Source: an uncultured Clostridia bacterium
Lineage (GTDB): Bacteria; Bacillota; Clostridia; Christensenellales; Borkfalkiaceae
Direction of reading: 5' to 3'
NCBI GenBank assembly: GCA_944376295.1
Contig: CALWCE010000004.1
Location: 119,407 to 183,406 of the forward strand
DNA: 64,000 nt
The position numbers and the translations under genes were made by a program. Under the pieces are notes generated by a model. It had not been told where the DNA came from. It saw only the letters and a program-made list of their open reading frames with translations, and searched no databases. Positions 1-64,000 of the stretch are shown here, piece by piece (the stretch's first letter is position 1; each line of letters opens with the position of its first letter).

Positions 1-2
1 TC

Positions 3-731
3 GATACGGAGGACATCGGGCTCTCCGCGGGCGAATCGTATAAGGGCGCGCGCATCATCCGCCAGCTTGCAGCCGTCATGGACAACAACTGCGCGGACGA
101 CACCATCACGACTTCCGCCTATGAACTTCTCGGCAACGGCACCTATTTTGCAACGATGACGACGCCCGACGTCTATGAATCGTTCGTGGAAAACTTTGCC
201 TCCTCCTGGAGCCGCACGCACCGCGACTGGACGGAGGAAGAGGTGGACGCCTATGTGCGGGAAAATCTCGTCATGACCAAAGTGCCCGCCCTCCCTTTAA
301 GCGGAGATCTTACCGACCGCGAGGGCGAGACAATGGACATGACCGTCATGGGCGGCATCAACGGCTATGCCATCAGCTCGTACACGAAGGCACCCAACGC
401 GGCGCTTGCGTTTTTGGAATTTGCCTCGCGCAAGGAATGGATCGCACGGCGGTGCGAACTTCTGGGCATCGTTCCCGCCCGTGCGGACGTCGTGGAAGAA
501 GAGGGCGGCGTTGCGGAAGATGTTTTTGACGATCTTCTGAACGGCCGCATCTATATCATGCCGGGCGAGCGCGCCATGACGCAGGTATGGGCAAGCCTCG
601 GGAGCCTTCTGCGCTTTATCGCGGAGGACGGCCTCGCAAACGGCACAGCCTACGACACGGACGACAAACTCATCGCGGCGATGAAAAAGCTCGATGAGGA
701 TATTTACAGCGCCATCCATACGCTCAGTTAA
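3..731 (+). CDS. Sugar ABC transporter substrate-binding protein, C-terminal part (partial)
   Basis: The reading frame is open to the left edge, so only the last 242 residues are present; the signal peptide and N-terminal lobe lie outside the window. The segment from about 340 to 440 (MGGINGYAISSYTKAP, then AALAFLEFAS) is the pattern seen near the C-terminus of MalE-type binding proteins, where the protein closes over a bound oligosaccharide. Two permease genes follow directly, the first after an 11-nt gap carrying AAAGGAGGAGG, so the three form an importer operon. The substrate cannot be read from the sequence; maltodextrin-type sugars are a reasonable guess from the family. The call as an extracellular solute-binding protein is fairly sure, the specificity is not. 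Confidence 0.85.
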   Translation, partial: DTEDIGLSAGESYKGARIIRQLAAVMDNNCADDTITTSAYELLGNGTYFATMTTPDVYESFVENFASSWSRTHRDWTEEEVDAYVRENLVMTKVPALPLSGDLTDREGETMDMTVMGGINGYAISSYTKAPNAALAFLEFASRKEWIARRCELLGIVPARADVVEEEGGVAEDVFDDLLNGRIYIMPGERAMTQVWASLGSLLRFIAEDGLANGTAYDTDDKLIAAMKKLDEDIYSAIHTLS

Positions 732-742
732 AGGAGGAGGAT

Positions 743-2134
743 ATGGAAAAGAACGTCAACAAGGTAGCAGAAGGGAGCGCGCCGCGGTGGCTCGGCCAAT
801 TCGCGGGCGCGGTCAGGAAAAAATGGGCGGGGTTCTCGGAGATCGTAACGCACGGGAACTTCCGCGTCGCCTGCTCCATGTTCCTGATGGGAACGGGGCA
901 GATGATGTATAAACAGTGGGCAAAGGGCGCCCTCTATCTCCTGATCCAGGCGGGATTTTTCGCTTACTTCATTTTGGCGGGCGCCGCAGACCTGTTCGGG
1001 CTCTTTACGCTGGGAACGGTGGAGGCAAACCCGTGGTACGGCATCGAGGGCGACGATTCCGTCCTGATGCTCATCACGGGCATCCTCTCCGTCATCATGC
1101 TCATCCTCTATCTCGCGCTGTATGCGGCAAACGTCAAAGGGGTCTATGAGACGCAGAAACGCGTCGAAGCGGGCAAACGGCCCTTCACCTTTCTCGAGGA
1201 CGTCAAGCAGCTCTTCGACCAAAAGTTCTATAAGACGGTCCTCTTTTTACCCGTGCTGGGCGTCAGCGTGTTCAGTATCCTTCCCATCGTCTTCATGATC
1301 CTCATCGCCTTCACCAACTACGGCGACGACATCGTGCCGCCCCGTCTCGTCGACTGGGTGGGCTTTGAAAACTTCGGCAAGCTCGTGGCGGTGGGCGAAT
1401 ATGCGACGACCTTCTTCAAGATCTTCGGCTGGAACATCCTCTGGGCGGTGCTCTCTACGGGCATCAACTACTTCGGCGGGCTGGCGCTCGCGCTCCTTCT
1501 CAATAAGTCCTGCGTCAAAGGAAAGGTGTTCTGGCGGTTTTTCCCCATCCTCGCCTATGCGATCCCCGGGTTCATCACGATGCTCGGCTTTAAGTTCATG
1601 TTCGCGAACGGCGGCCCCGTCAACTACTATATCACGCAGGGCGGAGGTGATGCGATCTTTTTCTTCGGCGCAAATTCCACCTGGCCCGCGCGCTTCATCG
1701 GGCTCATGGTCAACGCCTGGATCAGCATCCCCTCCTCCATGCTGCTCGCAACGGGCATCCTCTCCAACGCCAACAAAGACCAATACGAGGCGGCGAAAAT
1801 CGACGGCGCCAACGCCTTCCAGCAATTCTGGTACTTGACGCTCCCCTTCGTGGTGTTCGCGACGACGCCCGTCATCCTCTCGCAGTTCATCGGCAACTTC
1901 AACAACTTCGGCGTCTTTTATTTCCTTCGGAGCGACGTGGCGGAATCGGCGGGGTATGTGCTTGCCAACGACACCGACCTTCTCATCAACTGGCTGTATA
2001 AGATGTCCATCGACAACAACTATTACTCCATCGGCGCGGCGATCAGCCTCATCATCTTCCTCATCACCTCGGTGATATCGCTCGTCGTCTACATCTTTTC
2101 GCCTTCTTACAGGCAGGAGGAGACCTATCGATGA
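743..2134 (+). CDS. Carbohydrate ABC transporter permease, MalF type
   Basis: Integral membrane permease of 463 residues, one half of the channel for the sugar importer. It starts at ATG 743 behind a strong AAAGGAGGAGG site. The cytoplasmic EAA loop that contacts the ATPase is visible at about residues 351-370 (EAAKIDGANAFQQFWYLTLP). Several hydrophobic helices are seen, including extra ones in the first 140 residues (FLMGTGQMMYKQWAKGAL and following), as in the longer MalF proteins of Gram-positive bacteria. Its stop overlaps the start of the next permease by four bases, so translation is coupled. No ATPase gene is in the window, so a shared MsmX-type ATPase from elsewhere is probably used. 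Confidence 0.9.
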   Translation: MEKNVNKVAEGSAPRWLGQFAGAVRKKWAGFSEIVTHGNFRVACSMFLMGTGQMMYKQWAKGALYLLIQAGFFAYFILAGAADLFGLFTLGTVEANPWYGIEGDDSVLMLITGILSVIMLILYLALYAANVKGVYETQKRVEAGKRPFTFLEDVKQLFDQKFYKTVLFLPVLGVSVFSILPIVFMILIAFTNYGDDIVPPRLVDWVGFENFGKLVAVGEYATTFFKIFGWNILWAVLSTGINYFGGLALALLLNKSCVKGKVFWRFFPILAYAIPGFITMLGFKFMFANGGPVNYYITQGGGDAIFFFGANSTWPARFIGLMVNAWISIPSSMLLATGILSNANKDQYEAAKIDGANAFQQFWYLTLPFVVFATTPVILSQFIGNFNNFGVFYFLRSDVAESAGYVLANDTDLLINWLYKMSIDNNYYSIGAAISLIIFLITSVISLVVYIFSPSYRQEETYR

Positions 2135-2976
2135 AAAAAAGCAAAAGCATCAGAGCAAGCCGCGCCGTCGATGCCGCGATCACCTACGTTATCCTCATCG
2201 CGGTCGCCGTGTTCTTTTTCTTCCCGTGCCTGTGGCTCATCCTCGCGTCCTTCTCGGATTCGGGCTCGCTCTATACGCTCAAAGGGTTTTTCCCCGAAGC
2301 GTTCAGCTTCCGCAATTATCAAAACCTGTTCACCGATACGCAGATGTATAACTACCCCGAATGGTTCGGGAATACCCTGTTCGTGGCGGTCTTGAGCTGC
2401 CTGTTCGGGACGCTCCTCACCATCCTGACGGCGTACTGTATGTCGCGCTTCAAATTCAAGAGCCGCAAAGCGCTCATGAAAACGACGCTCGTTTTGGGGA
2501 TGTTCCCTTCCTTCATGGCAATGACGGCGGTGTTTCTCCTCATGACGCAGTTCAATTTCATCAATAACCATTGGGGGCTCATCCTCATCTACTCCGCGCA
2601 GGCGCCGATGGGCTACATGGTGCAAAAAGGGTTCTTCGACACCATTCCTTCCTCCATCGATGAGGCGGCGAGGCTGGACGGGGCGACCAACTTTCAGGTA
2701 TTCACCAAGATCATCCTGCCCCTTTCCAAGCCCATCCTCGTCTATACGGCGCTCACGTCCTTCACCTGGCCGTGGTCGGACTTCATCCTTCCGCAGCTGC
2801 TGCTGCCCACGATGGACAACTGGACGGTCGCCGTGGGGCTCATGTACCTCGACGAAACGGAATTTGCACGCTTTGCCGCAGGCTCCATCTTCATTGCGGT
2901 GCCCATCGTCATCCTCTACTTCTGCCTCGTGAAGTATATGGTCAACGGGATGTCGGCAGGCGCCGTCAAAGAGTAA
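2131..2976 (+). CDS. Carbohydrate ABC transporter permease, MalG type
   Basis: Second channel subunit of the sugar importer, 281 residues, usual MalG length. The start ATG overlaps the preceding TGA (ATGA). The EAA loop lies at about residues 178-197 (EAARLDGATNFQVFTKIILP). The N-terminus has a short basic stretch and then a membrane helix (TYVILIAVAVFFFFPCLWLI). The end of the operon is marked by a hairpin and T-run 125 bases downstream. Substrate is not deducible; the family normally handles maltodextrins or related oligosaccharides. Confidence 0.9.
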   Translation: MKKSKSIRASRAVDAAITYVILIAVAVFFFFPCLWLILASFSDSGSLYTLKGFFPEAFSFRNYQNLFTDTQMYNYPEWFGNTLFVAVLSCLFGTLLTILTAYCMSRFKFKSRKALMKTTLVLGMFPSFMAMTAVFLLMTQFNFINNHWGLILIYSAQAPMGYMVQKGFFDTIPSSIDEAARLDGATNFQVFTKIILPLSKPILVYTALTSFTWPWSDFILPQLLLPTMDNWTVAVGLMYLDETEFARFAAGSIFIAVPIVILYFCLVKYMVNGMSAGAVKE

Positions 2977-3100
2977 GTTCTTCCTCCGCACACGGCGGGG
3001 CGTTCTTTCCCCCGTTCGCTCCGCCGCGTGCAAATTTCATAAGGAAGGCGCGCTATGGCGGCTCCCCGCCTTCGCGCCGCCGGGATCAATTTTACACAAA

Positions 3101-3129
3101 AGGCTGTCCTTCCCTCGGACAGCCTTTTT
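3101..3129 (+). terminator. Rho-independent terminator of the sugar importer operon
   Basis: AGGCTGTCC pairs perfectly with GGACAGCCT around a 7-nt loop and is followed by TTTT. It stands 125 bases after the MalG-type permease, with only unassigned sequence between. Confidence 0.85.
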
Positions 3130-3164
3130 CATACTATTTGAACCGGAATATCCTTCCCGCCCGA

Positions 3165-3193
3165 TTGACAGGACGGAAAAACTCATCTATACT
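3165..3193 (+). promoter_or_regulatory. Orphan consensus promoter facing the tRNA cluster
   Basis: TTGACA (3165-3170), 17 bases, TATACT (3188-3193). It points to the right, while all genes for the next 0.6 kb (four tRNAs) are on the opposite strand. A transcript from here would start near 3200 and run into the hairpin at 3230-3265. No convincing reading frame follows. Confidence 0.5.
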
Positions 3194-3222
3194 ATAAACT
3201 GAGCCGAAAATGGAAACACGGG

Positions 3223-3265
3223 CAAAAATCAAAGATGAGAGAACATCTTCGTTCTCCCATCTTTG
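3223..3265 (-). terminator. Terminator of the tRNA operon
   Basis: A 15-base inverted repeat (CAAAGATG with one mismatch, then GAGAAC) directly follows the CCA end of tRNA-Leu on the minus strand and is followed there by ATTTTTG. It ends the Val-Gly-Cys-Leu tRNA transcript. Confidence 0.75.
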
Positions 3266-3352
3266 TGGTGCCGCTGACCGGGCTCGAACCGGTATGGTAT
3301 CTCTACCGAGGGATTTTAAGTCCCTTGCGTCTGCCAATTCCACCACAGCGGC
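3266..3352 (-). tRNA. tRNA-Leu (anticodon TAA)
   Basis: On the minus strand the gene begins GCCGCTG and ends CAGCGGC-A-CCA, a full 7-bp acceptor stem with CCA encoded. The anticodon stem AGGGA/TCCCT holds the loop CTTAAAA, giving anticodon TAA. The long variable arm and the 87-base length are as expected for leucine. It is the last of four tRNAs in one operon. Confidence 0.95.
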
Positions 3353-3490
3353 GTATGAAGTTTGGCACCTCCGCCCAATGGCGCCGCCCCGCAGCATCCG
3401 CGCCCGCAACTGCGCCCCGAAAGGCTTACCGCCCTCCCCGTTCGCCTCCGTTTTACGAAAAAAGCATCGCCCGAGACGATGCCTTTCGCA

Positions 3491-3565
3491 TGGAGGCGCC
3501 ACCCGGATTTGAACCGGGGAGTCAAGGTTTTGCAGACCTTTGCCTTACCACTTGGCTATGGCGCC
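3491..3565 (-). tRNA. tRNA-Cys (anticodon GCA)
   Basis: Minus-strand cloverleaf starting GGCGCCA and ending with encoded CCA, 75 bases. The anticodon stem AAGGT/ACCTT encloses CTGCAAA, anticodon GCA. Third gene of the tRNA operon. Confidence 0.95.
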
Positions 3566-3590
3566 AAAAAAACAGTGCGGAAAGTACGTT

Positions 3591-3665
3591 TGGAGCGGGA
3601 AACGAGACTCGAACCCGCGACATTCACCTTGGCAAGGTGACGCTCTACCACTGAGCTATTCCCGC
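3591..3665 (-). tRNA. tRNA-Gly (anticodon GCC)
   Basis: Minus-strand cloverleaf starting GCGGGAA and ending TTCCCGC-T-CCA, 75 bases. The anticodon stem TCACC/GGTGA encloses TTGCCAA, anticodon GCC. Second gene of the tRNA operon. Confidence 0.95.
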
Positions 3666-3687
3666 ATAATCAACATTCCGCACTGTA

Positions 3688-3763
3688 TGGTGGAAGCTAT
3701 AGGGATCGAACCTATGACCCTCTGCTTGTAAGGCAGATGCTCTCCCGGCTGAGCTAAGCTTCC
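3688..3763 (-). tRNA. tRNA-Val (anticodon TAC)
   Basis: Minus-strand cloverleaf with acceptor GGAAGCT/AGCTTCC, discriminator A and encoded CCA, 76 bases. The anticodon stem TCTGC/GCAGA encloses CTTACAA, anticodon TAC. First gene of the tRNA operon, just downstream of the promoter at 3778-3806. Confidence 0.95.
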
Positions 3764-3777
3764 GAACTTGCTTGATT

Positions 3778-3806
3778 ATAATAGCACAACAAGAGAAAGA
3801 ATGCAA
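3778..3806 (-). promoter_or_regulatory. Promoter of the tRNA operon
   Basis: On the minus strand TTGCAT (3801-3806), 17 bases, TATTAT (3778-3783). The predicted start is just before tRNA-Val. The stretch 3807-3950 beyond it holds T-rich, low-complexity sequence and no gene that I can support. Confidence 0.65.
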
Positions 3807-3955
3807 GCGTTTTTTGCGCCAAAAACCGAATTTTTTTTCTTTTTTTCCGGGCCTGCTCCGCCCCGCTTTCGGTTTGGCTTTCCGGTCATTTCTCTGTTTG
3901 CTTTTCCGCGGCGTGTGCTTGGCTGCGGTGCCAAAGTGGTTTTTGCTTCTTTCAC

Positions 3956-4008
3956 TTGACATTCAATGTGGCATGAGTTATAATTAGTAAGAAAAGTAAT
4001 ACTAATTA
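3956..4008 (+). promoter_or_regulatory. Consensus promoter with a palindromic operator
   Basis: TTGACA (3956-3961), exactly 17 bases, TATAAT (3979-3984): a perfect sigma-A promoter. A perfect inverted repeat, TAATTAGTA (3981-3989) and TACTAATTA (4000-4008), overlaps the -10 box and the start site, a typical repressor position. The first gene downstream encodes an AbrB-type DNA-binding protein, so self-repression is the simplest idea, but no binding is proven. Confidence 0.75.
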
Positions 4009-4026
4009 TACCAAAAGGAGCGAACA

Positions 4027-4254
4027 ATGGAAAATTTCCCCGAAGGTAAATTTCTGGCAACGGTCAAGATCGGTCCCAAAGGACAAATCGTCATCCCCAA
4101 AGAGGTGCGGGATATGTTCTCGCTGCATTCAGGCGATTCGTTGGTCTTGATGGCAGACAAAGGGCAAGGCATTGCCTTGCAGCCGTTTTCTTACATGGAA
4201 ACGCTTTGGAATACAGTCAATCAAGTTAAAAATGGAGATAAAGAGCAAAAATGA
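4027..4254 (+). CDS. AbrB/MazE/SpoVT-family DNA-binding regulator
   Basis: A 75-residue protein with one SpoVT-AbrB swapped-hairpin domain at about residues 10-45 (VKIGPKGQIVIPKEVRDMF, then GDSLVLMAD). Such proteins bind DNA as dimers or tetramers. The gene starts at ATG 4027 behind AAAAGGAGCG and its TGA overlaps the ATG of the ABC ATPase gene (ATGA), so regulator and transporter are translated together. A promoter with a palindrome across its -10 box sits directly upstream. Pairing of a small AbrB-type regulator with an ABC exporter is common in Firmicutes. No toxin partner is present, so it is not a MazE antitoxin here. Its base composition is visibly AT-richer than the window average. Confidence 0.85.
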   Translation: MENFPEGKFLATVKIGPKGQIVIPKEVRDMFSLHSGDSLVLMADKGQGIALQPFSYMETLWNTVNQVKNGDKEQK

Positions 4255-5111
4255 ATGCGCTTGAAGTAAAGGGGTTGACGAAAGTATATCCTGAATTTAC
4301 GCTTGATAAAGTCAGTTTTTGCGTACCAAAAGGGCATATATCCGGACTTATCGGAAGAAACGGCGCAGGGAAAAGCACGACTATAAAAGGTATCTTACGG
4401 CTTATCGCAACAGAAGGAGATGTCGCCGTCTTTGGTAGAGATATTATTAAAGACGAAAGGGTTGTCAAACAGATGATTGGCTATGTGGGCGGTGGCTTTC
4501 GATATTATCCTATGAATACGCTTGCCGCTATCCGCAAAGCATACTCGCCTTTCTATCCGACATGGAATCAGGGCAAGTATGAAAAATTGCTTGTGCAATT
4601 CGATTTGTCCGAACGAAAGAAGGTCAAAGAACTTTCCGAAGGCATGAAGGTAAAGTTTGCGCTTGCCCTCGCCCTTTCGCACGGAGCAAAGTTGCTCATC
4701 ATGGACGAACCGACGAGCGGGCTTGATCCGCTTTCGCGCGAAGAGTTTTGCGACATCATTTTACAGCTTGTGCGTGAAGAAGGGGTATCTGTACTCTTTT
4801 CCACGCATATCACGTCCGACCTAATGCGAATTTCCGACGATATAGTTTATATATCACAGGGCAAGATTCTTGTGGCGTGTCCACTGAAAGAATTGCTGGA
4901 TAAATATAAGTTAGCGCATTTTTCATCTCTTGCAGACGCGACGGCCTCCAAAGCCATCGGCGTGAAGGCGGTCAAAGAAGGCTATGAAGGGCTGCTGCCC
5001 CGTGATACGCAAATATCAACGAATGTTGCCGTCACCGACACAACGATCGATCATATCATCGTACATTTGGAAAGAGCAAACGAGGAGGAAAGATATGCTG
5101 AATTTAATTAA
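4251..5111 (+). CDS. ABC transporter ATP-binding protein
   Basis: ATPase subunit of 286 residues. Walker A is GRNGAGKST at residues 35-43, the signature LSEGM lies near residue 128, Walker B with LLIMDEPTSGLD near 146-157, and the switch histidine in STHITSD near 184. The domain order and the C-terminal extension of about 70 residues resemble YtrB/EcsA-type ATPases that work with ABC-2 permeases. The permease gene overlaps its 3' end by 17 bases. The substrate is unknown; exporters of this layout often act in antimicrobial peptide resistance or export of unknown lipids or peptides. The gene is AT-rich compared with its chromosomal neighbours. Confidence 0.9.
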   Translation: MNALEVKGLTKVYPEFTLDKVSFCVPKGHISGLIGRNGAGKSTTIKGILRLIATEGDVAVFGRDIIKDERVVKQMIGYVGGGFRYYPMNTLAAIRKAYSPFYPTWNQGKYEKLLVQFDLSERKKVKELSEGMKVKFALALALSHGAKLLIMDEPTSGLDPLSREEFCDIILQLVREEGVSVLFSTHITSDLMRISDDIVYISQGKILVACPLKELLDKYKLAHFSSLADATASKAIGVKAVKEGYEGLLPRDTQISTNVAVTDTTIDHIIVHLERANEEERYAEFN

Positions 5112-5751
5112 AAAGGAAATCGCTCTTTGTATGCATCCTACGGCTTTTATCTTTCTCTTCCTTGCCGTGCTTGTATTTGTGCCGAATTATCCCTATGAAG
5201 TCATTTTCTTTTTCTCCTGCCTTTCGGTATTTTTCTGCTGTATGATGACAAGAGAAAACGGCGATATTGCATTTTCCTGCGCATTGCCCGTCAAAAAGGA
5301 GCATATCCCCCTTGCAAAGATGCTTGTGGTGTTCGGGCTGCAAGGTATCATTTTGTTGCTTGTCGGGATTATCGGCGCAGTCAAAGGCGCTGTTTTGCCT
5401 GCGGAGCAATATGTCAATCAAGCGGGTATCTCGGCAAATCTTGCTTTGGTCGGCAATGGTGCGGTATTGCTCGGCGTGTTCAACCTGATCTTCTTTCCGC
5501 GCTATTTCAAATCCCCCGATAAGATCGGCGTTCCGTTCGTGATCGGCGCGGTTGCCGTATTTCTTCTGATCGGCATTTTTATCGTTTTACGTTGGGCAAC
5601 GCCGCTGTATTCCGTTACACTGAACGGGCTGAATTCTGTAAACACAGGAGCAAAAGCAGCCGCTTTGATTATAGGGGTTGTTATTTATATCATTCTGTCT
5701 GCGATAAGTTGTAAATTATCCATGAGGCACTTTCAGAGGTATGATGCTTAA
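5095..5751 (+). CDS. ABC-2 type membrane permease
   Basis: Membrane partner of the preceding ATPase, 218 residues. I chose ATG 5095 (MLNLIKKEIALCMHP) because GAGGAGGAAAGAT lies just before it and the N-terminus fits the ABC2 permease pattern of a short amphipathic stretch followed by a helix; a longer upstream frame has no such site. Six or so hydrophobic segments are visible, for example FIFLFLAVLVFVPNY and VIGAVAVFLLIGIFIVL. It overlaps the ATPase gene by 17 bases. Function as an exporter channel is inferred from the pairing. Confidence 0.85.
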   Translation: MLNLIKKEIALCMHPTAFIFLFLAVLVFVPNYPYEVIFFFSCLSVFFCCMMTRENGDIAFSCALPVKKEHIPLAKMLVVFGLQGIILLLVGIIGAVKGAVLPAEQYVNQAGISANLALVGNGAVLLGVFNLIFFPRYFKSPDKIGVPFVIGAVAVFLLIGIFIVLRWATPLYSVTLNGLNSVNTGAKAAALIIGVVIYIILSAISCKLSMRHFQRYDA

Positions 5752-5767
5752 TATATTAAACATCGAA

Positions 5768-6283
5768 AGCCGCTAAAGACTTAAAATAAAAACTGTCCAT
5801 AAAAATATGTGACAGTGTCAACATAGTAGCCCCGGCACCAGAATTGTCTGTTCCTGTACTTGAACTTCATGCTTCCCCATTTTTGGTAGATCATCAGGCT
5901 GCTCTTCCCCTTCAGGAACCCCATGAATCCCGAGACACTCATCTTGGGCGGGATCGCTAACAGCATATGGATATGATCGGGGCATACTTCGGCTTCTATG
6001 ATCTCCACACCCTTCCACCGGCATAATTCCCGAAGTATTGCCCCGATCTCCAACCGCTTTTCTTCATAGAACACTTTTCTGCGATATTTCGGCGCAAACA
6101 CCACATGATACTTGCAATTCCATTTCGTATGTGTTAAACTTCTTACGTCATCCATCCGGATGTCCTCCTTTTGATTCCTTTCGTTGCAACTGCCAGGTCG
6201 CAACTCCATTTTATCAAAAGGAGTTTTTTATTGCAAGCCTCACCGCTAAAGCTCTCTGTTACCCGCGGACTATCCGCGGGTTT
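5768..6283 (-). mobile_element. IS200-type insertion sequence remnant
   Basis: The region holds one truncated tnpA gene on the minus strand. Beyond its start is a strong hairpin, CCCGCGGA (6262-6269) with TCCGCGGG (6273-6280) followed by TTTT on the plus strand; IS200 elements are known to carry such a terminator-like hairpin near the left end. The octamer CGCTAAAG occurs near both ends (about 5771 and 6243). The true boundaries cannot be set without an intact copy. Confidence 0.55.
5781..6155 (-). pseudogene. tnpA: IS200/IS605-family TnpA transposase, C-terminally truncated
   Basis: HUH single-strand transposase of 124 residues, starting at the ATG at 6155 (MDDVRSLTHTKWNCKYH) behind AAAGGAGGACATCC. 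The metal-binding HUH motif is intact as DHIHMLL, and the frame runs normally to CRGYYVDTV. After that the sequence changes and ends in TYFYGQFLF with a stop. In family members this point is followed by a helix with the catalytic tyrosine and a glutamine four residues later (Y-x3-Q), then about 20 more residues. That helix is missing, so the enzyme should be inactive. Intact IS200 TnpA is about 150 residues. Confidence 0.8.
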
Positions 6284-6290
6284 TAGTTGC

Positions 6291-6319
6291 CAAAAAAAGC
6301 TCCGCTGTTTGCGGAGCTT
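6291..6319 (-). terminator. Terminator of rplU-rpmA
   Basis: Minus strand AAGCTCCGC / GCGGAGCTT with a 5-nt loop, then a T-run, eight bases beyond the rpmA stop. Confidence 0.9.
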
Positions 6320-6326
6320 AACCTTC

Positions 6327-6593
6327 TTAGTAGATGCTGACCTGCTTTCTGTCTTTGCCGAGACGCTCGTACTTGACAACGCCGTCTTTAAGGGCGAAGA
6401 GGGTATCGTCGCCGCCGATGCCGACATTGTTGCCGGGGTGGATCTTCGTCCCGCGCTGGCGCACAAGGATGCTGCCCGCGAGCACGGCCTGACCGTCCTG
6501 ACGCTTGACGCCGAGGCGCTTCGCGTTGCTGTCGCGGCCGTTGTGGGAGGAACCGGTACCCTTTTTATGAGCGAATAAACTGATAAAGATCAT
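6327..6593 (-). CDS. rpmA: 50S ribosomal protein bL27
   Basis: Ribosomal protein of 88 residues near the peptidyl-transferase centre. It starts at ATG 6593 behind AAGGAGAAATAATC. After a short leader MIFISLF comes the conserved [15 protein letters not shown], then [14 protein letters not shown]. In Firmicutes the N-terminal extension of bL27 is removed by the Prp protease at a site like LQFF/ASKKG; here the equivalent is SLF/AHKKG, a shortened version. The prp gene that usually lies between rplU and rpmA is absent: the gap is 57 bases. It forms an operon with rplU. Confidence 0.95.
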
Positions 6594-6650
6594 GATTATT
6601 TCTCCTTATGATGAATTTCCGGACGCCTCCTTTCAAGGCGCCCCGTGCAG

Positions 6651-6956
6651 TCAAAGGGAGATCGCTTGGATCCTGACCGCGGTGAAGGGCTGACGGTGGC
6701 CCTGCTTCTTGCGCTCGTTCTTCTTGGACTTATACTTGAAGACAATGATCTTGCGGTACTTGTCCTGCGCTTCGACCTTTGCGGTGACCTTGGCGTTTGC
6801 AACGTCGCTGCCGACCTTGACGCCGTTTTCATCCGCCACCATGAGCACGTTGAAGGAAACTTCCTCGCCGACCTCTGCCTTGAGCTTTTCCACTCTGACG
6901 ACGTCGCCTTCGGAGACCTTATACTGCTTGTTGCCGTTTTCGATGATCGCGTACAC
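6651..6956 (-). CDS. rplU: 50S ribosomal protein bL21
   Basis: Ribosomal protein of 101 residues, beginning [14 protein letters not shown] and containing the conserved [13 protein letters not shown] and [11 protein letters not shown]. The start codon is GTG at 6956, eight or nine bases after AGGAGG. Upstream is a consensus promoter (7046-7074) and an untranslated leader of about 83 nt, the position where Firmicutes carry the L21 autoregulatory leader. rpmA follows after 57 bases. Confidence 0.95.
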
Positions 6957-7039
6957 TGTTGTTTACCTCCTCTTTCCAGTCTCGCAAGATGCAAGGCGGC
7001 CGATCCCTCGGCACTTTGCTGCCCGACCTTAGCGGCTCA
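6957..7039 (-). promoter_or_regulatory. Possible L21 leader RNA
   Basis: The untranslated stretch between the predicted rplU transcription start and GTG 6956. Firmicutes often have a structured L21 leader of about this size. I see short complementary stretches (for example CGAGGGATCGG) but did not match the family consensus, so the call rests on position. Confidence 0.35.
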
Positions 7040-7045
7040 GAGAGT

Positions 7046-7074
7046 ACTTTACCATACCCGCCCGCGTTTGTCAA
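7046..7074 (-). promoter_or_regulatory. rplU-rpmA promoter
   Basis: Minus strand TTGACA (7069-7074), 17 bases, TAAAGT (7046-7051), with TG one base before the -10 box (extended -10). The predicted start is near 7040. Confidence 0.75.
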
Positions 7075-7128
7075 GCGGTTTTTTCCGCTGTTCGGATATT
7101 TTTTGGCGCGTTTGCGCATACTTTCCGT

Positions 7129-7566
7129 ATGGAAAAGAAGAGCGAAGAAATTTTGGCGGAACTTTACCGCAACGGCGTGCTCGCCATGCAGTCCATCGAA
7201 GACATCCTCCCCGCCGCCGACGAGGCAACGAAAGCGGAGCTCGAACGCGAATACGGCGAATACGAAAAACTCGTGTCGCGCGCCGCCGCCCTCGCCCGCG
7301 AGAAGGGCATCATCCTCAAAGAGCCCGGTCCCTTCAAGAAGGCGATGATGTGGAGCAGCATCAAGCTGAATACGATGAAGGACGATTCGCGCGCGCACAT
7401 TGCCGAGATGATGACGAAGGGCACCGTCGTAGGCATCACGAGCCTCAAGAGCAGCCTTTCCGACCGCCCCGAAGGCATGGACAGGGAGATAAGAGAGCTC
7501 GTTTCGCATGCCCTCGGCATGGAGGAAGGTTTCGAGCGCATCTGGAAGGCGATGATCTGCGCCTGA
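7129..7566 (+). CDS. Conserved hypothetical protein, helical
   Basis: A 145-residue acidic protein, all helix by appearance: MEKKSEEILAELYRNGVLAM, then a charged heptad-like stretch to residue 65, then KAMMWSSIKLNTMKDDSRAH and AEMMTKGTVVGITSLKSSL. Similar small proteins with a methionine-rich middle are widespread in Clostridia and look like ferritin-like four-helix bundles, but I know no assigned function. No Shine-Dalgarno site precedes ATG 7129. A CATACTTT box at 7117-7124 with GGATATT 16 bases upstream is reminiscent of a sporulation promoter and would place the start almost on the ATG; this is weak. A bidirectional terminator follows. Confidence 0.7.
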   Translation: MEKKSEEILAELYRNGVLAMQSIEDILPAADEATKAELEREYGEYEKLVSRAAALAREKGIILKEPGPFKKAMMWSSIKLNTMKDDSRAHIAEMMTKGTVVGITSLKSSLSDRPEGMDREIRELVSHALGMEEGFERIWKAMICA

Positions 7567-7611
7567 GGTACTCGCCGTACGGGCGGCTGCAAACTTCTGC
7601 GGCGCCAAGCA

Positions 7612-7645
7612 AAAAGCGCTCCGCTTAGATGCGGGGGCGCTTTTG
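7612..7645. terminator. Bidirectional terminator between the helical protein and pnp
   Basis: AAAAGCGCTCCGC pairs with GCGGGGGCGCTTTT around TTAGAT with one bulge. T-runs follow on both strands, so it can end both convergent transcripts. Confidence 0.85.
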
Positions 7646-7659
7646 TTTTGCCTTGAAAT

Positions 7660-9750
7660 TTAAGAGAGCTTTTCGAGCAGCTTGAAGTCGATGCCCTTCT
7701 CGCCGATCTTGATGATCTGCACTTTGACCATATCGCCGATCGCGAGCACGTCTTCCACGGAGTCGATGCGGCGGTCTGCCATCTTGGAGATGTGGATCAT
7801 GCCGTCCTTCCCGGGTGCGAACTCGACGAACGCCCCCACCTTGGAGAGGATGCGCACGACGTTGCCGATGAACATATCGCCGACTTCGGGCTCATGTACG
7901 ATGGATTCGATGATCGCCTTCGCGCGCTGTGCGGACTCGGGATCGCCGTAGGAAGCGATGCACACGGTGCCGTCGTCCTCGATGTCGATCTTGGTGCCCG
8001 TCTCTGCGATGATGGAGTTGATGACCTTGCCCTGCTTGCCGACGACGTCGCCGATCTTTTCGGGGTCGATCTTGAAGGAGATGATGCGGGGCGCGTACTT
8101 ACTAAGTTCGGGCGCGACCTCGGGCACGCATTCGAGCATCTTGGAGAGGATGAACTGCCTGCCCTCGTTCGCCTGCTCGATCGCGGTGTGCATGATCTCT
8201 TCGGAGATGCCCTTGATCTTGATGTCCATCTGGATGGCGGTGATGCCGTTGACGGTACCCGCGACCTTGAAGTCCATATCGCCGAGGAAGTCCTCAAGGC
8301 CCTGGATATCGGTGAGGACGCGGAATTCGCCCGTTGCCTGGTCCTTGATGAGACCCATCGCGACGCCCGCGACGGGAGCCTTGATGGGAACGCCCGCATC
8401 CATCAGCGCCATCGTGGAGCCGCAGACGGACGCCATCGAGGAAGAACCGTTGGAAGAGAGGATGTCGTTGACGACACGGATCGCGTAAGGGAACTCCTCT
8501 TCGGAAGGGATGACGGGGATGAGCGCACGCTCTGCAAGCGCGCCATGACCGATCTCGCGGCGGCCGGGGCTTCTGAGCGCCTTCGCTTCGCCCGTGCAGT
8601 AGCCGGGGAAGTTGTACTGGTGCATGTAGCGCTTGCTCGTCTCGTCGTCGAGGCCTTCGAGCTTCTGCGCCTCCGCGAGCATCGCAAGGGTGCAGGTCGT
8701 GAGCGTCTGCGTCTGACCTCTCGTGAAGACGGCGGAGCCGTGCACGCGGGGCAGGACGTGGCGTTCGCACCAGATGGGACGAACGTCTTTGAGGCCTCTG
8801 CCGTCGGGGCGGATGCCCTTATCGAAGATCTTGGAACGCACCTTCTCTTTATTGAGATAATAGAGGCTGTCTTTGATCTCGCGGGTGTTTTCGGGATAGA
8901 TGTCGGCGAAGTGTTCGAGCGTCTCCTTCTCGACCTCGGCCTGGCGCGCCTCGCGCTCCTTGCGGTCGAAGGTATCGATGGACCACTCCACCTTATCGGA
9001 AGCGAACGCGCGCACGGCGGCGTCGAGTTCTTCGGGGATGTGATAAAGCTCGATGGGCAGCTTTGCCTTGCCGACGGCGGGAACGATCTCGTCTTCAATG
9101 AAGGCGCAGATCTTCTTGATCTCGTTGTGGCCGAACATGATGGCGCCCACCATCTCATCGTTGGTGACCTCATCCGCGCCCGCCTCGATCATGAGGATGG
9201 CGTCCTTCGTGCCTGCGAGGTTGAGGTGGATGGTGCTCTTTTCGCGCTGCGCCGCATCGGGGTTGATGACGTACTCGCCGTCAACGAGGCCGACGACCAC
9301 CGAACCCGTGGGACCCGCCCAGGGGATATCGGAGATGGAGAGCGCGACGGAAGAGCCGATCATGGCAAGGGGCTCGGGCGCGATGTCGGGCTCGACGGAG
9401 AGCGCGGAGGCGACGACCACCACGTCGTTGAAGAGGCCCTTGGGGAAGAGGGGGCGAAGGGGACGGTCGATGAGGCGCGCCGTCAAAATGGCCTTGTCGC
9501 TCGCCCTGCCCTCGCGGCGCTTGAAGCCGCCCGGGATCTTGCCGACCGCGAACATCTTCTCTTCGTAGTCCACCTGAAGGGGGAAGAAATCGATGCCCTC
9601 TCTGGGGGTCGCCGACATGCAGACGGTGACCATGACCGCCGTCTCGCCGCAGCGGACGACGCACATGCCGTTGGTCTGTTCGGCATACTTGCCCGTCTCG
9701 ATGGTGACTTCTCTGCCGCCCACCGTGAGTTTGAACTCGTGATAATTCAT
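7660..9750 (-). CDS. pnp: Polynucleotide phosphorylase (polyribonucleotide nucleotidyltransferase)
   Basis: A 3'-5' phosphorolytic exoribonuclease of 696 residues, the usual length; trimeric, part of RNA decay. Two RNase PH domains are seen (about 10-140, beginning VGGREVTIETGKYAEQTNG, and about 310-460 with VHGSAVFTRGQTQ), then a KH domain (about 555-615, IGDVVGKQGKVINSI) and a C-terminal S1 domain (about 620-690, VGAFVEFAPGKDGMIHISKM). ATG 9750 follows AAGGAGTTATCATT. It lies downstream of rpsO, the classical rpsO-pnp pair, separated by a terminator, so transcription may be partly coupled. Confidence 0.97.
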   Translation of the reverse strand: MNYHEFKLTVGGREVTIETGKYAEQTNGMCVVRCGETAVMVTVCMSATPREGIDFFPLQVDYEEKMFAVGKIPGGFKRREGRASDKAILTARLIDRPLRPLFPKGLFNDVVVVASALSVEPDIAPEPLAMIGSSVALSISDIPWAGPTGSVVVGLVDGEYVINPDAAQREKSTIHLNLAGTKDAILMIEAGADEVTNDEMVGAIMFGHNEIKKICAFIEDEIVPAVGKAKLPIELYHIPEELDAAVRAFASDKVEWSIDTFDRKEREARQAEVEKETLEHFADIYPENTREIKDSLYYLNKEKVRSKIFDKGIRPDGRGLKDVRPIWCERHVLPRVHGSAVFTRGQTQTLTTCTLAMLAEAQKLEGLDDETSKRYMHQYNFPGYCTGEAKALRSPGRREIGHGALAERALIPVIPSEEEFPYAIRVVNDILSSNGSSSMASVCGSTMALMDAGVPIKAPVAGVAMGLIKDQATGEFRVLTDIQGLEDFLGDMDFKVAGTVNGITAIQMDIKIKGISEEIMHTAIEQANEGRQFILSKMLECVPEVAPELSKYAPRIISFKIDPEKIGDVVGKQGKVINSIIAETGTKIDIEDDGTVCIASYGDPESAQRAKAIIESIVHEPEVGDMFIGNVVRILSKVGAFVEFAPGKDGMIHISKMADRRIDSVEDVLAIGDMVKVQIIKIGEKGIDFKLLEKLS

Positions 9751-9860
9751 AATGATAACTCCTTAATTCTTTTTGGTTCTTGTGCCCTGCGGCCGCCCGA
9801 CCGCACGGCGGCGCCGCCTCCCTTCCCCCGAAAACGGTGAAGATCAACGGGAAAACGGCA

Positions 9861-9884
9861 AAAAAAGAGCGGCAAAAAGCCGCT
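9861..9884 (-). terminator. rpsO terminator
   Basis: Minus strand AGCGGC-TTTTT-GCCGCT followed by a T-run, just after the rpsO stop and before pnp. Read-through would be needed for co-transcription of pnp. Confidence 0.8.
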
Positions 9885-9889
9885 TCTTT

Positions 9890-10144
9890 TTACTTTCTGA
9901 GTTCGAGCGCAGCAATGACCGCTCTGTAGCGCTCGATGTCTTTGGCTTTGAGGTAGTCCAAAAGACCGCGGCGCTTACCGACCATCTTCAAAAGACCGCG
10001 GCGGGAGTGGTTGTCGTGCTTGTGCACTTTAAGGTGTTCGTTGAGGTGGTTGATGCGCTCGGTGAGGAGTGCGATCTGGACCTCGGGCGAACCCGTATCA
10101 CCCTCGTGTGCGGCAAATTTCGCAATGATCTCTGCCTTTTCCAT
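9890..10144 (-). CDS. rpsO: 30S ribosomal protein uS15
   Basis: Ribosomal protein of 84 residues binding 16S rRNA helix 22. The sequence carries [17 protein letters not shown] and [19 protein letters not shown], diagnostic for S15. ATG 10144 follows AGGAGGATAAACGCAA. It has its own consensus promoter at 10226-10254 and a terminator at 9861-9884. pnp follows. Confidence 0.97.
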
Positions 10145-10225
10145 TTGCGTTTATCCTCCTATGGAAGTATTCGCGATGCGCCAAGGGAAACGTGGAGAGC
10201 GTATCTCCTCGCGCACGTCTCTATT

Positions 10226-10254
10226 AGAATAGCACATTTTTTCGCCGCTGTCAA
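10226..10254 (-). promoter_or_regulatory. rpsO promoter
   Basis: Minus strand TTGACA (10249-10254), 17 bases, TATTCT (10226-10231) with an upstream TG. The leader of about 75 nt could carry the S15 autoregulatory structure, which I did not verify. Confidence 0.75.
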
Positions 10255-10321
10255 AGCTTTTCGGGCGGCTTTTCGGGGAAATTTCTATGAGGCTCTTTCC
10301 TCCGCGCGCCCCTGCGCCCGC

Positions 10322-11698
10322 TCAGGTGCGGGAGAAGAGCTTTTTCTTTTCTTCGATGAGCTTTTGTGTCTTTTCAAGATAAGTCGGAAGGTCTTTGGGC
10401 GAGCCGATGCGCTCGATGCGCCCCTCTTTTAAAAACACCTTCTTGGTGACGGCGTTTGCGCCCACGGCGAAGTTATCCGCCGTCTCCTCCATGACGTCGA
10501 TGTTATAGACGGAAGCGCGCCCGGGTCTTGTCCAGCCCGTGTTTTCGTGAGCGCCCGCCATGTACTTCTGGCGGTAGAGGTAGTAGGGCTCGTACCCCGC
10601 CGCGGTGAGCTTTTCCCGCGCGTAGGCGATCATCTCCCCCATATCCCCCTCTTTGAGGCTCTCGACTTCCTCTTTGAGACGCGCGCCCTTTTTCAGGCAC
10701 AGCGTATGCACGGTGATGTTGTCGGGCGAGAGGGCGACGGCAGCATCGATGCTGCCGCGAAATTCTTCGAGGCTCTCCCCCGTGAGGCCCGCGATGAGGT
10801 CGCAGTTGGTGACAAAGCCGAAGGGGCGGGCAAGTCCGAACGCTTCCCCCACCTCTTTCGCCGTGTGCTTCCTGCCGATCGCTTCAAGCGTGCGGTCGGA
10901 GAAAGACTGCGCGTTGATGCAGATGCGCGTGACGCCGTATTCCTTACAGAGGGCGAGCTTTTCTTCGGTGAACACGTCGGGACGCCCCGCCTCCACCGTG
11001 TATTCGCAGCCGTTGGTGCGGAGCGGCTTCACCGCTTCCAGCACGGCGCGAAGCTCCTCCGTCTCCAACGCAAAGGGGGTGCCGCCGCCGATATAGACGG
11101 AGCGAAGGTTTTGCCACAGCCCCTCGGCGCCCTCGAGTTCGCGCTTCACGGCGTCGAGATAGGCGGGGATGTACTGCCGCGTCTTGTCGATGGGCGCGGT
11201 GACGAAGGAACAATAGACGCAGCGCGTCGGGCAGAAGGGCAGCGAGACGTAGAGATCGCAATTGCCCTCCTTGCGTTCGTAGATACCCTCCTGCGCTTTG
11301 ATGACGCGGGAGACGAGTTCGATGTTGTCCTCCCCGACGTCCATCTCGTGAAAGAGCGGCAAAAAATCGCGCCCCTTTTCGAGCTCCCCGCGCGCGAGGC
11401 GGGTGGGGCGGATGCCCGTCAGCGCGCCCCACGGAAGGTGCCGAGAAAAATGCGCGGAAAGGGCGTTGTATAAGGCAAGCTTGGAATAGCGGCGGGCAAG
11501 GCTCTTGTAGACAAGTTCGTTCTCCGCCGCGCCCTCGTGCGAATAGCGCGACTCTTCGCCGTTCAGGCGCAGAACGCCGCGGAAGATTGCGCCGTCGTAG
11601 TCCTGCAAAAGTTCGATCTTCAGCTCCTCCGCCCCCGCAAAGAGGCGGACGACCTCATTGAGTTCCTGTTCCAAAAAGGCGGGCTGTGCCTTTAACAT
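10322..11698 (-). CDS. hemZ: Radical SAM protein, HemZ type (coproporphyrinogen dehydrogenase-like)
   Basis: A radical SAM enzyme of 458 residues related to oxygen-independent coproporphyrinogen oxidases (HemN/HemW). The 4Fe-4S motif is CPTRCVYCSF near residues 172-181, followed by VYIGGGTPFALETEEL, as in this superfamily. Members called HemZ in Clostridia carry an N-terminal domain of about 160 residues like the one here. I start at ATG 11698 (MLKAQPAFLEQELNEVV), which overlaps the end of the upstream hydrolase gene by seven bases. Biochemical function is uncertain: many HemZ/HemW proteins act in haem handling rather than synthesis, and no other haem genes are in the window. Confidence 0.85.
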   Translation of the reverse strand: MLKAQPAFLEQELNEVVRLFAGAEELKIELLQDYDGAIFRGVLRLNGEESRYSHEGAAENELVYKSLARRYSKLALYNALSAHFSRHLPWGALTGIRPTRLARGELEKGRDFLPLFHEMDVGEDNIELVSRVIKAQEGIYERKEGNCDLYVSLPFCPTRCVYCSFVTAPIDKTRQYIPAYLDAVKRELEGAEGLWQNLRSVYIGGGTPFALETEELRAVLEAVKPLRTNGCEYTVEAGRPDVFTEEKLALCKEYGVTRICINAQSFSDRTLEAIGRKHTAKEVGEAFGLARPFGFVTNCDLIAGLTGESLEEFRGSIDAAVALSPDNITVHTLCLKKGARLKEEVESLKEGDMGEMIAYAREKLTAAGYEPYYLYRQKYMAGAHENTGWTRPGRASVYNIDVMEETADNFAVGANAVTKKVFLKEGRIERIGSPKDLPTYLEKTQKLIEEKKKLFSRT

Positions 11699-12300
11699 CG
11701 TATCACCCCGTTGTACTTGCGCTCCAAGGAGAGCGTCGTCTTTTCCCCGTGCCCGGGATACACCGTATAGTCGCCCTCGAGGGCATAGAGCGCCTTGACG
11801 CTTTTCTCGAGCGCGCGGAAGTCGCCGCCCGGGAGATCGGTCCTTCCCACGCTGCCCTGAAAGAGGGTATCCCCCGAAAAAATCACGTCGTTCACGAGCA
11901 GGCAGACGCTGCCCTGCGTATGCCCCGGGGTCGCGATGACTTGGAAGGTGATGCCGTCCAGCTCCAACGTATCGCCGCCCTCGTAAGTAAAGTCGGGCGT
12001 GAAGAGAGCAACGGGCGGCATCCCGAAGAGACGCGCGCCCACATTGGCGTTTTGCACCTCTATAAGATCGTCCTTCGGGCAGCCGATCTTGACGCCCGCC
12101 GCCTGCAGCGCGGCGCACCCGCCAATATGGTCGAAATGCCCGTGCGTCAGAAGGACATGCGTAATGACGAGCCCGCGCTTCTGCGCCTCGGCAAGGACGC
12201 GCGCTTCGCCGGGATCGACGGCGACGGCGTGTTTCCCGTCCGCCGAAACAAGATAACAATTTGCCGCGAACCCCACGGGTCCGATCAGTTGGATGACCAT
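11692..12300 (-). CDS. MBL-fold metallo-hydrolase (glyoxalase II-like)
   Basis: Metallo-beta-lactamase-fold hydrolase of 202 residues. The zinc motif is LTHGHFDHIGG (THxHxDH), with later ligands in TPGHTQGS, FSGDTLFQGSVGR and YPGHG. Proteins of this size and pattern resemble YcbL/glyoxalase II-type thioesterases. ATG 12300 follows CAAGGAGGCGGT; a longer upstream frame lacks a site. It overlaps hemZ, and the same pair follows rel and recJ in many Clostridia. The substrate is not known. Confidence 0.85.
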   Translation of the reverse strand: MVIQLIGPVGFAANCYLVSADGKHAVAVDPGEARVLAEAQKRGLVITHVLLTHGHFDHIGGCAALQAAGVKIGCPKDDLIEVQNANVGARLFGMPPVALFTPDFTYEGGDTLELDGITFQVIATPGHTQGSVCLLVNDVIFSGDTLFQGSVGRTDLPGGDFRALEKSVKALYALEGDYTVYPGHGEKTTLSLERKYNGVIRC

Positions 12301-12685
12301 ACCGCCTCCTTGAAAAATCTCCTTCCCGCCGCCCGACAAAACTCCTTCCGTCTCACATTCGCTCGGCACCGCCCTCTCAACCTCACCCCCAAAAAATACT
12401 TCGTCTTTTTTTGGAGACCCCGAGGAGGGAGGCAAGGGAATTATCGTTTCCCTTGTTTCTAAAATAAACTTCCGCGAGCAAAACCACGCTTTTGCGCTGC
12501 GGGACTCAATTTGCGCCATACTTGGCGCTTACTGTTCTTAGAATGACAAACGCGTTCGCGGGCGATAGCGCCCGTTAAAACCAACAACCTTCACCCCTCG
12601 CCGCGAAGATTTCCCGAAGGGAAAGATTTGCGGCGAATTCTCCTCACGACTTTTTTGTGCTTGCACAAAAAAGTGTGAACTTTCT
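12301..12685. other. Non-coding interval between rel and the MBL-fold gene
   Basis: 385 bases without a supported gene. It contains structured repeat copy A (12472-12680), an extra hairpin (12599-12635, CGCCGC arms) inserted in that copy, and a piece GAGGAGGGAGGCAAGGGAAT (from 12422) resembling the palindromic GGGAG repeats at 31.2 and 56.5 kb. Confidence 0.7.
12472..12680 (-). repeat. Structured 3'-abutting repeat, copy A
   Basis: Read in the direction of rel, the element starts GTTCAC five bases after the stop. H1 is a hairpin with arms TTCAC...TTTTTTGTG and CACAAAAAAGT-C-GTGAG. After the extra hairpin come GAGGGGTGAAG, the phrase GTCATTCTAAGAACAGTAAG, then H3 (GCGCC/GGCGC, 12513-12528), CAAATTGAGTC, and H4 (CCGC outer arm with inner GCAAAA/TTTTGC, 12472-12503). 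Sixty bases (12472-12531) are identical to copy B. The extra hairpin is absent from copies B and C. Confidence 0.8.
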
Positions 12686-14821
12686 TTAGCTTGCTCTTCT
12701 CACATCAATAATTTTCTGATGCCCCATGATCTTCTTGATGAGCACTTCGACGTCCTGACGGTTGGTGAGCGAGACGGTGACGTCGACGATGGCGCTGCCG
12801 TTCTTATCGTAGCGGCCGTTGATGGACGTGATCTCAAGGTGCATCTCGGCGACGCTTGCACTGATCGCGCCGATAGCGGCGCCCTGATCGTCCGCGACGA
12901 CCACGATGGCTGCCTTGAAACGCACGCCGCCCTCTTCGGCGACCCACGCCGCCGCCTGCAGACGGGCGGGATCGGCGCCCTTCAGATTGGGACAGTCCTT
13001 GCGGTGTACGACGACGCCGCGCCCCCGCGTCACGAAGCCGACGATCTCGTCGCCGGGCACGGGCGAGCAGCAGCCCGCGAAGGAGACGAGAAGCCCCGTC
13101 TGCCCGTTGATGGTGACGGTGCCTTTTGCAAGCCTGCCGTGATAGGTTGGCTCGCTCGCCGTCACGAGCGGCTGCGGCACTTCCTTGCGGAAGAAGTCGA
13201 TGAGCTTATACAGGACCTGGTTGATGGTGACCGCCCCATAGCCGATGGAAGCGAACATTTCGTCCTGCGAGTTGAAGGCGAGCTTTTCGGAGACCTTTTT
13301 GAAGCTCTCGTCGGTGAGAATGTCGGAAAGCGCATAGCCCTTCCTCTTGGCGGCGTCTTCGAGCATGTCGCGCCCCAAGCGGATGTTCTCGTCCTTCATC
13401 TCGCGCTTGTAGAAGGACTTTATTTTCGCCTTCGCCGAAGTAGATTTGATGAATTTGAGCCAGTCGCGCGAAGGTCCCTTGGAGTTGGGCGAGGTGATGA
13501 TCTCGACGACGTCGCCGAGCTCCAGCGTCGAGTTGAGGGGCACGATCTTGCCGTTGACTTTGGCGCCCGTGCAGTGGTTGCCCACTTCCGAGTGGATGGC
13601 ATAGGCGAAGTCAACGGGCGTCGCGTCGTTGGGAAGGGAGATGACCTTGCCCTGCGGCGTGAAGACGAGGAGTTCGGAGCTGAACAGCGACCCCTTGACG
13701 GTATCCATGAACTCTTTGGAATCTTTGAGGCCGCCCTGAAGTTCCATCATCTCGCGGATCCACGAGATGCGCTGATCGAGCGTCGTCTCCTCCGTCGTCT
13801 GTTCCTTATACTTCCAGTGCGCCGCGATACCGTACTCCGCCGTGCGGTGCATCTCCTCGGTGCGGATCTGGATCTCGAAGGGCTGACCGAAGTTGGTGAC
13901 GACCGTCGTGTGCAGCGACTGATACAAATTGGGCTTGGGCGTTGCGATGTAGTCCTTGATGCGCCCCGGCACGGGCTTCCACTCCTTGTGGATCTTGCCG
14001 AACACTTCGTAGCACTCGTCCACCGTGCCGACGATGACGCGCACTGCCGTCAGGTCGTAGATCTGATCGAGCGTCTTGTTCTTCGTCGTCATCTTCTTGT
14101 AGATGGAATAGAAGTGCTTGGGACGGCCGAACACCTCGCCGTGGATGTTGCATTCGACGAGGATCTTCTTGATCTCTTCGACGACGTAATCGACAAAGCG
14201 GTTGCGCTCTTCGAGTTTCTGATGGATGTTCTCGACGAGGTATTCGAACGCCTCGGGGTCGAGATATTTGAGGCAGAGGTCTTCGAGCTCGCACTTGACC
14301 TGCGAAATACCCAGCCTGCCCGCGATGGGGGTGTAGATATCCAGCGTCTCGCGCGCCATGCGCTGCTGCCGCTCCTTGGAGAGGAAATTCAAAGAGCGCA
14401 TGTTGTGCAGGCGGTCGGCAAGCTTGATGATGATGACGCGGATGTCCTTCGCCATGGCGATGAAGAGCTTGCGGAAGTTTTCCGCCTCTTCCTCTTCCTG
14501 CGATTTGAAGACGATCTTATCGAGCTTGGTGACGCCCGCGACGAGGGATAAGACTTCCTCGCCGAATTCGCGGCGGATATCCTCTTCGGTGACGGGCGTA
14601 TCTTCGATGACGTCGTGCAAAAGCGCCGCCGCGATGGTCGCGGGATCGAGCCCGAGATCGACCAGGATCTCCGCCACGGCGCAGGGGTGGATGAAATAGG
14701 GCTCGCCCGAGGCGCGCTTCTGGTTGGCGTGCGCCGCCTTGGCGTAGTCGTAGGCATGGAGCAGCATGTTGCGCTCCTCCCCCGTGTAGTATTCGTAGAT
14801 CTTCATCAGGATGGCTTCCAT
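12686..14821 (-). CDS. rel: Bifunctional (p)ppGpp synthetase/hydrolase
   Basis: Stringent-response enzyme of 711 residues, usual long RelA/SpoT length. An HD hydrolase domain (about 25-170) shows YFIHPCAVAEI and LLHDVIEDTP, so hydrolysis should be active. The synthetase domain (about 230-345) shows GRPKHFYSIYKKM and DLTAVRVIVG. TGS (about 395-455, VFTPQGKVISLPNDATP), a Cys/His segment (GCCSPVPGDEI, HRKDCPN) and a C-terminal ACT domain (about 640-711) follow. ATG 14821 is preceded by AAAGGAGGGGGGAACG. recJ lies 27 bases upstream. Structured repeat copy A begins right after its stop. Confidence 0.96.
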   Translation of the reverse strand: MEAILMKIYEYYTGEERNMLLHAYDYAKAAHANQKRASGEPYFIHPCAVAEILVDLGLDPATIAAALLHDVIEDTPVTEEDIRREFGEEVLSLVAGVTKLDKIVFKSQEEEEAENFRKLFIAMAKDIRVIIIKLADRLHNMRSLNFLSKERQQRMARETLDIYTPIAGRLGISQVKCELEDLCLKYLDPEAFEYLVENIHQKLEERNRFVDYVVEEIKKILVECNIHGEVFGRPKHFYSIYKKMTTKNKTLDQIYDLTAVRVIVGTVDECYEVFGKIHKEWKPVPGRIKDYIATPKPNLYQSLHTTVVTNFGQPFEIQIRTEEMHRTAEYGIAAHWKYKEQTTEETTLDQRISWIREMMELQGGLKDSKEFMDTVKGSLFSSELLVFTPQGKVISLPNDATPVDFAYAIHSEVGNHCTGAKVNGKIVPLNSTLELGDVVEIITSPNSKGPSRDWLKFIKSTSAKAKIKSFYKREMKDENIRLGRDMLEDAAKRKGYALSDILTDESFKKVSEKLAFNSQDEMFASIGYGAVTINQVLYKLIDFFRKEVPQPLVTASEPTYHGRLAKGTVTINGQTGLLVSFAGCCSPVPGDEIVGFVTRGRGVVVHRKDCPNLKGADPARLQAAAWVAEEGGVRFKAAIVVVADDQGAAIGAISASVAEMHLEITSINGRYDKNGSAIVDVTVSLTNRQDVEVLIKKIMGHQKIIDVRRAS

Positions 14822-14848
14822 CGTTCCCCCCTCCTTTGCAAATTTACC

Positions 14849-17164
14849 TTACTCTTCTGCAAGCCTTATGACCGCAGTATAGATCTTCGACTTTTCGAGC
14901 TGCGTCTTCTGCCCGCGGATGATGCGGACGCGCCCCTCTCTGAGCTCGATGAGCCCCAGCTCCTCGAACACCGCGAACGCGAAGAGGAAGCGCTCTGCGC
15001 CGAAGCCGAGATAGTCCGCCCCTCTGCCCGCCTCTGCGGCGTCCATGCCTCTGAGCGTCCCTTCGGCGGCGCGGAGAGCGGAGAAGACTTCCGCCATGTC
15101 CGCCCGCGTATGCGGGAGCGAAGCGAGCCGTTCCCTGCCGCACAGGTCGGCGTTGGCGACGAGCCTTGCCCTGCCCGTGGGCAGAGCGACGACGGCGGGC
15201 GATTCCAGAAACACCACTTCGCGGTAGGCGGAAAGGTCGCAGTCGGGCGCAGGGGCGAGGAGCACCACGTTGGCGGCATTGCCCGACGAGAGGCGGAACA
15301 CCTCCGCGGGCAGCCCCTTGAGCGCGGGGAATCGGGCAAGCGTCCGCCTGTCGTAGGCGACGGCGGCGAGCCCGTAAGCGCAGTTTTTGCGCTCTTTTGC
15401 GATATACGCGTTGAGTTCTTCCTCCCCCATGCGCTCCACGGGGCGCTCCGCCCCCTCCCTGAGCGCGAGAAGACCCTCGTAAAAGGCTTCGCCGCCGATG
15501 TCTTCGCCCTCCGCGCCGTCGTAGACGACCGCCCGCACGAAGCCCTTGACGGACTCCTTGCCGCGGAAGCGGGAGACGTTGCATTCGAAGACGAGAGATT
15601 TGGGGATATCGCTCCTGAGGACCGGAAGGTCCTTCTCGCCCCAGAAATACATGAGCTCGAGCGCTTCGCCCGAGACGGCGATGTGCGGCGAGGCGGGTTT
15701 GACGGGAGACGCCTGCATCCTGCCCGTACGGCACACGAAGAGCGGGCGGCGGTTGCCCACGCCGAAGGGCTCCAGCGATTCGATCTCATAGGCGAGCCGC
15801 TTGGGGAACGCCCCCTCGATCTCCCCGCTGACGACGAGCGAAGGAATGAAATCTTCGCGCGTGTAATGGGCGCCGATATAGCTGTCAAGATCGCTTTTCA
15901 GCGCTTCAAAGCGGTCGGCGCGCACGTTGACGCCCGCCGCCTGCGCATGCCCGCCGAATTCTTCGATCTCGGAAGCACAGCTTTTGAGCGCCTCGAAGAT
16001 GTTGACCGCCTCGATGCTCCTTGCGGACCCCCGCAGCATATCGCCGCGTTTGACGAAGAGGAGCGCGGGGCGGGAAAATTCCTCCACGATGCGCGCCGCC
16101 ACGATGCCGATGAGCCCGGGGTGCCAGTCCTCGCCCTCCGCCATGACGACGTTCCCGTAAGCGCCCTCTGCGGCGATCTGCGCGCGCGCCCGCTCGTAGA
16201 GCTCGTCGCACAGCCGCTGGCGCTCCGAATTGTAATTGTTGAGAAGTTCGGCAAGGACGCGCGTCTCCTCCTCGTCCTCCGAAGTGAAGAGGCGGAGCGC
16301 GGCGTTGGCGTCCCCCATCCTGCCCGCCGCGTTGACGCGGGGCGCGAGCGTGAAGGCAAGCGTCTGCGACGTGACCTCCTGCGCCTTGCCCATCAGCGCC
16401 GAGAAGGCGGGGCGGGGACGGTTTTTGATGAGCTCCAGGCCCGCCGCCACGATGTCGCGGTTCTCGCCGAGGAGCGGCACGCTGTCCGCCACCGTCGAGA
16501 GCGCGCAGAAATCGAGGAGAGTATCCGCCTTCTCGCCGATGAGCGCGCGCGAAAGCTTGTAGGCAACGCCCGCGCCGCACAGGTTGTCGTAGGGATAGTC
16601 GTCCTTCAGTTTGGGGTTGATGCAGATGCAGTCGGGCAGCGTTTCGGGCAGCTCGTGATGGTCGGTGACGATGACATAGCAGCCCTGTTCCTTGATATAT
16701 TCGACTTCCGCCGCATTGGAGATGCCGCAGTCCACCGTGACGATGAGATCGGGCAGGAACTCGTCAAAAATGCGGTCGATGGCGCGCACCGAGAGCCCGT
16801 ATCCCTCCGCCCGCTCGGGAACATAGAGATAGGGCTCGATGCCGAACTCCTTCAATGCCCGCGAGAGGATGGAGACGGCGCCGATGCCGTCCGCGTCGTA
16901 GTCGCCGAAGACGGCGACCCGCCACTCTTCGCGCTTTGCCCGCTCTAAAAGCAGCACCGCCTCCTTCATGCCCTTCATGAGAAAGGGGGAGAGGAAATTC
17001 TGCTTGCCGGGGGAGAGGAAGCGCCGCATCTTCTCTTCGCTGTCCATGCCGCGGGCAAAGAGGATGCCCGCCGTCGTTTCGGTGACGCCCACCGCACGCG
17101 CAAGCTCCCCGACGCGTCTTTTTTCGTCGGGGGAAAATGTAAATTCGCGCACGATGCGTTTCAT
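14849..17164 (-). CDS. recJ: Single-stranded-DNA-specific exonuclease RecJ
   Basis: A 5'-3' single-strand exonuclease of 771 residues used in recombination and repair. The DHH phosphoesterase domain has AVFGDYDADGIGAVS near residue 85 and VTDHHELPE near 165; the DHHA1 part has GGHAQAAGVN. The OB-fold and the clostridial C-terminal region follow. ATG 17164 follows AAAGGAGAGAGC. rel follows after 27 bases, a neighbourhood common in Clostridia. A terminator lies between secF and recJ, so recJ-rel may be transcribed from its own weak promoter or by read-through. Confidence 0.95.
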   Translation of the reverse strand: MKRIVREFTFSPDEKRRVGELARAVGVTETTAGILFARGMDSEEKMRRFLSPGKQNFLSPFLMKGMKEAVLLLERAKREEWRVAVFGDYDADGIGAVSILSRALKEFGIEPYLYVPERAEGYGLSVRAIDRIFDEFLPDLIVTVDCGISNAAEVEYIKEQGCYVIVTDHHELPETLPDCICINPKLKDDYPYDNLCGAGVAYKLSRALIGEKADTLLDFCALSTVADSVPLLGENRDIVAAGLELIKNRPRPAFSALMGKAQEVTSQTLAFTLAPRVNAAGRMGDANAALRLFTSEDEEETRVLAELLNNYNSERQRLCDELYERARAQIAAEGAYGNVVMAEGEDWHPGLIGIVAARIVEEFSRPALLFVKRGDMLRGSARSIEAVNIFEALKSCASEIEEFGGHAQAAGVNVRADRFEALKSDLDSYIGAHYTREDFIPSLVVSGEIEGAFPKRLAYEIESLEPFGVGNRRPLFVCRTGRMQASPVKPASPHIAVSGEALELMYFWGEKDLPVLRSDIPKSLVFECNVSRFRGKESVKGFVRAVVYDGAEGEDIGGEAFYEGLLALREGAERPVERMGEEELNAYIAKERKNCAYGLAAVAYDRRTLARFPALKGLPAEVFRLSSGNAANVVLLAPAPDCDLSAYREVVFLESPAVVALPTGRARLVANADLCGRERLASLPHTRADMAEVFSALRAAEGTLRGMDAAEAGRGADYLGFGAERFLFAFAVFEELGLIELREGRVRIIRGQKTQLEKSKIYTAVIRLAEE

Positions 17165-17223
17165 GCTCTCTCCTTTGCGGCGCGGGCCGCACCCGAGGCG
17201 TTCTCTCCGCCCGTTTTTATGGA

Positions 17224-17252
17224 CAAAAAACGGCGGGGAAACCTCCCGCCGT
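17224..17252 (-). terminator. secDF terminator
   Basis: Minus strand ACGGCGGG/CCCGCCGT with a T-run, shortly after the secF stop and before recJ. Confidence 0.85.
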
Positions 17253-17269
17253 CTTCTCAGTCTTTCGAA

Positions 17270-18271
17270 TTATTCTTCGGCTTTTTCCGCCTTTTTCTTT
17301 CCGACGTAACGGCCTTTCTTGGCATTGCTGCGATCGTCCAGCTTCTTCATGGGAAGATAGAGCGCGGGCCCGAGCACCAGCGACGAATATGCGCTGACGG
17401 CAAGGGGGAACAGCAGAGGCAGGAAGAACGCTCTCGTTCCCGCGGCAGCCACGGCGCCGACGACGACGAACACCGCCGCAAGCGCTGCGATCACGCAGAG
17501 CACCGCCTTACAGGAAGCCTTGCCGCATTCGTTCACGGCATCCTCCGCGTCCATCGTGCGGAATGCGGGATCTTTGAACATCTCGCGCATCTTCATGCAC
17601 TGCACCATCCAGAGAAGGAGGGAAATGACCGCTGCCGCCGCCGCAAACAGAAGGAGCGTCGCAAACGCAACGGGGATGCGGGTGATCGCAAGGAGGGCAA
17701 GCGTCAGAAGGACGTCATGCACGGTGAGGCAAAGCCCCGTGAGCGCACGGCCCCAGCCAAAGCGGAACCCGATATAGACGAGCACCACGACCGCCGCAAC
17801 GGCAAGCGCGACTGCGCCGCGCCATGCGGGCTCCCCGAAGAAGAGCGCCGCGCCCTGCGTGCGGACGACGATATAGACGTCGGCGCCCGCAAATTCACCG
17901 GCGATCACGCTCTCGACGGCGTCCTGCGCCGAGCGGAGCGCATCGGCGGACGTGTCCTCCGCGAAGAGATAACGCACCGTCATGTCGCCCGTCGAAGCAA
18001 GCGAGGAGCTGTCGATCGCGGGAGCGGCTTCCGACTTCTTTTCGTAGCCGATCCCGAGGGACTCGAAGGTATCTTCGCAGATCTCCTCCACCCGCTCTTC
18101 GCCGCCCGCGATGGTGACGACCGCGTCATAAGTCACTTCGAAGCTCTTGCCCGCCTGCGCGTCGTAGTTGAACCCGAAGAGAGCGAAGAGCACGATGCCC
18201 GCGATGAGGATGACGGCGGAGATCGCCAAGAATATGGGAAGTTTCTTTACGGTGTAAAAATGCTTAGTCAT
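17270..18271 (-). CDS. secF: Protein translocase subunit SecF
   Basis: Membrane subunit of 333 residues that, with SecD and YajC, helps the SecYEG channel using the proton gradient. The usual layout is visible: a short cytoplasmic start, a first helix (IFLAISAVILIAGIVLFALF), a periplasm-type loop of about 100 residues, then five helices from about residue 160. VLVYIGFRFGW and LTGLCLTVHDVLLTLALLAI match the SecF core with its conserved aspartate-like position. Its start overlaps the 3' end of secD by eight bases. Confidence 0.93.
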   Translation of the reverse strand: MTKHFYTVKKLPIFLAISAVILIAGIVLFALFGFNYDAQAGKSFEVTYDAVVTIAGGEERVEEICEDTFESLGIGYEKKSEAAPAIDSSSLASTGDMTVRYLFAEDTSADALRSAQDAVESVIAGEFAGADVYIVVRTQGAALFFGEPAWRGAVALAVAAVVVLVYIGFRFGWGRALTGLCLTVHDVLLTLALLAITRIPVAFATLLLFAAAAAVISLLLWMVQCMKMREMFKDPAFRTMDAEDAVNECGKASCKAVLCVIAALAAVFVVVGAVAAAGTRAFFLPLLFPLAVSAYSSLVLGPALYLPMKKLDDRSNAKKGRYVGKKKAEKAEE

Positions 18272-19757
18272 CTTCTTCCACCTCCTCTCTCTTGAAGCGG
18301 CAGAACTTTGCCTTATCCTTTGCGAAAGGCATCATGATATACCACAGGAACCGGCCGACCGCCAGCGCGCACAGCCCGGAGAAGAACATCCCGATGCCGA
18401 GCGTAAAGGCGAACACCGAAAGTTCGGTGAGTGCAATGAAGTAAGTGATGAATCCGAGGGCTGCAAGCACGATGTGCGCGTCGAAGATATGCCAGAAGCA
18501 CTTCTTATAGCCCGACTTGACGGCAAACGTCATCGTCTTGCCCGCCGCGAACTCCTTGCGCACATATTCGTAAGCCGCCGCTTCCGAAACGCTCAGCGCG
18601 ACCGCCCCGAAGAGGACCGCGAGCACCGAGCCCACCCCGAGCGTCAAAAAGTCGATCGACCAGATGCACAGCGTCATCGCAATGAGATAGACGAGCAGCG
18701 TGTAAAGGTGCGCGAACCCGAGACGTCCGTAACGGACGAAGAAGAACACCGCCGAACCCGCAAGCAGCACGCCGAGAGCGATATAGAGCATGGTCAGCGC
18801 ATTGCTGCCGTAGCCCGCGCGCTCCTCGGAGATCTCGCCCACCGAAAAAGTGAGGTCCTGCTCCGTTCCCGACGAAAGCGCCGTATCGAGCACGGTCGCC
18901 ACGAGCAGGGAAGAATCTTCGTCGTAAGAACCGCTGATATACAGCGAACTCTGATCGATCTGTTCGCTGACGCTCAGCGTGATGAGAGGTTCTCCGCCGA
19001 TGTTGAAGTAGATATAGGAGCTCGTCGCCCCTTCCGTCGCTTCGGCGATCGCCTCCCTGCCTTCATCCGTCATATCGAGGATGACATAGGAAACGCCGCT
19101 CGCCGTGCGGCTCGAGATCTTCTTGATATAGTAGCTTGCAGGCTGCTCCGTGCCGCGCTGCGCGGGGATGATGGTCTCCGCACTCGCTTCATCCGAACCG
19201 AAGCTCACCGTAAGTTCGCCCATGCGGCCGAGATGATCGAATGCCGCGCCCGCGACATAATAGGACGCGGGCAGGAACACGCCCACCGTGTAGTCGTTCA
19301 CGACGCGCACGCTCGCGCCCGGAAGATGCAGCCGTTCGAGGCGCTCTTCGAGCACAGAGACGGCACGGGAAAAATCTTCCTTGAAGCTCTCGCTCACATT
19401 CTCGCCGTCGAGCACCGTCTCCTTCTCAAGGTAGATGGCGCCGTCCGCATAAGCCTGATAGTCAGCCTCGAACTCTTCCTTCTCGTCTTCGGCTGCCGCC
19501 GCGAGGTCGTTCTCGTAATCTCTCCCGGAGATGACCCCTTCGGGATAAAGGACGGCGCTGTAACCGCCGCCGACGTACTCCGTCTCCCCGATGAGGTACC
19601 CGCCGAGATCGGCGTCCTTCTCCGCAATGCCCAGAATAGAATTAAAATAATTTAATCCGTTGCCGTCGCAAGGAAAGGGCACGAAGCATACCACGCATAA
19701 AACGGCGATCACGATGGTGATCAGAGTCAGAACGATCGCCGATTTTACCTTGCCCAT
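18264..19757 (-). CDS. secD: Protein translocase subunit SecD
   Basis: Membrane subunit of 497 residues, partner of SecF. It has an N-terminal helix (SAIVLTLITIVIAVLCVVCFV), a large extracytoplasmic region (about 35-330) and five C-terminal helices from about 335. The extracytoplasmic part is diverged: the first half holds an acidic stretch (AAAEDEKEEFEADY). RLERLHLPGASVRVVNDYTV is the recognisable P1 motif. ATG 19757 follows GGAGGCAACA. A consensus promoter and a leader hairpin lie just upstream. The separate secD and secF genes, not fused, are typical of many Clostridia. Confidence 0.9.
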   Translation of the reverse strand: MGKVKSAIVLTLITIVIAVLCVVCFVPFPCDGNGLNYFNSILGIAEKDADLGGYLIGETEYVGGGYSAVLYPEGVISGRDYENDLAAAAEDEKEEFEADYQAYADGAIYLEKETVLDGENVSESFKEDFSRAVSVLEERLERLHLPGASVRVVNDYTVGVFLPASYYVAGAAFDHLGRMGELTVSFGSDEASAETIIPAQRGTEQPASYYIKKISSRTASGVSYVILDMTDEGREAIAEATEGATSSYIYFNIGGEPLITLSVSEQIDQSSLYISGSYDEDSSLLVATVLDTALSSGTEQDLTFSVGEISEERAGYGSNALTMLYIALGVLLAGSAVFFFVRYGRLGFAHLYTLLVYLIAMTLCIWSIDFLTLGVGSVLAVLFGAVALSVSEAAAYEYVRKEFAAGKTMTFAVKSGYKKCFWHIFDAHIVLAALGFITYFIALTELSVFAFTLGIGMFFSGLCALAVGRFLWYIMMPFAKDKAKFCRFKREEVEEDD

Positions 19758-19784
19758 TGTTGCCTCCTGTCATGTGTGAAGGCC

Positions 19785-19846
19785 TTTCCGCAAGTGCGGA
19801 AAAACCCCGTCTTGTTCATTATATAAGTTTTGCCTTTCGCCGTCAA
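19785..19846 (-). promoter_or_regulatory. secDF promoter and leader hairpin
   Basis: Minus strand TTGACG (19841-19846), 17 bases, TATAAT (19818-19823). A perfect inverted repeat TTTCCGCA/TGCGGAAA (19785-19802) lies in the leader between the start site and secD; it could be a regulatory hairpin or the weak terminator of some earlier transcript. Confidence 0.7.
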
Positions 19847-19876
19847 GCCGAAACGCGCCGCTTTTTCGTATTTTTG

Positions 19877-21184
19877 TTATTTTTCACGACATTTCCGAGC
19901 CGCCAGAATGTGCATCGCGCACTCGATGCGCTTCTTCATCATGGCGCACGTCATGGCGTAAGGCTCCTCGATATCGCCGTTGTAATGGTAGTTGTTGGCG
20001 CTGCACCCGCCCGAGCAGATGAACTTCGCAAAGCAGTTTTCGCACTTCTTGCGCGTGAAGAGGCAGCTCCCCGCGAATTTGGAGCGGATATTTTCGTCGA
20101 GCGTGCCTTCAAAGACGTTGCCCATCTTCCACTTTTGATCCCCCGCGAACTGGTGGCAGGGATAGATGTCGCCGCTCGGGACGACGGAGAAGTACTCGTT
20201 CCCCGCGCCGCAGGCGGAAACACGCTTAGAAAGGCAGGGCCCGCCCTCGAGGTCGATGTTGAAGTGGAAGAAGTTGAAGCCTTCCCCCTTCTCCTCGCGC
20301 TCCAAATACGCCTCGCAGAGGTTTTCGTACTCCTTCTCGATGCGGGGAAGGTGCTCTTCCTTGATCTGCAATTCGGGGATGTCGGTGACGACGGGCTCCA
20401 TCGAAATGGAATCGAACCCCTGATCGGCAAGGAACAAAACGTCTTTTGCAAAGTCGAGGTTTTTCGCCGTGAACGTGCCGCGGACGTAGTAATGCTTGTC
20501 CCCGCGCGAACGCACGAACTTTTTGATCTTTTCAATGACGAGATCGAAGCTCCCCTTGCCGTTCACCGTCTTTCTGACGGCATCGTGTACTTCGGGGCGG
20601 CCGTCCAGCGAGAGGACGACGTTCTCCATCTCCTCGTTGAAGAACTTGATGGTCTCGTCGTCGAGAAGGAGGCCGTTGGTCGTCGTCGTGAAAAGGAAGC
20701 GCTTGCCGAGCTTTGCAGCCTGCTCTTTGGCGTAATAGACGGTATCTTTGACGACGCCGAGGTTCATCAGGGGCTCGCCGCCGAAGAAGTCGACTTCGAG
20801 CACCTTCCGTTTCCCGCTCTCTCTGAGCAGAAAGTCGATGGCGGCAAACGCCGTCTCGCGGCTCATCACTTCGCGCTTGGAGTGATACGCGCCTTCGTCG
20901 GCAAAGCAGTACTTGCAGCGCAGGTTGCAGTCGTGCGAGACGTGCAGGCACAGCGCCTTGACCTCATGGCTCTTCATGGGGTAAGCCTTGACTTCTTCCT
21001 TATATAATAAGCCCTGCTCTTTGAGCGCTTCCGCGTCCTCGAGGATGGCTTTGAGCTCTTCGTCCGAAACGTCCGTCGTATCGCCCTCTAAAACGCGCGC
21101 CGTCTTTTCGTCGCACTCATGAAGGGAACCGCTGCCGACGTCGTAGATATAATAATGGTCGTGATAGGAAAAAATGTGGATCAT
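19877..21184 (-). CDS. scfB: SCIFF peptide maturase (radical SAM, SPASM)
   Basis: Radical SAM enzyme of 435 residues expected to install thioether cross-links in the six-cysteine SCIFF peptide encoded just upstream. The 4Fe-4S site is CNLRCKYC with cysteines at 86, 90 and 93; an N-terminal region of about 65 residues fits a peptide-recognition domain. The C-terminal SPASM part holds the auxiliary-cluster cysteines (SACGAGNEYFSVVPSG, YPCHQFAGDQ, CENCFAKFICSGGCSANN). The gene lies 136 bases after the peptide gene, with a hairpin between. Pairing with the peptide makes the call firm; the product's role in the cell is unknown in general. Confidence 0.93.
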   Translation of the reverse strand: MIHIFSYHDHYYIYDVGSGSLHECDEKTARVLEGDTTDVSDEELKAILEDAEALKEQGLLYKEEVKAYPMKSHEVKALCLHVSHDCNLRCKYCFADEGAYHSKREVMSRETAFAAIDFLLRESGKRKVLEVDFFGGEPLMNLGVVKDTVYYAKEQAAKLGKRFLFTTTTNGLLLDDETIKFFNEEMENVVLSLDGRPEVHDAVRKTVNGKGSFDLVIEKIKKFVRSRGDKHYYVRGTFTAKNLDFAKDVLFLADQGFDSISMEPVVTDIPELQIKEEHLPRIEKEYENLCEAYLEREEKGEGFNFFHFNIDLEGGPCLSKRVSACGAGNEYFSVVPSGDIYPCHQFAGDQKWKMGNVFEGTLDENIRSKFAGSCLFTRKKCENCFAKFICSGGCSANNYHYNGDIEEPYAMTCAMMKKRIECAMHILAARKCREK

Positions 21185-21264
21185 GTTGTTCTTCTGCGGC
21201 TAAGCCGCGCCTGTACGTTCCGCCCCGCTCCCGCGCGGCGGCATGTTTTTGACATGGAAACAAA

Positions 21265-21286
21265 GGAGCAACGCTGCCGCTGCTCC
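21265..21286. other. Hairpin between SCIFF and its maturase
   Basis: GGAGCA and TGCTCC separated by 10 bases. On the plus strand six Ts follow, but no plus-strand gene is there. On the minus strand TTTGTTT follows, a weak tail. It could reduce maturase transcription relative to the peptide. Confidence 0.45.
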
Positions 21287-21320
21287 CCGTTTTTTGCTCG
21301 TCTGAAAACAAAGCGAAAGA

Positions 21321-21473
21321 TTATCTCTTTTCGATCTTGCTTTCTCTCGTCACGCGCTCGCACGACTGGTTGCCGACCGTGCAGCTCGTCTTGCAGGCGG
21401 ACTGGCAGGTGCTCCTGCACTCGCCGCAGCCCGTCACCTTTCTTTCCTGAGGTCTTGCGATGGTCTTGATCAT
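21321..21473 (-). CDS. scfA: SCIFF six-cysteine ranthipeptide precursor
   Basis: A 50-residue precursor peptide, too short for many gene finders. I start at ATG 21473 (MIKTIARPQERKVTG) because GGGAGAT lies seven bases upstream and family members begin the same way. Six cysteines at 16, 19, 23, 27, 31 and 38 give the SCIFF spacing (C-x2-C-x3-C-x3-C-x3-C-x6-C), in GCGECRSTCQSACKTSC. After the last cysteine there are 12 more residues rich in R, K and E; many SCIFF peptides end within a few residues. It has its own promoter, and the maturase gene follows. Confidence 0.95.
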   Translation of the reverse strand: MIKTIARPQERKVTGCGECRSTCQSACKTSCTVGNQSCERVTRESKIEKR

Positions 21474-21503
21474 AGTGTCATCTCCCGAGGTGATTTTTTC
21501 TCT

Positions 21504-21532
21504 ATTATAGCGGATGGCAAGAAATTTTGCAA
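21504..21532 (-). promoter_or_regulatory. SCIFF promoter
   Basis: Minus strand TTGCAA (21527-21532), 17 bases, TATAAT (21504-21509). The start would be about 25 bases before the ATG. The element overlaps the region just after the upstream membrane-protein gene. Confidence 0.7.
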
Positions 21533-21540
21533 CCTTTTTT

Positions 21541-21918
21541 TTATTCTTTCCGCAATTTCCTCCCCGCAGCCGCCCCACCGCCGCCCGCAAGCACGCACAA
21601 AAGGACGTCTAAGCAAAAGAGCGGCGAAAAGCGGAAGCCCCCGATGAGCCCGAAGAGGAGCGTCGTGAGAAGCAGGAACAAAAGCCCCGCTGCCATGCCC
21701 TTGAAGAGCGCGCGCTCCCCGCGCACCGTAAGGAGCGGGAAGACGAACGCCGCCGCCGTCTTCAGCACAAGGTTGGAGACGATGATGCTCGCCTCCGGGA
21801 GCGCATATGCCCTGACGAAGACGGCAAGAAGCGCCTCCGACAAAAGGCAGAACACCGTCGCAAGCGCCGAAGAAAGCCCCACCTCTTTTGCAGCCGTCTT
21901 CCAAAAGTTTTCGTGCAT
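21541..21918 (-). CDS. TIGR04086-type membrane protein
   Basis: Four-helix membrane protein of 125 residues from ATG 21918 (MHENFWKTAAKEVG), chosen because GGAGG lies five bases before it; an ATG six codons further upstream is possible. Hydrophobic stretches include GLSSALATVFCLLSEALLAV and LLFLLLTTLLFGLIGG. Uncharacterised proteins of this family sit between yajC and the SCIFF genes in many Clostridia, as here. Function unknown. Confidence 0.75.
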   Translation of the reverse strand: MHENFWKTAAKEVGLSSALATVFCLLSEALLAVFVRAYALPEASIIVSNLVLKTAAAFVFPLLTVRGERALFKGMAAGLLFLLLTTLLFGLIGGFRFSPLFCLDVLLCVLAGGGGAAAGRKLRKE

Positions 21919-21961
21919 CCCATCCTCCGCGGGCAAAACTATGCCTTTTGCGGAGAAAAAA

Positions 21962-21992
21962 CCTCCGCACCCTGTTCTAAGGTATGCGGAGG
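21962..21992 (-). terminator. yajC terminator
   Basis: Minus strand CCTCCGCA/TGCGGAGG with a 15-nt loop, then TTTTTT, 18 bases after the yajC stop. Confidence 0.85.
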
Positions 21993-22009
21993 CAAAACGT
22001 TCTATGAAT

Positions 22010-22507
22010 TTACTTTTCTTCCTTTTCTTCGGCGGGCTCGCTCTTTTCTTCCACGGGCTCCTCGCGGGCGGGAACGGGAGCGGGGACTTCGCCCGACTTC
22101 TTTGCCTTCTTTTCGGCTTCTTCCGCTTTTCTCCTTGCCTCGGCCTCTTCCCTCGCGATCTGCGTGGGACCCTTGGCGTCCGTCTGCGCGATGAGCTCCT
22201 TGTCCATCTTGATATAGGACTTGCCCGCCGTCTCGCTGCCCGTCTCCATGATGATGGTGTTGTCGTCGCACACTTCGACGACGATGCCGCAGATGCCGCC
22301 CGCCGTCTTCACCTTATGGCCGGGGCGGATCGCCTCGAGCTGTTCGGTGTACTCCTTCTGACGCTGCTTGTTCTTCCTGCCCGAAAATACCATCCAGACG
22401 ACGAAAATGACGACAACGACGCCGAGGACGATATACATCATCCAGGGATTGCCCGTCGCCGCAGGCTCGTTACCCGTTGCCGCATCTGCTAAAAGGCTCC
22501 AAAACAT
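22010..22507 (-). CDS. yajC: Preprotein translocase subunit YajC
   Basis: Single-span membrane protein of 165 residues, accessory to SecDF. One helix at about 22-42 (WMMYIVLGVVVVIFVVWMVF) is followed by the conserved RKNKQRQKEYTEQLEAIRPG and VKTAGGICGIVVEV. The C-terminal 50 residues are an acidic and lysine-rich tail (EEAEARRKAEEAEKKAKK and EEKSEPAEEKEEK) longer than in short homologues. It has its own promoter (22546-22574) and terminator. Confidence 0.93.
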   Translation of the reverse strand: MFWSLLADAATGNEPAATGNPWMMYIVLGVVVVIFVVWMVFSGRKNKQRQKEYTEQLEAIRPGHKVKTAGGICGIVVEVCDDNTIIMETGSETAGKSYIKMDKELIAQTDAKGPTQIAREEAEARRKAEEAEKKAKKSGEVPAPVPAREEPVEEKSEPAEEKEEK

Positions 22508-22545
22508 AAGCCGTTACACTCCTTGTTCTTAAAATTTCCTTTCAG

Positions 22546-22574
22546 ATTTTACCCGTTTTGAGGAATTTTGGCAA
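22546..22574 (-). promoter_or_regulatory. yajC promoter
   Basis: Minus strand TTGCCA (22569-22574), 17 bases, TAAAAT (22546-22551). Confidence 0.65.
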
Positions 22575-22658
22575 GCGTTTTGAAAGCGCTTTTGCCTTTT
22601 CACTCAGATTTCATGCGCGAAGGGGCGCGAACGGAAGCGGAACCGCCCGAAAAACGCG

Positions 22659-24912
<2,254 letters not shown>

Positions 24913-24974
24913 GGTGTTTTACCTGAGACTTGACCGTTTGCGCCGCCCCTTTCGGCAGACGCGGAGCGGGGGGC

Positions 24975-26039
24975 TCAATCGTTGAAGAAGGAGAGCTGCT
25001 TGCCGTTCTCCGCGCTTTCGGGGGGCGTGACACCCATGTGCTCGTAGCCGCCTTTGAGGCAGACGCGGCCGCGCGGGGTGCGGGCGATGAACCCGAGCTG
25101 CAGAAGATAGGGTTCGTAGACGTCTTCGATGGTATTGACGTCCTCGTTGACGGTGGCGGCGAGCGTTTCGAGCCCCGCGGGACCGCCGCGGAACTTTTCG
25201 ATGAGCGCCCTCAGATAGCTGCGGTCGATCTCATCGAGCCCCAGCTCGTCGATCTCCATCCGGGAAAGAGCGGCGCGCGCCGAATCGCGCGTCACCGTAT
25301 CCCCGCCCGACACGGCGGTGAAGTCGCGCACGCGCTTCAAAAGGCGGTTGGCGATGCGCGGCGTGCCGCGGGAACGGCGGGCGATCTCCAGGCTCCCCTC
25401 CTCCTCGATGGCGATGCCCAGCGTCTTCGCGGAGCGCGCCACGATGCGCTGCAGTTCGGAAGGGAGATACATTTCGAGGCGGCACAAAATGCCGAAGCGG
25501 TCGCGCAGGGGCGCGGAGAGCATCCCCGCGCGCGTCGTCGCCCCCACGAGGGTGAAACGCTTGAGCGGGAAGCGGATGCTGCGCGCCGAAGGGCCCTTGC
25601 CCACGATGATATCGAGCGCGTAGTCCTCCATCGCGGAATACAAGATCTCCTCCACCGTATGGTTGAGGCGGTGGATCTCGTCGATAAAGAGGACGTCGCC
25701 GTCGTTGAGATTGGTGAGGATGGCGGCAAGATCGCCCGAGCGCTCGACGGCGGGCCCCGAGGTCAGCTTGATCTGCGCCCCCATCGTGTTCGCGATGATG
25801 TGCGCGAGCGTCGTCTTCCCGAGCCCGGGCGGGCCGTATAATAAGACATGATCGAGCGCCTCCCCGCGCGCTCTGGCGGCAGCCATATAGACGGAGAGAT
25901 TGTGCTTTACCTTGTCCTGCCCGACGTAGTCCTCCATCGTCTTGGGGCGGAGGACGTTCTCCTCGAGGTCGTATTCGCTCTTGGTGCTCGAGAGCAGCCT
26001 GTCCCCGAACTCTTCCAATGCATCGGTATCGTCAAACAT
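24975..26039 (-). CDS. ruvB: Holliday junction branch migration helicase RuvB
   Basis: AAA+ motor of 354 residues that drives branch migration with RuvA. Walker A is [20 protein letters not shown], Walker [13 protein letters not shown], sensor 1 [10 protein letters not shown] with the arginine finger region RDRFGI, and a C-terminal winged helix (about 260-330). ATG 26039 follows AAAGGAGGGCGCTC. It follows ruvC and ruvA in one operon. Confidence 0.97.
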
Positions 26040-26051
26040 GAGCGCCCTCCT

Positions 26052-26636
26052 TTACATCTGTTTCAGCGCGGCGGCGATGATCTCTTCCAGGCTCTTCGCG
26101 CCGCCTTTGCGCGCGCGTTCGACGGCGCGGGTGCTCTCCTGACGGGTGAAGCCGAGGTTCATGAGCGCCGAAAGGGCGTCTTCGTCCTCGGGCGACGCCA
26201 CCGCCGCGGGTGCGCCCTCTCCGCCGAGGATCTCGTTCGCCGAGATCTTGCCGTGCAGTTCTAAAATGATGCGGTCGGCAGTCTTTTTTCCCACGCCCTT
26301 CACGGCGGACAGCCGCTTCACGTCCGCCGAAGCGATGCAGGCGGAAAGTTCGTCGGGACGCATGGCGGAAAGGAGCGAAAGAGCCATCTTCGCGCCCACG
26401 CCCTGCACCGACGTGAGGCGCAGAAAGAGCTGCTTTTCTTTGAGGTCGGCAAAGCCGTACAGGGAGATGCCGTCCTCCTTGACCTGCATCACGGTATAGA
26501 CTTCGCCCTCGTTCCCGCGGGCGAGCTTGGAAAAGGCGGCGCCCGAACAGAACACCTCGTAACCGACGCCGTTCACCGCGATGAGCGCGCTCTCGAGGGT
26601 GAGATCCAAAACTTTTCCCTTCAAATATCCGATCAT
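26052..26636 (-). CDS. ruvA: Holliday junction branch migration protein RuvA
   Basis: Junction-binding subunit of 194 residues, from ATG 26636 (MIGYLKGKVLDLTLES); the upstream extension of the frame is not homologous. The N-terminal OB fold is followed by two helix-hairpin-helix motifs (LTSVQGVGAKMALSLLS and LSAVKGVGKKTADRIILEL) and a short C-terminal RuvB-binding domain. It lies between ruvC and ruvB. Confidence 0.96.
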   Translation of the reverse strand: MIGYLKGKVLDLTLESALIAVNGVGYEVFCSGAAFSKLARGNEGEVYTVMQVKEDGISLYGFADLKEKQLFLRLTSVQGVGAKMALSLLSAMRPDELSACIASADVKRLSAVKGVGKKTADRIILELHGKISANEILGGEGAPAAVASPEDEDALSALMNLGFTRQESTRAVERARKGGAKSLEEIIAAALKQM

Positions 26637-26653
26637 ATCTTCTCCGTTTGCGG

Positions 26654-27151
26654 TCATCTGACGCCGAACAGTCCCGAAAAGCGGCTCGTGAACGCATGGC
26701 AGAGCGCCACGGCAAGGGCGTCCGCCGCATCGTCGGGACGGGGGACGGACGGAAGGCGCAGGAGCGAGGCGACGCACCGCTGCATCTGGATCTTGTCGGC
26801 CCTGCCGTAGCCCGTGAGCGCCTGCTTGATCTGATTGGGCGTATATTCGTAAATGCGCCCGCACCGCTTGCAGCAGGTCAGAAGGATGACGCCGCGCGCG
26901 TGGGCGACGGCGATGCCCGTCGTCACGTTCTTGGAAAAGAAGAGCTCCTCCATCGCCGCCTCGTCGGGGGAAAACTTGTCGAACAGGGCGTTCACGCCCT
27001 GTTCGAGCATGCAGAGGCGCACGGCAAAATTTTCGCTCGGGGGCGTTTTGACGACGCCGTAGTCGACGGCGCGGCAGTTCCCGCGCGCGTCCTTTTCGAC
27101 AACGCCGTAGCCCATCGTCCCGAAGCCGGGGTCGAGCCCCAGAATGATCAT
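26654..27151 (-). CDS. ruvC: Crossover junction endodeoxyribonuclease RuvC
   Basis: Holliday-junction resolvase of 165 residues. The acidic active-site residues are seen in ILGLDPGFGTMGYGVV (first Asp), EAAMEELFFSKN (Glu) and PDDAADALAVALCH (last Asps). First gene of ruvCAB, behind its own promoter (27192-27221) and GGAGGCGCGC. Confidence 0.96.
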   Translation of the reverse strand: MIILGLDPGFGTMGYGVVEKDARGNCRAVDYGVVKTPPSENFAVRLCMLEQGVNALFDKFSPDEAAMEELFFSKNVTTGIAVAHARGVILLTCCKRCGRIYEYTPNQIKQALTGYGRADKIQMQRCVASLLRLPSVPRPDDAADALAVALCHAFTSRFSGLFGVR

Positions 27152-27191
27152 GCGCGCCTCCTTCCCCGGACCGTCCGACCGTTTTGCATTT

Positions 27192-27221
27192 ATTGTAATG
27201 CAAGGCGGGGCGTTTTGTCAA
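27192..27221 (-). promoter_or_regulatory. ruvCAB promoter
   Basis: Minus strand TTGACA (27216-27221), 18 bases, TACAAT (27192-27197). No SOS box of the DinR/LexA type was noticed next to it. Confidence 0.65.
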
Positions 27222-27260
27222 TCGAAACGGCGGCAATTTTCCCCCGCGCCTTCAAATCGC

Positions 27261-27289
27261 TTGCATTTCGGGCAAGTTCCGTGTAAAAT
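27261..27289 (+). promoter_or_regulatory. argH promoter
   Basis: TTGCAT (27261-27266), 17 bases, TAAAAT (27284-27289), followed by a leader of about 30 nt. Confidence 0.65.
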
Positions 27290-27323
27290 AAAGAGCACAA
27301 ACAATCATTTGAGAGGTAATATA

Positions 27324-28700
27324 ATGAAGCTTTGGGAAGGAAGGTTTGACGCCCCCACCGCTGCGGACGCCGACGCATTCAACGAATCGCTCTCCTTTGA
27401 CAAGAAGCTGTACCGCGCAGACATCACCGCAAGCATCGCCCACGCGACCATGCTCGGCGAGACGGACATCATCCCGTCCGAAGAAGCCGCGCGCATCGTG
27501 GAAGGACTCAAGGGCATCCTCAAAGACATCGATGAGGGAACGCTCGCCGTCGAGGGCGCGGAGGACATCCATTCCTTCGTCGAGAACGAGCTCGTCAAGC
27601 GCATCGGCGAAGTGGGCAAGAAGCTGCACACGGCGCGCTCCCGCAACGACCAGGTCGCGACCGACCTCCGCCTCTACGCGCGCGCCTCCGTCGACCGCCT
27701 CATCGCCCTTCTGCATTCCTTCGTGACGACGCTCACGATGGTCGCGCACGAAAACATCAAGTGCATCCTTCCCGGCTACACCCACCTGCGCAAGGCGCAG
27801 CCCGTCAACTTCGCGCAGTACCTCAACGCCTATTCGGAGATGTTCCTGCGCGACATGGAGCGCCTCGAAGACTGCAGGAAGCGCGTCAACGTCATGCCCC
27901 TCGGCAGCGCGGCGCTTGCAGGCACTTCCTTCCCCATCGACCGCGAGATCACGAGAAAGCTCTTAAAGTTCGACGCCATCTCCAATTGCTCCATCGACGC
28001 CGTCTCCGACCGCGACTTCGTTGCGGAATATCTCTTCTGCCTCACCGGGATCATGCTGCATCTTTCCCGCCTTTCGGAAGACACCATCCTCTACACGTCG
28101 GACGAATTCGGCTATTGGGAAATTTCCGACGCCTACTCCACGGGCTCTTCCATCATGCCCCAGAAGAAGAACCCCGATATCCCCGAACTCATCCGCGGCA
28201 AGTGCGGGCGGGTCATCGGCGATCTCACGGGTTTCCTCGCGACGCTCAAATCGCTACCGCTTGCCTACAACAAGGATCTGCAGGAGGATAAGGAAGCGCT
28301 CTTCGACGCCGAAAAGACGGTGTTCGACTGCGTTACCATCTTCCACGCCATGATCAAGGGGATGAAGTTCAACTCCGAAGCGATGTATCAGGCGGCAGAG
28401 GGCGGCTTCTCGACGGCGACGGACGTTGCCGACTACCTCTCCAAGAAGGGCGTCCCCTTCCGCGACGCGCACGCCATCACGGGCAAGATCGTCAGATACT
28501 GCATCGAGCACAACAAGACGCTGAGAGACCTTTCCCTCAAAGAGTTCAAAGCGGTGAGCGACGTCTTCGAGCGCGACGTCACGGGCGTGGTGCTCGCGCG
28601 CACCTCGGCGGAGGCAAGGAACTCCGTGGGCGGCTCTTCGCAGCTGGCGGCACGGAAGGCGATCATCCGCATCCGCAACCGTCTCAAACACTTCGGCTGA
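27324..28700 (+). CDS. argH: Argininosuccinate lyase
   Basis: Last step of arginine synthesis, splitting argininosuccinate to arginine and fumarate. From ATG 27324 (MKLWEGRFDAPTAADAD), behind GAGAGGTAATATA, the protein has 458 residues. The superfamily signature GSSIMPQKKNPD and the stretches HTARSRNDQVATDLRLY and GYTHLRKAQPV are present. It stands alone between ruvC and ilvB, with its own promoter and terminator; argG is not in the window. Confidence 0.97.
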   Translation: MKLWEGRFDAPTAADADAFNESLSFDKKLYRADITASIAHATMLGETDIIPSEEAARIVEGLKGILKDIDEGTLAVEGAEDIHSFVENELVKRIGEVGKKLHTARSRNDQVATDLRLYARASVDRLIALLHSFVTTLTMVAHENIKCILPGYTHLRKAQPVNFAQYLNAYSEMFLRDMERLEDCRKRVNVMPLGSAALAGTSFPIDREITRKLLKFDAISNCSIDAVSDRDFVAEYLFCLTGIMLHLSRLSEDTILYTSDEFGYWEISDAYSTGSSIMPQKKNPDIPELIRGKCGRVIGDLTGFLATLKSLPLAYNKDLQEDKEALFDAEKTVFDCVTIFHAMIKGMKFNSEAMYQAAEGGFSTATDVADYLSKKGVPFRDAHAITGKIVRYCIEHNKTLRDLSLKEFKAVSDVFERDVTGVVLARTSAEARNSVGGSSQLAARKAIIRIRNRLKHFG

Positions 28701-28710
28701 GATATTTTAA

Positions 28711-28736
28711 GGGCGCCTTCGGGTGCCCGTTTTTTT
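28711..28736 (+). terminator. argH terminator
   Basis: GGGCGCC-TTCG-GGTGCCC followed by seven Ts, 10 bases after argH. Confidence 0.92.
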
Positions 28737-28805
28737 GAGAACGCCCATTTTCTTGCATAAATATACAAAAATCGCGGGAGAGAAACGAAAATCTCTCACA
28801 AAGAC

Positions 28806-28834
28806 TTGACAGAAACGAATATTCCCATTAAAAT
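28806..28834 (+). promoter_or_regulatory. ilvBN promoter
   Basis: TTGACA (28806-28811), 17 bases, TAAAAT (28829-28834). A short inverted repeat GAGAGA/TCTCTC lies just upstream (28776-28798) and could bind an activator. The leader is only about 30 nt, so no T-box or attenuator fits here. Confidence 0.75.
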
Positions 28835-28869
28835 AATAGGAAGCACACTTTCTTCAAGGAGGTCTTATC

Positions 28870-30528
28870 ATGAAATGCAACGGAGCAGAGATCCTCATCA
28901 ACTGCCTCAAAGAACAGGGCGTTGACACGATATTCGGCTACCCGGGCGGCACGGTGCTCGACATTTACGACGCACTCTACCGCGACGGCACCATCCGCCA
29001 CGTCATCACCTCGCACGAGCAGGGCGCGGCGCACGCGGCAGACGGCTATGCGCGCGTCACGGGGCGCGTCGGCGTATGCCTCGCGACGAGCGGCCCCGGC
29101 GCCACCAACCTTGTGACGGGCATTGCGACCGCCTTCATGGATTCCATCCCCGTCGTCGCCATCACGGGGAACGTCGGCCTCAACATGCTCGGGCGCGACT
29201 CCTTCCAGGAGATCGACATCACCGGCATCACGATGCCCATCACCAAACACAACTTCATCATCAAGGACGTCAAAGACCTCGCCCCCGCCATCCGCCAGGC
29301 TTTCAGGATCGCGAACTCGGGCAGAAAGGGCCCCGTCCTCATCGATATCCTCAAAAACGTGCAGATCGCGGAGACGGACTACGAACCGTACACGCCCGAA
29401 AAGCTGACGAGAAAGCCCGTTCAAAAGAGCGCCGTCGAAGACGCCGTCAAGGCGATCAACGCCGCAAAGAAGCCCCTCATCATGCTGGGCGGCGGCTGCA
29501 TCGCCTCGGAAGCGGAAGAAGAGATCGCAGCGCTCTGCGAAAAGCTGGACGCGCCCGTTGCCTGCACGCTGATGGGCCTCGGCGCTTATCCTGCGGGGGA
29601 CGCCCGCTTCATGGGCATGATGGGCATGCACGGCACCGCGACGAGCGCCCGTCTCGCCCTCGAGAGCGACTGCATCATCGCCCTCGGCACCCGCTTTTCC
29701 GACCGCGTCGCCCTCAACCGCGATAAATTCGCCGCCAACAAGGTCGTCGTGCAGGTGGAGATCGACAACGCGGAGATCGACAAGAACGTCAACGTTACCT
29801 ATTCCGTCCTCGGCGACGTGAAAGAAGCTTTGAAGACCATGCTCCCCCTCATCGAGCAAGTCAAAGACCGCCCCTTCATGCAGGAAGCGGCGGAGCTCAA
29901 AAAGGCGGAAAAGGCAAAGCGGCCCAACCTGGAGCTCGGGCATAAAGTCATCATCGGCGCCTCCGAGATCGCGAAAGACGACGACATCGTCGTCACCGAC
30001 GTCGGCCAGCATCAGATGTGGACGGCGCAGTACTACCCCGTCAAGAAGCCCCGCACCTTCTGTTCGAGCGGCGGCCTCGGCACGATGGGCTACGGTCTCG
30101 GCGCTGCCATCGGCGCGGCATTCGGGAGCCATAAGCACGTCATCCTCGTCACGGGCGACGGCTGCTTCAACATGAACCTCAACGAACTCTCGACGGCGGT
30201 CACCGAAAACCTGCCCATCACCATCCTGCTCATGAACAACCGCGCGCTCGGCATGGTGCGCCAGTGGCAGAAGCTCTTCTATAACAACCGCTTCTCGCAG
30301 ACGGACATCCGCAAGAAGACGGACTATGTGAAGTTCGCGGAAAGCTTCGGCGCCAAGGGCATGAAGATCGAGAAGGAGGAAGACATCATGCCCGTCCTCA
30401 AAGAGGCGCTCTCTACCCCTTCGCCCGTCGTCGTGGACTGCCGCATCAGCAACGACGAGAACGTGCTGCCCATGATACGGCCGGGCGCGACGTACGACAC
30501 CATCATCACCGATTGGGAGGACAGATAA
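28870..30528 (+). CDS. ilvB: Acetolactate synthase, large catalytic subunit
   Basis: ThDP-dependent enzyme of 552 residues making acetolactate and acetohydroxybutyrate for branched-chain amino acids. GYPGGTVLDIYDALY and SHEQGAAHAADGYARVTG (activating glutamate) mark the PYR domain; GDGCFNMNLNELSTAVTENL with a later NN is the ThDP-binding motif. ATG 28870 follows CAAGGAGGTCTTATC. Its stop overlaps the ATG of ilvN (TAATG). Confidence 0.96.
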   Translation: MKCNGAEILINCLKEQGVDTIFGYPGGTVLDIYDALYRDGTIRHVITSHEQGAAHAADGYARVTGRVGVCLATSGPGATNLVTGIATAFMDSIPVVAITGNVGLNMLGRDSFQEIDITGITMPITKHNFIIKDVKDLAPAIRQAFRIANSGRKGPVLIDILKNVQIAETDYEPYTPEKLTRKPVQKSAVEDAVKAINAAKKPLIMLGGGCIASEAEEEIAALCEKLDAPVACTLMGLGAYPAGDARFMGMMGMHGTATSARLALESDCIIALGTRFSDRVALNRDKFAANKVVVQVEIDNAEIDKNVNVTYSVLGDVKEALKTMLPLIEQVKDRPFMQEAAELKKAEKAKRPNLELGHKVIIGASEIAKDDDIVVTDVGQHQMWTAQYYPVKKPRTFCSSGGLGTMGYGLGAAIGAAFGSHKHVILVTGDGCFNMNLNELSTAVTENLPITILLMNNRALGMVRQWQKLFYNNRFSQTDIRKKTDYVKFAESFGAKGMKIEKEEDIMPVLKEALSTPSPVVVDCRISNDENVLPMIRPGATYDTIITDWEDR

Positions 30529-31043
30529 TGAACCGCTATACCATCTCTGCACTCGTAGACAACAAGAGCGGTGTTCTGACCCGCGTGGCGGCGCTGTTTG
30601 CCCGCAGGGGGTACAACATCGAATCGCTCTCCGTCTGCACGACGGAAGACCCCGCCCTCTCGCGCATGACCATCGTGTTGTGCGGCGACGACTACATCCT
30701 CGGTCAGATGATGAAGCAGATGGACAAGCTCATCGACGTGAGGAAGATCAACAAGGTGGAAGAGGACGCCGTCTCGCGCGAACTGCTCCTTTGCAAGGTC
30801 AAGACGGACGCGACGACGCGCAGCCAGGTGCTCGAGATCAGCCAGATCTTCCGCGCGAAGATCGTCGACGTTTCGACGGAGGCGACCATCATGGAACTGA
30901 CGGGCAAGCCTTCCAAACTCGACGGCTTCATCAACATGCTCATGCCCTACGGCATTTTGGAGCTCGCGCGCACGGGCGTCACCTCCATCGGGAGGGGCGC
31001 TTCCTGCCTGCGCGACGTGCCCGATTATAAGGAACAGATATAG
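30528..31043 (+). CDS. ilvN: Acetolactate synthase, small regulatory subunit
   Basis: Regulatory subunit of 171 residues, mediating valine feedback. I start at ATG 30528 (MNRYTISALVDNKSGVLTRV), overlapping the ilvB stop, not at the earlier in-frame codon. An ACT domain (about 1-75) with FARRGYNIESLSV is followed by the C-terminal IlvN-type domain (SREILLCKVK-like segment and LTGKPSKLDGFI). Structured repeat copy B begins one base after its stop. Confidence 0.94.
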   Translation: MNRYTISALVDNKSGVLTRVAALFARRGYNIESLSVCTTEDPALSRMTIVLCGDDYILGQMMKQMDKLIDVRKINKVEEDAVSRELLLCKVKTDATTRSQVLEISQIFRAKIVDVSTEATIMELTGKPSKLDGFINMLMPYGILELARTGVTSIGRGASCLRDVPDYKEQI

Positions 31044-31044
31044 A

Positions 31045-31208
31045 GTTCACAAATTTATTTTTGCCGAGCAAAAATAAATTTCGTGAGGGGTGAAGCATCA
31101 ACATCTCCTCACCCCGTCGCCCACGACCGTATCTGTCCTCAAAGTCACTAAGCGCCAAGTATGGCGCAAATTGAGTCCCGCAGCGCAAAAGCGTGGTTTT
31201 GCTCGCGG
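31045..31208 (+). repeat. Structured 3'-abutting repeat, copy B
   Basis: Begins GTTCAC one base after the ilvN stop. H1 arms are AAATTTATTTTTGC and GCAAAAATAAATTT around CGA, again with a single extra C before GTGAG. Then GTGAGGGGTGAAG, a diverged middle, H3 (GCGCC/GGCGC, 31152-31167), CAAATTGAGTC and H4 (inner GCAAAA/TTTTGC, to 31208). The last 60 bases are identical to copy A. Confidence 0.8.
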
Positions 31209-31231
31209 CATGATTTGGGAAGCGGTAATTC

Positions 31232-31284
31232 CCTTGGCTCCTTCTTTGAGGGAGCTGTCGAGCGCAGCGAGACTGAGGGAGTCA
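31232..31284 (+). repeat. Palindromic GGCTCC/GGGAGT intergenic repeat, copy 1
   Basis: TTGGCTCCTTCTTTGAGGGA then GCTGTC, a small GC hairpin, GACTGAGGGAGT. The same frame of motifs recurs at 56523-56589 with a different, but still paired, centre. It follows copy B directly. Confidence 0.65.
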
Positions 31285-31407
31285 CCTTATTATCTCTCCC
31301 GCAATGCATAACGTTCACGATCTTTTTTTGACGGGCAAAAATAAAGCGGCGTGCGCGTCCCACGCGGGGCGCGCACCCTCACAATGTGAATCTTCGGAGG
31401 CATTTTT

Positions 31408-33075
31408 ATGGCAAACACCTTTACAAACGGCAACCATATGGCGTCGCAGCGTTCGCTCCTGCGCGCCCTCGGCTGGACGGACAGCGAGATGAAAAAACCC
31501 ATCGTGGGCATCATCTCGGCGCAGAGCGACATCATCCCCGGGCATATGTACCTCGACCACGTCGCACGGGCGGCGGCGGAAGGCGTCATTGCGGCGGGCG
31601 GAAAGCCCGTCATCGTGCCCTGCATCGGCGTATGCGACGGCATCGCGATGGGTCATAAGGGCATGAAGTACTCCCTGCCTTCCCGCGAGGTCATCGCCGA
31701 CAGCGTGGAAATTTTGTCGAACGCCCACGCCTTTGACGGCATCATCCTCGTGGGCAACTGCGACAAGATCATCCCCGGCATGCTGATGGGCGCGGTGCGC
31801 GTCAACAAGCCCGCCCTCTTCGTTTCGGGCGGCCCCATGCTCGCGGGGCGCAAGAACAAGAAAAAGCTCTCCCTCTCCTCCATGTTCGAGGCGGTGGGCG
31901 CCTACACCTCGGGGCACATCGACGAAAAGGAGCTGCATTCCTTCGAATGCACCGCCTGCCCCACCTGCGGTTCGTGCTCGGGCATGTTCACGGCAAACTC
32001 CATGAACTGCCTTTTGGAAGCGCTCGGCATGGCGCTCCCCGGCAACGGCACCATCCCCATGGTGTATTCGGCGCGCCTTGCGCTTGCCAAGCAGGCGGGC
32101 GAAGCGGTGATGGGGCTCATCGAAAAGAACGTCTGCCCGCGCGACATCCTCACCCCGGCCGCCCTCAAGAACGCCGAGCGCGTGGACATGGCGATCGGCG
32201 CAAGCTCCAACTCGGTGCTGCACCTTTTAGCGCTCGCGAGCGAGCTGGGCTTTTCCAAAGAGCAGCTCTCCATCGACACGATGAACGAGATCTCCAAGAC
32301 GACGCCCAATCTGTGCCGCCTGGCGCCTGCGGGCGAATATTACATCGAAGAGCTCAACGAAGTCGGCGGCATCTCCGCCGTCATCCGCTCCCTCATCGAG
32401 GCGGGGCTCTTCGAGGGCGAAGCGCTCACCTGCTCGCTCATGACGCAGGAGGCGCGCACGAAGGACGCCCGCGTCCTCGACGAGGAGATCATCCGCCCCG
32501 TCTCTGACCCCTATTCGAGCTACGGCGGCCTCGCCATTCTGAAAGGCAACCTCGCCCCCGAGGGCAGCGTCGTCAAGAAGAGCGCCGTCGACCCCAAGAT
32601 GTACCACCATTCGGGTCCCGCGCGCGTATTCGATTCCGAAGAGGAGGCGATGGAAGCCATCTCCACGAACAAGATCCAAAAGGGCGACGTCGTCGTCATC
32701 CGCTATGAAGGCCCCAAGGGCGGCCCCGGGATGCGCGAAATGCTCTCCCCCACCTCGTCCATCGTGGGCGCGGGTCTCGGCGATACCGTGGCGCTCATCA
32801 CGGACGGCAGATTCTCGGGCGCGACAAGAGGCGCCGCGATCGGCCACGTCTGCCCCGAAGCGGCGGCGGGCGGCGTCATCGGCGTCGTCGAAGAGGGCGA
32901 CCCCATCGAGATCGACATCGAGAACGGCACGATCGACCTGAAAGTACCCGATGAGGTCATCAAAGCCCGCCTTGCCGCCTTCGTGCCCAAGGAAAAGCCC
33001 GTCGAAGGGTACTTGAAGCGCTACCGCGCTCTCGTCACCTCCGCTTCCGACGGCGCAGTCTTCAAAAAATTCTAA
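31408..33075 (+). CDS. ilvD: Dihydroxy-acid dehydratase
   Basis: Fe-S dehydratase of 555 residues in valine, leucine and isoleucine synthesis. Cluster-region cysteines are seen in VPCIGVCDGIAMG, GNCDKIIPGM and ECTACPTCGSCSGMFTANSM. The C-terminal VALITDGRFSGATRG is typical of the family. ATG 31408 follows CGGAGGCATTTTT. It faces the LysR regulator gene convergently; ilvC is not in the window. Confidence 0.96.
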   Translation: MANTFTNGNHMASQRSLLRALGWTDSEMKKPIVGIISAQSDIIPGHMYLDHVARAAAEGVIAAGGKPVIVPCIGVCDGIAMGHKGMKYSLPSREVIADSVEILSNAHAFDGIILVGNCDKIIPGMLMGAVRVNKPALFVSGGPMLAGRKNKKKLSLSSMFEAVGAYTSGHIDEKELHSFECTACPTCGSCSGMFTANSMNCLLEALGMALPGNGTIPMVYSARLALAKQAGEAVMGLIEKNVCPRDILTPAALKNAERVDMAIGASSNSVLHLLALASELGFSKEQLSIDTMNEISKTTPNLCRLAPAGEYYIEELNEVGGISAVIRSLIEAGLFEGEALTCSLMTQEARTKDARVLDEEIIRPVSDPYSSYGGLAILKGNLAPEGSVVKKSAVDPKMYHHSGPARVFDSEEEAMEAISTNKIQKGDVVVIRYEGPKGGPGMREMLSPTSSIVGAGLGDTVALITDGRFSGATRGAAIGHVCPEAAAGGVIGVVEEGDPIEIDIENGTIDLKVPDEVIKARLAAFVPKEKPVEGYLKRYRALVTSASDGAVFKKF

Positions 33076-33108
33076 ATAAGGCGCCGCCCAAAGGGCGGCA
33101 GAAAGGAA

Positions 33109-33146
33109 CGCGCGGGGCGCGGGGCATTCGCCCCGCGCCCCGCGCG
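33109..33146. other. Long GC hairpin between ilvD and the LysR gene
   Basis: A 17-bp perfect inverted repeat with arms of C and G only (33109-33125 and 33130-33146) and loop ATTC. It stands between two convergent genes. There is no clear T-run on either side, so it may end transcription only weakly, or serve RNA 3'-end stability. Confidence 0.7.
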
Positions 33147-33165
33147 TCAGCATAAAAACCGCACT

Positions 33166-33987
33166 TTAAAAAAACCGCTCCTCTTCGCCCGCACGGCAGA
33201 CGCGGTAACTTTTGAGCTTCATGCGCGAAAATCCGACGGGAGCGACCTCCGTCAGAAGCCCCTCTTCCAACTCCTTTTTGACGATGCCGCGCGGCAGAAA
33301 GGCATAGCCGAGCCCCGCCGCCAGAAAATCTTTGACTTTGTTGGAATTATCCACCTCGAAGGGGAACACCTGCCCCGCGGGGAAGAGTTCGCGAAGATAG
33401 GAGCCGATCTCTTCGAGGGAAAAGTTGCACATGGCGCAGGGGAGCTTCCTCAGCTCTCCTTTCGTCACGCCGCGGGGGAAGGCGTTTTTATCCCGCCGCA
33501 CCAGAAGGACGAGCTCGTCTTCAAAGAAAGGCGTTGAGGAATACCCCGCCCGCTTCACCGCCTGATAGCCGTACACGGCGTCGAGCGAACCGCTCCACAG
33601 CTGTTCCAGAAGCTCCGCCGAATGCCCGAGCGTCACGCGGTAATGCCCGCCGGCGGCGATGCCCCCGAAGATGCGCTCTTTGAGCATCCCCTCATAGACG
33701 GCGTTAGTCGCGCCCAGCCGCTGCTGCCGCTCGCCGCCCCGCACGGCGCTTTTCAAGGCGTCCTCAAGCTCGACGATGCGCCGCGCGTACTCCGCGAACA
33801 GCTTTCCCTCCTCGGTGAGGGAAAAATTGCGCGTATCCCGCCGCAAAAGCTTCACCCCCGCCTCGCGTTCAAGCTCCAAAATGCGGTTGGTCACCGTGGA
33901 CTGCGCAACGAAGAGCTGTTCCGCCGCGCGCGTAAAGTTGCAAAAGCGCACCACCAGCAAATAGGTGCGTAAATTCTCGGTATCCAT
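33166..33987 (-). CDS. LysR-family transcriptional regulator
   Basis: Regulator of 273 residues, started at ATG 33987 (MDTENLRTYLLVVRFCNF), where LysR proteins normally begin. The winged helix-turn-helix (about 1-60) shows FTRAAEQLFVAQSTVTNRI; the effector-binding domain follows (about 85-270). It is divergent from leuC, and both promoters share an 18-bp palindrome, so it probably controls leuCDB and its own gene. The effector is unknown; an intermediate of leucine synthesis is a fair guess by analogy with other LysR regulators of leu genes. No good Shine-Dalgarno site is seen. Confidence 0.9.
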   Translation of the reverse strand: MDTENLRTYLLVVRFCNFTRAAEQLFVAQSTVTNRILELEREAGVKLLRRDTRNFSLTEEGKLFAEYARRIVELEDALKSAVRGGERQQRLGATNAVYEGMLKERIFGGIAAGGHYRVTLGHSAELLEQLWSGSLDAVYGYQAVKRAGYSSTPFFEDELVLLVRRDKNAFPRGVTKGELRKLPCAMCNFSLEEIGSYLRELFPAGQVFPFEVDNSNKVKDFLAAGLGYAFLPRGIVKKELEEGLLTEVAPVGFSRMKLKSYRVCRAGEEERFF

Positions 33988-34036
33988 AAATGCGAATAAT
34001 CGATTGCTCCGATTTAATAATTCGTTTTTTGTATGA

Positions 34037-34074
34037 TTGACGAGAGTATAGCACATGTGCTATAATTTTGTCAA
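34037..34074. promoter_or_regulatory. Interleaved divergent promoters of leuC and the LysR gene over one palindrome
   Basis: Plus strand: TTGACG (34037-34042), 18 bases, TATAAT (34061-34066), reading into leuC. Minus strand: TTGACA (34069-34074), 18 bases, TATACT (34045-34050), reading into the LysR gene. The perfect palindrome TATAGCACATGTGCTATA (34047-34064) fills the shared centre and touches both -10 boxes. Confidence 0.8.
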
Positions 34075-34097
34075 ACACAAACAAGGAGATAATCGCT

Positions 34098-35351
34098 ATG
34101 GGAATGACGATGACGCAGAAGATCCTCGCCGCGCACGCAGGGCTTCCTTGCGTGGAAGCGGGTCAGCTCATCGAAGCAGAGCTCGACCTTGCGCTTGCCA
34201 ACGACATCACCGCCCCCGTCGCCATCAACGAGGTGGAAAAGGCGGGCGGATGCGTGAAGTGCCGCGACAAAGTGGCGCTCGTGATGGATCACTTCACCCC
34301 GAATAAGGACATCAAGGCGGCCTGCCAGGTGAAAAAGACGCGCGAATTCGCGAAGAAGGAGCAGGTGACGCACTTTTACGACGTGGGCAAAATGGGCATC
34401 GAACACGCCCTTCTGCCCGAACAGGGACTCGTGGGCGCGGGCGACTGCGTGATCGGCGCAGACAGCCACACCTGCACCTACGGCGCGCTCGGCGCCTTCT
34501 CGACGGGCGTGGGCAGCACCGACCTTGCCGCCGCCATGATGACGAACAAGGCGTGGTTCAAAGTCCCCGCGGCGCTCCGTTTCGAGCTCAAAGGCAGCCT
34601 CCCCCCTTACATCACGGGAAAAGACCTCATCCTCCACATCATCGGCACGATCGGCGTGGACGGCGCGCTCTACAAGAGCATGGAATTTACGGGCGAGGGC
34701 GTTTCCTCCCTTTCGATGGACGATCGCTTCACCGTCTGCAACATGGCGATCGAGGCGGGCGCGAAGAACGGCATCTTCCCCGTGGACGACAAGACGCTCG
34801 CCTACATGGAAGGGCGCTTCAGGCGCACCCCCAAGATCTTCGAGGCGGACGCGGACGCGGAATACGAAAAGACGTATACGATCGACCTTTCCGCGCTGAA
34901 GCCCACCGTCGCCTTCCCCCATCTCCCCGAAAACACGCGCACGGAGTGGGAGGAGCTTCCCGTCCAGCAGGCGGTCATCGGCTCCTGCACGAACGGGCGC
35001 ATCTCCGATCTGCGCCAGGCAGCCGAAATTTTACGCGGCAGGAAGGTCGCGGACGGCGTGCGCTGCATCGTCATCCCCGCGACGCAGGAAATTTATCTTC
35101 AGGCCCTCGAAGAAGGGCTCGTTGCCGACATGGTGAGAGCGGGCGCCGTCGTCTCCACCCCCACCTGCGGGCCGTGCCTCGGCGGGCACATGGGCATCCT
35201 CGCCGACGGCGAGCGCTGCGTTTCCACCACCAACCGCAACTTTGTCGGCCGCATGGGGCATATTTCGAGCGAAATTTATCTCGCGTCGCCCTACGTCGCC
35301 GCGGCGAGCGCCGTTTTAGGCCGCCTCGCGACCCCTCAGGAGGTAAAATAA
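34098..35351 (+). CDS. leuC: 3-isopropylmalate dehydratase large subunit
   Basis: Aconitase-family subunit of 417 residues for leucine synthesis. I start at ATG 34098 ([15 protein letters not shown]) with AAGGAGAT nine bases upstream, not at the earlier in-frame codon. The 4Fe-4S cysteines are in [25 protein letters not shown] and [12 protein letters not shown]. leuD follows after two bases. The shorter bacterial/archaeal form of LeuC, paired with a 159-residue LeuD. Confidence 0.95.
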
Positions 35352-35352
35352 C

Positions 35353-35832
35353 ATGAAAGTGCAAGGCACCGTGCATAAATTCGGCAGCAACGTCGATACC
35401 GACGTCATCATCCCCGCGCGCTATCTCAACACCTCTTCCCCCGAAGAGCTCGCCCTCCACTGCATGGAGGACATCGACAAGGACTTCGTGAAGAGAGTGC
35501 AGAAGGGCGATATCATCGTCGCCGAAGACAACTTCGGCTGCGGCTCCTCGCGCGAGCACGCGCCCATCGCCATCAAAGCGAGCGGCGTCTCCCTCGTCAT
35601 CGCCAACACCTTCGCGCGCATCTTCTACCGCAATTCCATCAACATCGGGCTGCCCATCCTCGAATGCCCCGAAGCCGTCAAGGCGATCAAAGAAGGCGAC
35701 AGCGTCTCCTGCGATCTTGCCCTCGGCGTCATCCGCGACGAGACGACGGGCGAGCAGTTCAAGGCGCAGCCCTTCCCGCCCTTCATCCAACGCATCATCG
35801 ACGCGGGCGGGCTCATCAATTCGCTCAAATAA
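35353..35832 (+). CDS. leuD: 3-isopropylmalate dehydratase small subunit
   Basis: Partner of LeuC, 159 residues. The swivelling-domain motif [17 protein letters not shown] and the start [19 protein letters not shown] identify it. ATG 35353 lies two bases after leuC, with CAGGAGGTAAAATAAC overlapping the leuC stop, so expression is coupled. Confidence 0.96.
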
Positions 35833-35903
35833 CGCCCGGCTGAATGCCGCGCACAACGGGCGCCGCTCCCTTGCGGGAGGGCGTCCCGGACTTTGATCCA
35901 TCC

Positions 35904-36464
35904 ATGAAAAAGTTTTCCGCCGCCTTTTATCTCATCCTGCTCGGTCTCACCGTCCTCGTGCTGGGCTGCCTCGGCCTCTGGCTTTGGCTCGGCAACGAAG
36001 TTTTCCTCTACGTCATGATCGCGCTCTTCGCGGTCTATCTCTTCCATCTCATCTACAGCATGGTCCACGCCGACCGGAGGGAAAAGCGCGAACAGACGAC
36101 GGAGGAACTTCTCCGCGCAGGACTCAAAGGCGGAGACTGCGTCGTGTACCTTACCTACTTCGGCGGCGAACGGCACATCAGAAAGCCCTCCCCGCACAAG
36201 GCGGAATACCTCGTCGAGCTCTATCCCCCTTCGGTGGACGGCGAATGCTTGAAAAAGCATCTCTGGTTCGGGCTTTCGGACAGAGAGGAGAAGCTTCTCT
36301 CGGGCGCAAAACGGTACGAGGCGAAGATCGCCTATCCCGCACTCGCCCTCATCGAAGGGAAGACGGTCTATCTTGCCGCAGGCTTTTATGAAGCCGCCAA
36401 AGAACAGGCAGCTTTTTCGCAGTTGCTCAACAAAAATACCATCGTTTTATACGGAGAAAATTGA
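35904..36464 (+). CDS. Hypothetical two-helix membrane protein within the leu operon
   Basis: Protein of 186 residues from ATG 35904 ([20 protein letters not shown]). Two membrane helices (about 5-27 and 31-52, [20 protein letters not shown]) are followed by a soluble domain of about 130 residues with alternating charged segments ([20 protein letters not shown]). I do not recognise a family. It sits between leuD and leuB, two bases before the leuB ATG, so it is co-transcribed with leucine genes although no link in function is evident. The ribosome-binding site is weak. Confidence 0.65.
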
Positions 36465-36465
36465 C

Positions 36466-37554
36466 ATGAAAAAACACATCGCAGTGCTCGCGGGCGACGG
36501 CATCGGCCCCGAGATCACGGACGGCGCCGTTTGCGTCCTTCAGGCGGTTGCCAAAAAATACGGCCATGAATTCACCTTCGAACCCCTCCTCATGGGCTGC
36601 TGCGCCATCGAAGCGTGCGGCGAACCGCTGCCCGCGCACACGGTGGAACGCTGCCTCGCTTCGGACAGCGTGCTCTTAGGCGCCGTCGGCGGCATGGTGG
36701 GCGACCCCCGCTGGGATAACCTGCCGGGCGATAAGCGCCCCGAAGCGGGGCTCCTCGGCATCCGCAAGGCGATGGGGCTTTACTCCAACATCCGCCCCGC
36801 GCGGCTGTGGGCGCCCCTTGCGGACGCTTCCCCTTTAAAGCGAGAGCTCGTAAAAGACGGCATCGAGATCGTCGTCGTCCGCGAGCTCACGGGCGGCATC
36901 TACTTCGGCAAGCGCGGGAGATACGACGACGAGAACATGGGCGAGACCGCCTGGGACACCGAGACGTACTCCGTCCGCGAGATCGAGCGCATCGCCCGCA
37001 TCGCCTGCGAGCTTGCGAGAAAGCGCAAAAAGCACGTCATCTCCGTCGATAAGGCGAACGTGCTCGAAAGCTCGCGCCTGTGGCGGCGCACCGTGCACGC
37101 CTTTGCCGAACAAAATTACCCCGACGTCAAAGTCGAAGATATGCTCGTCGACAACGCGGCGATGCAGATCGTCAAAAACCCCGCGCAGTTCGACGTGCTT
37201 CTAACTTCCAACATGTTCGGCGACATCCTCGCCGACGAAGCGGCGCAGGTGACGGGCAGCATCGGCATGCTCGCCTCCTCCTCTCTGGGCGACGGCACGC
37301 GCGGGCTGTACGAGCCCATCCACGGCTCGGCGCCCGACATCGCGGGGAAAGACGTCGCCAACCCCATCGCGACCATCCTCTCCGCCGCCATGATGCTGCG
37401 CGACTCCTTCTCGCTCACCGAAGAATGCGCGGCGGTCGAAAACGCCGTCCTTGAGGTACTCAACGAGGGCTGGCGCACGCCCGACATCATGAGCGAAGGC
37501 ATGAGAAAAGTGGGCTGCCGCGAAATGACCCGCCTCATCGCGGAACGCATATGA
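36466..37554 (+). CDS. leuB: 3-isopropylmalate dehydrogenase
   Basis: Oxidises 3-isopropylmalate in leucine synthesis; 362 residues from ATG 36466 ([20 protein letters not shown]) with ACGGAG upstream; an earlier in-frame start would overlap the membrane-protein gene. [27 protein letters not shown] and the NAD loop [18 protein letters not shown] are present. The overlap ATGA couples it to yggS. Confidence 0.96.
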
Positions 37555-38216
37555 TCCGAGAAAACGTGACCGCCCTCCTCAAAGAGCTGGAGGGCGGCAA
37601 TTGCTGTCATGAAAAGGTGACGCTCGTCGCTGCGACCAAGACGCGCACCCCCGCCGAGATCAACGAAGCGATCGCAGCGGGCATCACCGACATCGGCGAG
37701 AACAAGGTGCAGGAATTCACCACCAAATTCGAAGAAGTGCACGGCGCGCGCCGCCACTTCATCGGGCATCTGCAGCTCAACAAGGTCAAGTACCTCATCG
37801 GCCGCACCGACCTTATCGAGTCCGTCGACCGCGACGAGCTCGCCTCGGAACTTTCTAAGCGCTCCGTGCGCGCGGGCATCGTCACCGACATCCTCATCGA
37901 AGTCAACATCGGCTGCGAAGAATCGAAGAGCGGCTATCCCCTCGAAGAAGCGTTCTCCGCCTATGAACGCCTCTCCCGCACGGAAGGGCTGCGCGTCAAG
38001 GGGTTCATGGCGATGCTCCCTCTTGCGGGCGATGACGCATACCTTGGCGGCCTTGTCGACAAGATGCGCGCCCTCTACGACCGCGCGCGGGCGCAGGATG
38101 AAAACATCGAACACCTTTCGATGGGCATGAGCGGGGACTGGCGGCTGTGCCTTGCCCACGGCTCCAATATGATCCGCCTCGGCACCGCCATCTTCGGCTC
38201 CCGCACCTGCCGGTGA
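37551..38216 (+). CDS. yggS: YggS-family pyridoxal phosphate homeostasis protein
   Basis: PLP-binding protein of 221 residues (PLPBP), fold of alanine racemase N-domain. The PLP lysine is in [33 protein letters not shown] and LSMGMSGDW, then [10 protein letters not shown], are family stretches. It has no catalytic role known, but affects PLP and amino-acid balance, which fits its place after leuB. Its last codons (ACC TGC CGG TGA) are part of the repeat described at 38204-38390. Confidence 0.94.
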
Positions 38217-38390
38217 GGCGGCGGGAATTTCCGCTGCGTGCAGGAAAACTCCCGCAAAGATGTTCTCGCCGACAAAGGGGGGCTTTAAGACCCCCTCGCC
38301 GGTGGGGCAGCACCTGCCGGTGGGGCAGCACCTGCCGGTGAGGCAGTAGGAATTTACGCTGCTCTTGCGAAAACTCCCGCACATCCGTTC
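38204..38390 (+). repeat. Imperfect tandem duplication including the 3' end of yggS
   Basis: The stretch CACCTGCCGGTGAGGCGGCG...AAAACTCCCGCA (from about 38209, 60-odd bases) recurs from about 38332 as CACCTGCCGGTGAGGCAGTA...AAAACTCCCGCA with scattered changes. Between them is an 18-bp unit GCCGGTGGGGCAGCACCT in two exact copies (38298-38315, 38316-38333) and a third degenerate copy. The remainder to 38460 holds only the ribosome-binding site of the next gene (AGAAGGAG). Confidence 0.8.
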
Positions 38391-38460
38391 TCTCGGGCAA
38401 ATAGCTCCGAGATGATCGCCCCATACCCCCCGAAACCATAACCAACAAGAAGGAGAATTT

Positions 38461-39366
38461 ATGCCATCCGCCATCACCCATCAGCTCGTCGCCGAAGAGA
38501 CCGAAAAGCTCCTCCCCGAAGGGCTGCAGCATATCATCGAGCGCGCCCCCGACGAATATTTCCTCGGCTGTCAGGGGCCCGATATGTTCTTTTTCTACCG
38601 CATCGGCAGCCGCAGCGAATACAACCTCGGGAAATTTTTGCACCGGAACCGCCCGTACGATGTGTTCCGCCTCTTCTGCCGCATCCTCTCGGGCGAACAG
38701 AACGCCCGCTTCCCCGTCTATTCGGACGAGGACCGCACCCGCGCCTTTGCCTATATCCTCGGCTATATCGCCCACTACGCGACGGACAGCACCTTCCATC
38801 CCTTCGTCTACAATTATATGGACCGGGAAAAGAGCGAAAAGCGGGTGCACCAGCTCATCGAAAACGATTGGGACGTCCACTTCCTGCGCAAGTTCCGCGG
38901 GCGGGAGGCGGAAAAGTTCCGCTGTGCGTTTTCGCCCAAAAAGATCGCAAAGAACGCCGCCGTTGCCCGCCTCTACGCCTGCCTTGCCGAAGAACTCGGC
39001 CGCGAGGAAGTGAAAAAGAGCAAATTCAACGCGGGGCTCAAGAATTTCTGGCGATATCTCACCTTCTTCCACGGGAAGTGCTATTCCTCGCAGCGCGCAT
39101 GGGAAAAGCTCGAACGCTTTTTCCGCGCGAAGCCCTTCCTCTCCTGCCTCTATCCGCGCAAGCACCCCGACCCCGAATATCTCGCCTCAGACGGCTTTTC
39201 GCGTCTTTCGGAAGGCAAGGGCGGGAATGCCGACGAGCTCTTTGCCCGCGCCCGCGACGAGAGCGCCCGCCTTTCTGTGCTCTTCTGCGAATGCGTCCGC
39301 AGCGGAACGCCTCTCCCGCGTGAAGACTTCTCTTTGAGCTTCCTCACCGCACGACCCGTGGAGTGA
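38461..39366 (+). CDS. Zinc-dependent phospholipase C-like protein
   Basis: Protein of 301 residues with the fold of bacterial zinc phospholipase C. Histidine and aspartate ligands are visible in SAITHQLVAEE near the start, CQGPDMFFF, and GYIAHYATDSTFHPFVYNYM (about 100-120). There is no signal peptide, unlike secreted phospholipases; many Clostridia have such cytosolic family members with no known function. It starts at ATG 38461 behind AAGGAGAATTT. It is followed by a strong terminator shared with the convergent acyltransferase-like gene. Confidence 0.85.
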   Translation: MPSAITHQLVAEETEKLLPEGLQHIIERAPDEYFLGCQGPDMFFFYRIGSRSEYNLGKFLHRNRPYDVFRLFCRILSGEQNARFPVYSDEDRTRAFAYILGYIAHYATDSTFHPFVYNYMDREKSEKRVHQLIENDWDVHFLRKFRGREAEKFRCAFSPKKIAKNAAVARLYACLAEELGREEVKKSKFNAGLKNFWRYLTFFHGKCYSSQRAWEKLERFFRAKPFLSCLYPRKHPDPEYLASDGFSRLSEGKGGNADELFARARDESARLSVLFCECVRSGTPLPREDFSLSFLTARPVE

Positions 39367-39421
39367 ACGCCATCCTGTTCGGCTGCACTGCCAACGAGCA
39401 CATTCCCGCTTCTCTCCACAA

Positions 39422-39462
39422 CGGATGCGGCGGCTGCGCATTCTGCGCAGCCGCCGCATCCG
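39422..39462. terminator. Terminator between convergent genes
   Basis: A perfect 19-bp stem (39422-39440 with 39444-39462, centre TTC), followed by CTTATTTC on the plus strand. It ends the phospholipase-like gene. Confidence 0.8.
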
Positions 39463-39468
39463 CTTATT

Positions 39469-40302
39469 TCATCCGTTCAGAACGCCCTCTGCCCAGCCTA
39501 TTTTGCCGCCCGCAAGCAGATGCCGTTTCACCGCCCGCTGCAAAGAGGTCTCCTCGGGCAGCTCCTCTACAGGCGCCGTGACTGCCGAGGGGAAGATCCA
39601 ATCGCGGAAGGCGGGGCTGTCCTCCTCCCAAAACACGACGGAAAACCGCTCCGAAAAGCGCCGCACACGGCTCGTCTCGGGCAAAATTTCCCGCAGCGCG
39701 GGAGAGAGCATCCACGACTCGCACACATATCCCGCATCCGCAAAGGCGGGGAAGTACTTGCAAAAGAACGCCCTTGCCTCGGCGAGCGAGGCGTCCACCG
39801 CCCCGTCCGAAAGATCGGCATCCGCGGGGATGTGCAAAAAGGTGCGCCTCTTATCTCCGCCCGACGGCTTGCCGCCGAACGCCGCCCCTTCCGTCATCTC
39901 GTATTCGAGCGCGCCGAGGCGGAACTCTTTGAGCGCGAGCTGACGGGGGAACCACCAGCCCCACGTCCATCCGGCGCGCCCGCTGCGGGCAAACGCTTCT
40001 TTCGAAAAGCGCGCCATGAACGCCATCGTCGCAAGGAAGATATCGCGCCCGATGCCCCGCTTTTCGTATTCGTGAAGGGCAAGGAGCGCCTCTTGGCTCT
40101 GCGCCGCGAACAGCTTCATGCCGTCCTCGTCCGCGCCGAGCGCCTCCCTCAGAGCAGAATATCCCTCCTCATAGGGCGCGGTGCGCCAACATTCGAGCGG
40201 CAGCCCCGAAAAAAGCGCCTCGTTTTCGCGCAGCACCTCGTCCGCCCGCGCCGAGACCGCCGCCGAAACGCCGATCTCTTCCCAAAACCTCTTGACTGTC
40301 AT
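39469..40302 (-). CDS. Acyltransferase-like protein of unknown function
   Basis: Protein of 277 residues from ATG 40302 (MTVKRFWEEIGVSAAV), preceded by AGGAGGGGCTGT. The all-helical first half (about 1-120) and the second half with FRLGALEYEMTEG, FLHIPADADLSDGAVDASL and ARAFFCKYFP resemble proteins annotated as acyltransferase-domain (GNAT-like) proteins in Clostridia. I cannot point to a catalytic residue. It is monocistronic by its surroundings. Confidence 0.7.
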   Translation of the reverse strand: MTVKRFWEEIGVSAAVSARADEVLRENEALFSGLPLECWRTAPYEEGYSALREALGADEDGMKLFAAQSQEALLALHEYEKRGIGRDIFLATMAFMARFSKEAFARSGRAGWTWGWWFPRQLALKEFRLGALEYEMTEGAAFGGKPSGGDKRRTFLHIPADADLSDGAVDASLAEARAFFCKYFPAFADAGYVCESWMLSPALREILPETSRVRRFSERFSVVFWEEDSPAFRDWIFPSAVTAPVEELPEETSLQRAVKRHLLAGGKIGWAEGVLNG

Positions 40303-40357
40303 ACAGCCCCTCCTGACTTTTTTATCCGATATCAAAGCGGAATTTGCTTCCCCCGGA

Positions 40358-40386
40358 TTGACAAGGACCGTTCAAAGTGCTATCAT
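40358..40386 (+). promoter_or_regulatory. Promoter of the zinc-ribbon membrane protein
   Basis: TTGACA (40358-40363), 17 bases, TATCAT (40381-40386). Confidence 0.7.
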
Positions 40387-40419
40387 TTTGTTAAGCACAT
40401 GAAAAGGAGAAAATGAAAG

Positions 40420-41868
40420 ATGAATTGTCCTTCCTGCGGCACGGAAAACCCGGACGGCTCCCTCTTCTGCAAGCAATGCGGCAGACGGCTGAGCGAGACC
40501 GTCACTTGTCCCGTATGCGGCGAACTTTCTCCCGCCGACGGCAACTTCTGCATCCGCTGCGGCGCCCGCTTAACGCCCCTGCCCGCGACGGACGAAACGG
40601 ACGATCGCCTACAGGAAGCACGCACGGCAGTCTTAACGGCAGCACCTGCCGCCCCTGAGCCCGCGCCCGCCGAAACCGAACAAGCGCCGACGGAAGCCGA
40701 GGAGGCGCCCGCAAAGGAAGCGGAGCCGCAGGGCTGGCGGCAGATCCTGATGACGGTCGGCGACTCTCTCGCCATCTTCACCGCGCTTGCCTCCGTCATC
40801 TTCCTCTTCTGCCTGGGATGCGACCGCTATGTCAGTCCCGGGACGCCTTCCGTGGACGGCACGAACATCTACTATTATTTCGGCGAAGTCTACCGCACCC
40901 TCTTTGTCTTTCCGGCGACGGAAACGTCGGCGTATCCGATCCCCGTTTATTATGCGCAGGCAGTCGCAGGCACGCTGATCTCCGCCGGCATGGTCGTCTG
41001 CGTCGGCGTGCTCTTCATCCTCACCCTCCTGCGCTTTTTGCGCAGCTTCACGCAAAAGAGCAAGTCCGTCACGGCGATGGCAGCCAAGACGTACTTTTTC
41101 TATCTCGCCTTCGCGCTGCTGTTTTTGGCGCTGCACGCGGTACGCGCCCGCTCTCTTTCCTCCGACGGAACGCTCCTCTATCGCGTCTCGCTCAATGATG
41201 TGACGATCGCGGGGCTTGCCGTCGGCGCGGTCGGCATCGCTGCCGCCGCCGCTCTCAACGCCGCCGCCCGCATGAAAAAGCCCGCGGCGGGTCGCATCCT
41301 GCAGCTGAGTTTTTCGGGCGTCTGCCTGCTTCTCGTCGCGGCGGTCTTCGCCCTGCTCTCGGGCGCGATCGTTCAGATCACGCTGTCGGACGGGCAGGAT
41401 ACCTACACCGCATGGTACGGATTTCTCGGCTTGTACGAGGCAGCCGCCATGAGCGGCGGCACCACATACGCCCCCGCCGTGAGCGACGCCGTATATGCCG
41501 TCTATCACGCCGATCAGATGACGGCAGCCGTCTGTTCGCTGCTCGGTTTCGTCTTCCTTATCGTGCTCTTCCTGCTCCTTGCGGTGCTCGCCTCGTCGCT
41601 CGTGAAAAGCATCGCAGAGCCCGCCGAAAAGCCCAAGACGCTGCGCTATATGATCCCCGCCATCCTCTTTACGGTGGGGCTGACCATCTGCTCGGCGCTC
41701 GCCGCAAGCGCACTTGCGGCACTCTCCGTCGGGGACGGAGCATCCGGGCTCACCGCCTCCACGCAGTTCACGCCGCCCATCATCGCCGCCGTGCTCTCGG
41801 CGCTCACGCTCATCCTGCTCATCGTGTACGGAGCGCTCACGGGCGGCAAAGATGAAAATAAGGAATAA
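40420..41868 (+). CDS. Membrane protein with two N-terminal zinc ribbons
   Basis: Protein of 482 residues. The first 52 residues hold two zinc ribbons (MNCPSCGTENPDGSLFCKQC and CPVCGELSPADGNFCIRC). A linker rich in A, E and P follows (about 60-105), then a membrane part with about eight helices (first at about 115-132, FTALASVIFLFCLGC). Such zinc-ribbon membrane proteins are frequent in gut Clostridia with no known function. A second ATG in another frame at 40413 competes for the same AAGGAGAA site but gives only a short product. A terminator follows. Confidence 0.8.
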   Translation: MNCPSCGTENPDGSLFCKQCGRRLSETVTCPVCGELSPADGNFCIRCGARLTPLPATDETDDRLQEARTAVLTAAPAAPEPAPAETEQAPTEAEEAPAKEAEPQGWRQILMTVGDSLAIFTALASVIFLFCLGCDRYVSPGTPSVDGTNIYYYFGEVYRTLFVFPATETSAYPIPVYYAQAVAGTLISAGMVVCVGVLFILTLLRFLRSFTQKSKSVTAMAAKTYFFYLAFALLFLALHAVRARSLSSDGTLLYRVSLNDVTIAGLAVGAVGIAAAAALNAAARMKKPAAGRILQLSFSGVCLLLVAAVFALLSGAIVQITLSDGQDTYTAWYGFLGLYEAAAMSGGTTYAPAVSDAVYAVYHADQMTAAVCSLLGFVFLIVLFLLLAVLASSLVKSIAEPAEKPKTLRYMIPAILFTVGLTICSALAASALAALSVGDGASGLTASTQFTPPIIAAVLSALTLILLIVYGALTGGKDENKE

Positions 41869-41886
41869 CAACGCCCCAAATGGCGC

Positions 41887-41930
41887 AAAAAGCGGCAGCC
41901 GCTTGAAACGGCTGTCGCTTTTATTTTTGT
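41887..41930. terminator. Bidirectional terminator of the zinc-ribbon gene and queH
   Basis: AAAAGCGGCAGCCG pairs with CGGCTGTCGCTTTT with one mismatch; TATTTTTG follows on the plus strand and AAAA/TTTT arms serve the minus strand. The stop codon of queH lies inside it. Confidence 0.8.
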
Positions 41931-42532
41931 TTCTGCTTTGCGCGTTCGGTTTTGGAAAAGGCGCAGCCGCAGTAGTCCTGTCGGTAGAGCCCGTATTCCT
42001 CGGAGAGCCGCACCGAATGCAGATACCCGCCCCGCTTCTTGAAATCGGAGGGAAGATACTTGACGCCGGTTTCCTCCGCGACGGCAAAGCCGATCGTGTT
42101 GATGAGTTTGGCGTTTTTGAGGGGGGAGACGGTGAGCGTGGTCGCAAAATAGTCAAAGCCGCGCGCCTTTGCCTCCCGCGCCGTCCGTTCAAGGCGCAGG
42201 CGGAAGCACACCGCGCACCGCGCGCCGCCCTCCTTCTCTTCTTCCAGCCCGCGCACCGCCGTAAGGTAGTCCTCGGGCGCATAGTCGCAGTCCAGAAAGT
42301 CCGCGAGCCCCGTCTCCCTCAGAAAGCGGAGCTGCTCGCGCTTTCTCTTTTCGTATTCCTCGGCGCAGTCGAGGTTGGGGTTGTAGTAAAAGACGGTGAC
42401 CCCGATCTGCGGAGAGAGCTCGCTCAGACAGTGCGAAGAGCAGGGCGCGCAGCAGCTGTGCAAAAGGAGGCGCTTCTCCCGCGCCCCCCTGAGCTCTTCC
42501 TGCATCAGTTTGTCGTAATTGACGGCGTTCAT
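41921..42532 (-). CDS. queH: Epoxyqueuosine reductase QueH
   Basis: Iron-sulfur reductase of 203 residues carrying out the final step of queuosine synthesis. The cysteine pairs are LHSCCAPCSSH (near 30), RCAVCFRLRLERTA (near 105) and YCGCAF near the end, as in the QueH family that replaces QueG in many anaerobes. Start ATG 42532 (MNAVNYDKLMQEELRG) has a weak GAGGGCTG site. It completes the tgt-queA pair of this window. Two hairpins lie in its upstream region. Confidence 0.93.
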   Translation of the reverse strand: MNAVNYDKLMQEELRGAREKRLLLHSCCAPCSSHCLSELSPQIGVTVFYYNPNLDCAEEYEKRKREQLRFLRETGLADFLDCDYAPEDYLTAVRGLEEEKEGGARCAVCFRLRLERTAREAKARGFDYFATTLTVSPLKNAKLINTIGFAVAEETGVKYLPSDFKKRGGYLHSVRLSEEYGLYRQDYCGCAFSKTERAKQKQK

Positions 42533-42567
42533 ATCACAGCCCTCGTCGGCATTCGCCTCAGTCTTCA

Positions 42568-42648
42568 GCGCCTGTTGACAAGTTAAAGGCGCTGTTCTCT
42601 GCGCGATGTCTCCTCTTCCCACAAAACTCGCTTACGCGATTTTTGCGG
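42568..42648 (-). other. Two hairpins upstream of queH
   Basis: GCGCCT/AGGCGC (42568-42592) and an imperfect TCCC-CAAAA/TTTTG-GGGA hairpin (42615-42648). They could belong to a queH leader or end the pdxT transcript. I see no preQ1-riboswitch consensus. Confidence 0.4.
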
Positions 42649-42672
42649 GAGCCCTCTTTCGCGGCACGCTTT

Positions 42673-43245
42673 TCATGCCTCGCCTTTGATCATTTTCAAG
42701 AAATACTCATGCACTCTGAGATCGTCGGTCAGTTCGGGATGGAAGGCGAGCGCCAGCATCTTGCCCTGCCGCACGGCGACCGTCTTGCCCCCGACGACGG
42801 AGAGGATGTCGACGCCCTCGCCCGCCTCCGCCACATAGGGCGCGCGGATGAAGACGGCGGGATATTCGCCGACGCCCTTCACTTCCGTATTCGCCGTGAA
42901 GGAGCCCAGCTGCCGCCCGTAAGCGTTGCGGCGCACGGTGACGTTGAGCGTCCGGAGATGAGGGGCTTCGCCGCCCTCGATCTTATTTGCAAGCAAAATG
43001 AGCCCCGCGCACGTCGCGAGCACGGGCATCCCGCCCTCGATGGCGCTTTTAAGCGGCGCAAACAGCCCCTCTTCGCGCAGGAGCTTGCCCTGTACGGTGG
43101 ACTCCCCGCCGGGGAGCACCACGCCGTCGAACTGTTCCGAAAAATGTGCAAGACGGCGGATCTCTACGACCTCCGCGCCCAGCTTTTGGAGCGCGTGCTC
43201 GTGTTCGATGAAGGCGCCCTGAAGCGCAAAAACACCAATTCTCAT
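42673..43245 (-). CDS. pdxT: Pyridoxal 5'-phosphate synthase glutaminase subunit
   Basis: Class I glutaminase of 190 residues supplying ammonia to PdxS. From ATG 43245 (MRIGVFALQGAFIEH). The triad is visible: ATCAGLILLA (Cys), and AFHPEL (His, Glu); PGGESTVQGKLL forms the oxyanion region. It lacks a clear Shine-Dalgarno site and is separated from pdxS by 201 bases that hold a folded element, unlike the usual tight pdxST pair. Confidence 0.95.
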   Translation of the reverse strand: MRIGVFALQGAFIEHEHALQKLGAEVVEIRRLAHFSEQFDGVVLPGGESTVQGKLLREEGLFAPLKSAIEGGMPVLATCAGLILLANKIEGGEAPHLRTLNVTVRRNAYGRQLGSFTANTEVKGVGEYPAVFIRAPYVAEAGEGVDILSVVGGKTVAVRQGKMLALAFHPELTDDLRVHEYFLKMIKGEA

Positions 43246-43279
43246 AAAGTAGTAACTGTTTTTATGGAACGTGAACAGC

Positions 43280-43433
43280 ATTCATCGGCTGAATACTTTG
43301 TCGCCTTTGCGCACGGCGGCGGTCACTTACGTCTCAGTAAGCTCCCTTGCCGTTTACGCAGGCTCCTCGTCTCAGCCGCGACTGCTGTCCAGACGATAAC
43401 CCATATCCTATTTACCGTTTTCGGCCGATGAAT
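43280..43433 (-). ncRNA. Candidate structured RNA between pdxS and pdxT
   Basis: Read on the minus strand, the element is closed by ATTCATCGGCCGAA (43420-43433) with TTCAGCCGATGAAT (43280-43293), a 14-bp helix with one mismatch. Inside are CGTCT/AGACG, CTTAC-TGAGAC-GTAAG, GGCT...AGCC and GCC...GGC pairings, the first two sharing the word TGAGAC(G). No reading frame of note. A small transposon with inverted ends is the alternative. Confidence 0.55.
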
Positions 43434-43446
43434 CCGGCGCGAGGAC

Positions 43447-44322
43447 TTACTTGCCGCGCTCTGCCATCAAAAGCGCGATCTCCTGCTCGTTGATGCCCAC
43501 CATCGCCTCGCCGAGGTCTTCGGAAAGCTCTGCAAGGATCGCAGGGTCCTCGTAGTTGGTGACGGCCTGCACGATGGCGCGCGCACGCTTTGCGGGGTTC
43601 CCGCTTTTGAAGATGCCGCTGCCGACGAACACGCCCTCGGCGCCCAGCTGCATCATGAGGGCTGCATCCGCGGGGGTCGCCACGCCGCCCGCCGCGAAGT
43701 TGACGACGGGGAGCTTGCCGTTCTCGTGAACGTACTTCACAAGGTCGTAAGGCACCTGCAGCTGCTTGGCTTCCTCATAGAGCTCGTCTTCGGACATGGA
43801 GACGACCTTTCTTATTTCACTCATCATCATGCGCATATGGCGCACCGCCTGCACGACGTCGCCCGTACCGGGCTCGCCCTTGGTGCGGATCATGGAAGCG
43901 CCCTCTGCAATGCGGCGAAGCGCCTCGCCGAGGTCTCTCGCCCCGCAGACGAAGGGAACGGAGAACTTGGTCTTATCGATGTGATACTTGTCGTCGGCGG
44001 GAGAGAGCACTTCGCTCTCGTCGATGTAGTCGATCTCGATGGCCTGCAAAATTTGCGCCTCGACGAAGTGACCGATGCGGCACTTTGCCATGACGGGGAT
44101 GGAGACAGCTTCCTGGATGCCCTTGATCATCTTGGGGTCGGACATACGGGAGACGCCGCCCGCCGCGCGGATATCGGCGGGGATGCGCTCGAGCGCCATG
44201 ACGGCGCACGCGCCCGCTTCCTCTGCGATCTTCGCCTGTTCGGGCGTGGTGACGTCCATGATGACGCCGCCCTTGAGCATCTGGGCAAGGCCCTTGTTGA
44301 GTTCGAAACGTTCGTTGTTCAT
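43447..44322 (-). CDS. pdxS: Pyridoxal 5'-phosphate synthase lyase subunit
   Basis: TIM-barrel synthase of 291 residues that builds PLP from ribose 5-phosphate, glyceraldehyde 3-phosphate and ammonia. [40 protein letters not shown] and [20 protein letters not shown] are family stretches. ATG 44322 follows AAGGAGGATATG. It has its own promoter (44410-44438) and a leader hairpin. Confidence 0.97.
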
Positions 44323-44409
44323 ATCATATCCTCCTTGGGAGTGGAAATTCTCAAAAATGCACTTTTCGCCGCGAAGATCTTGCGCAGCAAAAAGATTTGC
44401 GCGAAACTA

Positions 44410-44438
44410 ATTATATCACCTTCCGGGAAAACGGTCAA
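44410..44438 (-). promoter_or_regulatory. pdxS promoter
   Basis: Minus strand TTGACC (44433-44438), 17 bases, TATAAT (44410-44415). The leader of about 80 nt contains an imperfect hairpin with AAATCTT/AAGAT arms (about 44366-44405). Confidence 0.75.
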
Positions 44439-45125
44439 CAAATTTTATCGTTCGCCTTGTCTGCGTCAATAAATTTGAGCGCTCCGCTCCGGGAGAGGGC
44501 TCGCACGCCGCAGAGAAGCCCCGGAAAAGCCGGCGATCTGTCGTCGCCCCTCCCCGGCGCCGTGAAAGCGTCCGCAAGCAAAAAGCGCCGCCCCGAAGGA
44601 CAGCGCCGAACGCGCAGGAAAACCCGCCGTGTTGATCATTCTTTCTTCCCTTGCTCCCAAGATCTCTTCCGCGGGCAAAACCGCGCTTTTGCGCTTCTCC
44701 CCGAAAAACAAGAAAGCGCTTTCTCGCCCCCCGAAGAGGGAGGTAAGGGAGCGGGTGAGATCAACAACCCCTCCGTCAGGCTCGTTCCTCGCCTGCCACC
44801 GTCTCGGCAGCGCAAGGGAAACGCCGCCTCGGTCACGGTTTTTGCCCACAATGGCAAAAACCTCAGTTCGCCGCGCGCACGCCACACCGTGGCGATGCGT
44901 ATCATGCGCGGCTCACCCCCTTACACAGGAGAGGCTAAAATGAGGATTGCTAAAACAATTTCCGCGAGGAGGGTTTCCCTCCGCTGCGGGACTCAATTTG
45001 TACCCGCAGGGCACTTATTGTTCTTAGAATGACAACCAAGCTCGCGGGCGAAAACGCAATTTAGATGCCCTCTCTTCACCCCTCACGGAATTTGTTTTGC
45101 GTAGCAAAAGAAATTCGTGAACTTC
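44439..45125. other. Long non-coding interval between pdxS and rng, rich in repeat remnants
   Basis: About 690 bases without a supported gene. It holds structured repeat copy C (44962-45122), a detached fourth piece resembling helix H4 (about 44670-44698, GGCAAAACCGCGCTTTTGC), and GAGGGAGGTAAGGGAG (near 44736) like the GGGAG repeats. Reading frames here overlap the repeats and have no start sites worth the name. Confidence 0.65.
44962..45122 (-). repeat. Structured 3'-abutting repeat, copy C
   Basis: In the direction of rng it begins GTTCAC three bases after the stop. H1 arms are GAATTTCTTTTGC and GCAAAACAAATTC, with the extra C before GTGAG. Then GTGAGGGGTGAAG, GTCATTCTAAGAACAATAAG, H3 as GTGCCC/GGGTAC (45000-45014), CAAATTGAGTC and H4 with inner GGAGGG/CCCTCC (44962-44990). 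H3 and the inner helix of H4 differ from copies A and B but still pair. Confidence 0.8.
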
Positions 45126-46634
45126 TCAGTAGAGGATCTGCGCGGTATCGGGGAGCGTGAGGGTCTCGGCGTCGTCGCCGCGGATGGTGAACTTCTCCTG
45201 CAAAAATTCTTTGTTCGGGATGAGGTAGACGCGCTTATCTTTCCACACGCCCGTGACGTCGGCGCGGAAATAGCGCCCGAACAAAATGTTCTTCAAAAGC
45301 TCGTCGTTGAGCTCGACGATCGCCGAACGGTACCCTTCCGCAAAGCAGTCCAAAAGGGCGCTCCGGATCAAGAGAGCCATGTAAAGATCGGAAAGCTCCT
45401 CGCCCCGCCCGCCGCAGTGACGGCAGGGCTGCAGCAGCATGGAAGCGATCTCGCGGCTCGTGCGCTTGCGCGTAAACAGGGTCACGCAAAGATCGTTCAT
45501 GGGCAGCACGCGGCACTTGGAGCGGTCGGAAGAAAGCGCCCGTTCGAGCTCTTCCGTCACCGCCGTACGGTGTGTTTCCTCCGCCATATCGATGAAGTCG
45601 ACGGCAACGATGCCGCCCACGTTGCGCAGGCGCACCTGACGGGCGATCTCGCGCGCCGCCAGAAGGTTGGTCTCAAAGACGGTGCTCTCCAAATCGTTCT
45701 CGCCCGTGAATTTTCCCGTGTTGACGTCGACGACCGTCATCGCCTCCGTCCTGTCGAAGATGAGGTACGCGCCGTTTTCGAGCCGCACCATGGACTGCGA
45801 GAGCGAAAAGATCTGTTCGGAGAGCCCGAAGTGCTTATACATGCTCTCCGCGCCCGTATAGTGGACGACGCGTTTTTCGCCGAGGTCGGGCCGCATGCGG
45901 GCGATCGTCAAGATGCGCTCGTAAAGCTCTTTATCGGCGACATACAGTTTGGTGGCGCCGTCCCCCAAAGAATCGCGCAGCACCTTAAAGGGAAGGTCTG
46001 CCTCGCGGTAGACGGCGGTGCCGACGGGCGCCGTGCGCGCCGCTTCCATCGCCGAACGGTAGATGCGCCGCAGAAATTCGCACTCCGTTTTGAGGTGCCG
46101 CCGCGTCGCATTGGCGGCAGCCGTGCGCAAAATGAAGCCTTCGCCGGGGAGCCGCTGCCGTTCCGCCTCTTTTAAAAGCGCGGTGCGGATATCGGGGTCT
46201 TCGATCTTGCGGGAGATGCCCAGAAAGTCCGTGCGCGGGAGATAGATGAGCGTCTTGCCGACGAGGGAAAGATCGAGCGAAACTTTGGCGCCCTTATTCC
46301 CGCGTGGGGCCTTGACGACCTGCACCAAAACTTCGTCCCCCTCTTTGAGATCGCGCACCGCGCTGCTGCCCGAGCCGTCGTAGCTTGCAAAGCGCGCCGC
46401 GCCCTCGTCGAGCGGGAGATAGCAGTTGCGCGCCATGCCGCAGTTGATGAACGCCGCCTGCATGCCGGGCACCACGTTGGCGACTTTGCCCTTATAGATG
46501 TTGCCGAGCACGGCGCCGTTCTTTTCGTTCTCGCCCTCGATCTCCACGAGCTTGCCGTCCTCTGCATAGACGACGATCTGTTCCCCGCAGACGCGGTCAA
46601 AAAACCATTCCTTCTTTACTGTACTTCCGCTCAT
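45126..46634 (-). CDS. rng: Ribonuclease E/G family protein
   Basis: Endoribonuclease of 502 residues, RNase G size, for rRNA maturation and mRNA decay. From ATG 46634 (MSGSTVKKEWFFDRVCGEQI), behind GAGGAAAG. The N-terminal S1 domain (about 38-125, GNIYKGKVANVVPGMQAAFI) is followed by the catalytic aspartates in LIFDRTEAMTVVDVNTGKF and GGIVAVDFIDM and the zinc link CRHCGGRG. It is close to spoIVFB, a frequent arrangement in Clostridia. Structured repeat copy C follows its stop. Confidence 0.94.
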   Translation of the reverse strand: MSGSTVKKEWFFDRVCGEQIVVYAEDGKLVEIEGENEKNGAVLGNIYKGKVANVVPGMQAAFINCGMARNCYLPLDEGAARFASYDGSGSSAVRDLKEGDEVLVQVVKAPRGNKGAKVSLDLSLVGKTLIYLPRTDFLGISRKIEDPDIRTALLKEAERQRLPGEGFILRTAAANATRRHLKTECEFLRRIYRSAMEAARTAPVGTAVYREADLPFKVLRDSLGDGATKLYVADKELYERILTIARMRPDLGEKRVVHYTGAESMYKHFGLSEQIFSLSQSMVRLENGAYLIFDRTEAMTVVDVNTGKFTGENDLESTVFETNLLAAREIARQVRLRNVGGIVAVDFIDMAEETHRTAVTEELERALSSDRSKCRVLPMNDLCVTLFTRKRTSREIASMLLQPCRHCGGRGEELSDLYMALLIRSALLDCFAEGYRSAIVELNDELLKNILFGRYFRADVTGVWKDKRVYLIPNKEFLQEKFTIRGDDAETLTLPDTAQILY

Positions 46635-46677
46635 CTTTCCTCGAAAGTATGATCCTTTTTTGAAGTGTATTTGCCTT

Positions 46678-46706
46678 ATTTTATCACATTTTCTTGCACT
46701 TTTCAA
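46678..46706 (-). promoter_or_regulatory. rng promoter
   Basis: Minus strand TTGAAA (46701-46706), 17 bases, TAAAAT (46678-46683). It lies just beyond the stop of the M50 peptidase gene. Confidence 0.65.
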
Positions 46707-46724
46707 GCAGAAAAGCGATATTTT

Positions 46725-47750
46725 TCACTCCTTCACCTGCGGCTGAAACACACGCGGCGCTGACGAAGCCCCGTTTTTCGGGAGAGGGCTTTCGAGCGCC
46801 TCTTTGAGCGTCAGCGAATAACCGCCTTCTTCTAAAACGGCAAAGAGCTCCCCTTCCGTCAGTTCGCCCAGATACTCCCCGTCTTCATAGACGATGAGGA
46901 CGAGGTACTTATCTTCGCGCAGGTATCTCACGCACTCGCCCGCCGTGCGCTCGGAAGAGAGCACCACGCGCTTTTCTTCCACCCCGCGCGAAAAGGTGCG
47001 CCCGCGCGAAAAGGCGATGCGCCGGTAGCTCCCGCCGCCGAAATTGCCCGCAAAGAGCAGGAGCGCAAACAGGAGCGCCGAAAAGTTGGGCGAAGAAAAC
47101 AGGCTCAAAACAAAGAGCGCGAAGATGCCGCCCGCCGTCAAAAAAGCGGCGATGCGCGAAAAAAGCCGTGCGCGCGACTCTCCCAAAGGGGCAAGGAGCA
47201 GCAGGAGCAGCCGTCCGCCGTCCAAGGGATAGGCAGGCAGCAGGTTGACGAGGAAAAGCGAGAGCGAAACTTCCGCCGCCGCCTCGGTATAGGGGTATGT
47301 TTCGGGGAACAGCCACCAGAGCGCCGCGAACGCGAGCGCCGTAAAGGCGTTCGCAAGCGGCCCCGCGAGCAGCACTTTGGCTTCCGCCTTGGGGGGGATG
47401 CCCGAAAGATCGCCCGAGATGACCGCCCCGTAGGGCATGAGCAGGATCTTATCGAGGCAGTACCCTTCGCTCCGCGCGGCGATGGAATGGGCAAATTCGT
47501 GTTCGAGCGCCGCCAAGACCGCCGAAAGGAAGAGAAGGAGCTGCCCCGTGAAGGCGGAGAGCACCCCCGCCGCCAGAAAGAGCGGATGCACGCGCACGCG
47601 GAAGGCGCCGATGCGCTTCCCCGCCCCGCCCGATCGCCCGTCCGCCTGAGGTGCGAAGGACGCGGAGGAGGCAGAGCGGAGCGCCGAAGACGCCGCCCGC
47701 CCCGTCGAAGCCGCCGCCTCACGCAGCGCGGCGGGATCAGCTCCAGGCAA
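46725..47750 (-). CDS. spoIVFB: SpoIVFB-like intramembrane zinc protease (M50) with CBS domain
   Basis: Site-2-type protease of 341 residues; in sporulators it cuts pro-sigma-K in the mother cell. The zinc site is LEHEFAHSI (HExxH) with NLLPAYPLDGG further on. About six helices and a C-terminal CBS-like domain (about 265-330) follow. The start is uncertain: the longest frame uses TTG 47750, overlapping the spoIVFA stop by 14 bases, and gives about 45 Ala/Ser-rich residues before the usual beginning (RIGAFRVRVHPLFLAAG). No good Shine-Dalgarno site exists. Pairing with the SpoIVFA-like gene supports the name. Confidence 0.82.
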   Translation of the reverse strand: MPGADPAALREAAASTGRAASSALRSASSASFAPQADGRSGGAGKRIGAFRVRVHPLFLAAGVLSAFTGQLLLFLSAVLAALEHEFAHSIAARSEGYCLDKILLMPYGAVISGDLSGIPPKAEAKVLLAGPLANAFTALAFAALWWLFPETYPYTEAAAEVSLSLFLVNLLPAYPLDGGRLLLLLLAPLGESRARLFSRIAAFLTAGGIFALFVLSLFSSPNFSALLFALLLFAGNFGGGSYRRIAFSRGRTFSRGVEEKRVVLSSERTAGECVRYLREDKYLVLIVYEDGEYLGELTEGELFAVLEEGGYSLTLKEALESPLPKNGASSAPRVFQPQVKE

Positions 47751-48468
47751 GCCCGTCTTCGCTCACGGTGCAGCCGTTGATGAGCGAGCCGTCCGAATAG
47801 AACATGACGCGCACCTCCCCTTCGCCGTCCGAAAAGCCCATGGGGATGGTCGCCTTCAGCTCGTCGCCTTCCGCAAAATACACGGTGTCGAGCCCGCTCA
47901 CGACGGTGGAGAAGGAATCGGAATGCCCCACTTCCACGGTGTAGCCCGTCTCCGCGTCGCCGTTGACGGAAAGAAGCGTGCCGTCTGCGGGGGGATAGAC
48001 GCTCGCCTGAGCCGTGAAGGAAAGGACGCCCGTATCCGAGACGGCGATCTCCGCCTCCACGCTGTCGTTGACGAGGGGAGAGAGCGCAAAGTCGGTATAA
48101 ACGCGCGTATCGGCAGTCTCCGCTTCCCCGTCCGCGAACAGCCCGCGCAGGAAGGTGTTGACGGCGCTCCCGGGGAGGAAAATGTTGGTGAAGAAGATGG
48201 TCGCGCACAGCGCGCAGGCGGCGATAAATTCGCCCAACAGGATGCGCCGCTGCGTCCTTTCCCGCCGCGTCTCTTCGGGAGCGCGCGCAATGGGCGTGCT
48301 CTCGGCATAGGCAGGGTCGTCCTGCACGGCGTTCACGCGTTCGTTGACGTCTTCGATGAGCTGCTCTTTGAGATCGGGCTCGCCCTTTTTGCGCTTTTCG
48401 CGCTTGTTGATGTGCACGGTCTCCACCGGGATCTCGAGCATTTCGGCATAGTTGAGTTCGTCGTTCAT
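47737..48468 (-). CDS. spoIVFA: SpoIVFA-like membrane protein with degenerate M23 domain
   Basis: Protein of 243 residues from ATG 48468 (MNDELNYAEMLEIPVETV), preceded by GAGGGGTGATTGCC. A cytoplasmic part of about 85 residues is followed by one helix (about 92-112, EFIAACALCATIFFTNIFLP) and an extracytoplasmic domain like a LysM-type peptidase without its catalytic histidines (GYTVEVGHSDSFSTVVSGL, YFAEGDELKATIPMG). This is the layout of SpoIVFA, which anchors and inhibits SpoIVFB. A sigma-E-like promoter lies upstream. Confidence 0.75.
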   Translation of the reverse strand: MNDELNYAEMLEIPVETVHINKREKRKKGEPDLKEQLIEDVNERVNAVQDDPAYAESTPIARAPEETRRERTQRRILLGEFIAACALCATIFFTNIFLPGSAVNTFLRGLFADGEAETADTRVYTDFALSPLVNDSVEAEIAVSDTGVLSFTAQASVYPPADGTLLSVNGDAETGYTVEVGHSDSFSTVVSGLDTVYFAEGDELKATIPMGFSDGEGEVRVMFYSDGSLINGCTVSEDGLAWS

Positions 48469-48501
48469 GGCAATCACCCCTCTTTCAAACGTTACGGGGA
48501 T

Positions 48502-48530
48502 AATATATGAAGCGGCCCGGGAAAATAGAA
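48502..48530 (-). promoter_or_regulatory. Sigma-E-like promoter of spoIVFA-spoIVFB
   Basis: Minus strand TTCTATT (48524-48530), 14 bases, CATATATT (48502-48509); the sigma-E consensus is near kmATATT, 13-15 bases, CATACAAT. Three mismatches in total over both boxes are outside the best-conserved positions, so support is moderate, helped by context. Confidence 0.55.
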
Positions 48531-48532
48531 GC

Positions 48533-48568
48533 GCCGCCCGCCGTCGGACTGTGTCGACGGCGGGCGGC
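48533..48568. terminator. Terminator of the cysteine desulfurase gene
   Basis: GCCGCCCGCCGTCG (48533-48546) pairs perfectly with CGACGGCGGGCGGC (48555-48568). T-rich sequence follows on both strands, so it separates the desulfurase and spoIVFA transcripts. Confidence 0.85.
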
Positions 48569-48592
48569 TTATGTGTTTTTTCTGTTTTTTCT

Positions 48593-49699
48593 TTAACGAC
48601 GCACCTGCAAAAGCTCAACGACCATGTTTGCAGCATAGTGCGCCTCTTCCGGCGTCGTCTCCGCCCCGAAGGAAAAGCGCAGCCCCCTCTTTGCCTCCTC
48701 CTCGCTCCTGCCCATCGCGAGCATGACGTGCGAAGGCAGCGCCGCGTGCGCCGAGCACGCCGCTCCGCCCGAACAGGCGACGCCGCGAAGATCGAGCGCG
48801 CCGATGAGCCATTCCCCGCCGCGCGCAAAGGTGATATGCGAGAGGTTGGGGGCGCGTTCCGCCTCCCCGCCGTCGATGCGCGCCTCCCCGTTGAGCGCCG
48901 ATAACATATGCGCTTCGAACGCGTCGCGAAGTTCCTTTGTATGCGAGATAAACGCCTCGCGCTCGCTTTGGGCGAGGACGAGCGCTTCCGCCATCCCCAC
49001 GATGCCCGCCGCGTTGAGCGTGCCGCCGCGAAGAGAACGCTCCTGCTCTCCCCCCGCGATGAGGGGCGGGATGCGGACGCCGCTTTTCACCCACAAAAGC
49101 CCCGTGCCCTTGGGCCCGCCCAATTTATGCGCGGAGAGCGCGACGGCGTCTGCGGCAGCGGTCAGCGCCTTCAGATCGCAGCACCTGCCCGCCTGCACGC
49201 AGTCGGCAAAGAGGAGCGCGCCGTATTCATGGCACAATTCTGCCGCCTCTTCAACGGGCTGAAAAACGCCCGTTTCATTGTTGACCGCCATGAGCGCGAC
49301 GAGCTTTGCGCCCCTTTTGAGCGCTTCTTCGACGGCTTCGGGCGGCACCCGCCCCTCCCGATCGCAAGCAAGCAGAGCGTGCTCCCCCCTGAGCTTCGCC
49401 GAGGAAAGGACGGCGGCGTGTTCGATCGCGGAGACGGCGAAGGGCTCGCCCGCCGCAAGGCAGCGCACCGCCCAGTTGTCCGCCTCGGTGCCGCCCGAGG
49501 TGAAATACACCTCCTTCGGCTTCACGCCGAGCGTTTCCGCAATGCGGTCGCGCGCCTCGCCGATAAGATAAGCAGCCTTCCGCCCGAAGGCGTGCAAAGA
49601 GTCGGGGTTGCCGAAATTTTCTTTGAGGAGGGGGAGCATGCGTTCGAGCACTTCCGCCCTCAGCGGCGACGTTGCCGCATAGTCCAGATAGACGTTCAT
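48593..49699 (-). CDS. Cysteine desulfurase (NifS/IscS type)
   Basis: PLP enzyme of 368 residues that releases sulfur from cysteine for Fe-S clusters or thiolation. From ATG 49699 (MNVYLDYAATSPLRAEVL) with GAGGCGGT upstream. FTSGGTEADNWAVR, the PLP lysine in ALSAHKLGGPKGTGLLWV, and the active-site region VACSGGAACSAHAALPSHV are seen. No IscU or MnmA partner is next to it, so its acceptor is unknown. Function assignment within the NifS/IscS group is open. Confidence 0.92.
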   Translation of the reverse strand: MNVYLDYAATSPLRAEVLERMLPLLKENFGNPDSLHAFGRKAAYLIGEARDRIAETLGVKPKEVYFTSGGTEADNWAVRCLAAGEPFAVSAIEHAAVLSSAKLRGEHALLACDREGRVPPEAVEEALKRGAKLVALMAVNNETGVFQPVEEAAELCHEYGALLFADCVQAGRCCDLKALTAAADAVALSAHKLGGPKGTGLLWVKSGVRIPPLIAGGEQERSLRGGTLNAAGIVGMAEALVLAQSEREAFISHTKELRDAFEAHMLSALNGEARIDGGEAERAPNLSHITFARGGEWLIGALDLRGVACSGGAACSAHAALPSHVMLAMGRSEEEAKRGLRFSFGAETTPEEAHYAANMVVELLQVRR

Positions 49700-49782
49700 A
49701 CCGCCTCGCTTTCCCGCCCGCGGCGCGGGAGCGCGCCCGAACACACGGGAGATCGCCGCCTTCGGGCGGCGTGCAAAAAATT

Positions 49783-49803
49783 GCCCCGCGCAGGGCGCGG
49801 GGC
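49783..49803 (-). terminator. Terminator of the phosphotransferase-like gene
   Basis: GCCCCGCGC/GCGCGGGGC with a 3-nt loop, followed on the minus strand by AATTTTTTG. Confidence 0.88.
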
Positions 49804-49817
49804 GAAGACGCAAAAAC

Positions 49818-50558
49818 TTACTGCCAGTCGCAGACGTTGACCCACTTGGCAAGGAACTCTGCCTCTTCGGGCTTATGCTTGACCGACTGAGACGCCGCGA
49901 CGATGGGCAGCACGCGCTGGACGTACTGGATCGCCGTATCCGTCTTGGTGCAGAAGAGGCGGAGATATTTTTCCGCGAGCTCATCCTGCCCATGCAGCTT
50001 GAAGAGAAGGTAGGTGCGCGCCGCATCTGCCGAGCCGTTGCCCTGCGTGGCGTGCGACCAGTCGATGATATAAGGCGTGCCCTCTTTGGTGATGATGATG
50101 TTGCTGGGCTGGAAATCGCCGTGGCACAGCTTGGTGTGGCGGGGCAGACCGTCGAGGCGGACGTGAAGATCGTACCTCACGGACGCAGGATAAGAGCTTG
50201 CCGAAATTTTGGCGTGCATCTTATCGCGCAGATGCCCCAGAAGCGGCACTTTTTCCTTACTCATCCTGATCTGCAGATCGACGAAGAAGTCAAGATACTC
50301 ATCCTCTTTTTCGGGATGATCCTGCATCATCTTTTCGAGCGTTTCGCCCTCGATGAATTCCCAGATGACCGACCACTTGCCGTCGACGACGGAGACCCCC
50401 AAAATTTTGGGGATGTTCAAAGACGTCTGCTCGACGCGCGCCTGATTGAGCGCTTCGTTGAGGATGTCTGCCTTCGAATAGGTCTCGTCGAACGACTTGA
50501 TGAGCCGATCGCCGTCACGGTAGACTTTTTTGCCTACGCCTTCGTAAATAAGTTCCAT
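49818..50558 (-). CDS. Aminoglycoside phosphotransferase-fold protein
   Basis: Kinase-like protein of 246 residues from ATG 50558 (MELIYEGVGKKVYRDGDRLI), with GGAGGAAAATT before it. The catalytic loop is LCHGDFQPSNIIITKEG with metal aspartate in YIIDWSHAT; the N-lobe lysine is in RLIKSFD. It resembles the small APH-like family often labelled TIGR02172 in Clostridia. The substrate is probably a small metabolite or sugar, not proven; resistance should not be assumed. A promoter TTTACA-17-TATAAT lies at 50646-50674. Confidence 0.82.
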   Translation of the reverse strand: MELIYEGVGKKVYRDGDRLIKSFDETYSKADILNEALNQARVEQTSLNIPKILGVSVVDGKWSVIWEFIEGETLEKMMQDHPEKEDEYLDFFVDLQIRMSKEKVPLLGHLRDKMHAKISASSYPASVRYDLHVRLDGLPRHTKLCHGDFQPSNIIITKEGTPYIIDWSHATQGNGSADAARTYLLFKLHGQDELAEKYLRLFCTKTDTAIQYVQRVLPIVAASQSVKHKPEEAEFLAKWVNVCDWQ

Positions 50559-50645
50559 AATTTTCCTCCATAAAAGCGGGGAGTTATCCCGCAAGATTTT
50601 CCCGTATCATAAGCTCCGAGGCGCAAATCCGCTCTCGGCGTTAGT

Positions 50646-50674
50646 ATTATAGCGCAAAACGGCGCAAATGTAAA
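50646..50674 (-). promoter_or_regulatory. Promoter of the phosphotransferase-like gene
   Basis: Minus strand TTTACA (50669-50674), 17 bases, TATAAT (50646-50651). Confidence 0.7.
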
Positions 50675-50721
50675 TACCTGTTTTGAAAAAACTTCTCTTA
50701 TTTTGCGGAAATTTTTCAGCT

Positions 50722-51666
50722 TTACGACTCTTCGTCGAAGGCAGGCGCCTCTTCCCCTTCCAGAATGAGTTTGAGGCAGTACTCTTCGTCCTCGAGCGCC
50801 TGGAGCCGCCGCCCGTCTTCCGTACCCGCGTTCCTCTCGTTGTCGGCCGAGAGCCGAAGCGCAAAGACGAGCCCGCGCAGATAGACGACCAAAAAGATCA
50901 GGCAGACAAAGGCAAGCCCGCCCGAGACCGCCATCCCGACGACGGGCCAGATGCCCTGCGTGCGGAGAAGGAAGGCGGAAAAGACGCCCGTGAGCGCGAG
51001 AAGGAGCACGGCTGCGATCCCGAAGGCGGCGGTGCGCACGAGATAGTAATGCTTGTTGTCGTTCAATGCGCCGCGGCGCGCCTCCCTTGCCTCCTCGACG
51101 GCGGCTTTTAAGGGCCTCATCTCTTCGAGGATGCCCTGCCGCGCGTCCTGCAAGCGGCTTCCGACGCGCTCCAGGATGGAAGAACGCACTTCCTCCGGCA
51201 TTTGGGCGAATTTTTCGGCATTCTCCCCGATAAAGAAGGGGCTGTCGTCCGTAAAGCCCTGCGTGCGGCTCTCCCACACGCCCAAAAGCGCCTCAACGCT
51301 CTCCTCGTCGTAGGTGAGCGCCTGCGAGAAACACTTCTCCGCGGCGGCATAATCGAGGGAGGAAAGCGCCTTCTTCCCTTCCGAGATGAGCTTGTCCCGC
51401 GCCTCCTCCGCCTCGCGGCGGGCGCGCTCGCGCTCTTCCTGCAGCTTTTTGAGCTGCGAAGGAGTGAGCCCGACCATGTCCTCGTCGTACTCCTCTTCGG
51501 GGAAGTCGACGGCAAATTCCACGTCGTCCTCCGCGTTCTCGGGCGAACTTGCCCCTTCGGGCGTTTCGCCGTCGGCGGTCCCGTCCGTCGCGTCCTCGAT
51601 GCCGCCCAGCGCGTTGCGTTTTACCTTGATGGTGCGGCCTTCGTCTTCGATGATCCTCTCTTCCAT
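50722..51666 (-). CDS. Hypothetical TPR-like membrane protein
   Basis: Protein of 314 residues. An acidic N-terminal region (about 20-65) is followed by a charged helix (LKKLQEERERARREAEEARD, about 72-92), one TPR-like hairpin (ALSSLDYAAAEKCFSQALTY) and two membrane helices (about 213-235 and 242-264). The last 45 residues are soluble and acidic. I do not recognise a family. It follows ispE by nine bases and is surely co-transcribed with it; ATG 51666 follows AAGGAGCATTT. Confidence 0.75.
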   Translation of the reverse strand: MEERIIEDEGRTIKVKRNALGGIEDATDGTADGETPEGASSPENAEDDVEFAVDFPEEEYDEDMVGLTPSQLKKLQEERERARREAEEARDKLISEGKKALSSLDYAAAEKCFSQALTYDEESVEALLGVWESRTQGFTDDSPFFIGENAEKFAQMPEEVRSSILERVGSRLQDARQGILEEMRPLKAAVEEAREARRGALNDNKHYYLVRTAAFGIAAVLLLALTGVFSAFLLRTQGIWPVVGMAVSGGLAFVCLIFLVVYLRGLVFALRLSADNERNAGTEDGRRLQALEDEEYCLKLILEGEEAPAFDEES

Positions 51667-51675
51667 AAATGCTCC

Positions 51676-52542
51676 TTATTCTTCGTTTTGTATGCTCTCG
51701 GCGGCAAGCGCCGTGAAGTTCTCTTTTCCGATGCGCTCAAGCGCTCTGTCGCGCGCTTCGCGTTCTTTGAACAGCGCGAAGACGGTGCTGCCCGAGCCCG
51801 TCATGCCCGCTATAAGCGGCGAAAGCGAGCGCGCTGCGTTCAGCGCCTCCCCGATCTTATCGTGGAGCGAACACGCCGCGGGCAGAAGGTCGTTTTTGCA
51901 CTCCCCCGCCGCCGCTTCCACTTGTCCCGCCGAAAAACAGGCGACGGCGCGCTCCGTCATCCCCGAAGATCCGCTGCCGCCGAGCGCGTCGAACGCGGAA
52001 AAACACGCCGCGGACGAGACGCCCCCCTCGGGACAGATGAGGACGAAATACAGTTTGGGCATCCCCGCAACGGGGGTGAGCCGTTCCCCCCTGCCCTGCA
52101 TGCGGAACGCCCCCGCAAAAAGCTGCATCGCCGTATCGCTGCCGAGCGCGCGGGCGAGGGGCAAAAGCTCCTCTTTTTTTACGCCGAAGAGGCGGGAAAG
52201 CGCCAGCAAAACGCCCGCCGCATCCGCGGACGAGCCGCCTAAGCCCCCGCCGACGGGGATGCTTTTTTCGACCGTGATGTCCGCGCCCTCCGCCTGCGGG
52301 AACGCCGCAAAGAACAGTTCGGCGGCGCGCACGGCGTTGTTCTCCCGGGGCGGAAGATGTTCGCATCCCATGCCGCGCATGACGACGGAACCCCCCTCCA
52401 GCGGGCGGCGCTCAGCCCGAACGATATCGCAAAGATCGAGCGAGACGGCGAGCGAGTCGAGCGTATGAAAAGCCCCCTCCCGCCCCGTGACTTCGAGCGT
52501 GAGGTTGAGCTTGGCATGGGCATTGACGGTGACGCGCTCCAT
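51676..52542 (-). CDS. ispE: 4-diphosphocytidyl-2-C-methyl-D-erythritol kinase
   Basis: GHMP kinase of 288 residues in the non-mevalonate isoprenoid route. From ATG 52542 (MERVTVNAHAKLNLTLEV). The ATP loop is PVGGGLGGSSADAAG (near 95) and GMTGSGSTVFALF is the third GHMP motif. No Shine-Dalgarno site precedes the ATG; the -10 box of a promoter ends seven bases before it, suggesting a leaderless message. It lies near veg and sipL, the veg-ispE neighbourhood known from Bacillus and Clostridia. Confidence 0.93.
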   Translation of the reverse strand: MERVTVNAHAKLNLTLEVTGREGAFHTLDSLAVSLDLCDIVRAERRPLEGGSVVMRGMGCEHLPPRENNAVRAAELFFAAFPQAEGADITVEKSIPVGGGLGGSSADAAGVLLALSRLFGVKKEELLPLARALGSDTAMQLFAGAFRMQGRGERLTPVAGMPKLYFVLICPEGGVSSAACFSAFDALGGSGSSGMTERAVACFSAGQVEAAAGECKNDLLPAACSLHDKIGEALNAARSLSPLIAGMTGSGSTVFALFKEREARDRALERIGKENFTALAAESIQNEE

Positions 52543-52548
52543 ACAGCC

Positions 52549-52577
52549 ATTGTAGCACAAATCGCCCCGTTTTGCAA
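52549..52577 (-). promoter_or_regulatory. ispE promoter (leaderless transcript predicted)
   Basis: Minus strand TTGCAA (52572-52577), 17 bases, TACAAT (52549-52554). The start site would fall at or next to the A of the ispE ATG (52542). Confidence 0.65.
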
Positions 52578-52699
52578 GGGGCGCTCCGCACTCCGTCCGC
52601 CTGCAGAAAAGATTTCACGCAATTCTCGCCGTTTTCCAGGAAAAGCCGCCGCGCCGCAGCCCGGAACACAGGGCGGCGGCACGGACGTTCGGCGGAAGA

Positions 52700-54172
52700 T
52701 CATTGCGCGGCAAAGCTCTTTTTGCGGTAGATGATGACCCTTTTCCCTTCGCGGATGGGGAATTCGAGCTCGGGGTTGCTCCGCATGACCTCTTCGGGCG
52801 GCTTTTTGAGGCGCTTGGAAAGCTCCCACAGCCCGTCGCCCGCGCGCGGGATATACACGCTCACGGCGCAGTCGCGCTCGGAAAAAGGCTCGCCCTCCTC
52901 CACGGCGCACACGGCGCGGAGCACGCTCCTTTGGCGCGGGGTCACGGAGAGTTTGATGGTCGCCTCGGCGTCGATCTCCCCCTCCTGCTTCTGCCGCGCG
53001 GACATGCCGCACACGAGCGCAGAAACCGCACACTCCCCCTCGCAGGGCAGGGGCACGGAGAAGGGCACGCTCATCTCCACCCCGCGGCGGCAGTCCTGCC
53101 CCTTTACGAGTAGCGTCGCCGTCGCCAGCCCTTCGAACCGCCTTCCCTCGGCAGTGAAGACCGCTTCCCCCTCCGCCCGCTGCAAAGTGACGGCGAGCAG
53201 CGTATCCGAATAATCGATGGGGGCAGAGAGCGCGGCTTTGCCCGCGATGCGCTCCGTCCTTACAAACGTCTCTTTGGAAGAGCACGTCTCCGCTTCCGAA
53301 TAGCCAAGTCTGACGGCGCGCTCGGTGGAAAAGGCGTCGATGACGGCATCCACCCGCTCTTCCGAATAGACGCACCCTTCGGCAAGCAGGGAAAGCTCGG
53401 CGCGCAGGCGGCACTTGCCCTGCTCCTCATCGGAATCGGCGGAAAGAAAGACCTCCTTCACGCTCACCCTGCCCTCGGCGGACGCGCCCTCGGCGGCGTC
53501 CTTCCCGATCTCGATGCGGAAGGGGATGAGCCGTTCGAGCGACACGGGCTCCCCCTCTTTGAGCGCCAAAATGCAGAGGTTGACTTCCCCTTCGAGGACG
53601 ACGCTTCCCGCCGAGCAAGTTACCCCGCTCACGAGCGCCGAAGAGGAGTGGAGCAAAATATCGCCCAAAAAGTCCGTCTCGAATTCGTCGTCCGTCTCCG
53701 TCTCGCCCGAGAAGGGGTGCACCGAAAAAAAGTGCAGCTCTTCCCGTTTGGTCACGAGCCCGCCGCCCGTCACATACTCGAACTCCCGCTCTTCGAAGAG
53801 CTCCACTTCGGCTGCGGCGAGAGCGGAAAGATAGACGCTCGCTCCCTCCCGCCGCACGGAGATGTTCTCCGTTTTCAGCCGCACGCGCGGAAGGGCGGCG
53901 GCATGGCACTCCCCCTGCGCTTTGAGGGTGAATTCCGCGCCCTTTTCGACGCGGCACACGCCGTGTTCGGCATTTTCGTAGACGAGCGAAAAGCGCGCCC
54001 TGCCCAGGACGCGCACCCCGCCCTCCTCCGCCGTGGCATGCACGGGCAAAAGCTCCGCGTGCGCCGAAAGCACCGTCTCCACCTCGCCGCCGAAGCGGCA
54101 TTCCACCGCCGTCTCCTGAGAAAGCGTCCCCGTCCGCGTATATCCGCGGTAGCATTGCGTCTCCAACTGCAT
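52700..54172 (-). CDS. sipL: SipL-like spore morphogenesis protein (SPOCS and LysM domains)
   Basis: Protein of 490 residues. Repeated beta-rich SPOCS (DUF3794) units occupy about 1-420: compare AEFTLKAQGECHAAALPRVR, LVSGVTCSAGSVVLEGEVNL, and RAELSLLAEGCVYSEERVDA. A single LysM domain ends the protein (about 440-485, YIPRAGDGLWELSKRLKKPP). In Clostridioides difficile SipL binds SpoIVA and is needed for coat assembly around the forespore. ATG 54172 follows AAGGAGGGCAGT. A near-perfect sigma-E promoter lies upstream, fitting mother-cell expression. Confidence 0.85.
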   Translation of the reverse strand: MQLETQCYRGYTRTGTLSQETAVECRFGGEVETVLSAHAELLPVHATAEEGGVRVLGRARFSLVYENAEHGVCRVEKGAEFTLKAQGECHAAALPRVRLKTENISVRREGASVYLSALAAAEVELFEEREFEYVTGGGLVTKREELHFFSVHPFSGETETDDEFETDFLGDILLHSSSALVSGVTCSAGSVVLEGEVNLCILALKEGEPVSLERLIPFRIEIGKDAAEGASAEGRVSVKEVFLSADSDEEQGKCRLRAELSLLAEGCVYSEERVDAVIDAFSTERAVRLGYSEAETCSSKETFVRTERIAGKAALSAPIDYSDTLLAVTLQRAEGEAVFTAEGRRFEGLATATLLVKGQDCRRGVEMSVPFSVPLPCEGECAVSALVCGMSARQKQEGEIDAEATIKLSVTPRQRSVLRAVCAVEEGEPFSERDCAVSVYIPRAGDGLWELSKRLKKPPEEVMRSNPELEFPIREGKRVIIYRKKSFAAQ

Positions 54173-54195
54173 ACTGCCCTCCTTGTGTTCCTTGC

Positions 54196-54224
54196 ATTGT
54201 ATGAAAAAACGGGCGCGGATATGC
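54196..54224 (-). promoter_or_regulatory. Sigma-E promoter of sipL
   Basis: Minus strand GCATATC (54218-54224), 14 bases, CATACAAT (54196-54203). The -10 box equals the sigma-E consensus and the -35 box differs at one place. Confidence 0.8.
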
Positions 54225-54270
54225 GAAGAGGGCGGGTATATTTTGCGCGAAAAAGGGGAATCACCGCAGT

Positions 54271-54513
54271 ATGATCCGTCAGAGCCGAAATTTAGCCGCC
54301 GTCAAGCGGGCGATCCAAACTTGTCTGCGTTCCAAAGTGGACGTCACCGTAAACTTAGGCAGGAACAAAGTGCTCTCCTACCGCGGGGAGCTTTCGGGGG
54401 TGTATCCCGCCCTCTTCACCGTGCGCCCCGACGACGAGCGCTTCTTGGGCAAGACGAGCTATTCCTATGCGGAAGTGCTCAGCGGCAGCGTCAAAGTCAA
54501 ACGCGCCGAATAG
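54271..54513 (+). CDS. veg: Veg family protein
   Basis: Small basic protein of 80 residues with a fold like an Sm/SH3 barrel: VDVTVNLGRNKVLSYRGELS, VYPALFTVRPDD, TSYSYAEVLSGSVKV. Veg is conserved next to ispE in Firmicutes; in Bacillus it affects biofilm genes, and its biochemical role is not settled. It is divergent from sipL, whose sigma-E promoter lies in the same 98-base gap. ATG 54271 has a weak GGGG site. Confidence 0.9.
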   Translation: MIRQSRNLAAVKRAIQTCLRSKVDVTVNLGRNKVLSYRGELSGVYPALFTVRPDDERFLGKTSYSYAEVLSGSVKVKRAE

Positions 54514-54643
54514 GAAGCGCCGCGCGACGGATTGCGCCGAATAGGGTGCGCCGCGCCGTGCGGCGATAAAGCCGCGTCCGATCCCTTTGCCAAACCCCGC
54601 CCCGACAATATATCAAAAAAATATGCGGCGGGGGAAAATAGAA

Positions 54644-54681
54644 GCGGCGGGGCGCAGACCAAAAGGTCTGCGCCCCGCCGC
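54644..54681. terminator. Bidirectional terminator between veg and the YcxB-like gene
   Basis: A perfect 17-bp stem (54644-54660 with 54665-54681) with loop AAAA, followed by ATTTTG on the plus strand and CTTCTATTTTCC on the minus strand. Confidence 0.85.
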
Positions 54682-54717
54682 ATTTTGAAAAACGTTTGAA
54701 AGGAACGAAGCTCTTTT

Positions 54718-55242
54718 TCAGCGCGCCCGGACATGGCTCACAAAGCGTTCGCCGAGCTTGACGCCGAAGAGAACGGAAAGATCTTCCGCCTTTCCCTGCG
54801 TCATCCCGCCGCGCGCGACGGCGAGCACGGTAGAACGGTCCAGCCAAAGGATCCACATATCGGCATATTCGACCGCCTTCATAAGGTCGGCATAGGCGAC
54901 CGTCGCCCTTGCCCCGATCTGCTCGCCGCGCTCCGACCGCATCTCGAATCCGTCTTCGCGGAAGACGAACCGATGCAGTTCTTCCTTCCCTGCAAGCGAC
55001 TTTTTTAAGACCGCCTTCAGCATAGGCTTGTAGCCGAAAAACAGAAAGAGAAGGAGAAGCGCCGCCGCCGCAAAGCAGAACGCGTAAAAGAAGACGTCCG
55101 CTTTCAGCACCAGAAGCACCGCGCCGAGCACAAGAAAGAGCGCGCTCATCCCGCCGCATGCGCCCGCCATGATGGGACCGCCCGTGTGCAGCGTAGCAGA
55201 AAGATTGGTCTTCATGTCATTCTTCGTTTCATTGACAAACAT
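54718..55242 (-). CDS. YcxB-like membrane protein
   Basis: Protein of 174 residues with two helices (about 25-70, PIMAGACGGMSALFLVLGAV and DVFFYAFCFAAAALLLLFLF) followed by a soluble YcxB-type domain with FREDGFEMRSERGEQIGARA and DMWILWLDRSTVLAVARGGM. Function unknown in the family. Start ATG 55242 has GGGAG 12 bases upstream; an ATG nine codons later is possible. It has a consensus promoter. Confidence 0.75.
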   Translation of the reverse strand: MFVNETKNDMKTNLSATLHTGGPIMAGACGGMSALFLVLGAVLLVLKADVFFYAFCFAAAALLLLFLFFGYKPMLKAVLKKSLAGKEELHRFVFREDGFEMRSERGEQIGARATVAYADLMKAVEYADMWILWLDRSTVLAVARGGMTQGKAEDLSVLFGVKLGERFVSHVRAR

Positions 55243-55271
55243 TTCGGAGTTGCTCCCGTCTTTTTGCTATT

Positions 55272-55300
55272 ATTATACAAATTGCAGGCGAAGATGTCAA
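55272..55300 (-). promoter_or_regulatory. Promoter of the YcxB-like gene
   Basis: Minus strand TTGACA (55295-55300), 17 bases, TATAAT (55272-55277). Confidence 0.8.
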
Positions 55301-55344
55301 CGCCTTGCGCCGCCTTTCGGAGCGAAGGGGGCTTTGCCGTGCAT

Positions 55345-55384
55345 GCTTCAAAAACTTGACAAGAGTGCGTTTGAAGCGTATGAT
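55345..55384 (+). promoter_or_regulatory. Promoter of the SecB-like gene with inverted repeat around the -35 box
   Basis: TTGACA (55356-55361), 17 bases, TATGAT (55379-55384). GCTTCAAA (55345-55352) and TTTGAAGC (55370-55377) form a perfect inverted repeat of 8-bp arms that brackets the -35 box, a likely protein-binding site. Confidence 0.7.
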
Positions 55385-55441
55385 AGAAGGGTATAAAACA
55401 AACAGAGGCGCAAAAGCCGCCCATGATAAGAGAGGTACACC

Positions 55442-55891
55442 ATGATCGAATACTCCCTGAAAGCTCTCACGGCAGACGAGCTTTCCTTTAAGGTCAACCC
55501 CATCAAGGCAACTCCCGATACCAAGTTCGAGATCAAGCCCGTGTTCACCCGCCAGATCCGCCAGGCAAACGAAAACCCGAAGATGAACATCGTCATCCTC
55601 GAGTGCAAGATCGAGAGCACGGAGGAATCGCCCAAGCCCTTCAACCTGCACACGCGCTTCGTGGGCGTCTTCGAAGTCAACAACATGGAAACGGACGAAG
55701 ACAAACGCACCTTCGCCATCAACGCGACGGAGACGATGTTCCCTTACCTTCGCGCCGCCGTCACCAACCTCACGGCAGACGCACTCATCAATCCCCTGAC
55801 GCTGCCCGTAGTCCCCGGCTCCACCCTCTTCCCCGAAGACAGGGGCCCCAACCGCTACACGCTCAACTTCGATCCTAAGGTCGTCAACTGA
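55442..55891 (+). CDS. secB: SecB-like protein-export chaperone
   Basis: Protein of 149 residues with the SecB fold pattern: four beta strands, then MFPYLRAAVTNLTADALINP and LTLPVVPGSTLF, which match the SecB helix and the following PxxxPxxxxALF-type segment. SecB keeps preproteins unfolded for SecA and is best known from Proteobacteria; SecB-like proteins are also used in toxin-antitoxin control and in some diderm Firmicutes. Here it stands alone with its own promoter and terminator, without a toxin. The assignment is by sequence pattern only. Confidence 0.75.
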   Translation: MIEYSLKALTADELSFKVNPIKATPDTKFEIKPVFTRQIRQANENPKMNIVILECKIESTEESPKPFNLHTRFVGVFEVNNMETDEDKRTFAINATETMFPYLRAAVTNLTADALINPLTLPVVPGSTLFPEDRGPNRYTLNFDPKVVN

Positions 55892-55895
55892 GAAA

Positions 55896-55923
55896 AAGAG
55901 CCTGCCCAAGATGCGGGCTCTTT
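55896..55923 (+). terminator. Terminator of the SecB-like gene
   Basis: AAGAGCCTGC pairs with GCGGGCTCTT with one mismatch, followed by TTTGTTTTG. Confidence 0.8.
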
Positions 55924-55942
55924 GTTTTGAGGAGGATAAAAA

Positions 55943-56407
55943 ATGGCAATTTGCATCCGCCGCGCAGCGGAGGGGGACGCGGAAGCGATCGGGCGCATCC
56001 TCTTTGAGGTGCACGCCGTGCATCACGCCATCCGCCCCGACCTCTTTTTGGAGGGCAAGCGGAAGTACGGCGAAGCGGAAGTGAAGGCGCTCATCCAAAG
56101 AACGCCCGTGCTCGTCGCCGAAGAAGAAGGCGAAGTCATCGGCTATGCCGTCTGCTATTTGGAAGAGACGAAGGGCGGCTCGATGGCGGCGCACAGGACG
56201 CTGTATTTAGACGATCTCTGCGTGGACGAAAAGCGCCGCAAGCAGGGCGTGGGGAAGCGGCTCTTTGCCGCCGTGGAGGCGCTTGCAAGAGAGCTTCAAT
56301 GCTACGACCTCACCCTCAACGTGTGGGAGGGCAACGACGCCGCCCGCGCCTTTTACGACAGTTTGGGCATGAAGCCCTTGAAGACTTATCTCGAAAAGGT
56401 GCTGTAA
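55943..56407 (+). CDS. GNAT-family N-acetyltransferase
   Basis: Acetyltransferase of 154 residues. The acetyl-CoA loop is LYLDDLCVDEKRRKQGVGKR (about 92-111) and the C-terminal NVWEGNDAARAFYDSLGM is typical. ATG 55943 follows GAGGAGGATAAAAA. The substrate is unknown. A GC hairpin terminator follows. Confidence 0.9.
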   Translation: MAICIRRAAEGDAEAIGRILFEVHAVHHAIRPDLFLEGKRKYGEAEVKALIQRTPVLVAEEEGEVIGYAVCYLEETKGGSMAAHRTLYLDDLCVDEKRRKQGVGKRLFAAVEALARELQCYDLTLNVWEGNDAARAFYDSLGMKPLKTYLEKVL

Positions 56408-56471
56408 CATAAGAGCGGCTGCCCTTTGGGGGCGGAGACGCCCGAAAAACAACGGATACGGCAACAAACAG

Positions 56472-56507
56472 CGCGGCGGCGCGGGGCGAAAGCCCCGCGC
56501 CGCCGCG
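56472..56507 (+). terminator. Terminator of the acetyltransferase gene
   Basis: A perfect 16-bp GC stem (56472-56487 with 56492-56507), loop GAAA, then TATTTTTCC. Confidence 0.85.
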
Positions 56508-56522
56508 TATTTTTCCTTATTC

Positions 56523-56589
56523 TTGGCTCCTCCTCGGGGGAGCTGTCATTCCGTCCGCAGCTTGCTGCGGCGGGATGACTGAGGGAGTT
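56523..56589 (+). repeat. Palindromic GGCTCC/GGGAGT intergenic repeat, copy 2
   Basis: TTGGCTCCTCCTCGGGGGAG, then CTGTCA, a central hairpin (CCGTCCGCAGC/GCTGCGGCGG), TGACTGAGGGAGTT. It shares its outer motifs with 31232-31284 while the centre differs but still pairs. Confidence 0.65.
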
Positions 56590-56630
56590 GCTGCAGGGGT
56601 TCCCCTTGCATCCCTCAAAAGAAAACCGCC

Positions 56631-57566
56631 TTACTCCGCCACAGCGGATCCTGCCGCCGCCGTCTCCTCGGAAGGCGCACCCGCCGCCTCATCCAGAAAG
56701 GCAAGCACGGCGCCCCACTTTTCGGCGCGGCCCTCCTTCTCGTTCAGAAACTCATGGCGGGAATTTTCAAACAGCTTGAGCTTCACCTTCTTCATGCCCG
56801 CCTGCTTCGTGTAAAAATCGTAGAGCTTTTTGACGCCCTTGCCCCTGTCTCCCACGGGATCGTCCGCCCCCGAAATGAGGAGGACGGGCAGATCTTTGCG
56901 CAGCTTTGCCGCGTATGCGGGCGTATAGAGCCCGCGAAGGCCGCGGAAGAAGTCGGAATAGAAGCGGAAGGAGCAGGTGAACCCGCAGAAGGGGTCGCTC
57001 TCGTAAGCCTTGTTGTTTTCGTCGTCCGTCGAGAGCCACGCGCCGCCTTCGAACCCCTTGGCGTATGCGCCGAAGGAGAGCTTTTCGATGAGTTTTGCGG
57101 GTTTCTTCTCGCCGCAGAACGCGCAGCCGAGCGCCGCGACAACGCTGCCCAGGTACACCTCGGCGTCCTTTTTATAGGAGCTGCCCGCGACGATCGCCCC
57201 CGCAAGCTCTTCCCCGCAGCGGGCGATAAAATGCTGCGTCAGGAAGGAGCCGTAGGAAAAGCCCAGCACGATGACGGGCGTATCGGCGTACTTCTTGCGG
57301 AAGGTCCCGAGGACGAGCGCCTCGTCGGAAAGGGTGTGCTCGAACATATCTTTGGGCGAATAGCCAAGCGACTTTTCGTCCGTCCTGCCGTGGCCGCGGT
57401 GATCGTCCGCGACGACATAATAGCCGTTTTCGTTCAGAAAGCGCGCGAATGCGTCGTACCGCCCCGCGTGCTCTGCCATGCCGTGCACGATCTGCACGAT
57501 GGCTTTGGGGCTTTCCACGGGCCATTCGTAGACGAAGATCTCTTTTTTTCCGTTTTTGAGTATCAT
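56631..57566 (-). CDS. Alpha/beta hydrolase, lysophospholipase type
   Basis: Serine hydrolase of 311 residues, close in pattern to monoacylglycerol lipases. The nucleophile is in GFSYGSFLTQ, the acid in SGADDPVG and the histidine in NSRHEFLNE; VHGMAEHAGRYD and DHRGHGRTDE form the oxyanion region. I prefer ATG 57566, preceded by AAGGTGAGCG; a GTG three codons earlier overlaps the pheT stop. The last 25 residues are Ala/Glu-rich. It is downstream of pheT and probably read from it. Confidence 0.9.
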   Translation of the reverse strand: MILKNGKKEIFVYEWPVESPKAIVQIVHGMAEHAGRYDAFARFLNENGYYVVADDHRGHGRTDEKSLGYSPKDMFEHTLSDEALVLGTFRKKYADTPVIVLGFSYGSFLTQHFIARCGEELAGAIVAGSSYKKDAEVYLGSVVAALGCAFCGEKKPAKLIEKLSFGAYAKGFEGGAWLSTDDENNKAYESDPFCGFTCSFRFYSDFFRGLRGLYTPAYAAKLRKDLPVLLISGADDPVGDRGKGVKKLYDFYTKQAGMKKVKLKLFENSRHEFLNEKEGRAEKWGAVLAFLDEAAGAPSEETAAAGSAVAE

Positions 57567-57571
57567 CGCGC

Positions 57572-59971
57572 TCACCTTAATTCTGCGCCGAAGTTATGCG
57601 CCAGATTCCCCACGATCTTATGGAAGAAGCCGTCCACCGCCTCTGGCGAGAGCGGTTTTTCCGCCGTCTCTTCGGGGGAGAAGGTGATGCGGAACGCCAT
57701 GCTCTTCTTGCCCGCGCCCACCTGAGCGGAACGGTAGACGTCGAAGAGCTCCGCCTTCTTCGCCGCCTTGCAGGCGCGCAGGATGGCGTTTTCGAGCTCG
57801 GCGCACGTCACCTTCTCTTCGACGACGACGGCAAGGTCGCGCTGCACGCTCTCGAACTTAGGCAGGTTATGATAGACGATATCCTTTGCGAACTTCCTCG
57901 AAAGGGCGTCGTAGTCGAGCTCGGCAAGATACACGGGCTTTTCAAGGGCAAGCTCTTCGGCGATCGAAGGGTGCAGTTCGCCCATCCAGCCCACTTCGCG
58001 CTCGCCCATGCGGATGAGAGCCGTCTTCCCGGGGTGCAGGAAGGGCTTTTCGCCGCGCTCGAAGGAAAGGCGGAGCGAAAAGCTCTCGGCGACCGCTTCC
58101 ACGGCGCCTTTCAGATCGAAGAAATCATTGTCTCCCCAGACGGCGAGCGTCACGCGCTTGTTTTCTTTGGGGAGCGCCTTTAAGGGAAGCTCCTCGGCAA
58201 GATAGGCGTTGGCAAGCTCAAACAGCCGCCCTTCCGCGTTGCCGCGGCGCACGTTGCGCACGACGTTCTGAAGCATCGCGGGCGCCAAAAAGGTGCGCAT
58301 GACGGAAAGATCTTCGCCGATGGGATTGAGAATGCGGATGGCGCGGCGTTCGGGCGCGTCTTCGGGCAGGCGGAAGAGATCGAAATCTTTGGGCGAATAG
58401 AAGGAATAGTTGCACGCCTCGAAGAAGCCCTCGCCCGCAAGCACCCGCTTAAATTTGAGCTCCTGCTGCTGGGCGCTCGTCCAGCCGCCGTGGGTGACGG
58501 ACGCGCGCGTCAGAAAGGTGGGCTCGATGTGCTCGTACCCGTACATGCGGATGATCTCTTCGGCAAGGTCGGGCCAGCCGTCCACATCCTCGCGCCACAG
58601 CGGCACGGTGACGAGGAGCGCTTCCCCTTCCTCTTTCACGTCGAAGAAGAGGCGCTTCAAGATGGCGACCGCCTCTTCCTTGGGCACTTCGATGCCGAGA
58701 AGGGAGTCGATCTTCTCCATCGTGACGGAGAGCGTCTTGGGGGTGAGGTCCTGCGCGTTGACGTCGGCGCGGTAGCAGGTGGGCACGCCGCAGCCGAGCT
58801 CTTCGACGAGGTGCAAAGCTCTGTCCATCGCGACGGGGCAGGTGTAGGCATCGACGCCCTTTTCGAAGCGGGAGGAAGAATCGCTGCGCTGACCCAAGGC
58901 GCGGGAAGTCTTTCTCACGCTGTCGCGCGCGAACTTGGCGGCTTCGAAGAAGACTTCCTTCGTCTCCGGCTTGATTTCACTGTTGAGCCCGCCCATGATG
59001 CCCGCGAGCGCCACGCCGCCCTCGCCGTCGCAGATGAGGAGATTGTCGGGGTGCAGGCTGAATTGCTTTTCGTCGAGGGTGACGATGCTCTCGCCCTCCT
59101 CGGCGCGGCGCACGACGATCTTCCCGCCGCGCAGGAAGTTGCGGTCGAACGCGTGCATGGGCTGCCCCATCTCGAGCAGCACGAAGTTGGTGATGTCGAC
59201 GATATCGGAGACCGAACGCAGGCCGCAAAGCGCCAGGCGGCGGCGCATCCAACGGGGAGAGGTGCCGATCTTCACGTCCTTCACGAAATGCCCCACATAG
59301 CGCGGGCAGAGGGAAGGCTCCTTCACCTCGACGGGGATCTTCACGTCCGTCTGCGCTGCCGTATAGGTAAGGGCGGGCAGTTTGAGGGGCTTTTTGAGGA
59401 CGGCGGCGACTTCGCGCGCGATGCCGAGGATGCACTGGCAGTCGGGGCGGTTGGCGGTGACGGCGATATCGAAGAGATAGTCGTCGATGCCGACGACGGG
59501 GCGGATGTCCGCGCCGACGGGCTCGCTTTCATCGAGGATGAGGATGCCGTTGACCTCGGCGCCCTCGTAATAGTCGTCGGTGATGCCCAGCTCCTCGCCC
59601 GAGCACATCATGCCCTCGGAAGCAACGCCGCGCAGTTTGCCGTTCTTGATCTTCTGCACGCCGCCCTCATGCAGGACGGTGGCGCCATCGAGCGCGCAGG
59701 GCACCTTTGCCCCCGCGAAGACGTTGGTCGCCGCCGTGCAGATCTGCTTGACGCCGTGCTCGCCGCAGTCCACCTTGCAGACGGTGAGCCTGTCCGCATC
59801 GGGGTGTTTTTCGGTGGAGAGGATCTTGCCGACGACGACGTTCGTGACGTCTTTGCCGAGATAAGTGAGCTCCTCCACCTCAAACCCGCACGAGAAGAGC
59901 TTTTCCTGCAATTCCTCGGCGGAAATATCGATCTCCACATAATCTTTTAACCAGCTGAAGGGTGCGATCAT
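57572..59971 (-). CDS. pheT: Phenylalanine-tRNA ligase beta subunit
   Basis: Subunit of 799 residues of the alpha2-beta2 synthetase. The EMAP/tRNA-binding domain (about 40-155), B3/4 editing domain, B5 and the C-terminal ferredoxin-like anticodon domain (about 700-799) are recognisable: VVGKILSTEKHPDADRLTVC, RPDCQCILGIAREVAA, NVVRNVRRGNAEGRLFELAN. It starts at ATG 59971 behind GAGGAGGAAGCAAG, 12 bases after pheS. Confidence 0.97.
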   Translation of the reverse strand: MIAPFSWLKDYVEIDISAEELQEKLFSCGFEVEELTYLGKDVTNVVVGKILSTEKHPDADRLTVCKVDCGEHGVKQICTAATNVFAGAKVPCALDGATVLHEGGVQKIKNGKLRGVASEGMMCSGEELGITDDYYEGAEVNGILILDESEPVGADIRPVVGIDDYLFDIAVTANRPDCQCILGIAREVAAVLKKPLKLPALTYTAAQTDVKIPVEVKEPSLCPRYVGHFVKDVKIGTSPRWMRRRLALCGLRSVSDIVDITNFVLLEMGQPMHAFDRNFLRGGKIVVRRAEEGESIVTLDEKQFSLHPDNLLICDGEGGVALAGIMGGLNSEIKPETKEVFFEAAKFARDSVRKTSRALGQRSDSSSRFEKGVDAYTCPVAMDRALHLVEELGCGVPTCYRADVNAQDLTPKTLSVTMEKIDSLLGIEVPKEEAVAILKRLFFDVKEEGEALLVTVPLWREDVDGWPDLAEEIIRMYGYEHIEPTFLTRASVTHGGWTSAQQQELKFKRVLAGEGFFEACNYSFYSPKDFDLFRLPEDAPERRAIRILNPIGEDLSVMRTFLAPAMLQNVVRNVRRGNAEGRLFELANAYLAEELPLKALPKENKRVTLAVWGDNDFFDLKGAVEAVAESFSLRLSFERGEKPFLHPGKTALIRMGEREVGWMGELHPSIAEELALEKPVYLAELDYDALSRKFAKDIVYHNLPKFESVQRDLAVVVEEKVTCAELENAILRACKAAKKAELFDVYRSAQVGAGKKSMAFRITFSPEETAEKPLSPEAVDGFFHKIVGNLAHNFGAELR

Positions 59972-59983
59972 CTTGCTTCCTCC

Positions 59984-61012
59984 TCAATCTTTGAACTGTT
60001 CCAAGAAGCGCACGTCGTTTTCCGTGAGCAGCTTGATGTTGTTGATGCCGTATTTGAGCATGGCGATGCGCTCGATGCCCATGCCGAAGGCAAAGCCCGT
60101 GTATTCGTCGGGGTCGATATGGCAGTTTTCAAGCACCCGCCTGTTCACCATGCCCGCGCCCAACACTTCGATCCAGCCCGTCCCCTTGCAGAGCGAGCAG
60201 CCCTTGCCGCCGCACGCCGCGCACGAGACGTCCACCTCGACGGAAGGCTCCGTGAAGGGGAAGTAGGAAGGGCGCAGGCGGGTCTTCGAAGAGGAGGAGA
60301 ACATGGTGCGCGCGAATTCGTCGAGCATGCCCTGAAGATCGCACAGCGTGACGTTACGATCGACGACGAGCCCTTCCATCTGATGGAACATGGGCGAGTG
60401 CGTCGCGTCGTCGTCCGAGCGGAACACGCAGCCGGGCGAGAGCATCTTGATGGGCGGGCGGTGCTCTTCCATGAAGCGGATCTGCCCCGCGCTCGTCTGC
60501 GTGCGGAGAAGGTATTCCTCGCTCAAATAGAAGGTATCCTGCATGTCGCGGGCGGGGTGATCGGCGGGCGTGTTGAGCGCCGTGAAGTTGTAGTAATCGT
60601 TCTCGATCTCGGGGCCTTCGAAGATCTCGAAGCCCATGCCCGCGAAGATATCGACGAGCTCGTTTTTGACGCGCGTCACGGGGTGGAGCGCACCCTTCTT
60701 CTGCCGCTTGCCGGGCATGGTGACGTCGAGCGATTCGCTTTGGAGCTTTGCCGCAAGTTCGCGCTGTTTGACGCGCGCTTCCGCCGCCGCGAAGTCTTGT
60801 TCGAGCTTTTCGCGGATGGCGTTCACCTTCTTGCCGAAGGAAGGGCGCTCTTCGGGAGCGATCTCCTTCATCTTCTTCAGCATTGCCGTGACGATGCCCG
60901 CACGGCCCAAAAACTTCATCTTGACTTCGTAGAGCGCGCGGCTGCCTTCGGCTTTTTCCGCCTCTTCCTGCGCCGCCTTTACGATGTCTTCCTGCACGAT
61001 CTGTTCTTCCAT
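59984..61012 (-). CDS. pheS: Phenylalanine-tRNA ligase alpha subunit
   Basis: Catalytic subunit of 342 residues. From ATG 61012 ([18 protein letters not shown]) with AAGGAGGCAGAC upstream; the longer frame runs through the T-box terminator and is not coding. The class II motifs are [34 protein letters not shown] and [14 protein letters not shown]. Regulated by the T-box leader directly upstream. Confidence 0.97.
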
Positions 61013-61028
61013 GTCTGCCTCCTTGTGC

Positions 61029-61274
61029 AAAAAATAAACGCCCTGTCGGCTCAATGGCCGACAGGGCGAAAGCATTCGCGGTACCACCTGTCTTCACGCG
61101 GCTTCCGCCGCGCCTCATTGCCCCTTCACGCGGGAAACGGCTCCCCTTAAAGTTCTGTTCGGGGGAGCGGCTCACGGGGGAATACCGCGGCTTTCCGGCG
61201 GCGGTCTTTCAGCCTGAGGATCCGCCTCTCTGCGCCCGGATGATCGTCGCGTCTCTTCCGTTCAACGCCTGTAT
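61029..61274 (-). promoter_or_regulatory. T-box leader of pheST
   Basis: Minus strand leader of about 245 nt between the promoter and pheS. The T-box sequence AGGTGGTACCGCG lies at 61077-61089, next to the terminator stem CGCCCTGTCGGC/GCCGACAGGGCG (61039-61068) and a T-run (61029-61038). It senses uncharged tRNA by pairing with the acceptor end. The specifier should be a Phe codon; a TTC at 61180-61182 is a candidate in the stem I region, not firmly placed. Confidence 0.9.
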
Positions 61275-61280
61275 GCCCCC

Positions 61281-61309
61281 ATTATAGCCGCTTTCCGGGC
61301 GATTGTCAA
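61281..61309 (-). promoter_or_regulatory. pheST promoter
   Basis: Minus strand TTGACA (61304-61309), 17 bases, TATAAT (61281-61286). The region 61310-61460 beyond holds no gene. Confidence 0.85.
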
Positions 61310-61460
61310 ATGCTTTTGAAGGATTTTATGCAGAGAAAGCCGCCCGCCTTGGGCGGCAGCCGCAGCTTTGAGGCGCGCCGTCTCTCACACAGAAAGCCGA
61401 AGCGCCGCCCTCCATAAAAGCAACCGCGCCACTCCAAACAGCCGAAGCGCCGCCTTTTTT

Positions 61461-61640
61461 TCAGTTTTCCTGTTTTGCGGTCAGAGAGAACGTTCTGCCG
61501 TCGGGAAGGGTGTAGAAAAGCGTTTCGCCCGCCTCTTTGCACGAGCCCACGAAGTACTCGTCGACAAGCGGTTTGAGCGAGGCGATGATGTCCTCCGCCG
61601 TCACGGCTGCGCCTTCTTCCCATTCGATCTTGTTTTGCAT
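61461..61640 (-). CDS. Small hypothetical protein (59 aa) behind a structured leader
   Basis: A 59-residue acidic protein starting at ATG 61640 (MQNKIEWEEGAAVTAEDIIA), preceded by AAAGGAGAAAAACAG, and ending TLPDGRTFSLTAKQEN. It looks like one small alpha/beta domain (two helices, then two strands with FYTLPDGRTFSL); one cysteine (SCKEAG). No family is recognised. A different frame over the same region is longer but lacks a ribosome site and is basic-rich, as shadows are. Its message begins with the structured leader 61641-61798, so it is likely controlled by that element. Confidence 0.65.
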   Translation of the reverse strand: MQNKIEWEEGAAVTAEDIIASLKPLVDEYFVGSCKEAGETLFYTLPDGRTFSLTAKQEN

Positions 61641-61798
61641 CTGTTTTTCTCCTTTGAAATAAAAAATAAGAGCGCCCCGAACGGAGCGCCCGCATATTGC
61701 ACCCCTGTCCGTTGCTCTCTAACGTTCATTCCATAGGAAGAAAGAGGGTACATCTATGCCGATGTATCCTACAGAATGAACGATTCTGTTAGAGAGCA
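61641..61798 (-). promoter_or_regulatory. Candidate riboswitch or attenuator leader
   Basis: On the minus strand nested helices are seen: GCTCTCTAAC/GTTAGAGAGC (61788-61797 with 61714-61723), GTTCATTC/GAATGAAC (61774-61781 with 61724-61731), TAGG/CCTA, and TACATC/GATGTA (61761-61766 with 61749-61754, loop of 6). Downstream a terminator GCGCTCC-GTTC-GGGGCGC (61672-61689) precedes TTATTTTTTATTT. AACGGA (61708-61713) can pair with TCCGTT (61680-61685), which overlaps the terminator's 5' arm. Confidence 0.6.
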
Positions 61799-61803
61799 TG
61801 CAT

Positions 61804-61832
61804 AGTATAGCACAGCCGACCCGAAAAAGCAA
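61804..61832 (-). promoter_or_regulatory. Promoter of the structured leader
   Basis: Minus strand TTGCTT (61827-61832), 17 bases, TATACT (61804-61809), with TG one base before the -10 box. The start would be near 61797, exactly where the first helix begins. Confidence 0.6.
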
Positions 61833-61983
61833 GAAAAAAAGAGACGCACGACCTTCAACCGCGCAGCACACCGCCGAAAACAAGTGCAAAATATGGCGGC
61901 GGGGCGGCTGCCAAAGGCAGCCGCCCCGAAAAATTCGCGGGTCCACACACAAAATTGCGCGGAACGCGCAAAAAAGCGCCGTT

Positions 61984-62397
61984 TTACTTCTTTTTCATCG
62001 TCACCGAAGCGCCGTTATAGGTATAGCCGATCGTCGTGCCGTCGCAGGGGAATTGTTCCGTTGCGCCGTCCAAAGTGATGTCGATATACCCTTCCTCTTC
62101 GCTTTCTTCCCACAATAGATCGATGGTGACGGTGAGCCCAAGCTTCACGGTGAAGGTCGCGGTGCCGTCCTCCCGAAGTTCGAAGGTGAACGTGTCTTCG
62201 GTGAGCGCGGCAAGCAGCCAATTGTCGCCCGCACGCAGGGTGACGGACGTGCCGTCTTCGCCCGTATAGGTGAGCGATTCGAAGGTGTAAGTGCCCTCAA
62301 GAGGCTGCTCTTTTGCGCCCTCTTCTTTGCACGCCGCGGCAAAAACGAGCCCGAGCGCAAGCACCAACGAAGCCAGAATGACAGACAGTTTTTTCAT
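61984..62397 (-). CDS. Hypothetical lipoprotein
   Basis: Secreted protein of 137 residues. A signal peptide (MKKLSVILASLVLALGLVFA) ends at AAAC, where the cysteine (residue 23) would be lipidated; the box lacks the usual Leu at -3, so lipidation is likely but not certain. The mature part looks all-beta (YTFESLTYTGEDGTSVTL, FTFELREDGTATFTVKLGLT) like small lipocalin-type or DUF lipoproteins in gut Clostridia. Strong site AGGGAGGAAAAT before ATG 62397. Function unknown. Confidence 0.8.
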   Translation of the reverse strand: MKKLSVILASLVLALGLVFAAACKEEGAKEQPLEGTYTFESLTYTGEDGTSVTLRAGDNWLLAALTEDTFTFELREDGTATFTVKLGLTVTIDLLWEESEEEGYIDITLDGATEQFPCDGTTIGYTYNGASVTMKKK

Positions 62398-62593
62398 ATT
62401 TTCCTCCCTTTTGCGCCGTTTTCTGCCCTCTTGTGGCAGCTGCCGCGCGTTGTTTTATTGTAATATTATGAATTTTTGGGCGGTCTCGGGGCAAATTTTC
62501 ACATTATTTTTGCCCGATCTCTGCACGATAGACCCCGATTTTTGACACATTTTCACCGATTTTCACACTTTTGAGCATTGGAAAATGCGGCGT

Positions 62594-62995
62594 TCATCTC
62601 CCCTGCGGGAAGAAATACATGGGCGAAGCGTTCGGCTCTTCTTCGAAGCCGTGCCGCTCGTAAAAGACTTTGGCGGGGTGCTCGCCGATGAGCGCGATCT
62701 TATGGAAGGAGGCGTAGCGCGCTTTGAGCCGTTCTAAAAGCACGCCGCCGATGCCCGCGCTCTGCCTGTCCGCCCGCACCAAAAGATAATGCACATAGGC
62801 GGTGAGGAAGCCGTCGTCCATCGCCGCGATGAGCCCGACGAGCTCGCCTTCTTCCCACGCCGTGAACACGGTGCCGTAATTTTGGAGCGCCTTCGAAAGC
62901 AAAACGGGCTCCCTGCCCGACTCCCAACCGATGGAAAGAAAGAGTTTTTCGAGCGCTTCGGGCGGCAGCCGCTTTTCGTCGCGGTATTCGATCAT
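62594..62995 (-). CDS. GNAT-family N-acetyltransferase
   Basis: Acetyltransferase of 133 residues. LLVRADRQSAGIGGVLLERL is the acetyl-CoA loop and VFYERHGFEEEP the C-terminal motif. ATG 62995 overlaps the comF stop (ATGA), so the two are co-translated. Substrate unknown. The interval to the lipoprotein gene (62398-62593) is AT-rich with repeated AAAATCGG words and no terminator I can name. Confidence 0.88.
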   Translation of the reverse strand: MIEYRDEKRLPPEALEKLFLSIGWESGREPVLLSKALQNYGTVFTAWEEGELVGLIAAMDDGFLTAYVHYLLVRADRQSAGIGGVLLERLKARYASFHKIALIGEHPAKVFYERHGFEEEPNASPMYFFPQGR

Positions 62996-63750
62996 AAGTT
63001 TCTCCTTGTATGGTTGCTTTTGGGGTGCAGCGTGCGGTCTTCGACGCTCGTGAAGGTGAGAAGTCCGACGCGGTCGGCGCCCGCGCGGGAAAAGAGCGCT
63101 GCAAGTTCGCCCGCCGTTGCGCCCGTCGTCATCGTGTCGTCGACGATGAGGATGCGGCGGCCGCGGACCTCTTTGCGGTGCACGAGATGAAAAGCGCCCT
63201 TCAGATTTTCTTCGCGGGCGGCACGGCCGAGCGTCTTCTGCGCCTTCGTCTCCTTCCGCTTTTCGGCGACGTCCAAAAGCGCCTTGCCCGTGCGGCGGGA
63301 GAGCTCTTCGGCAAGAAGACGCGACTGGTTATAGCCGCGGGCGCGTTCCGCCCGCTTCGTCATGGGAACGAACGTGAGGGCGTCGCAGTCCGCAAATTCG
63401 CGCTCGAGAAGGGGCGTGAGTTCCTCGGCAAGGGTGTAGACGAGATACTTTTCGCCCCGCTTGAAGCGCAGGACGAGCGCAGCCGCGCCGCCTTCGTGGC
63501 AAGATACGGAGCGCGCCTTGTCGATCCTGAGCGGCTGCTTTTTACATTCGAGGCAGACGCCCGCCTCCCGTACCCTGCGGCCGCAGAAGGGGCAAAAAAG
63601 CTCGATCTTCGGAAGTTCGTCGCGGCAGACGTTGCAAAGGCGCTCGTTTTCGAACACCTCCCGCCTGCACAGGTCGCAGGTGAAGTTGTGCGACGCGTCG
63701 TACCGAGCGATGCGCCCCGAAATGCGCAAGAAAAGTTCGCGGATGCCCAT
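62992..63750 (-). CDS. comF: ComF-family phosphoribosyltransferase-like protein
   Basis: Protein of 252 residues from ATG 63750 (MGIRELFLRISGRIARYD), with GAGGGGACT upstream; the longer frame crosses the promoter. N-terminal zinc-finger cysteines are CDLCRREVFENERLCNVC and CPFCGRRVREAGVCLEC. The C-terminal PRTase domain has the PRPP loop RRILIVDDTMTTGATAGEL. ComF family proteins act in DNA uptake in competent bacteria, but are widespread beyond them. Confidence 0.92.
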   Translation of the reverse strand: MGIRELFLRISGRIARYDASHNFTCDLCRREVFENERLCNVCRDELPKIELFCPFCGRRVREAGVCLECKKQPLRIDKARSVSCHEGGAAALVLRFKRGEKYLVYTLAEELTPLLEREFADCDALTFVPMTKRAERARGYNQSRLLAEELSRRTGKALLDVAEKRKETKAQKTLGRAAREENLKGAFHLVHRKEVRGRRILIVDDTMTTGATAGELAALFSRAGADRVGLLTFTSVEDRTLHPKSNHTRRNL

Positions 63751-63768
63751 AGTCCCCTCGTATTCCAT

Positions 63769-63797
63769 ATTATAACCGAAGGGGGCGGGTTTGTCAA
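63769..63797 (-). promoter_or_regulatory. comF promoter
   Basis: Minus strand TTGACA (63792-63797), 17 bases, TATAAT (63769-63774). Confidence 0.85.
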
Positions 63798-63895
63798 GAG
63801 GGGCTTTCGGGGCGTTCAAGGGCTTGCTGCCATGCGGAGCTTTTCCGCCCGACCGCAAAAAAGGAGCGCTCTTCCGCCCGAAAAGCAAAAGAAAA

Positions 63896-63915
63896 AGCAC
63901 CTCGTTTGAGGTGCT
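63896..63915 (-). terminator. Terminator of the rRNA operon
   Basis: AGCACCTC-AAAC-GAGGTGCT on the minus strand followed by TTTTTC, just after the 5S rRNA. Confidence 0.9.
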
Positions 63916-63925
63916 CTTCCAAATT

Positions 63926-64000
63926 TGAAGGTGGCAACTACCTATCCTCCCGGGGTCGAGGCCCAAGTACTTTCGGCGTGAGAGAGCTTAACTTCTGTGT
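63926..64000 (-). rRNA. rrf: 5S ribosomal RNA, 3' part (cut by the window edge)
   Basis: Minus strand from the edge: AGAAGTTAAGCTCTCTCACG, then CGCCGAAAGTACTTGGGCCT and GGAGGATAGGTAGTTGCCAC. These are the conserved loop and helix segments of bacterial 5S rRNA. The rest and presumably the 23S gene lie to the right. The 3' end is placed approximately. Confidence 0.93.

Follow-up and report, generated by a model that had tools for sequence, protein, structure and literature searches.

Hairpin elements behind three stop codons

The window, that is, the whole 64-kb stretch of DNA that was analysed, contains three copies of a hairpin repeat (Table 1), located behind genes whose products match by Pfam RelA_SpoT (copy 1), the acetolactate synthase small subunit (copy 2) and RNase E/G (copy 3). 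The initial GTTCAC starts at 12680 (-), 31045 (+) and 45122 (-), leaving, in gene sense, 5 nt after the stop of rel, 1 nt after that of ilvN and 3 nt after that of rng. These distances agree with the preliminary description, as do the pairing of H1, the bulged C before GTGAG, and the stem variants of H3 and H4. The module order that it ascribed to all three copies holds for copies 2 and 3, the only window copies with an uninterrupted GTGAGGGGTGAAG, but not for copy 1, in which H1-GTGAG-GAGAA is followed by an extra 41-nt hairpin that splits the linker, and then by GGGTGAAG. The 2.03-Mb genome contains four exact occurrences of GTGAGGGGTGAAG and none of its backwards control. Folded as sense RNA, copies 1, 2 and 3 yield z-scores of -4.1, -4.5 and -3.4, respectively.

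Table 1. Positions of the three window copies and of their parts
Feature	Position	Strand	Remarks
Copy 1, whole element and tail	12460..12680	-	5 nt past rel stop (rel 12686-14821, -)
Copy 1, H1	12643..12680	-	GTTCAC..bulged C..GTGAG, type ACTTTTTTGTG
Copy 1, extra hairpin	12597..12637	-	TTCGCCGC..GCGGCGAG; found as an H1 type elsewhere in the family
Copy 1, optional hairpin H2	12560..12573	-	GGGCG/CGCCC
Copy 1, H3	12513..12528	-	GCGCC/GGCGC, then AAATTG
Copy 1, H4	12472..12502	-	Outer CCGC/GCGG, internal loop AGC/TC, inner GCAAAA/TTTTGC
Copy 2, whole element and tail	31045..31220	+	1 nt past ilvN stop (30528-31043, +); ilvD (31408-33075) beyond
Copy 2, H1	31045..31087	+	AAATTTATTTTTGC type
Copy 2, H3	31152..31167	+	GCGCC/GGCGC
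Copy 2, H4	31178..31208	+	Inner GCAAAA/TTTTGC
Copy 3, whole element and tail	44950..45122	-	3 nt past rng stop (rng 45126-46634, -)
Copy 3, H1	45082..45122	-	GAATTTCTTTTGC type, with C-C mismatch
Copy 3, H3	45000..45014	-	GTGCCC/GGGTAC, one G-U pair
Copy 3, H4	44962..44989	-	Inner GGAGGG/CCCTCC

A repeat family of one genus

A copy spans about 165-215 bp and consists of H1, sometimes H2, a small hairpin, H3, H4 and a T-rich tail, with conserved linkers between the hairpins (GTGAGGGGTGAAG, GCCCGCG, TAAG..CAAATTG and the T-rich tail). A covariance model, as had been proposed, found many more copies: at E<=0.01 it has 45 matches in the same genome, and 34 of the 37 genomes examined from the same genus, probably Candidatus Gallimonas, also contain matches. 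None of 24 genomes from other families of the same order gave a match. Under stricter filters, a class-wide sample of 391 genomes contained three positives, all among the four genomes of this genus sampled. Rfam returned nothing in the 64-kb window beyond four tRNAs, and for six family loci searched at E<=1 only three weak matches, all below the gathering score; one exact pattern, searched in viral_contigs for phage carriage, had no match. An RNAalifold consensus computed on a MAFFT alignment was judged to pair misaligned modules and was set aside. We hold with moderate confidence that the family is a genus-specific, mosaic, interspersed hairpin repeat.

Placement at gene ends

Stop distances, placement and its null, direct repeats and H1 strings were analysed on 103 hits, found in genome stretches fetched for containing model or blast matches; they are what remained of 126 covariance-model hits once the 23 weakest (<42.9 bits), chiefly weak or fragmentary copies and shadows on the reverse strand, had been dropped. 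In 46 of the 103 copies the start lies at -18 to +7 nt relative to a same-strand stop, within -1 to +5 in 44 cases, and 21 of the 103 come after another copy in the same orientation. A start at -2 to +7 nt from a same-strand stop is seen in 45 of the 82 non-tandem copies, against a mean of 1.15 and a maximum of 5 in 300 trials of random intergenic placement; of four other repeat motifs from these stretches, none has more than one copy within 30 nt of a stop. The host genes tested were housekeeping genes. The position flush past the stop in the gene's direction, first described for the three window copies, is a placement far above chance. Random orientation and position had been named as one outcome that would speak against the first interpretation; the same-strand stop bias is strong, yet some copies are antisense or sit at other boundaries. 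In some cases the start falls at a divergent promoter or a ribosome site. Others lie directly past terminator T-runs (by eye), and one lies 8 nt past a tRNA-Leu gene.

A sense orientation 0-5 nt past stops, together with the strong folding of the window copies as sense RNA, is what would be expected if the hairpin chain acted on RNA 3' ends as an exonuclease shield, as a processing site or, through H4 and the T-tail, as a terminator, the fold being kept by selection and conversion being merely the source of sequences. We consider this doubtful. A T-rich tail follows H4, and 56 of 103 distinct tails meet a terminator rule (a stem and, within 0-2 nt, at least 5 T in 8), but the other 47 fail it, and a window scan of 30000-46000 leaves H4 of copies 2 and 3 unflagged. 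H4 is flagged as a terminator at rpsR, where the related species G027 has an intrinsic terminator whose place the element occupies (by eye). Against such a role, copies also separate ilvN from ilvD and rel from its neighbour, genes that adjoin closely in element-free species, and the antisense, promoter and ribosome-site copies fit it poorly.

Exchange of hairpins at orthologous sites

Of 23 sites sought in other species, 22 were found in G001, a close relative of G000, and 12 in G080. By reading, 21 of the 22 are occupied in both G000 and G001, and this retention despite sequence turnover also favours a role at RNA 3' ends. Element identity reaches 96-99% at two sites and is 44-85% at 19, whereas the gene 3' ends at the same sites are 83-98% identical. 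All 12 sites found in G080 carry an element (by eye), which at one site is a near-identical match to the G000 element. The stop codon and spacer often differ as well between orthologous sites.

Orthologous elements differ by exchange of individual hairpins, with linkers and flanks largely retained. At one site, H1 (62%) and H3 (21%) differ while the linker (87%), H4 with the tail (94%) and the downstream sequence (93%) are retained; at a second (L212), the middle part and H3 are 52% identical, against 95% for H1 and 99% for H4 and the flank; at a third, low identity in H4 (59%) and ahead of H3 (50%) contrasts with the linker (87%) and H3 (100%), and H1 is of another type (81%). The rel site, whose 5' end aligns poorly between G000 and G001, was left out of this evidence. 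One 121-nt insert, with 118-120 positions identical, is present at three different gene ends, each time next to a different H3, and hairpin modules, loops included, are common to different sites and species.

Paired changes without a strand signature

Covariation was scored on 45 distinct fixed-length cores fitting the pattern, with at least 4/6 of the H4 inner pairs formed. In these cores 99.2% of the stem pairs are paired, double changes fill 148 cells against 43.8 in shuffles, and the covariation score is 0.554 against 0.147. Arm shuffling, performed like the strand-stability comparison on copies of at least 60 bits (87 copies; 85 without near-duplicates), gave 0.897, with 0.645 as the highest shuffled value. 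Two of five covariation measures were not above shuffles, namely pairs with double changes (10 vs 8.6; 70/500 shuffles) and further pair types (21 vs 20.7; 271/500 shuffles), as expected if few block types get reused. The paired changes first reported from three copies are thus real, and with the many copies and their non-chance placement they bear out a structured family instead of decaying insertions.

Their reading as a sign of RNA-level selection, in contrast, was not supported. One-sided (G-U) states fill only 3 of 720 cells, against 148 double changes. On the gene-sense strand of H3 and H4, G-U outnumbers A-C by 8 to 4 (p 0.39), a comparison of low power with only 12 informative cells; its H3 part used 37 distinct stems of 61 strings with non-hairpins filtered out, which favours pairing, and a simple script supplied its terminator control. 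In H1 (59 distinct strings fitting its pattern), G-U is rarer than A-C, 3 to 17, mostly through one recurring mismatch. Sense RNA is the stabler strand in 39 of 85 copies (p 0.14), a test with little power that gave no sense-strand bias. These results weigh against a role at RNA 3' ends, and the near-absence of one-sided states together with the missing sense-strand signature indicates that stems change as blocks. Since replacement of a whole hairpin yields compensated stems in DNA and RNA alike, the paired changes are no proof of selection on RNA. The hairpin fold looks to be under constraint, and an RNA-level function is possible.

Complementary arms could also be made by template switching within hairpins, in which case quasi-palindrome correction would account for the covariation as a mutational outcome, with no selection. 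The stems are nearly perfectly Watson-Crick, G-U and A-C being scarce in H3 and H4, which is in keeping with this. Such correction would, however, erase internal mismatches, and several persist in otherwise well-paired stems: one H1 type has a C-C mismatch, another a two-base C-T/T-C internal loop, and H4 the AGC/TC internal loop. Whole modules, loops too, are moreover common to sites and species, and we regard this explanation as improbable.

Insertion or rewriting in place

Empty sites exist in related species: in G027 and/or G035 at rel, the clp gene L110 2254, L115, rpsR, L123, L124 and L126, and in many species at ilvN. They suit a non-autonomous mobile element (MITE-, REP- or YPAL-like) that prefers gene or terminator ends, hits the same site repeatedly and is moved as a single-stranded hairpin by a putative enzyme, a reading that we consider unlikely, if less so than a role at RNA 3' ends. 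The recurring mismatches and bulges within freely varying stems and the copies past T-runs and tRNA-Leu also speak for it, as do two antisense loci with flanking direct repeats, 38 bp long at the first and 28 bp at the second; at the G001 ortholog of the first locus the repeat is 18 bp and exact. The copies at stops, however, have no direct repeat over 10 nt; no target-site duplication was found there, the longest word common to the flanks being at most 10 nt, which counts against simple insertion, since insertion predicts such duplications. No terminal inverted repeats were seen by inspection, the 5' end being GTTCAC and the 3' end the T-rich tail. Mosaics of single hairpins at fixed sites do not arise by insertion of whole elements.

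No transposase with matching ends, nor any other recombination enzyme linked to the repeats, was found. Three Y1_Tnp matches, obtained with the Pfam model, which could miss a RAYT protein that is too diverged, look like one IS200 (by eye) with other ends and no hairpin in common with the family, and an IS200/RAYT origin was rejected. So was spread driven by a reverse transcriptase: the single RVT_1 match in the genome showed no link to the repeats. It adjoins ORFs resembling a relaxase and a recombinase (by eye).

The reading that we favour, with some reserve, is a mosaic family rewritten in place by exchange between its copies. To judge from the mosaics, hairpins would be replaced by ectopic gene conversion, for which the conserved linkers may provide the anchors, and conversion would maintain a repertoire of hairpins common to the copies. 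The constraint probably acts on folding, in single-stranded DNA or in RNA; the hairpins, once transcribed within 3' UTRs or between cistrons, might affect mRNA ends. Repeated re-insertion could mimic these patterns at some sites, given the frequent differences in stop codon and spacer. That two or three species carry an element at the same genes exceeds what neutral conversion would need and hints at a function. Speculatively, the working unit would be the fold and not the sequence, selection keeping a specific hairpin chain directly past the stop while conversion between the dozens of copies swaps the hairpins. If true, shape and position at the gene end are inherited and the sequence is not.

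For paralogous repeats in general, compensatory changes can stem from whole-hairpin swaps rather than from stepwise selection on RNA, and the marks that separate swaps from such selection are the lack of one-sided intermediates, the lack of a strand signature, and mosaics at orthologous sites. Should the placement be functional, the genus would be a natural experiment in which gene-end position and shape are held while the sequence is shuffled.

Comparison with known repeat families

BOX elements are built of boxA-boxB-boxC sequence modules, and the hairpin repeats were compared with them by description. In Enterococcus faecalis, the EFAR repeats are likewise composed of hairpin modules and lie close to stop codons, where they can function as terminators; their likeness to the present family is one of description and not of sequence. 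REP sequences have a conserved 5' tetranucleotide such as GTAG, and integron attC sites have GTTRRRY/RYYYAAC boxes in a cassette array with an integrase.

In the excerpt consulted here, BOX and SPRITE of Streptococcus pneumoniae are interspersed non-coding repeats, modular in build, highly folded and as a rule shorter than 200 bp, and SPRITE is enriched near gene 3' ends (PMC3049150). The hairpin repeats share the modular, folded, non-coding and interspersed character, but BOX belongs to another host group and, like RUP, carries terminal inverted repeats and target duplications, neither of which was found at the stop copies here; flush stop placement and in-place hairpin swapping have no counterpart in that part of the BOX/SPRITE description (PMC3049150). 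REP/BIME are likewise described, in the section considered, as imperfect palindromes and mosaic composites of extragenic location, and REPs can directly adjoin the rayt stop (PMC2817692). BIME units alternate in orientation, whereas the tandem copies here keep one orientation, and REP/BIME have RAYT transposases, while the Y1 transposases here have unrelated ends (PMC2817692). YPAL/RU-2 of Yersinia (168 bp) is similar in size range and internal inverted repeats; its targets adjoin dyad symmetry, with variable target duplications of 3-26 bp, against direct repeats at only two antisense loci here, and the portion of the source at hand does not describe it as modular (PMC2229807). The bcr1-bcr18 families of the Bacillus cereus group also belong to one bacterial group and are intergenic, often in UTRs or operon gaps, some with conserved secondary structure; flush stop placement and module swapping, which do not figure in that description as far as the excerpt goes, are both seen in the present family (PMC3446304).

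Anatomy of the Element and Its Neighborhood

The three window copies lie, as the preliminary description had it, 5, 1, and 3 nt past the rel (-), ilvN (+), and rng (-) stop codons (copies 1, 2, and 3), in gene sense. The identities of these genes and of ilvD are backed by Pfam; other gene names used here are presumptive, in part assigned by eye. Folding z-scores as sense RNA are -4.1, -4.5, and -3.4 for copies 1, 2, and 3, respectively. Copy 1 departs from the order of parts ascribed to it by an extra hairpin between H1 and GGGTGAAG. Copy 2 occupies the gap between ilvN and ilvD, genes that are close together in species devoid of the element.

H1, mostly well paired among 59 distinct strings, is drawn from alternative stems of the ACTTTTTTGTG, GAATTTCTTTCG, GCATTTC, AAATTTA, TTTCGCG, or TTTCGCCGC types. 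Its recurring irregularities are C-C or A-C mismatches, a bulged C, or an internal loop of two bases (C-T/T-C). H3 stems, bounded by TAA and AAATTG, are highly variable (61 distinct strings, chance ones included). The outer stem of H4 is CCGC/GCGG, CTGC/GCAG, GAGCC/GGCTC, CTTC/GAAG, or GCGC/GCGC, its asymmetric internal loop is AGC/TC in 60 of 103 distinct tails, and its inner stem varies; conservation stops about 12 nt past H4, in the T-rich tail, where the element ends.

A sister architecture stands behind ilvN elsewhere in the genus (stretches L134, L136, L139, L141, L145, L147, and L159) and at the site of L113 (L200 and L207). Its H1 has the same position and its H3 and H4 are mostly similar, with a different and longer middle (e.g., GAGAGACAACC..GGTTTTCTCTC). 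A second interspersed repeat family, with 26 copies of a GACTGAGGGAGT core in the fetched stretches, is often found downstream of the hairpin element, yet not flush with stops.

Coordinates of features related to or neighboring the element (L, fetched stretch)
Feature	Stretch	Positions (strand)	Remark
Extra hairpin of copy 1	Window	12597-12637
Degenerate H1-like stretch (GTTCACGATC..)	Window	31311-31390	Immediately upstream of ilvD; may be the remnant of another copy
Second repeat family (CCTTGGCTCC..GAGGGAGC..GACTGAGGGAGTC)	Window	31225-31290; 12370-12450
Y1 transposase gene (Pfam Y1_Tnp)	Window	5781-6209 (-)	Apparently truncated; two other genomic copies are longer
Reverse transcriptase gene	L239 (G000:C6, own genome)	1198-2592 (-)	Adjoining ORFs resemble, by eye, relaxase and recombinase; possibly a mobile-island gene
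Antisense copy at gene 3' end	L110	17162-17329	Flanking direct repeats, 38 bp
Antisense copy at gene 3' end	L096	9852-10019	Flanking direct repeats, 18 bp, exact; ortholog of the L110 site in the close species G001
Antisense copy at gene 3' end	L121	2253-2414	Flanking direct repeats, 28 bp

Family Size and Host Range

Querying the own genome with copy 2 yielded 42 blastn matches. The proposed covariance-model search, here with a model built from 14 copies of this genome, did reveal further copies: 45 matches at E<=0.01, and 65 at E<=1, counting fragments and reverse-strand shadows. Under stricter filters, which lose weak matches, the model matched 34 of 37 genomes of the genus, none of 24 in the order's other families (61 genomes in all), and 3 of 391 across the class, all of the own genus. 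Five Candidatus Gallimonas species are among the named records with an ilvN relative, and in one of them ilvN is 99% identical; the window thus most likely belongs to this genus. No Rfam family matched the element, no viral contig matched one exact core pattern, and no description was found among the listed titles and abstract beginnings of an open-access library, in which six papers name Gallimonas.

Placement at Gene Ends

Copies at gene ends proved numerous. The 103 model hits kept, from 40 sources, fall into three sets: 46 whose start is -18 to +7 nt from a stop on the same strand (-1 to +5 in 44), 21 directly behind another copy, and 36 elsewhere. Excluding tandem copies, 45 of 82 fall within -2 to +7 of a same-strand stop, against a mean of 1.15 and a maximum of 5 in 300 random placements within the same intergenic space; each of four other repeat motifs in these stretches (64 copies together) has 0 or 1 within 30 nt of a stop. 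The gene next to the 46 stop copies is on the same strand in 29 cases, opposite in 15, and absent in 2; over all genes of these stretches, same and opposite number 240 and 72.

Sequence reading of the 36 others places some directly behind intrinsic-terminator T-runs (L110 8719, L095 8901, L091 1593, L120 3232) and some at the promoter or ribosome site of an adjoining divergent gene (L107 2560, L091 19271, L102 18286), while L110 13438 and L093 12071 seem to follow stops overlooked by the simple gene caller; the L107 3010 copy lies 8 nt downstream of a tRNA-Leu gene. At L090 19038, L091 3567, and L107 2744, the complete element is directly preceded by a short remnant of an older H1 5' arm, which looks like a new element written over an old one. 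The direct repeats at two antisense loci could be target duplications; stop copies have none that could be so read.

A terminator scan flagged H4 at rpsR, and not at window copies 2 and 3. By a simple sequence rule, 56 of 103 tails may act as terminators.

Turnover at Orthologous Sites

For 23 gene ends of the own genome (G000), orthologs were available in G001 (22) and in a further genome, G080 (12). Sequence reading finds the element at the same place in 21 of 22 sites in G001, L120 6798 being the exception; at L110 8959, stop, terminator, and element come in this order in both genomes, and at the L113 site the G001 architecture is related but different. Identity between paired elements reaches 96 and 99% at two sites (ilvN and L126), and is 44-85% at the remaining 19, although the gene 3' ends are 83-98% identical; spacer and stop codon often differ too. 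In the more distant species G027 and G035, several of these sites are empty, with the next gene or a terminator instead.

The alignments show that exchange goes hairpin by hairpin at fixed sites. One site has a new H1 (62%) and a new H3 (21%) alongside a retained linker (87%), H4 plus tail (94%), and downstream DNA (93%); the rpsR site retains H1 (95%) and H4 plus flank (99%) and has another middle, H3 included (52%), between them. Behind ilvN of Candidatus Gallimonas gallistercoris, H3 is identical and the linker 87%, with H4 at 59%, the stretch before H3 at 50%, and the H1 type at 81%. A 121-nt insert (118-120/121 identical) is common to elements at three different genes in two genomes, each element having a different H3.

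Covariation and the Acting Strand

Paired changes had been taken as evidence of selection on RNA, of which the covariation was supported and the RNA strand was not. Over 45 distinct H3-H4 cores (720 cells), 99.2% of cells are paired, both-side changes number 148 vs. 43.8 in shuffles, and the covariation score is 0.554 vs. 0.147 (slid controls, <=0.113); two of five measures are not above shuffles (pairs showing double changes, additional pair types). Only 3 cells carry one-sided changes, and the intermediates expected of stepwise RNA evolution are therefore almost absent. Distinct H3 and H4 stems hold 8 G-U vs. 4 A-C (p = 0.39, with little power); intrinsic terminators in these stretches hold 29 vs. 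15 (p = 0.049) and exceed the H3 and H4 stems in G-U share (29/540 vs. 8/337, p = 0.037). H1 has 3 G-U vs. 17 A-C, most of the latter being one recurring, non-independent mismatch in related stems. Of 85 elements, 39 are more stable as the sense strand (p = 0.14). Given these results, the stems are real and constrained, and the acting strand could be RNA or DNA.

A Modular Repeat Compared to Known Systems

We read the element as a mosaic interspersed repeat kept up through exchanges that copies make with each other at conserved linkers. The mosaicism, the replacement in place, the position flush with stops, and the good pairing of the hairpins are observed; gene conversion would be the process of replacement, and folding the property likely under constraint. 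Described systems include BOX and SPRITE (PMC3049150), REP/BIME with RAYT (PMC2817692), YPAL (PMC2229807), and bcr (PMC3446304). On the tested features, the family differs from REP in having no cognate RAYT, which defines REP, among the Pfam Y1_Tnp matches, and from MITEs in lacking their defining terminal inverted repeats and, at stop copies, their defining target duplications. As far as the consulted portions of these papers portray them, it works in the manner of modular hairpin repeats such as BOX and BIME.
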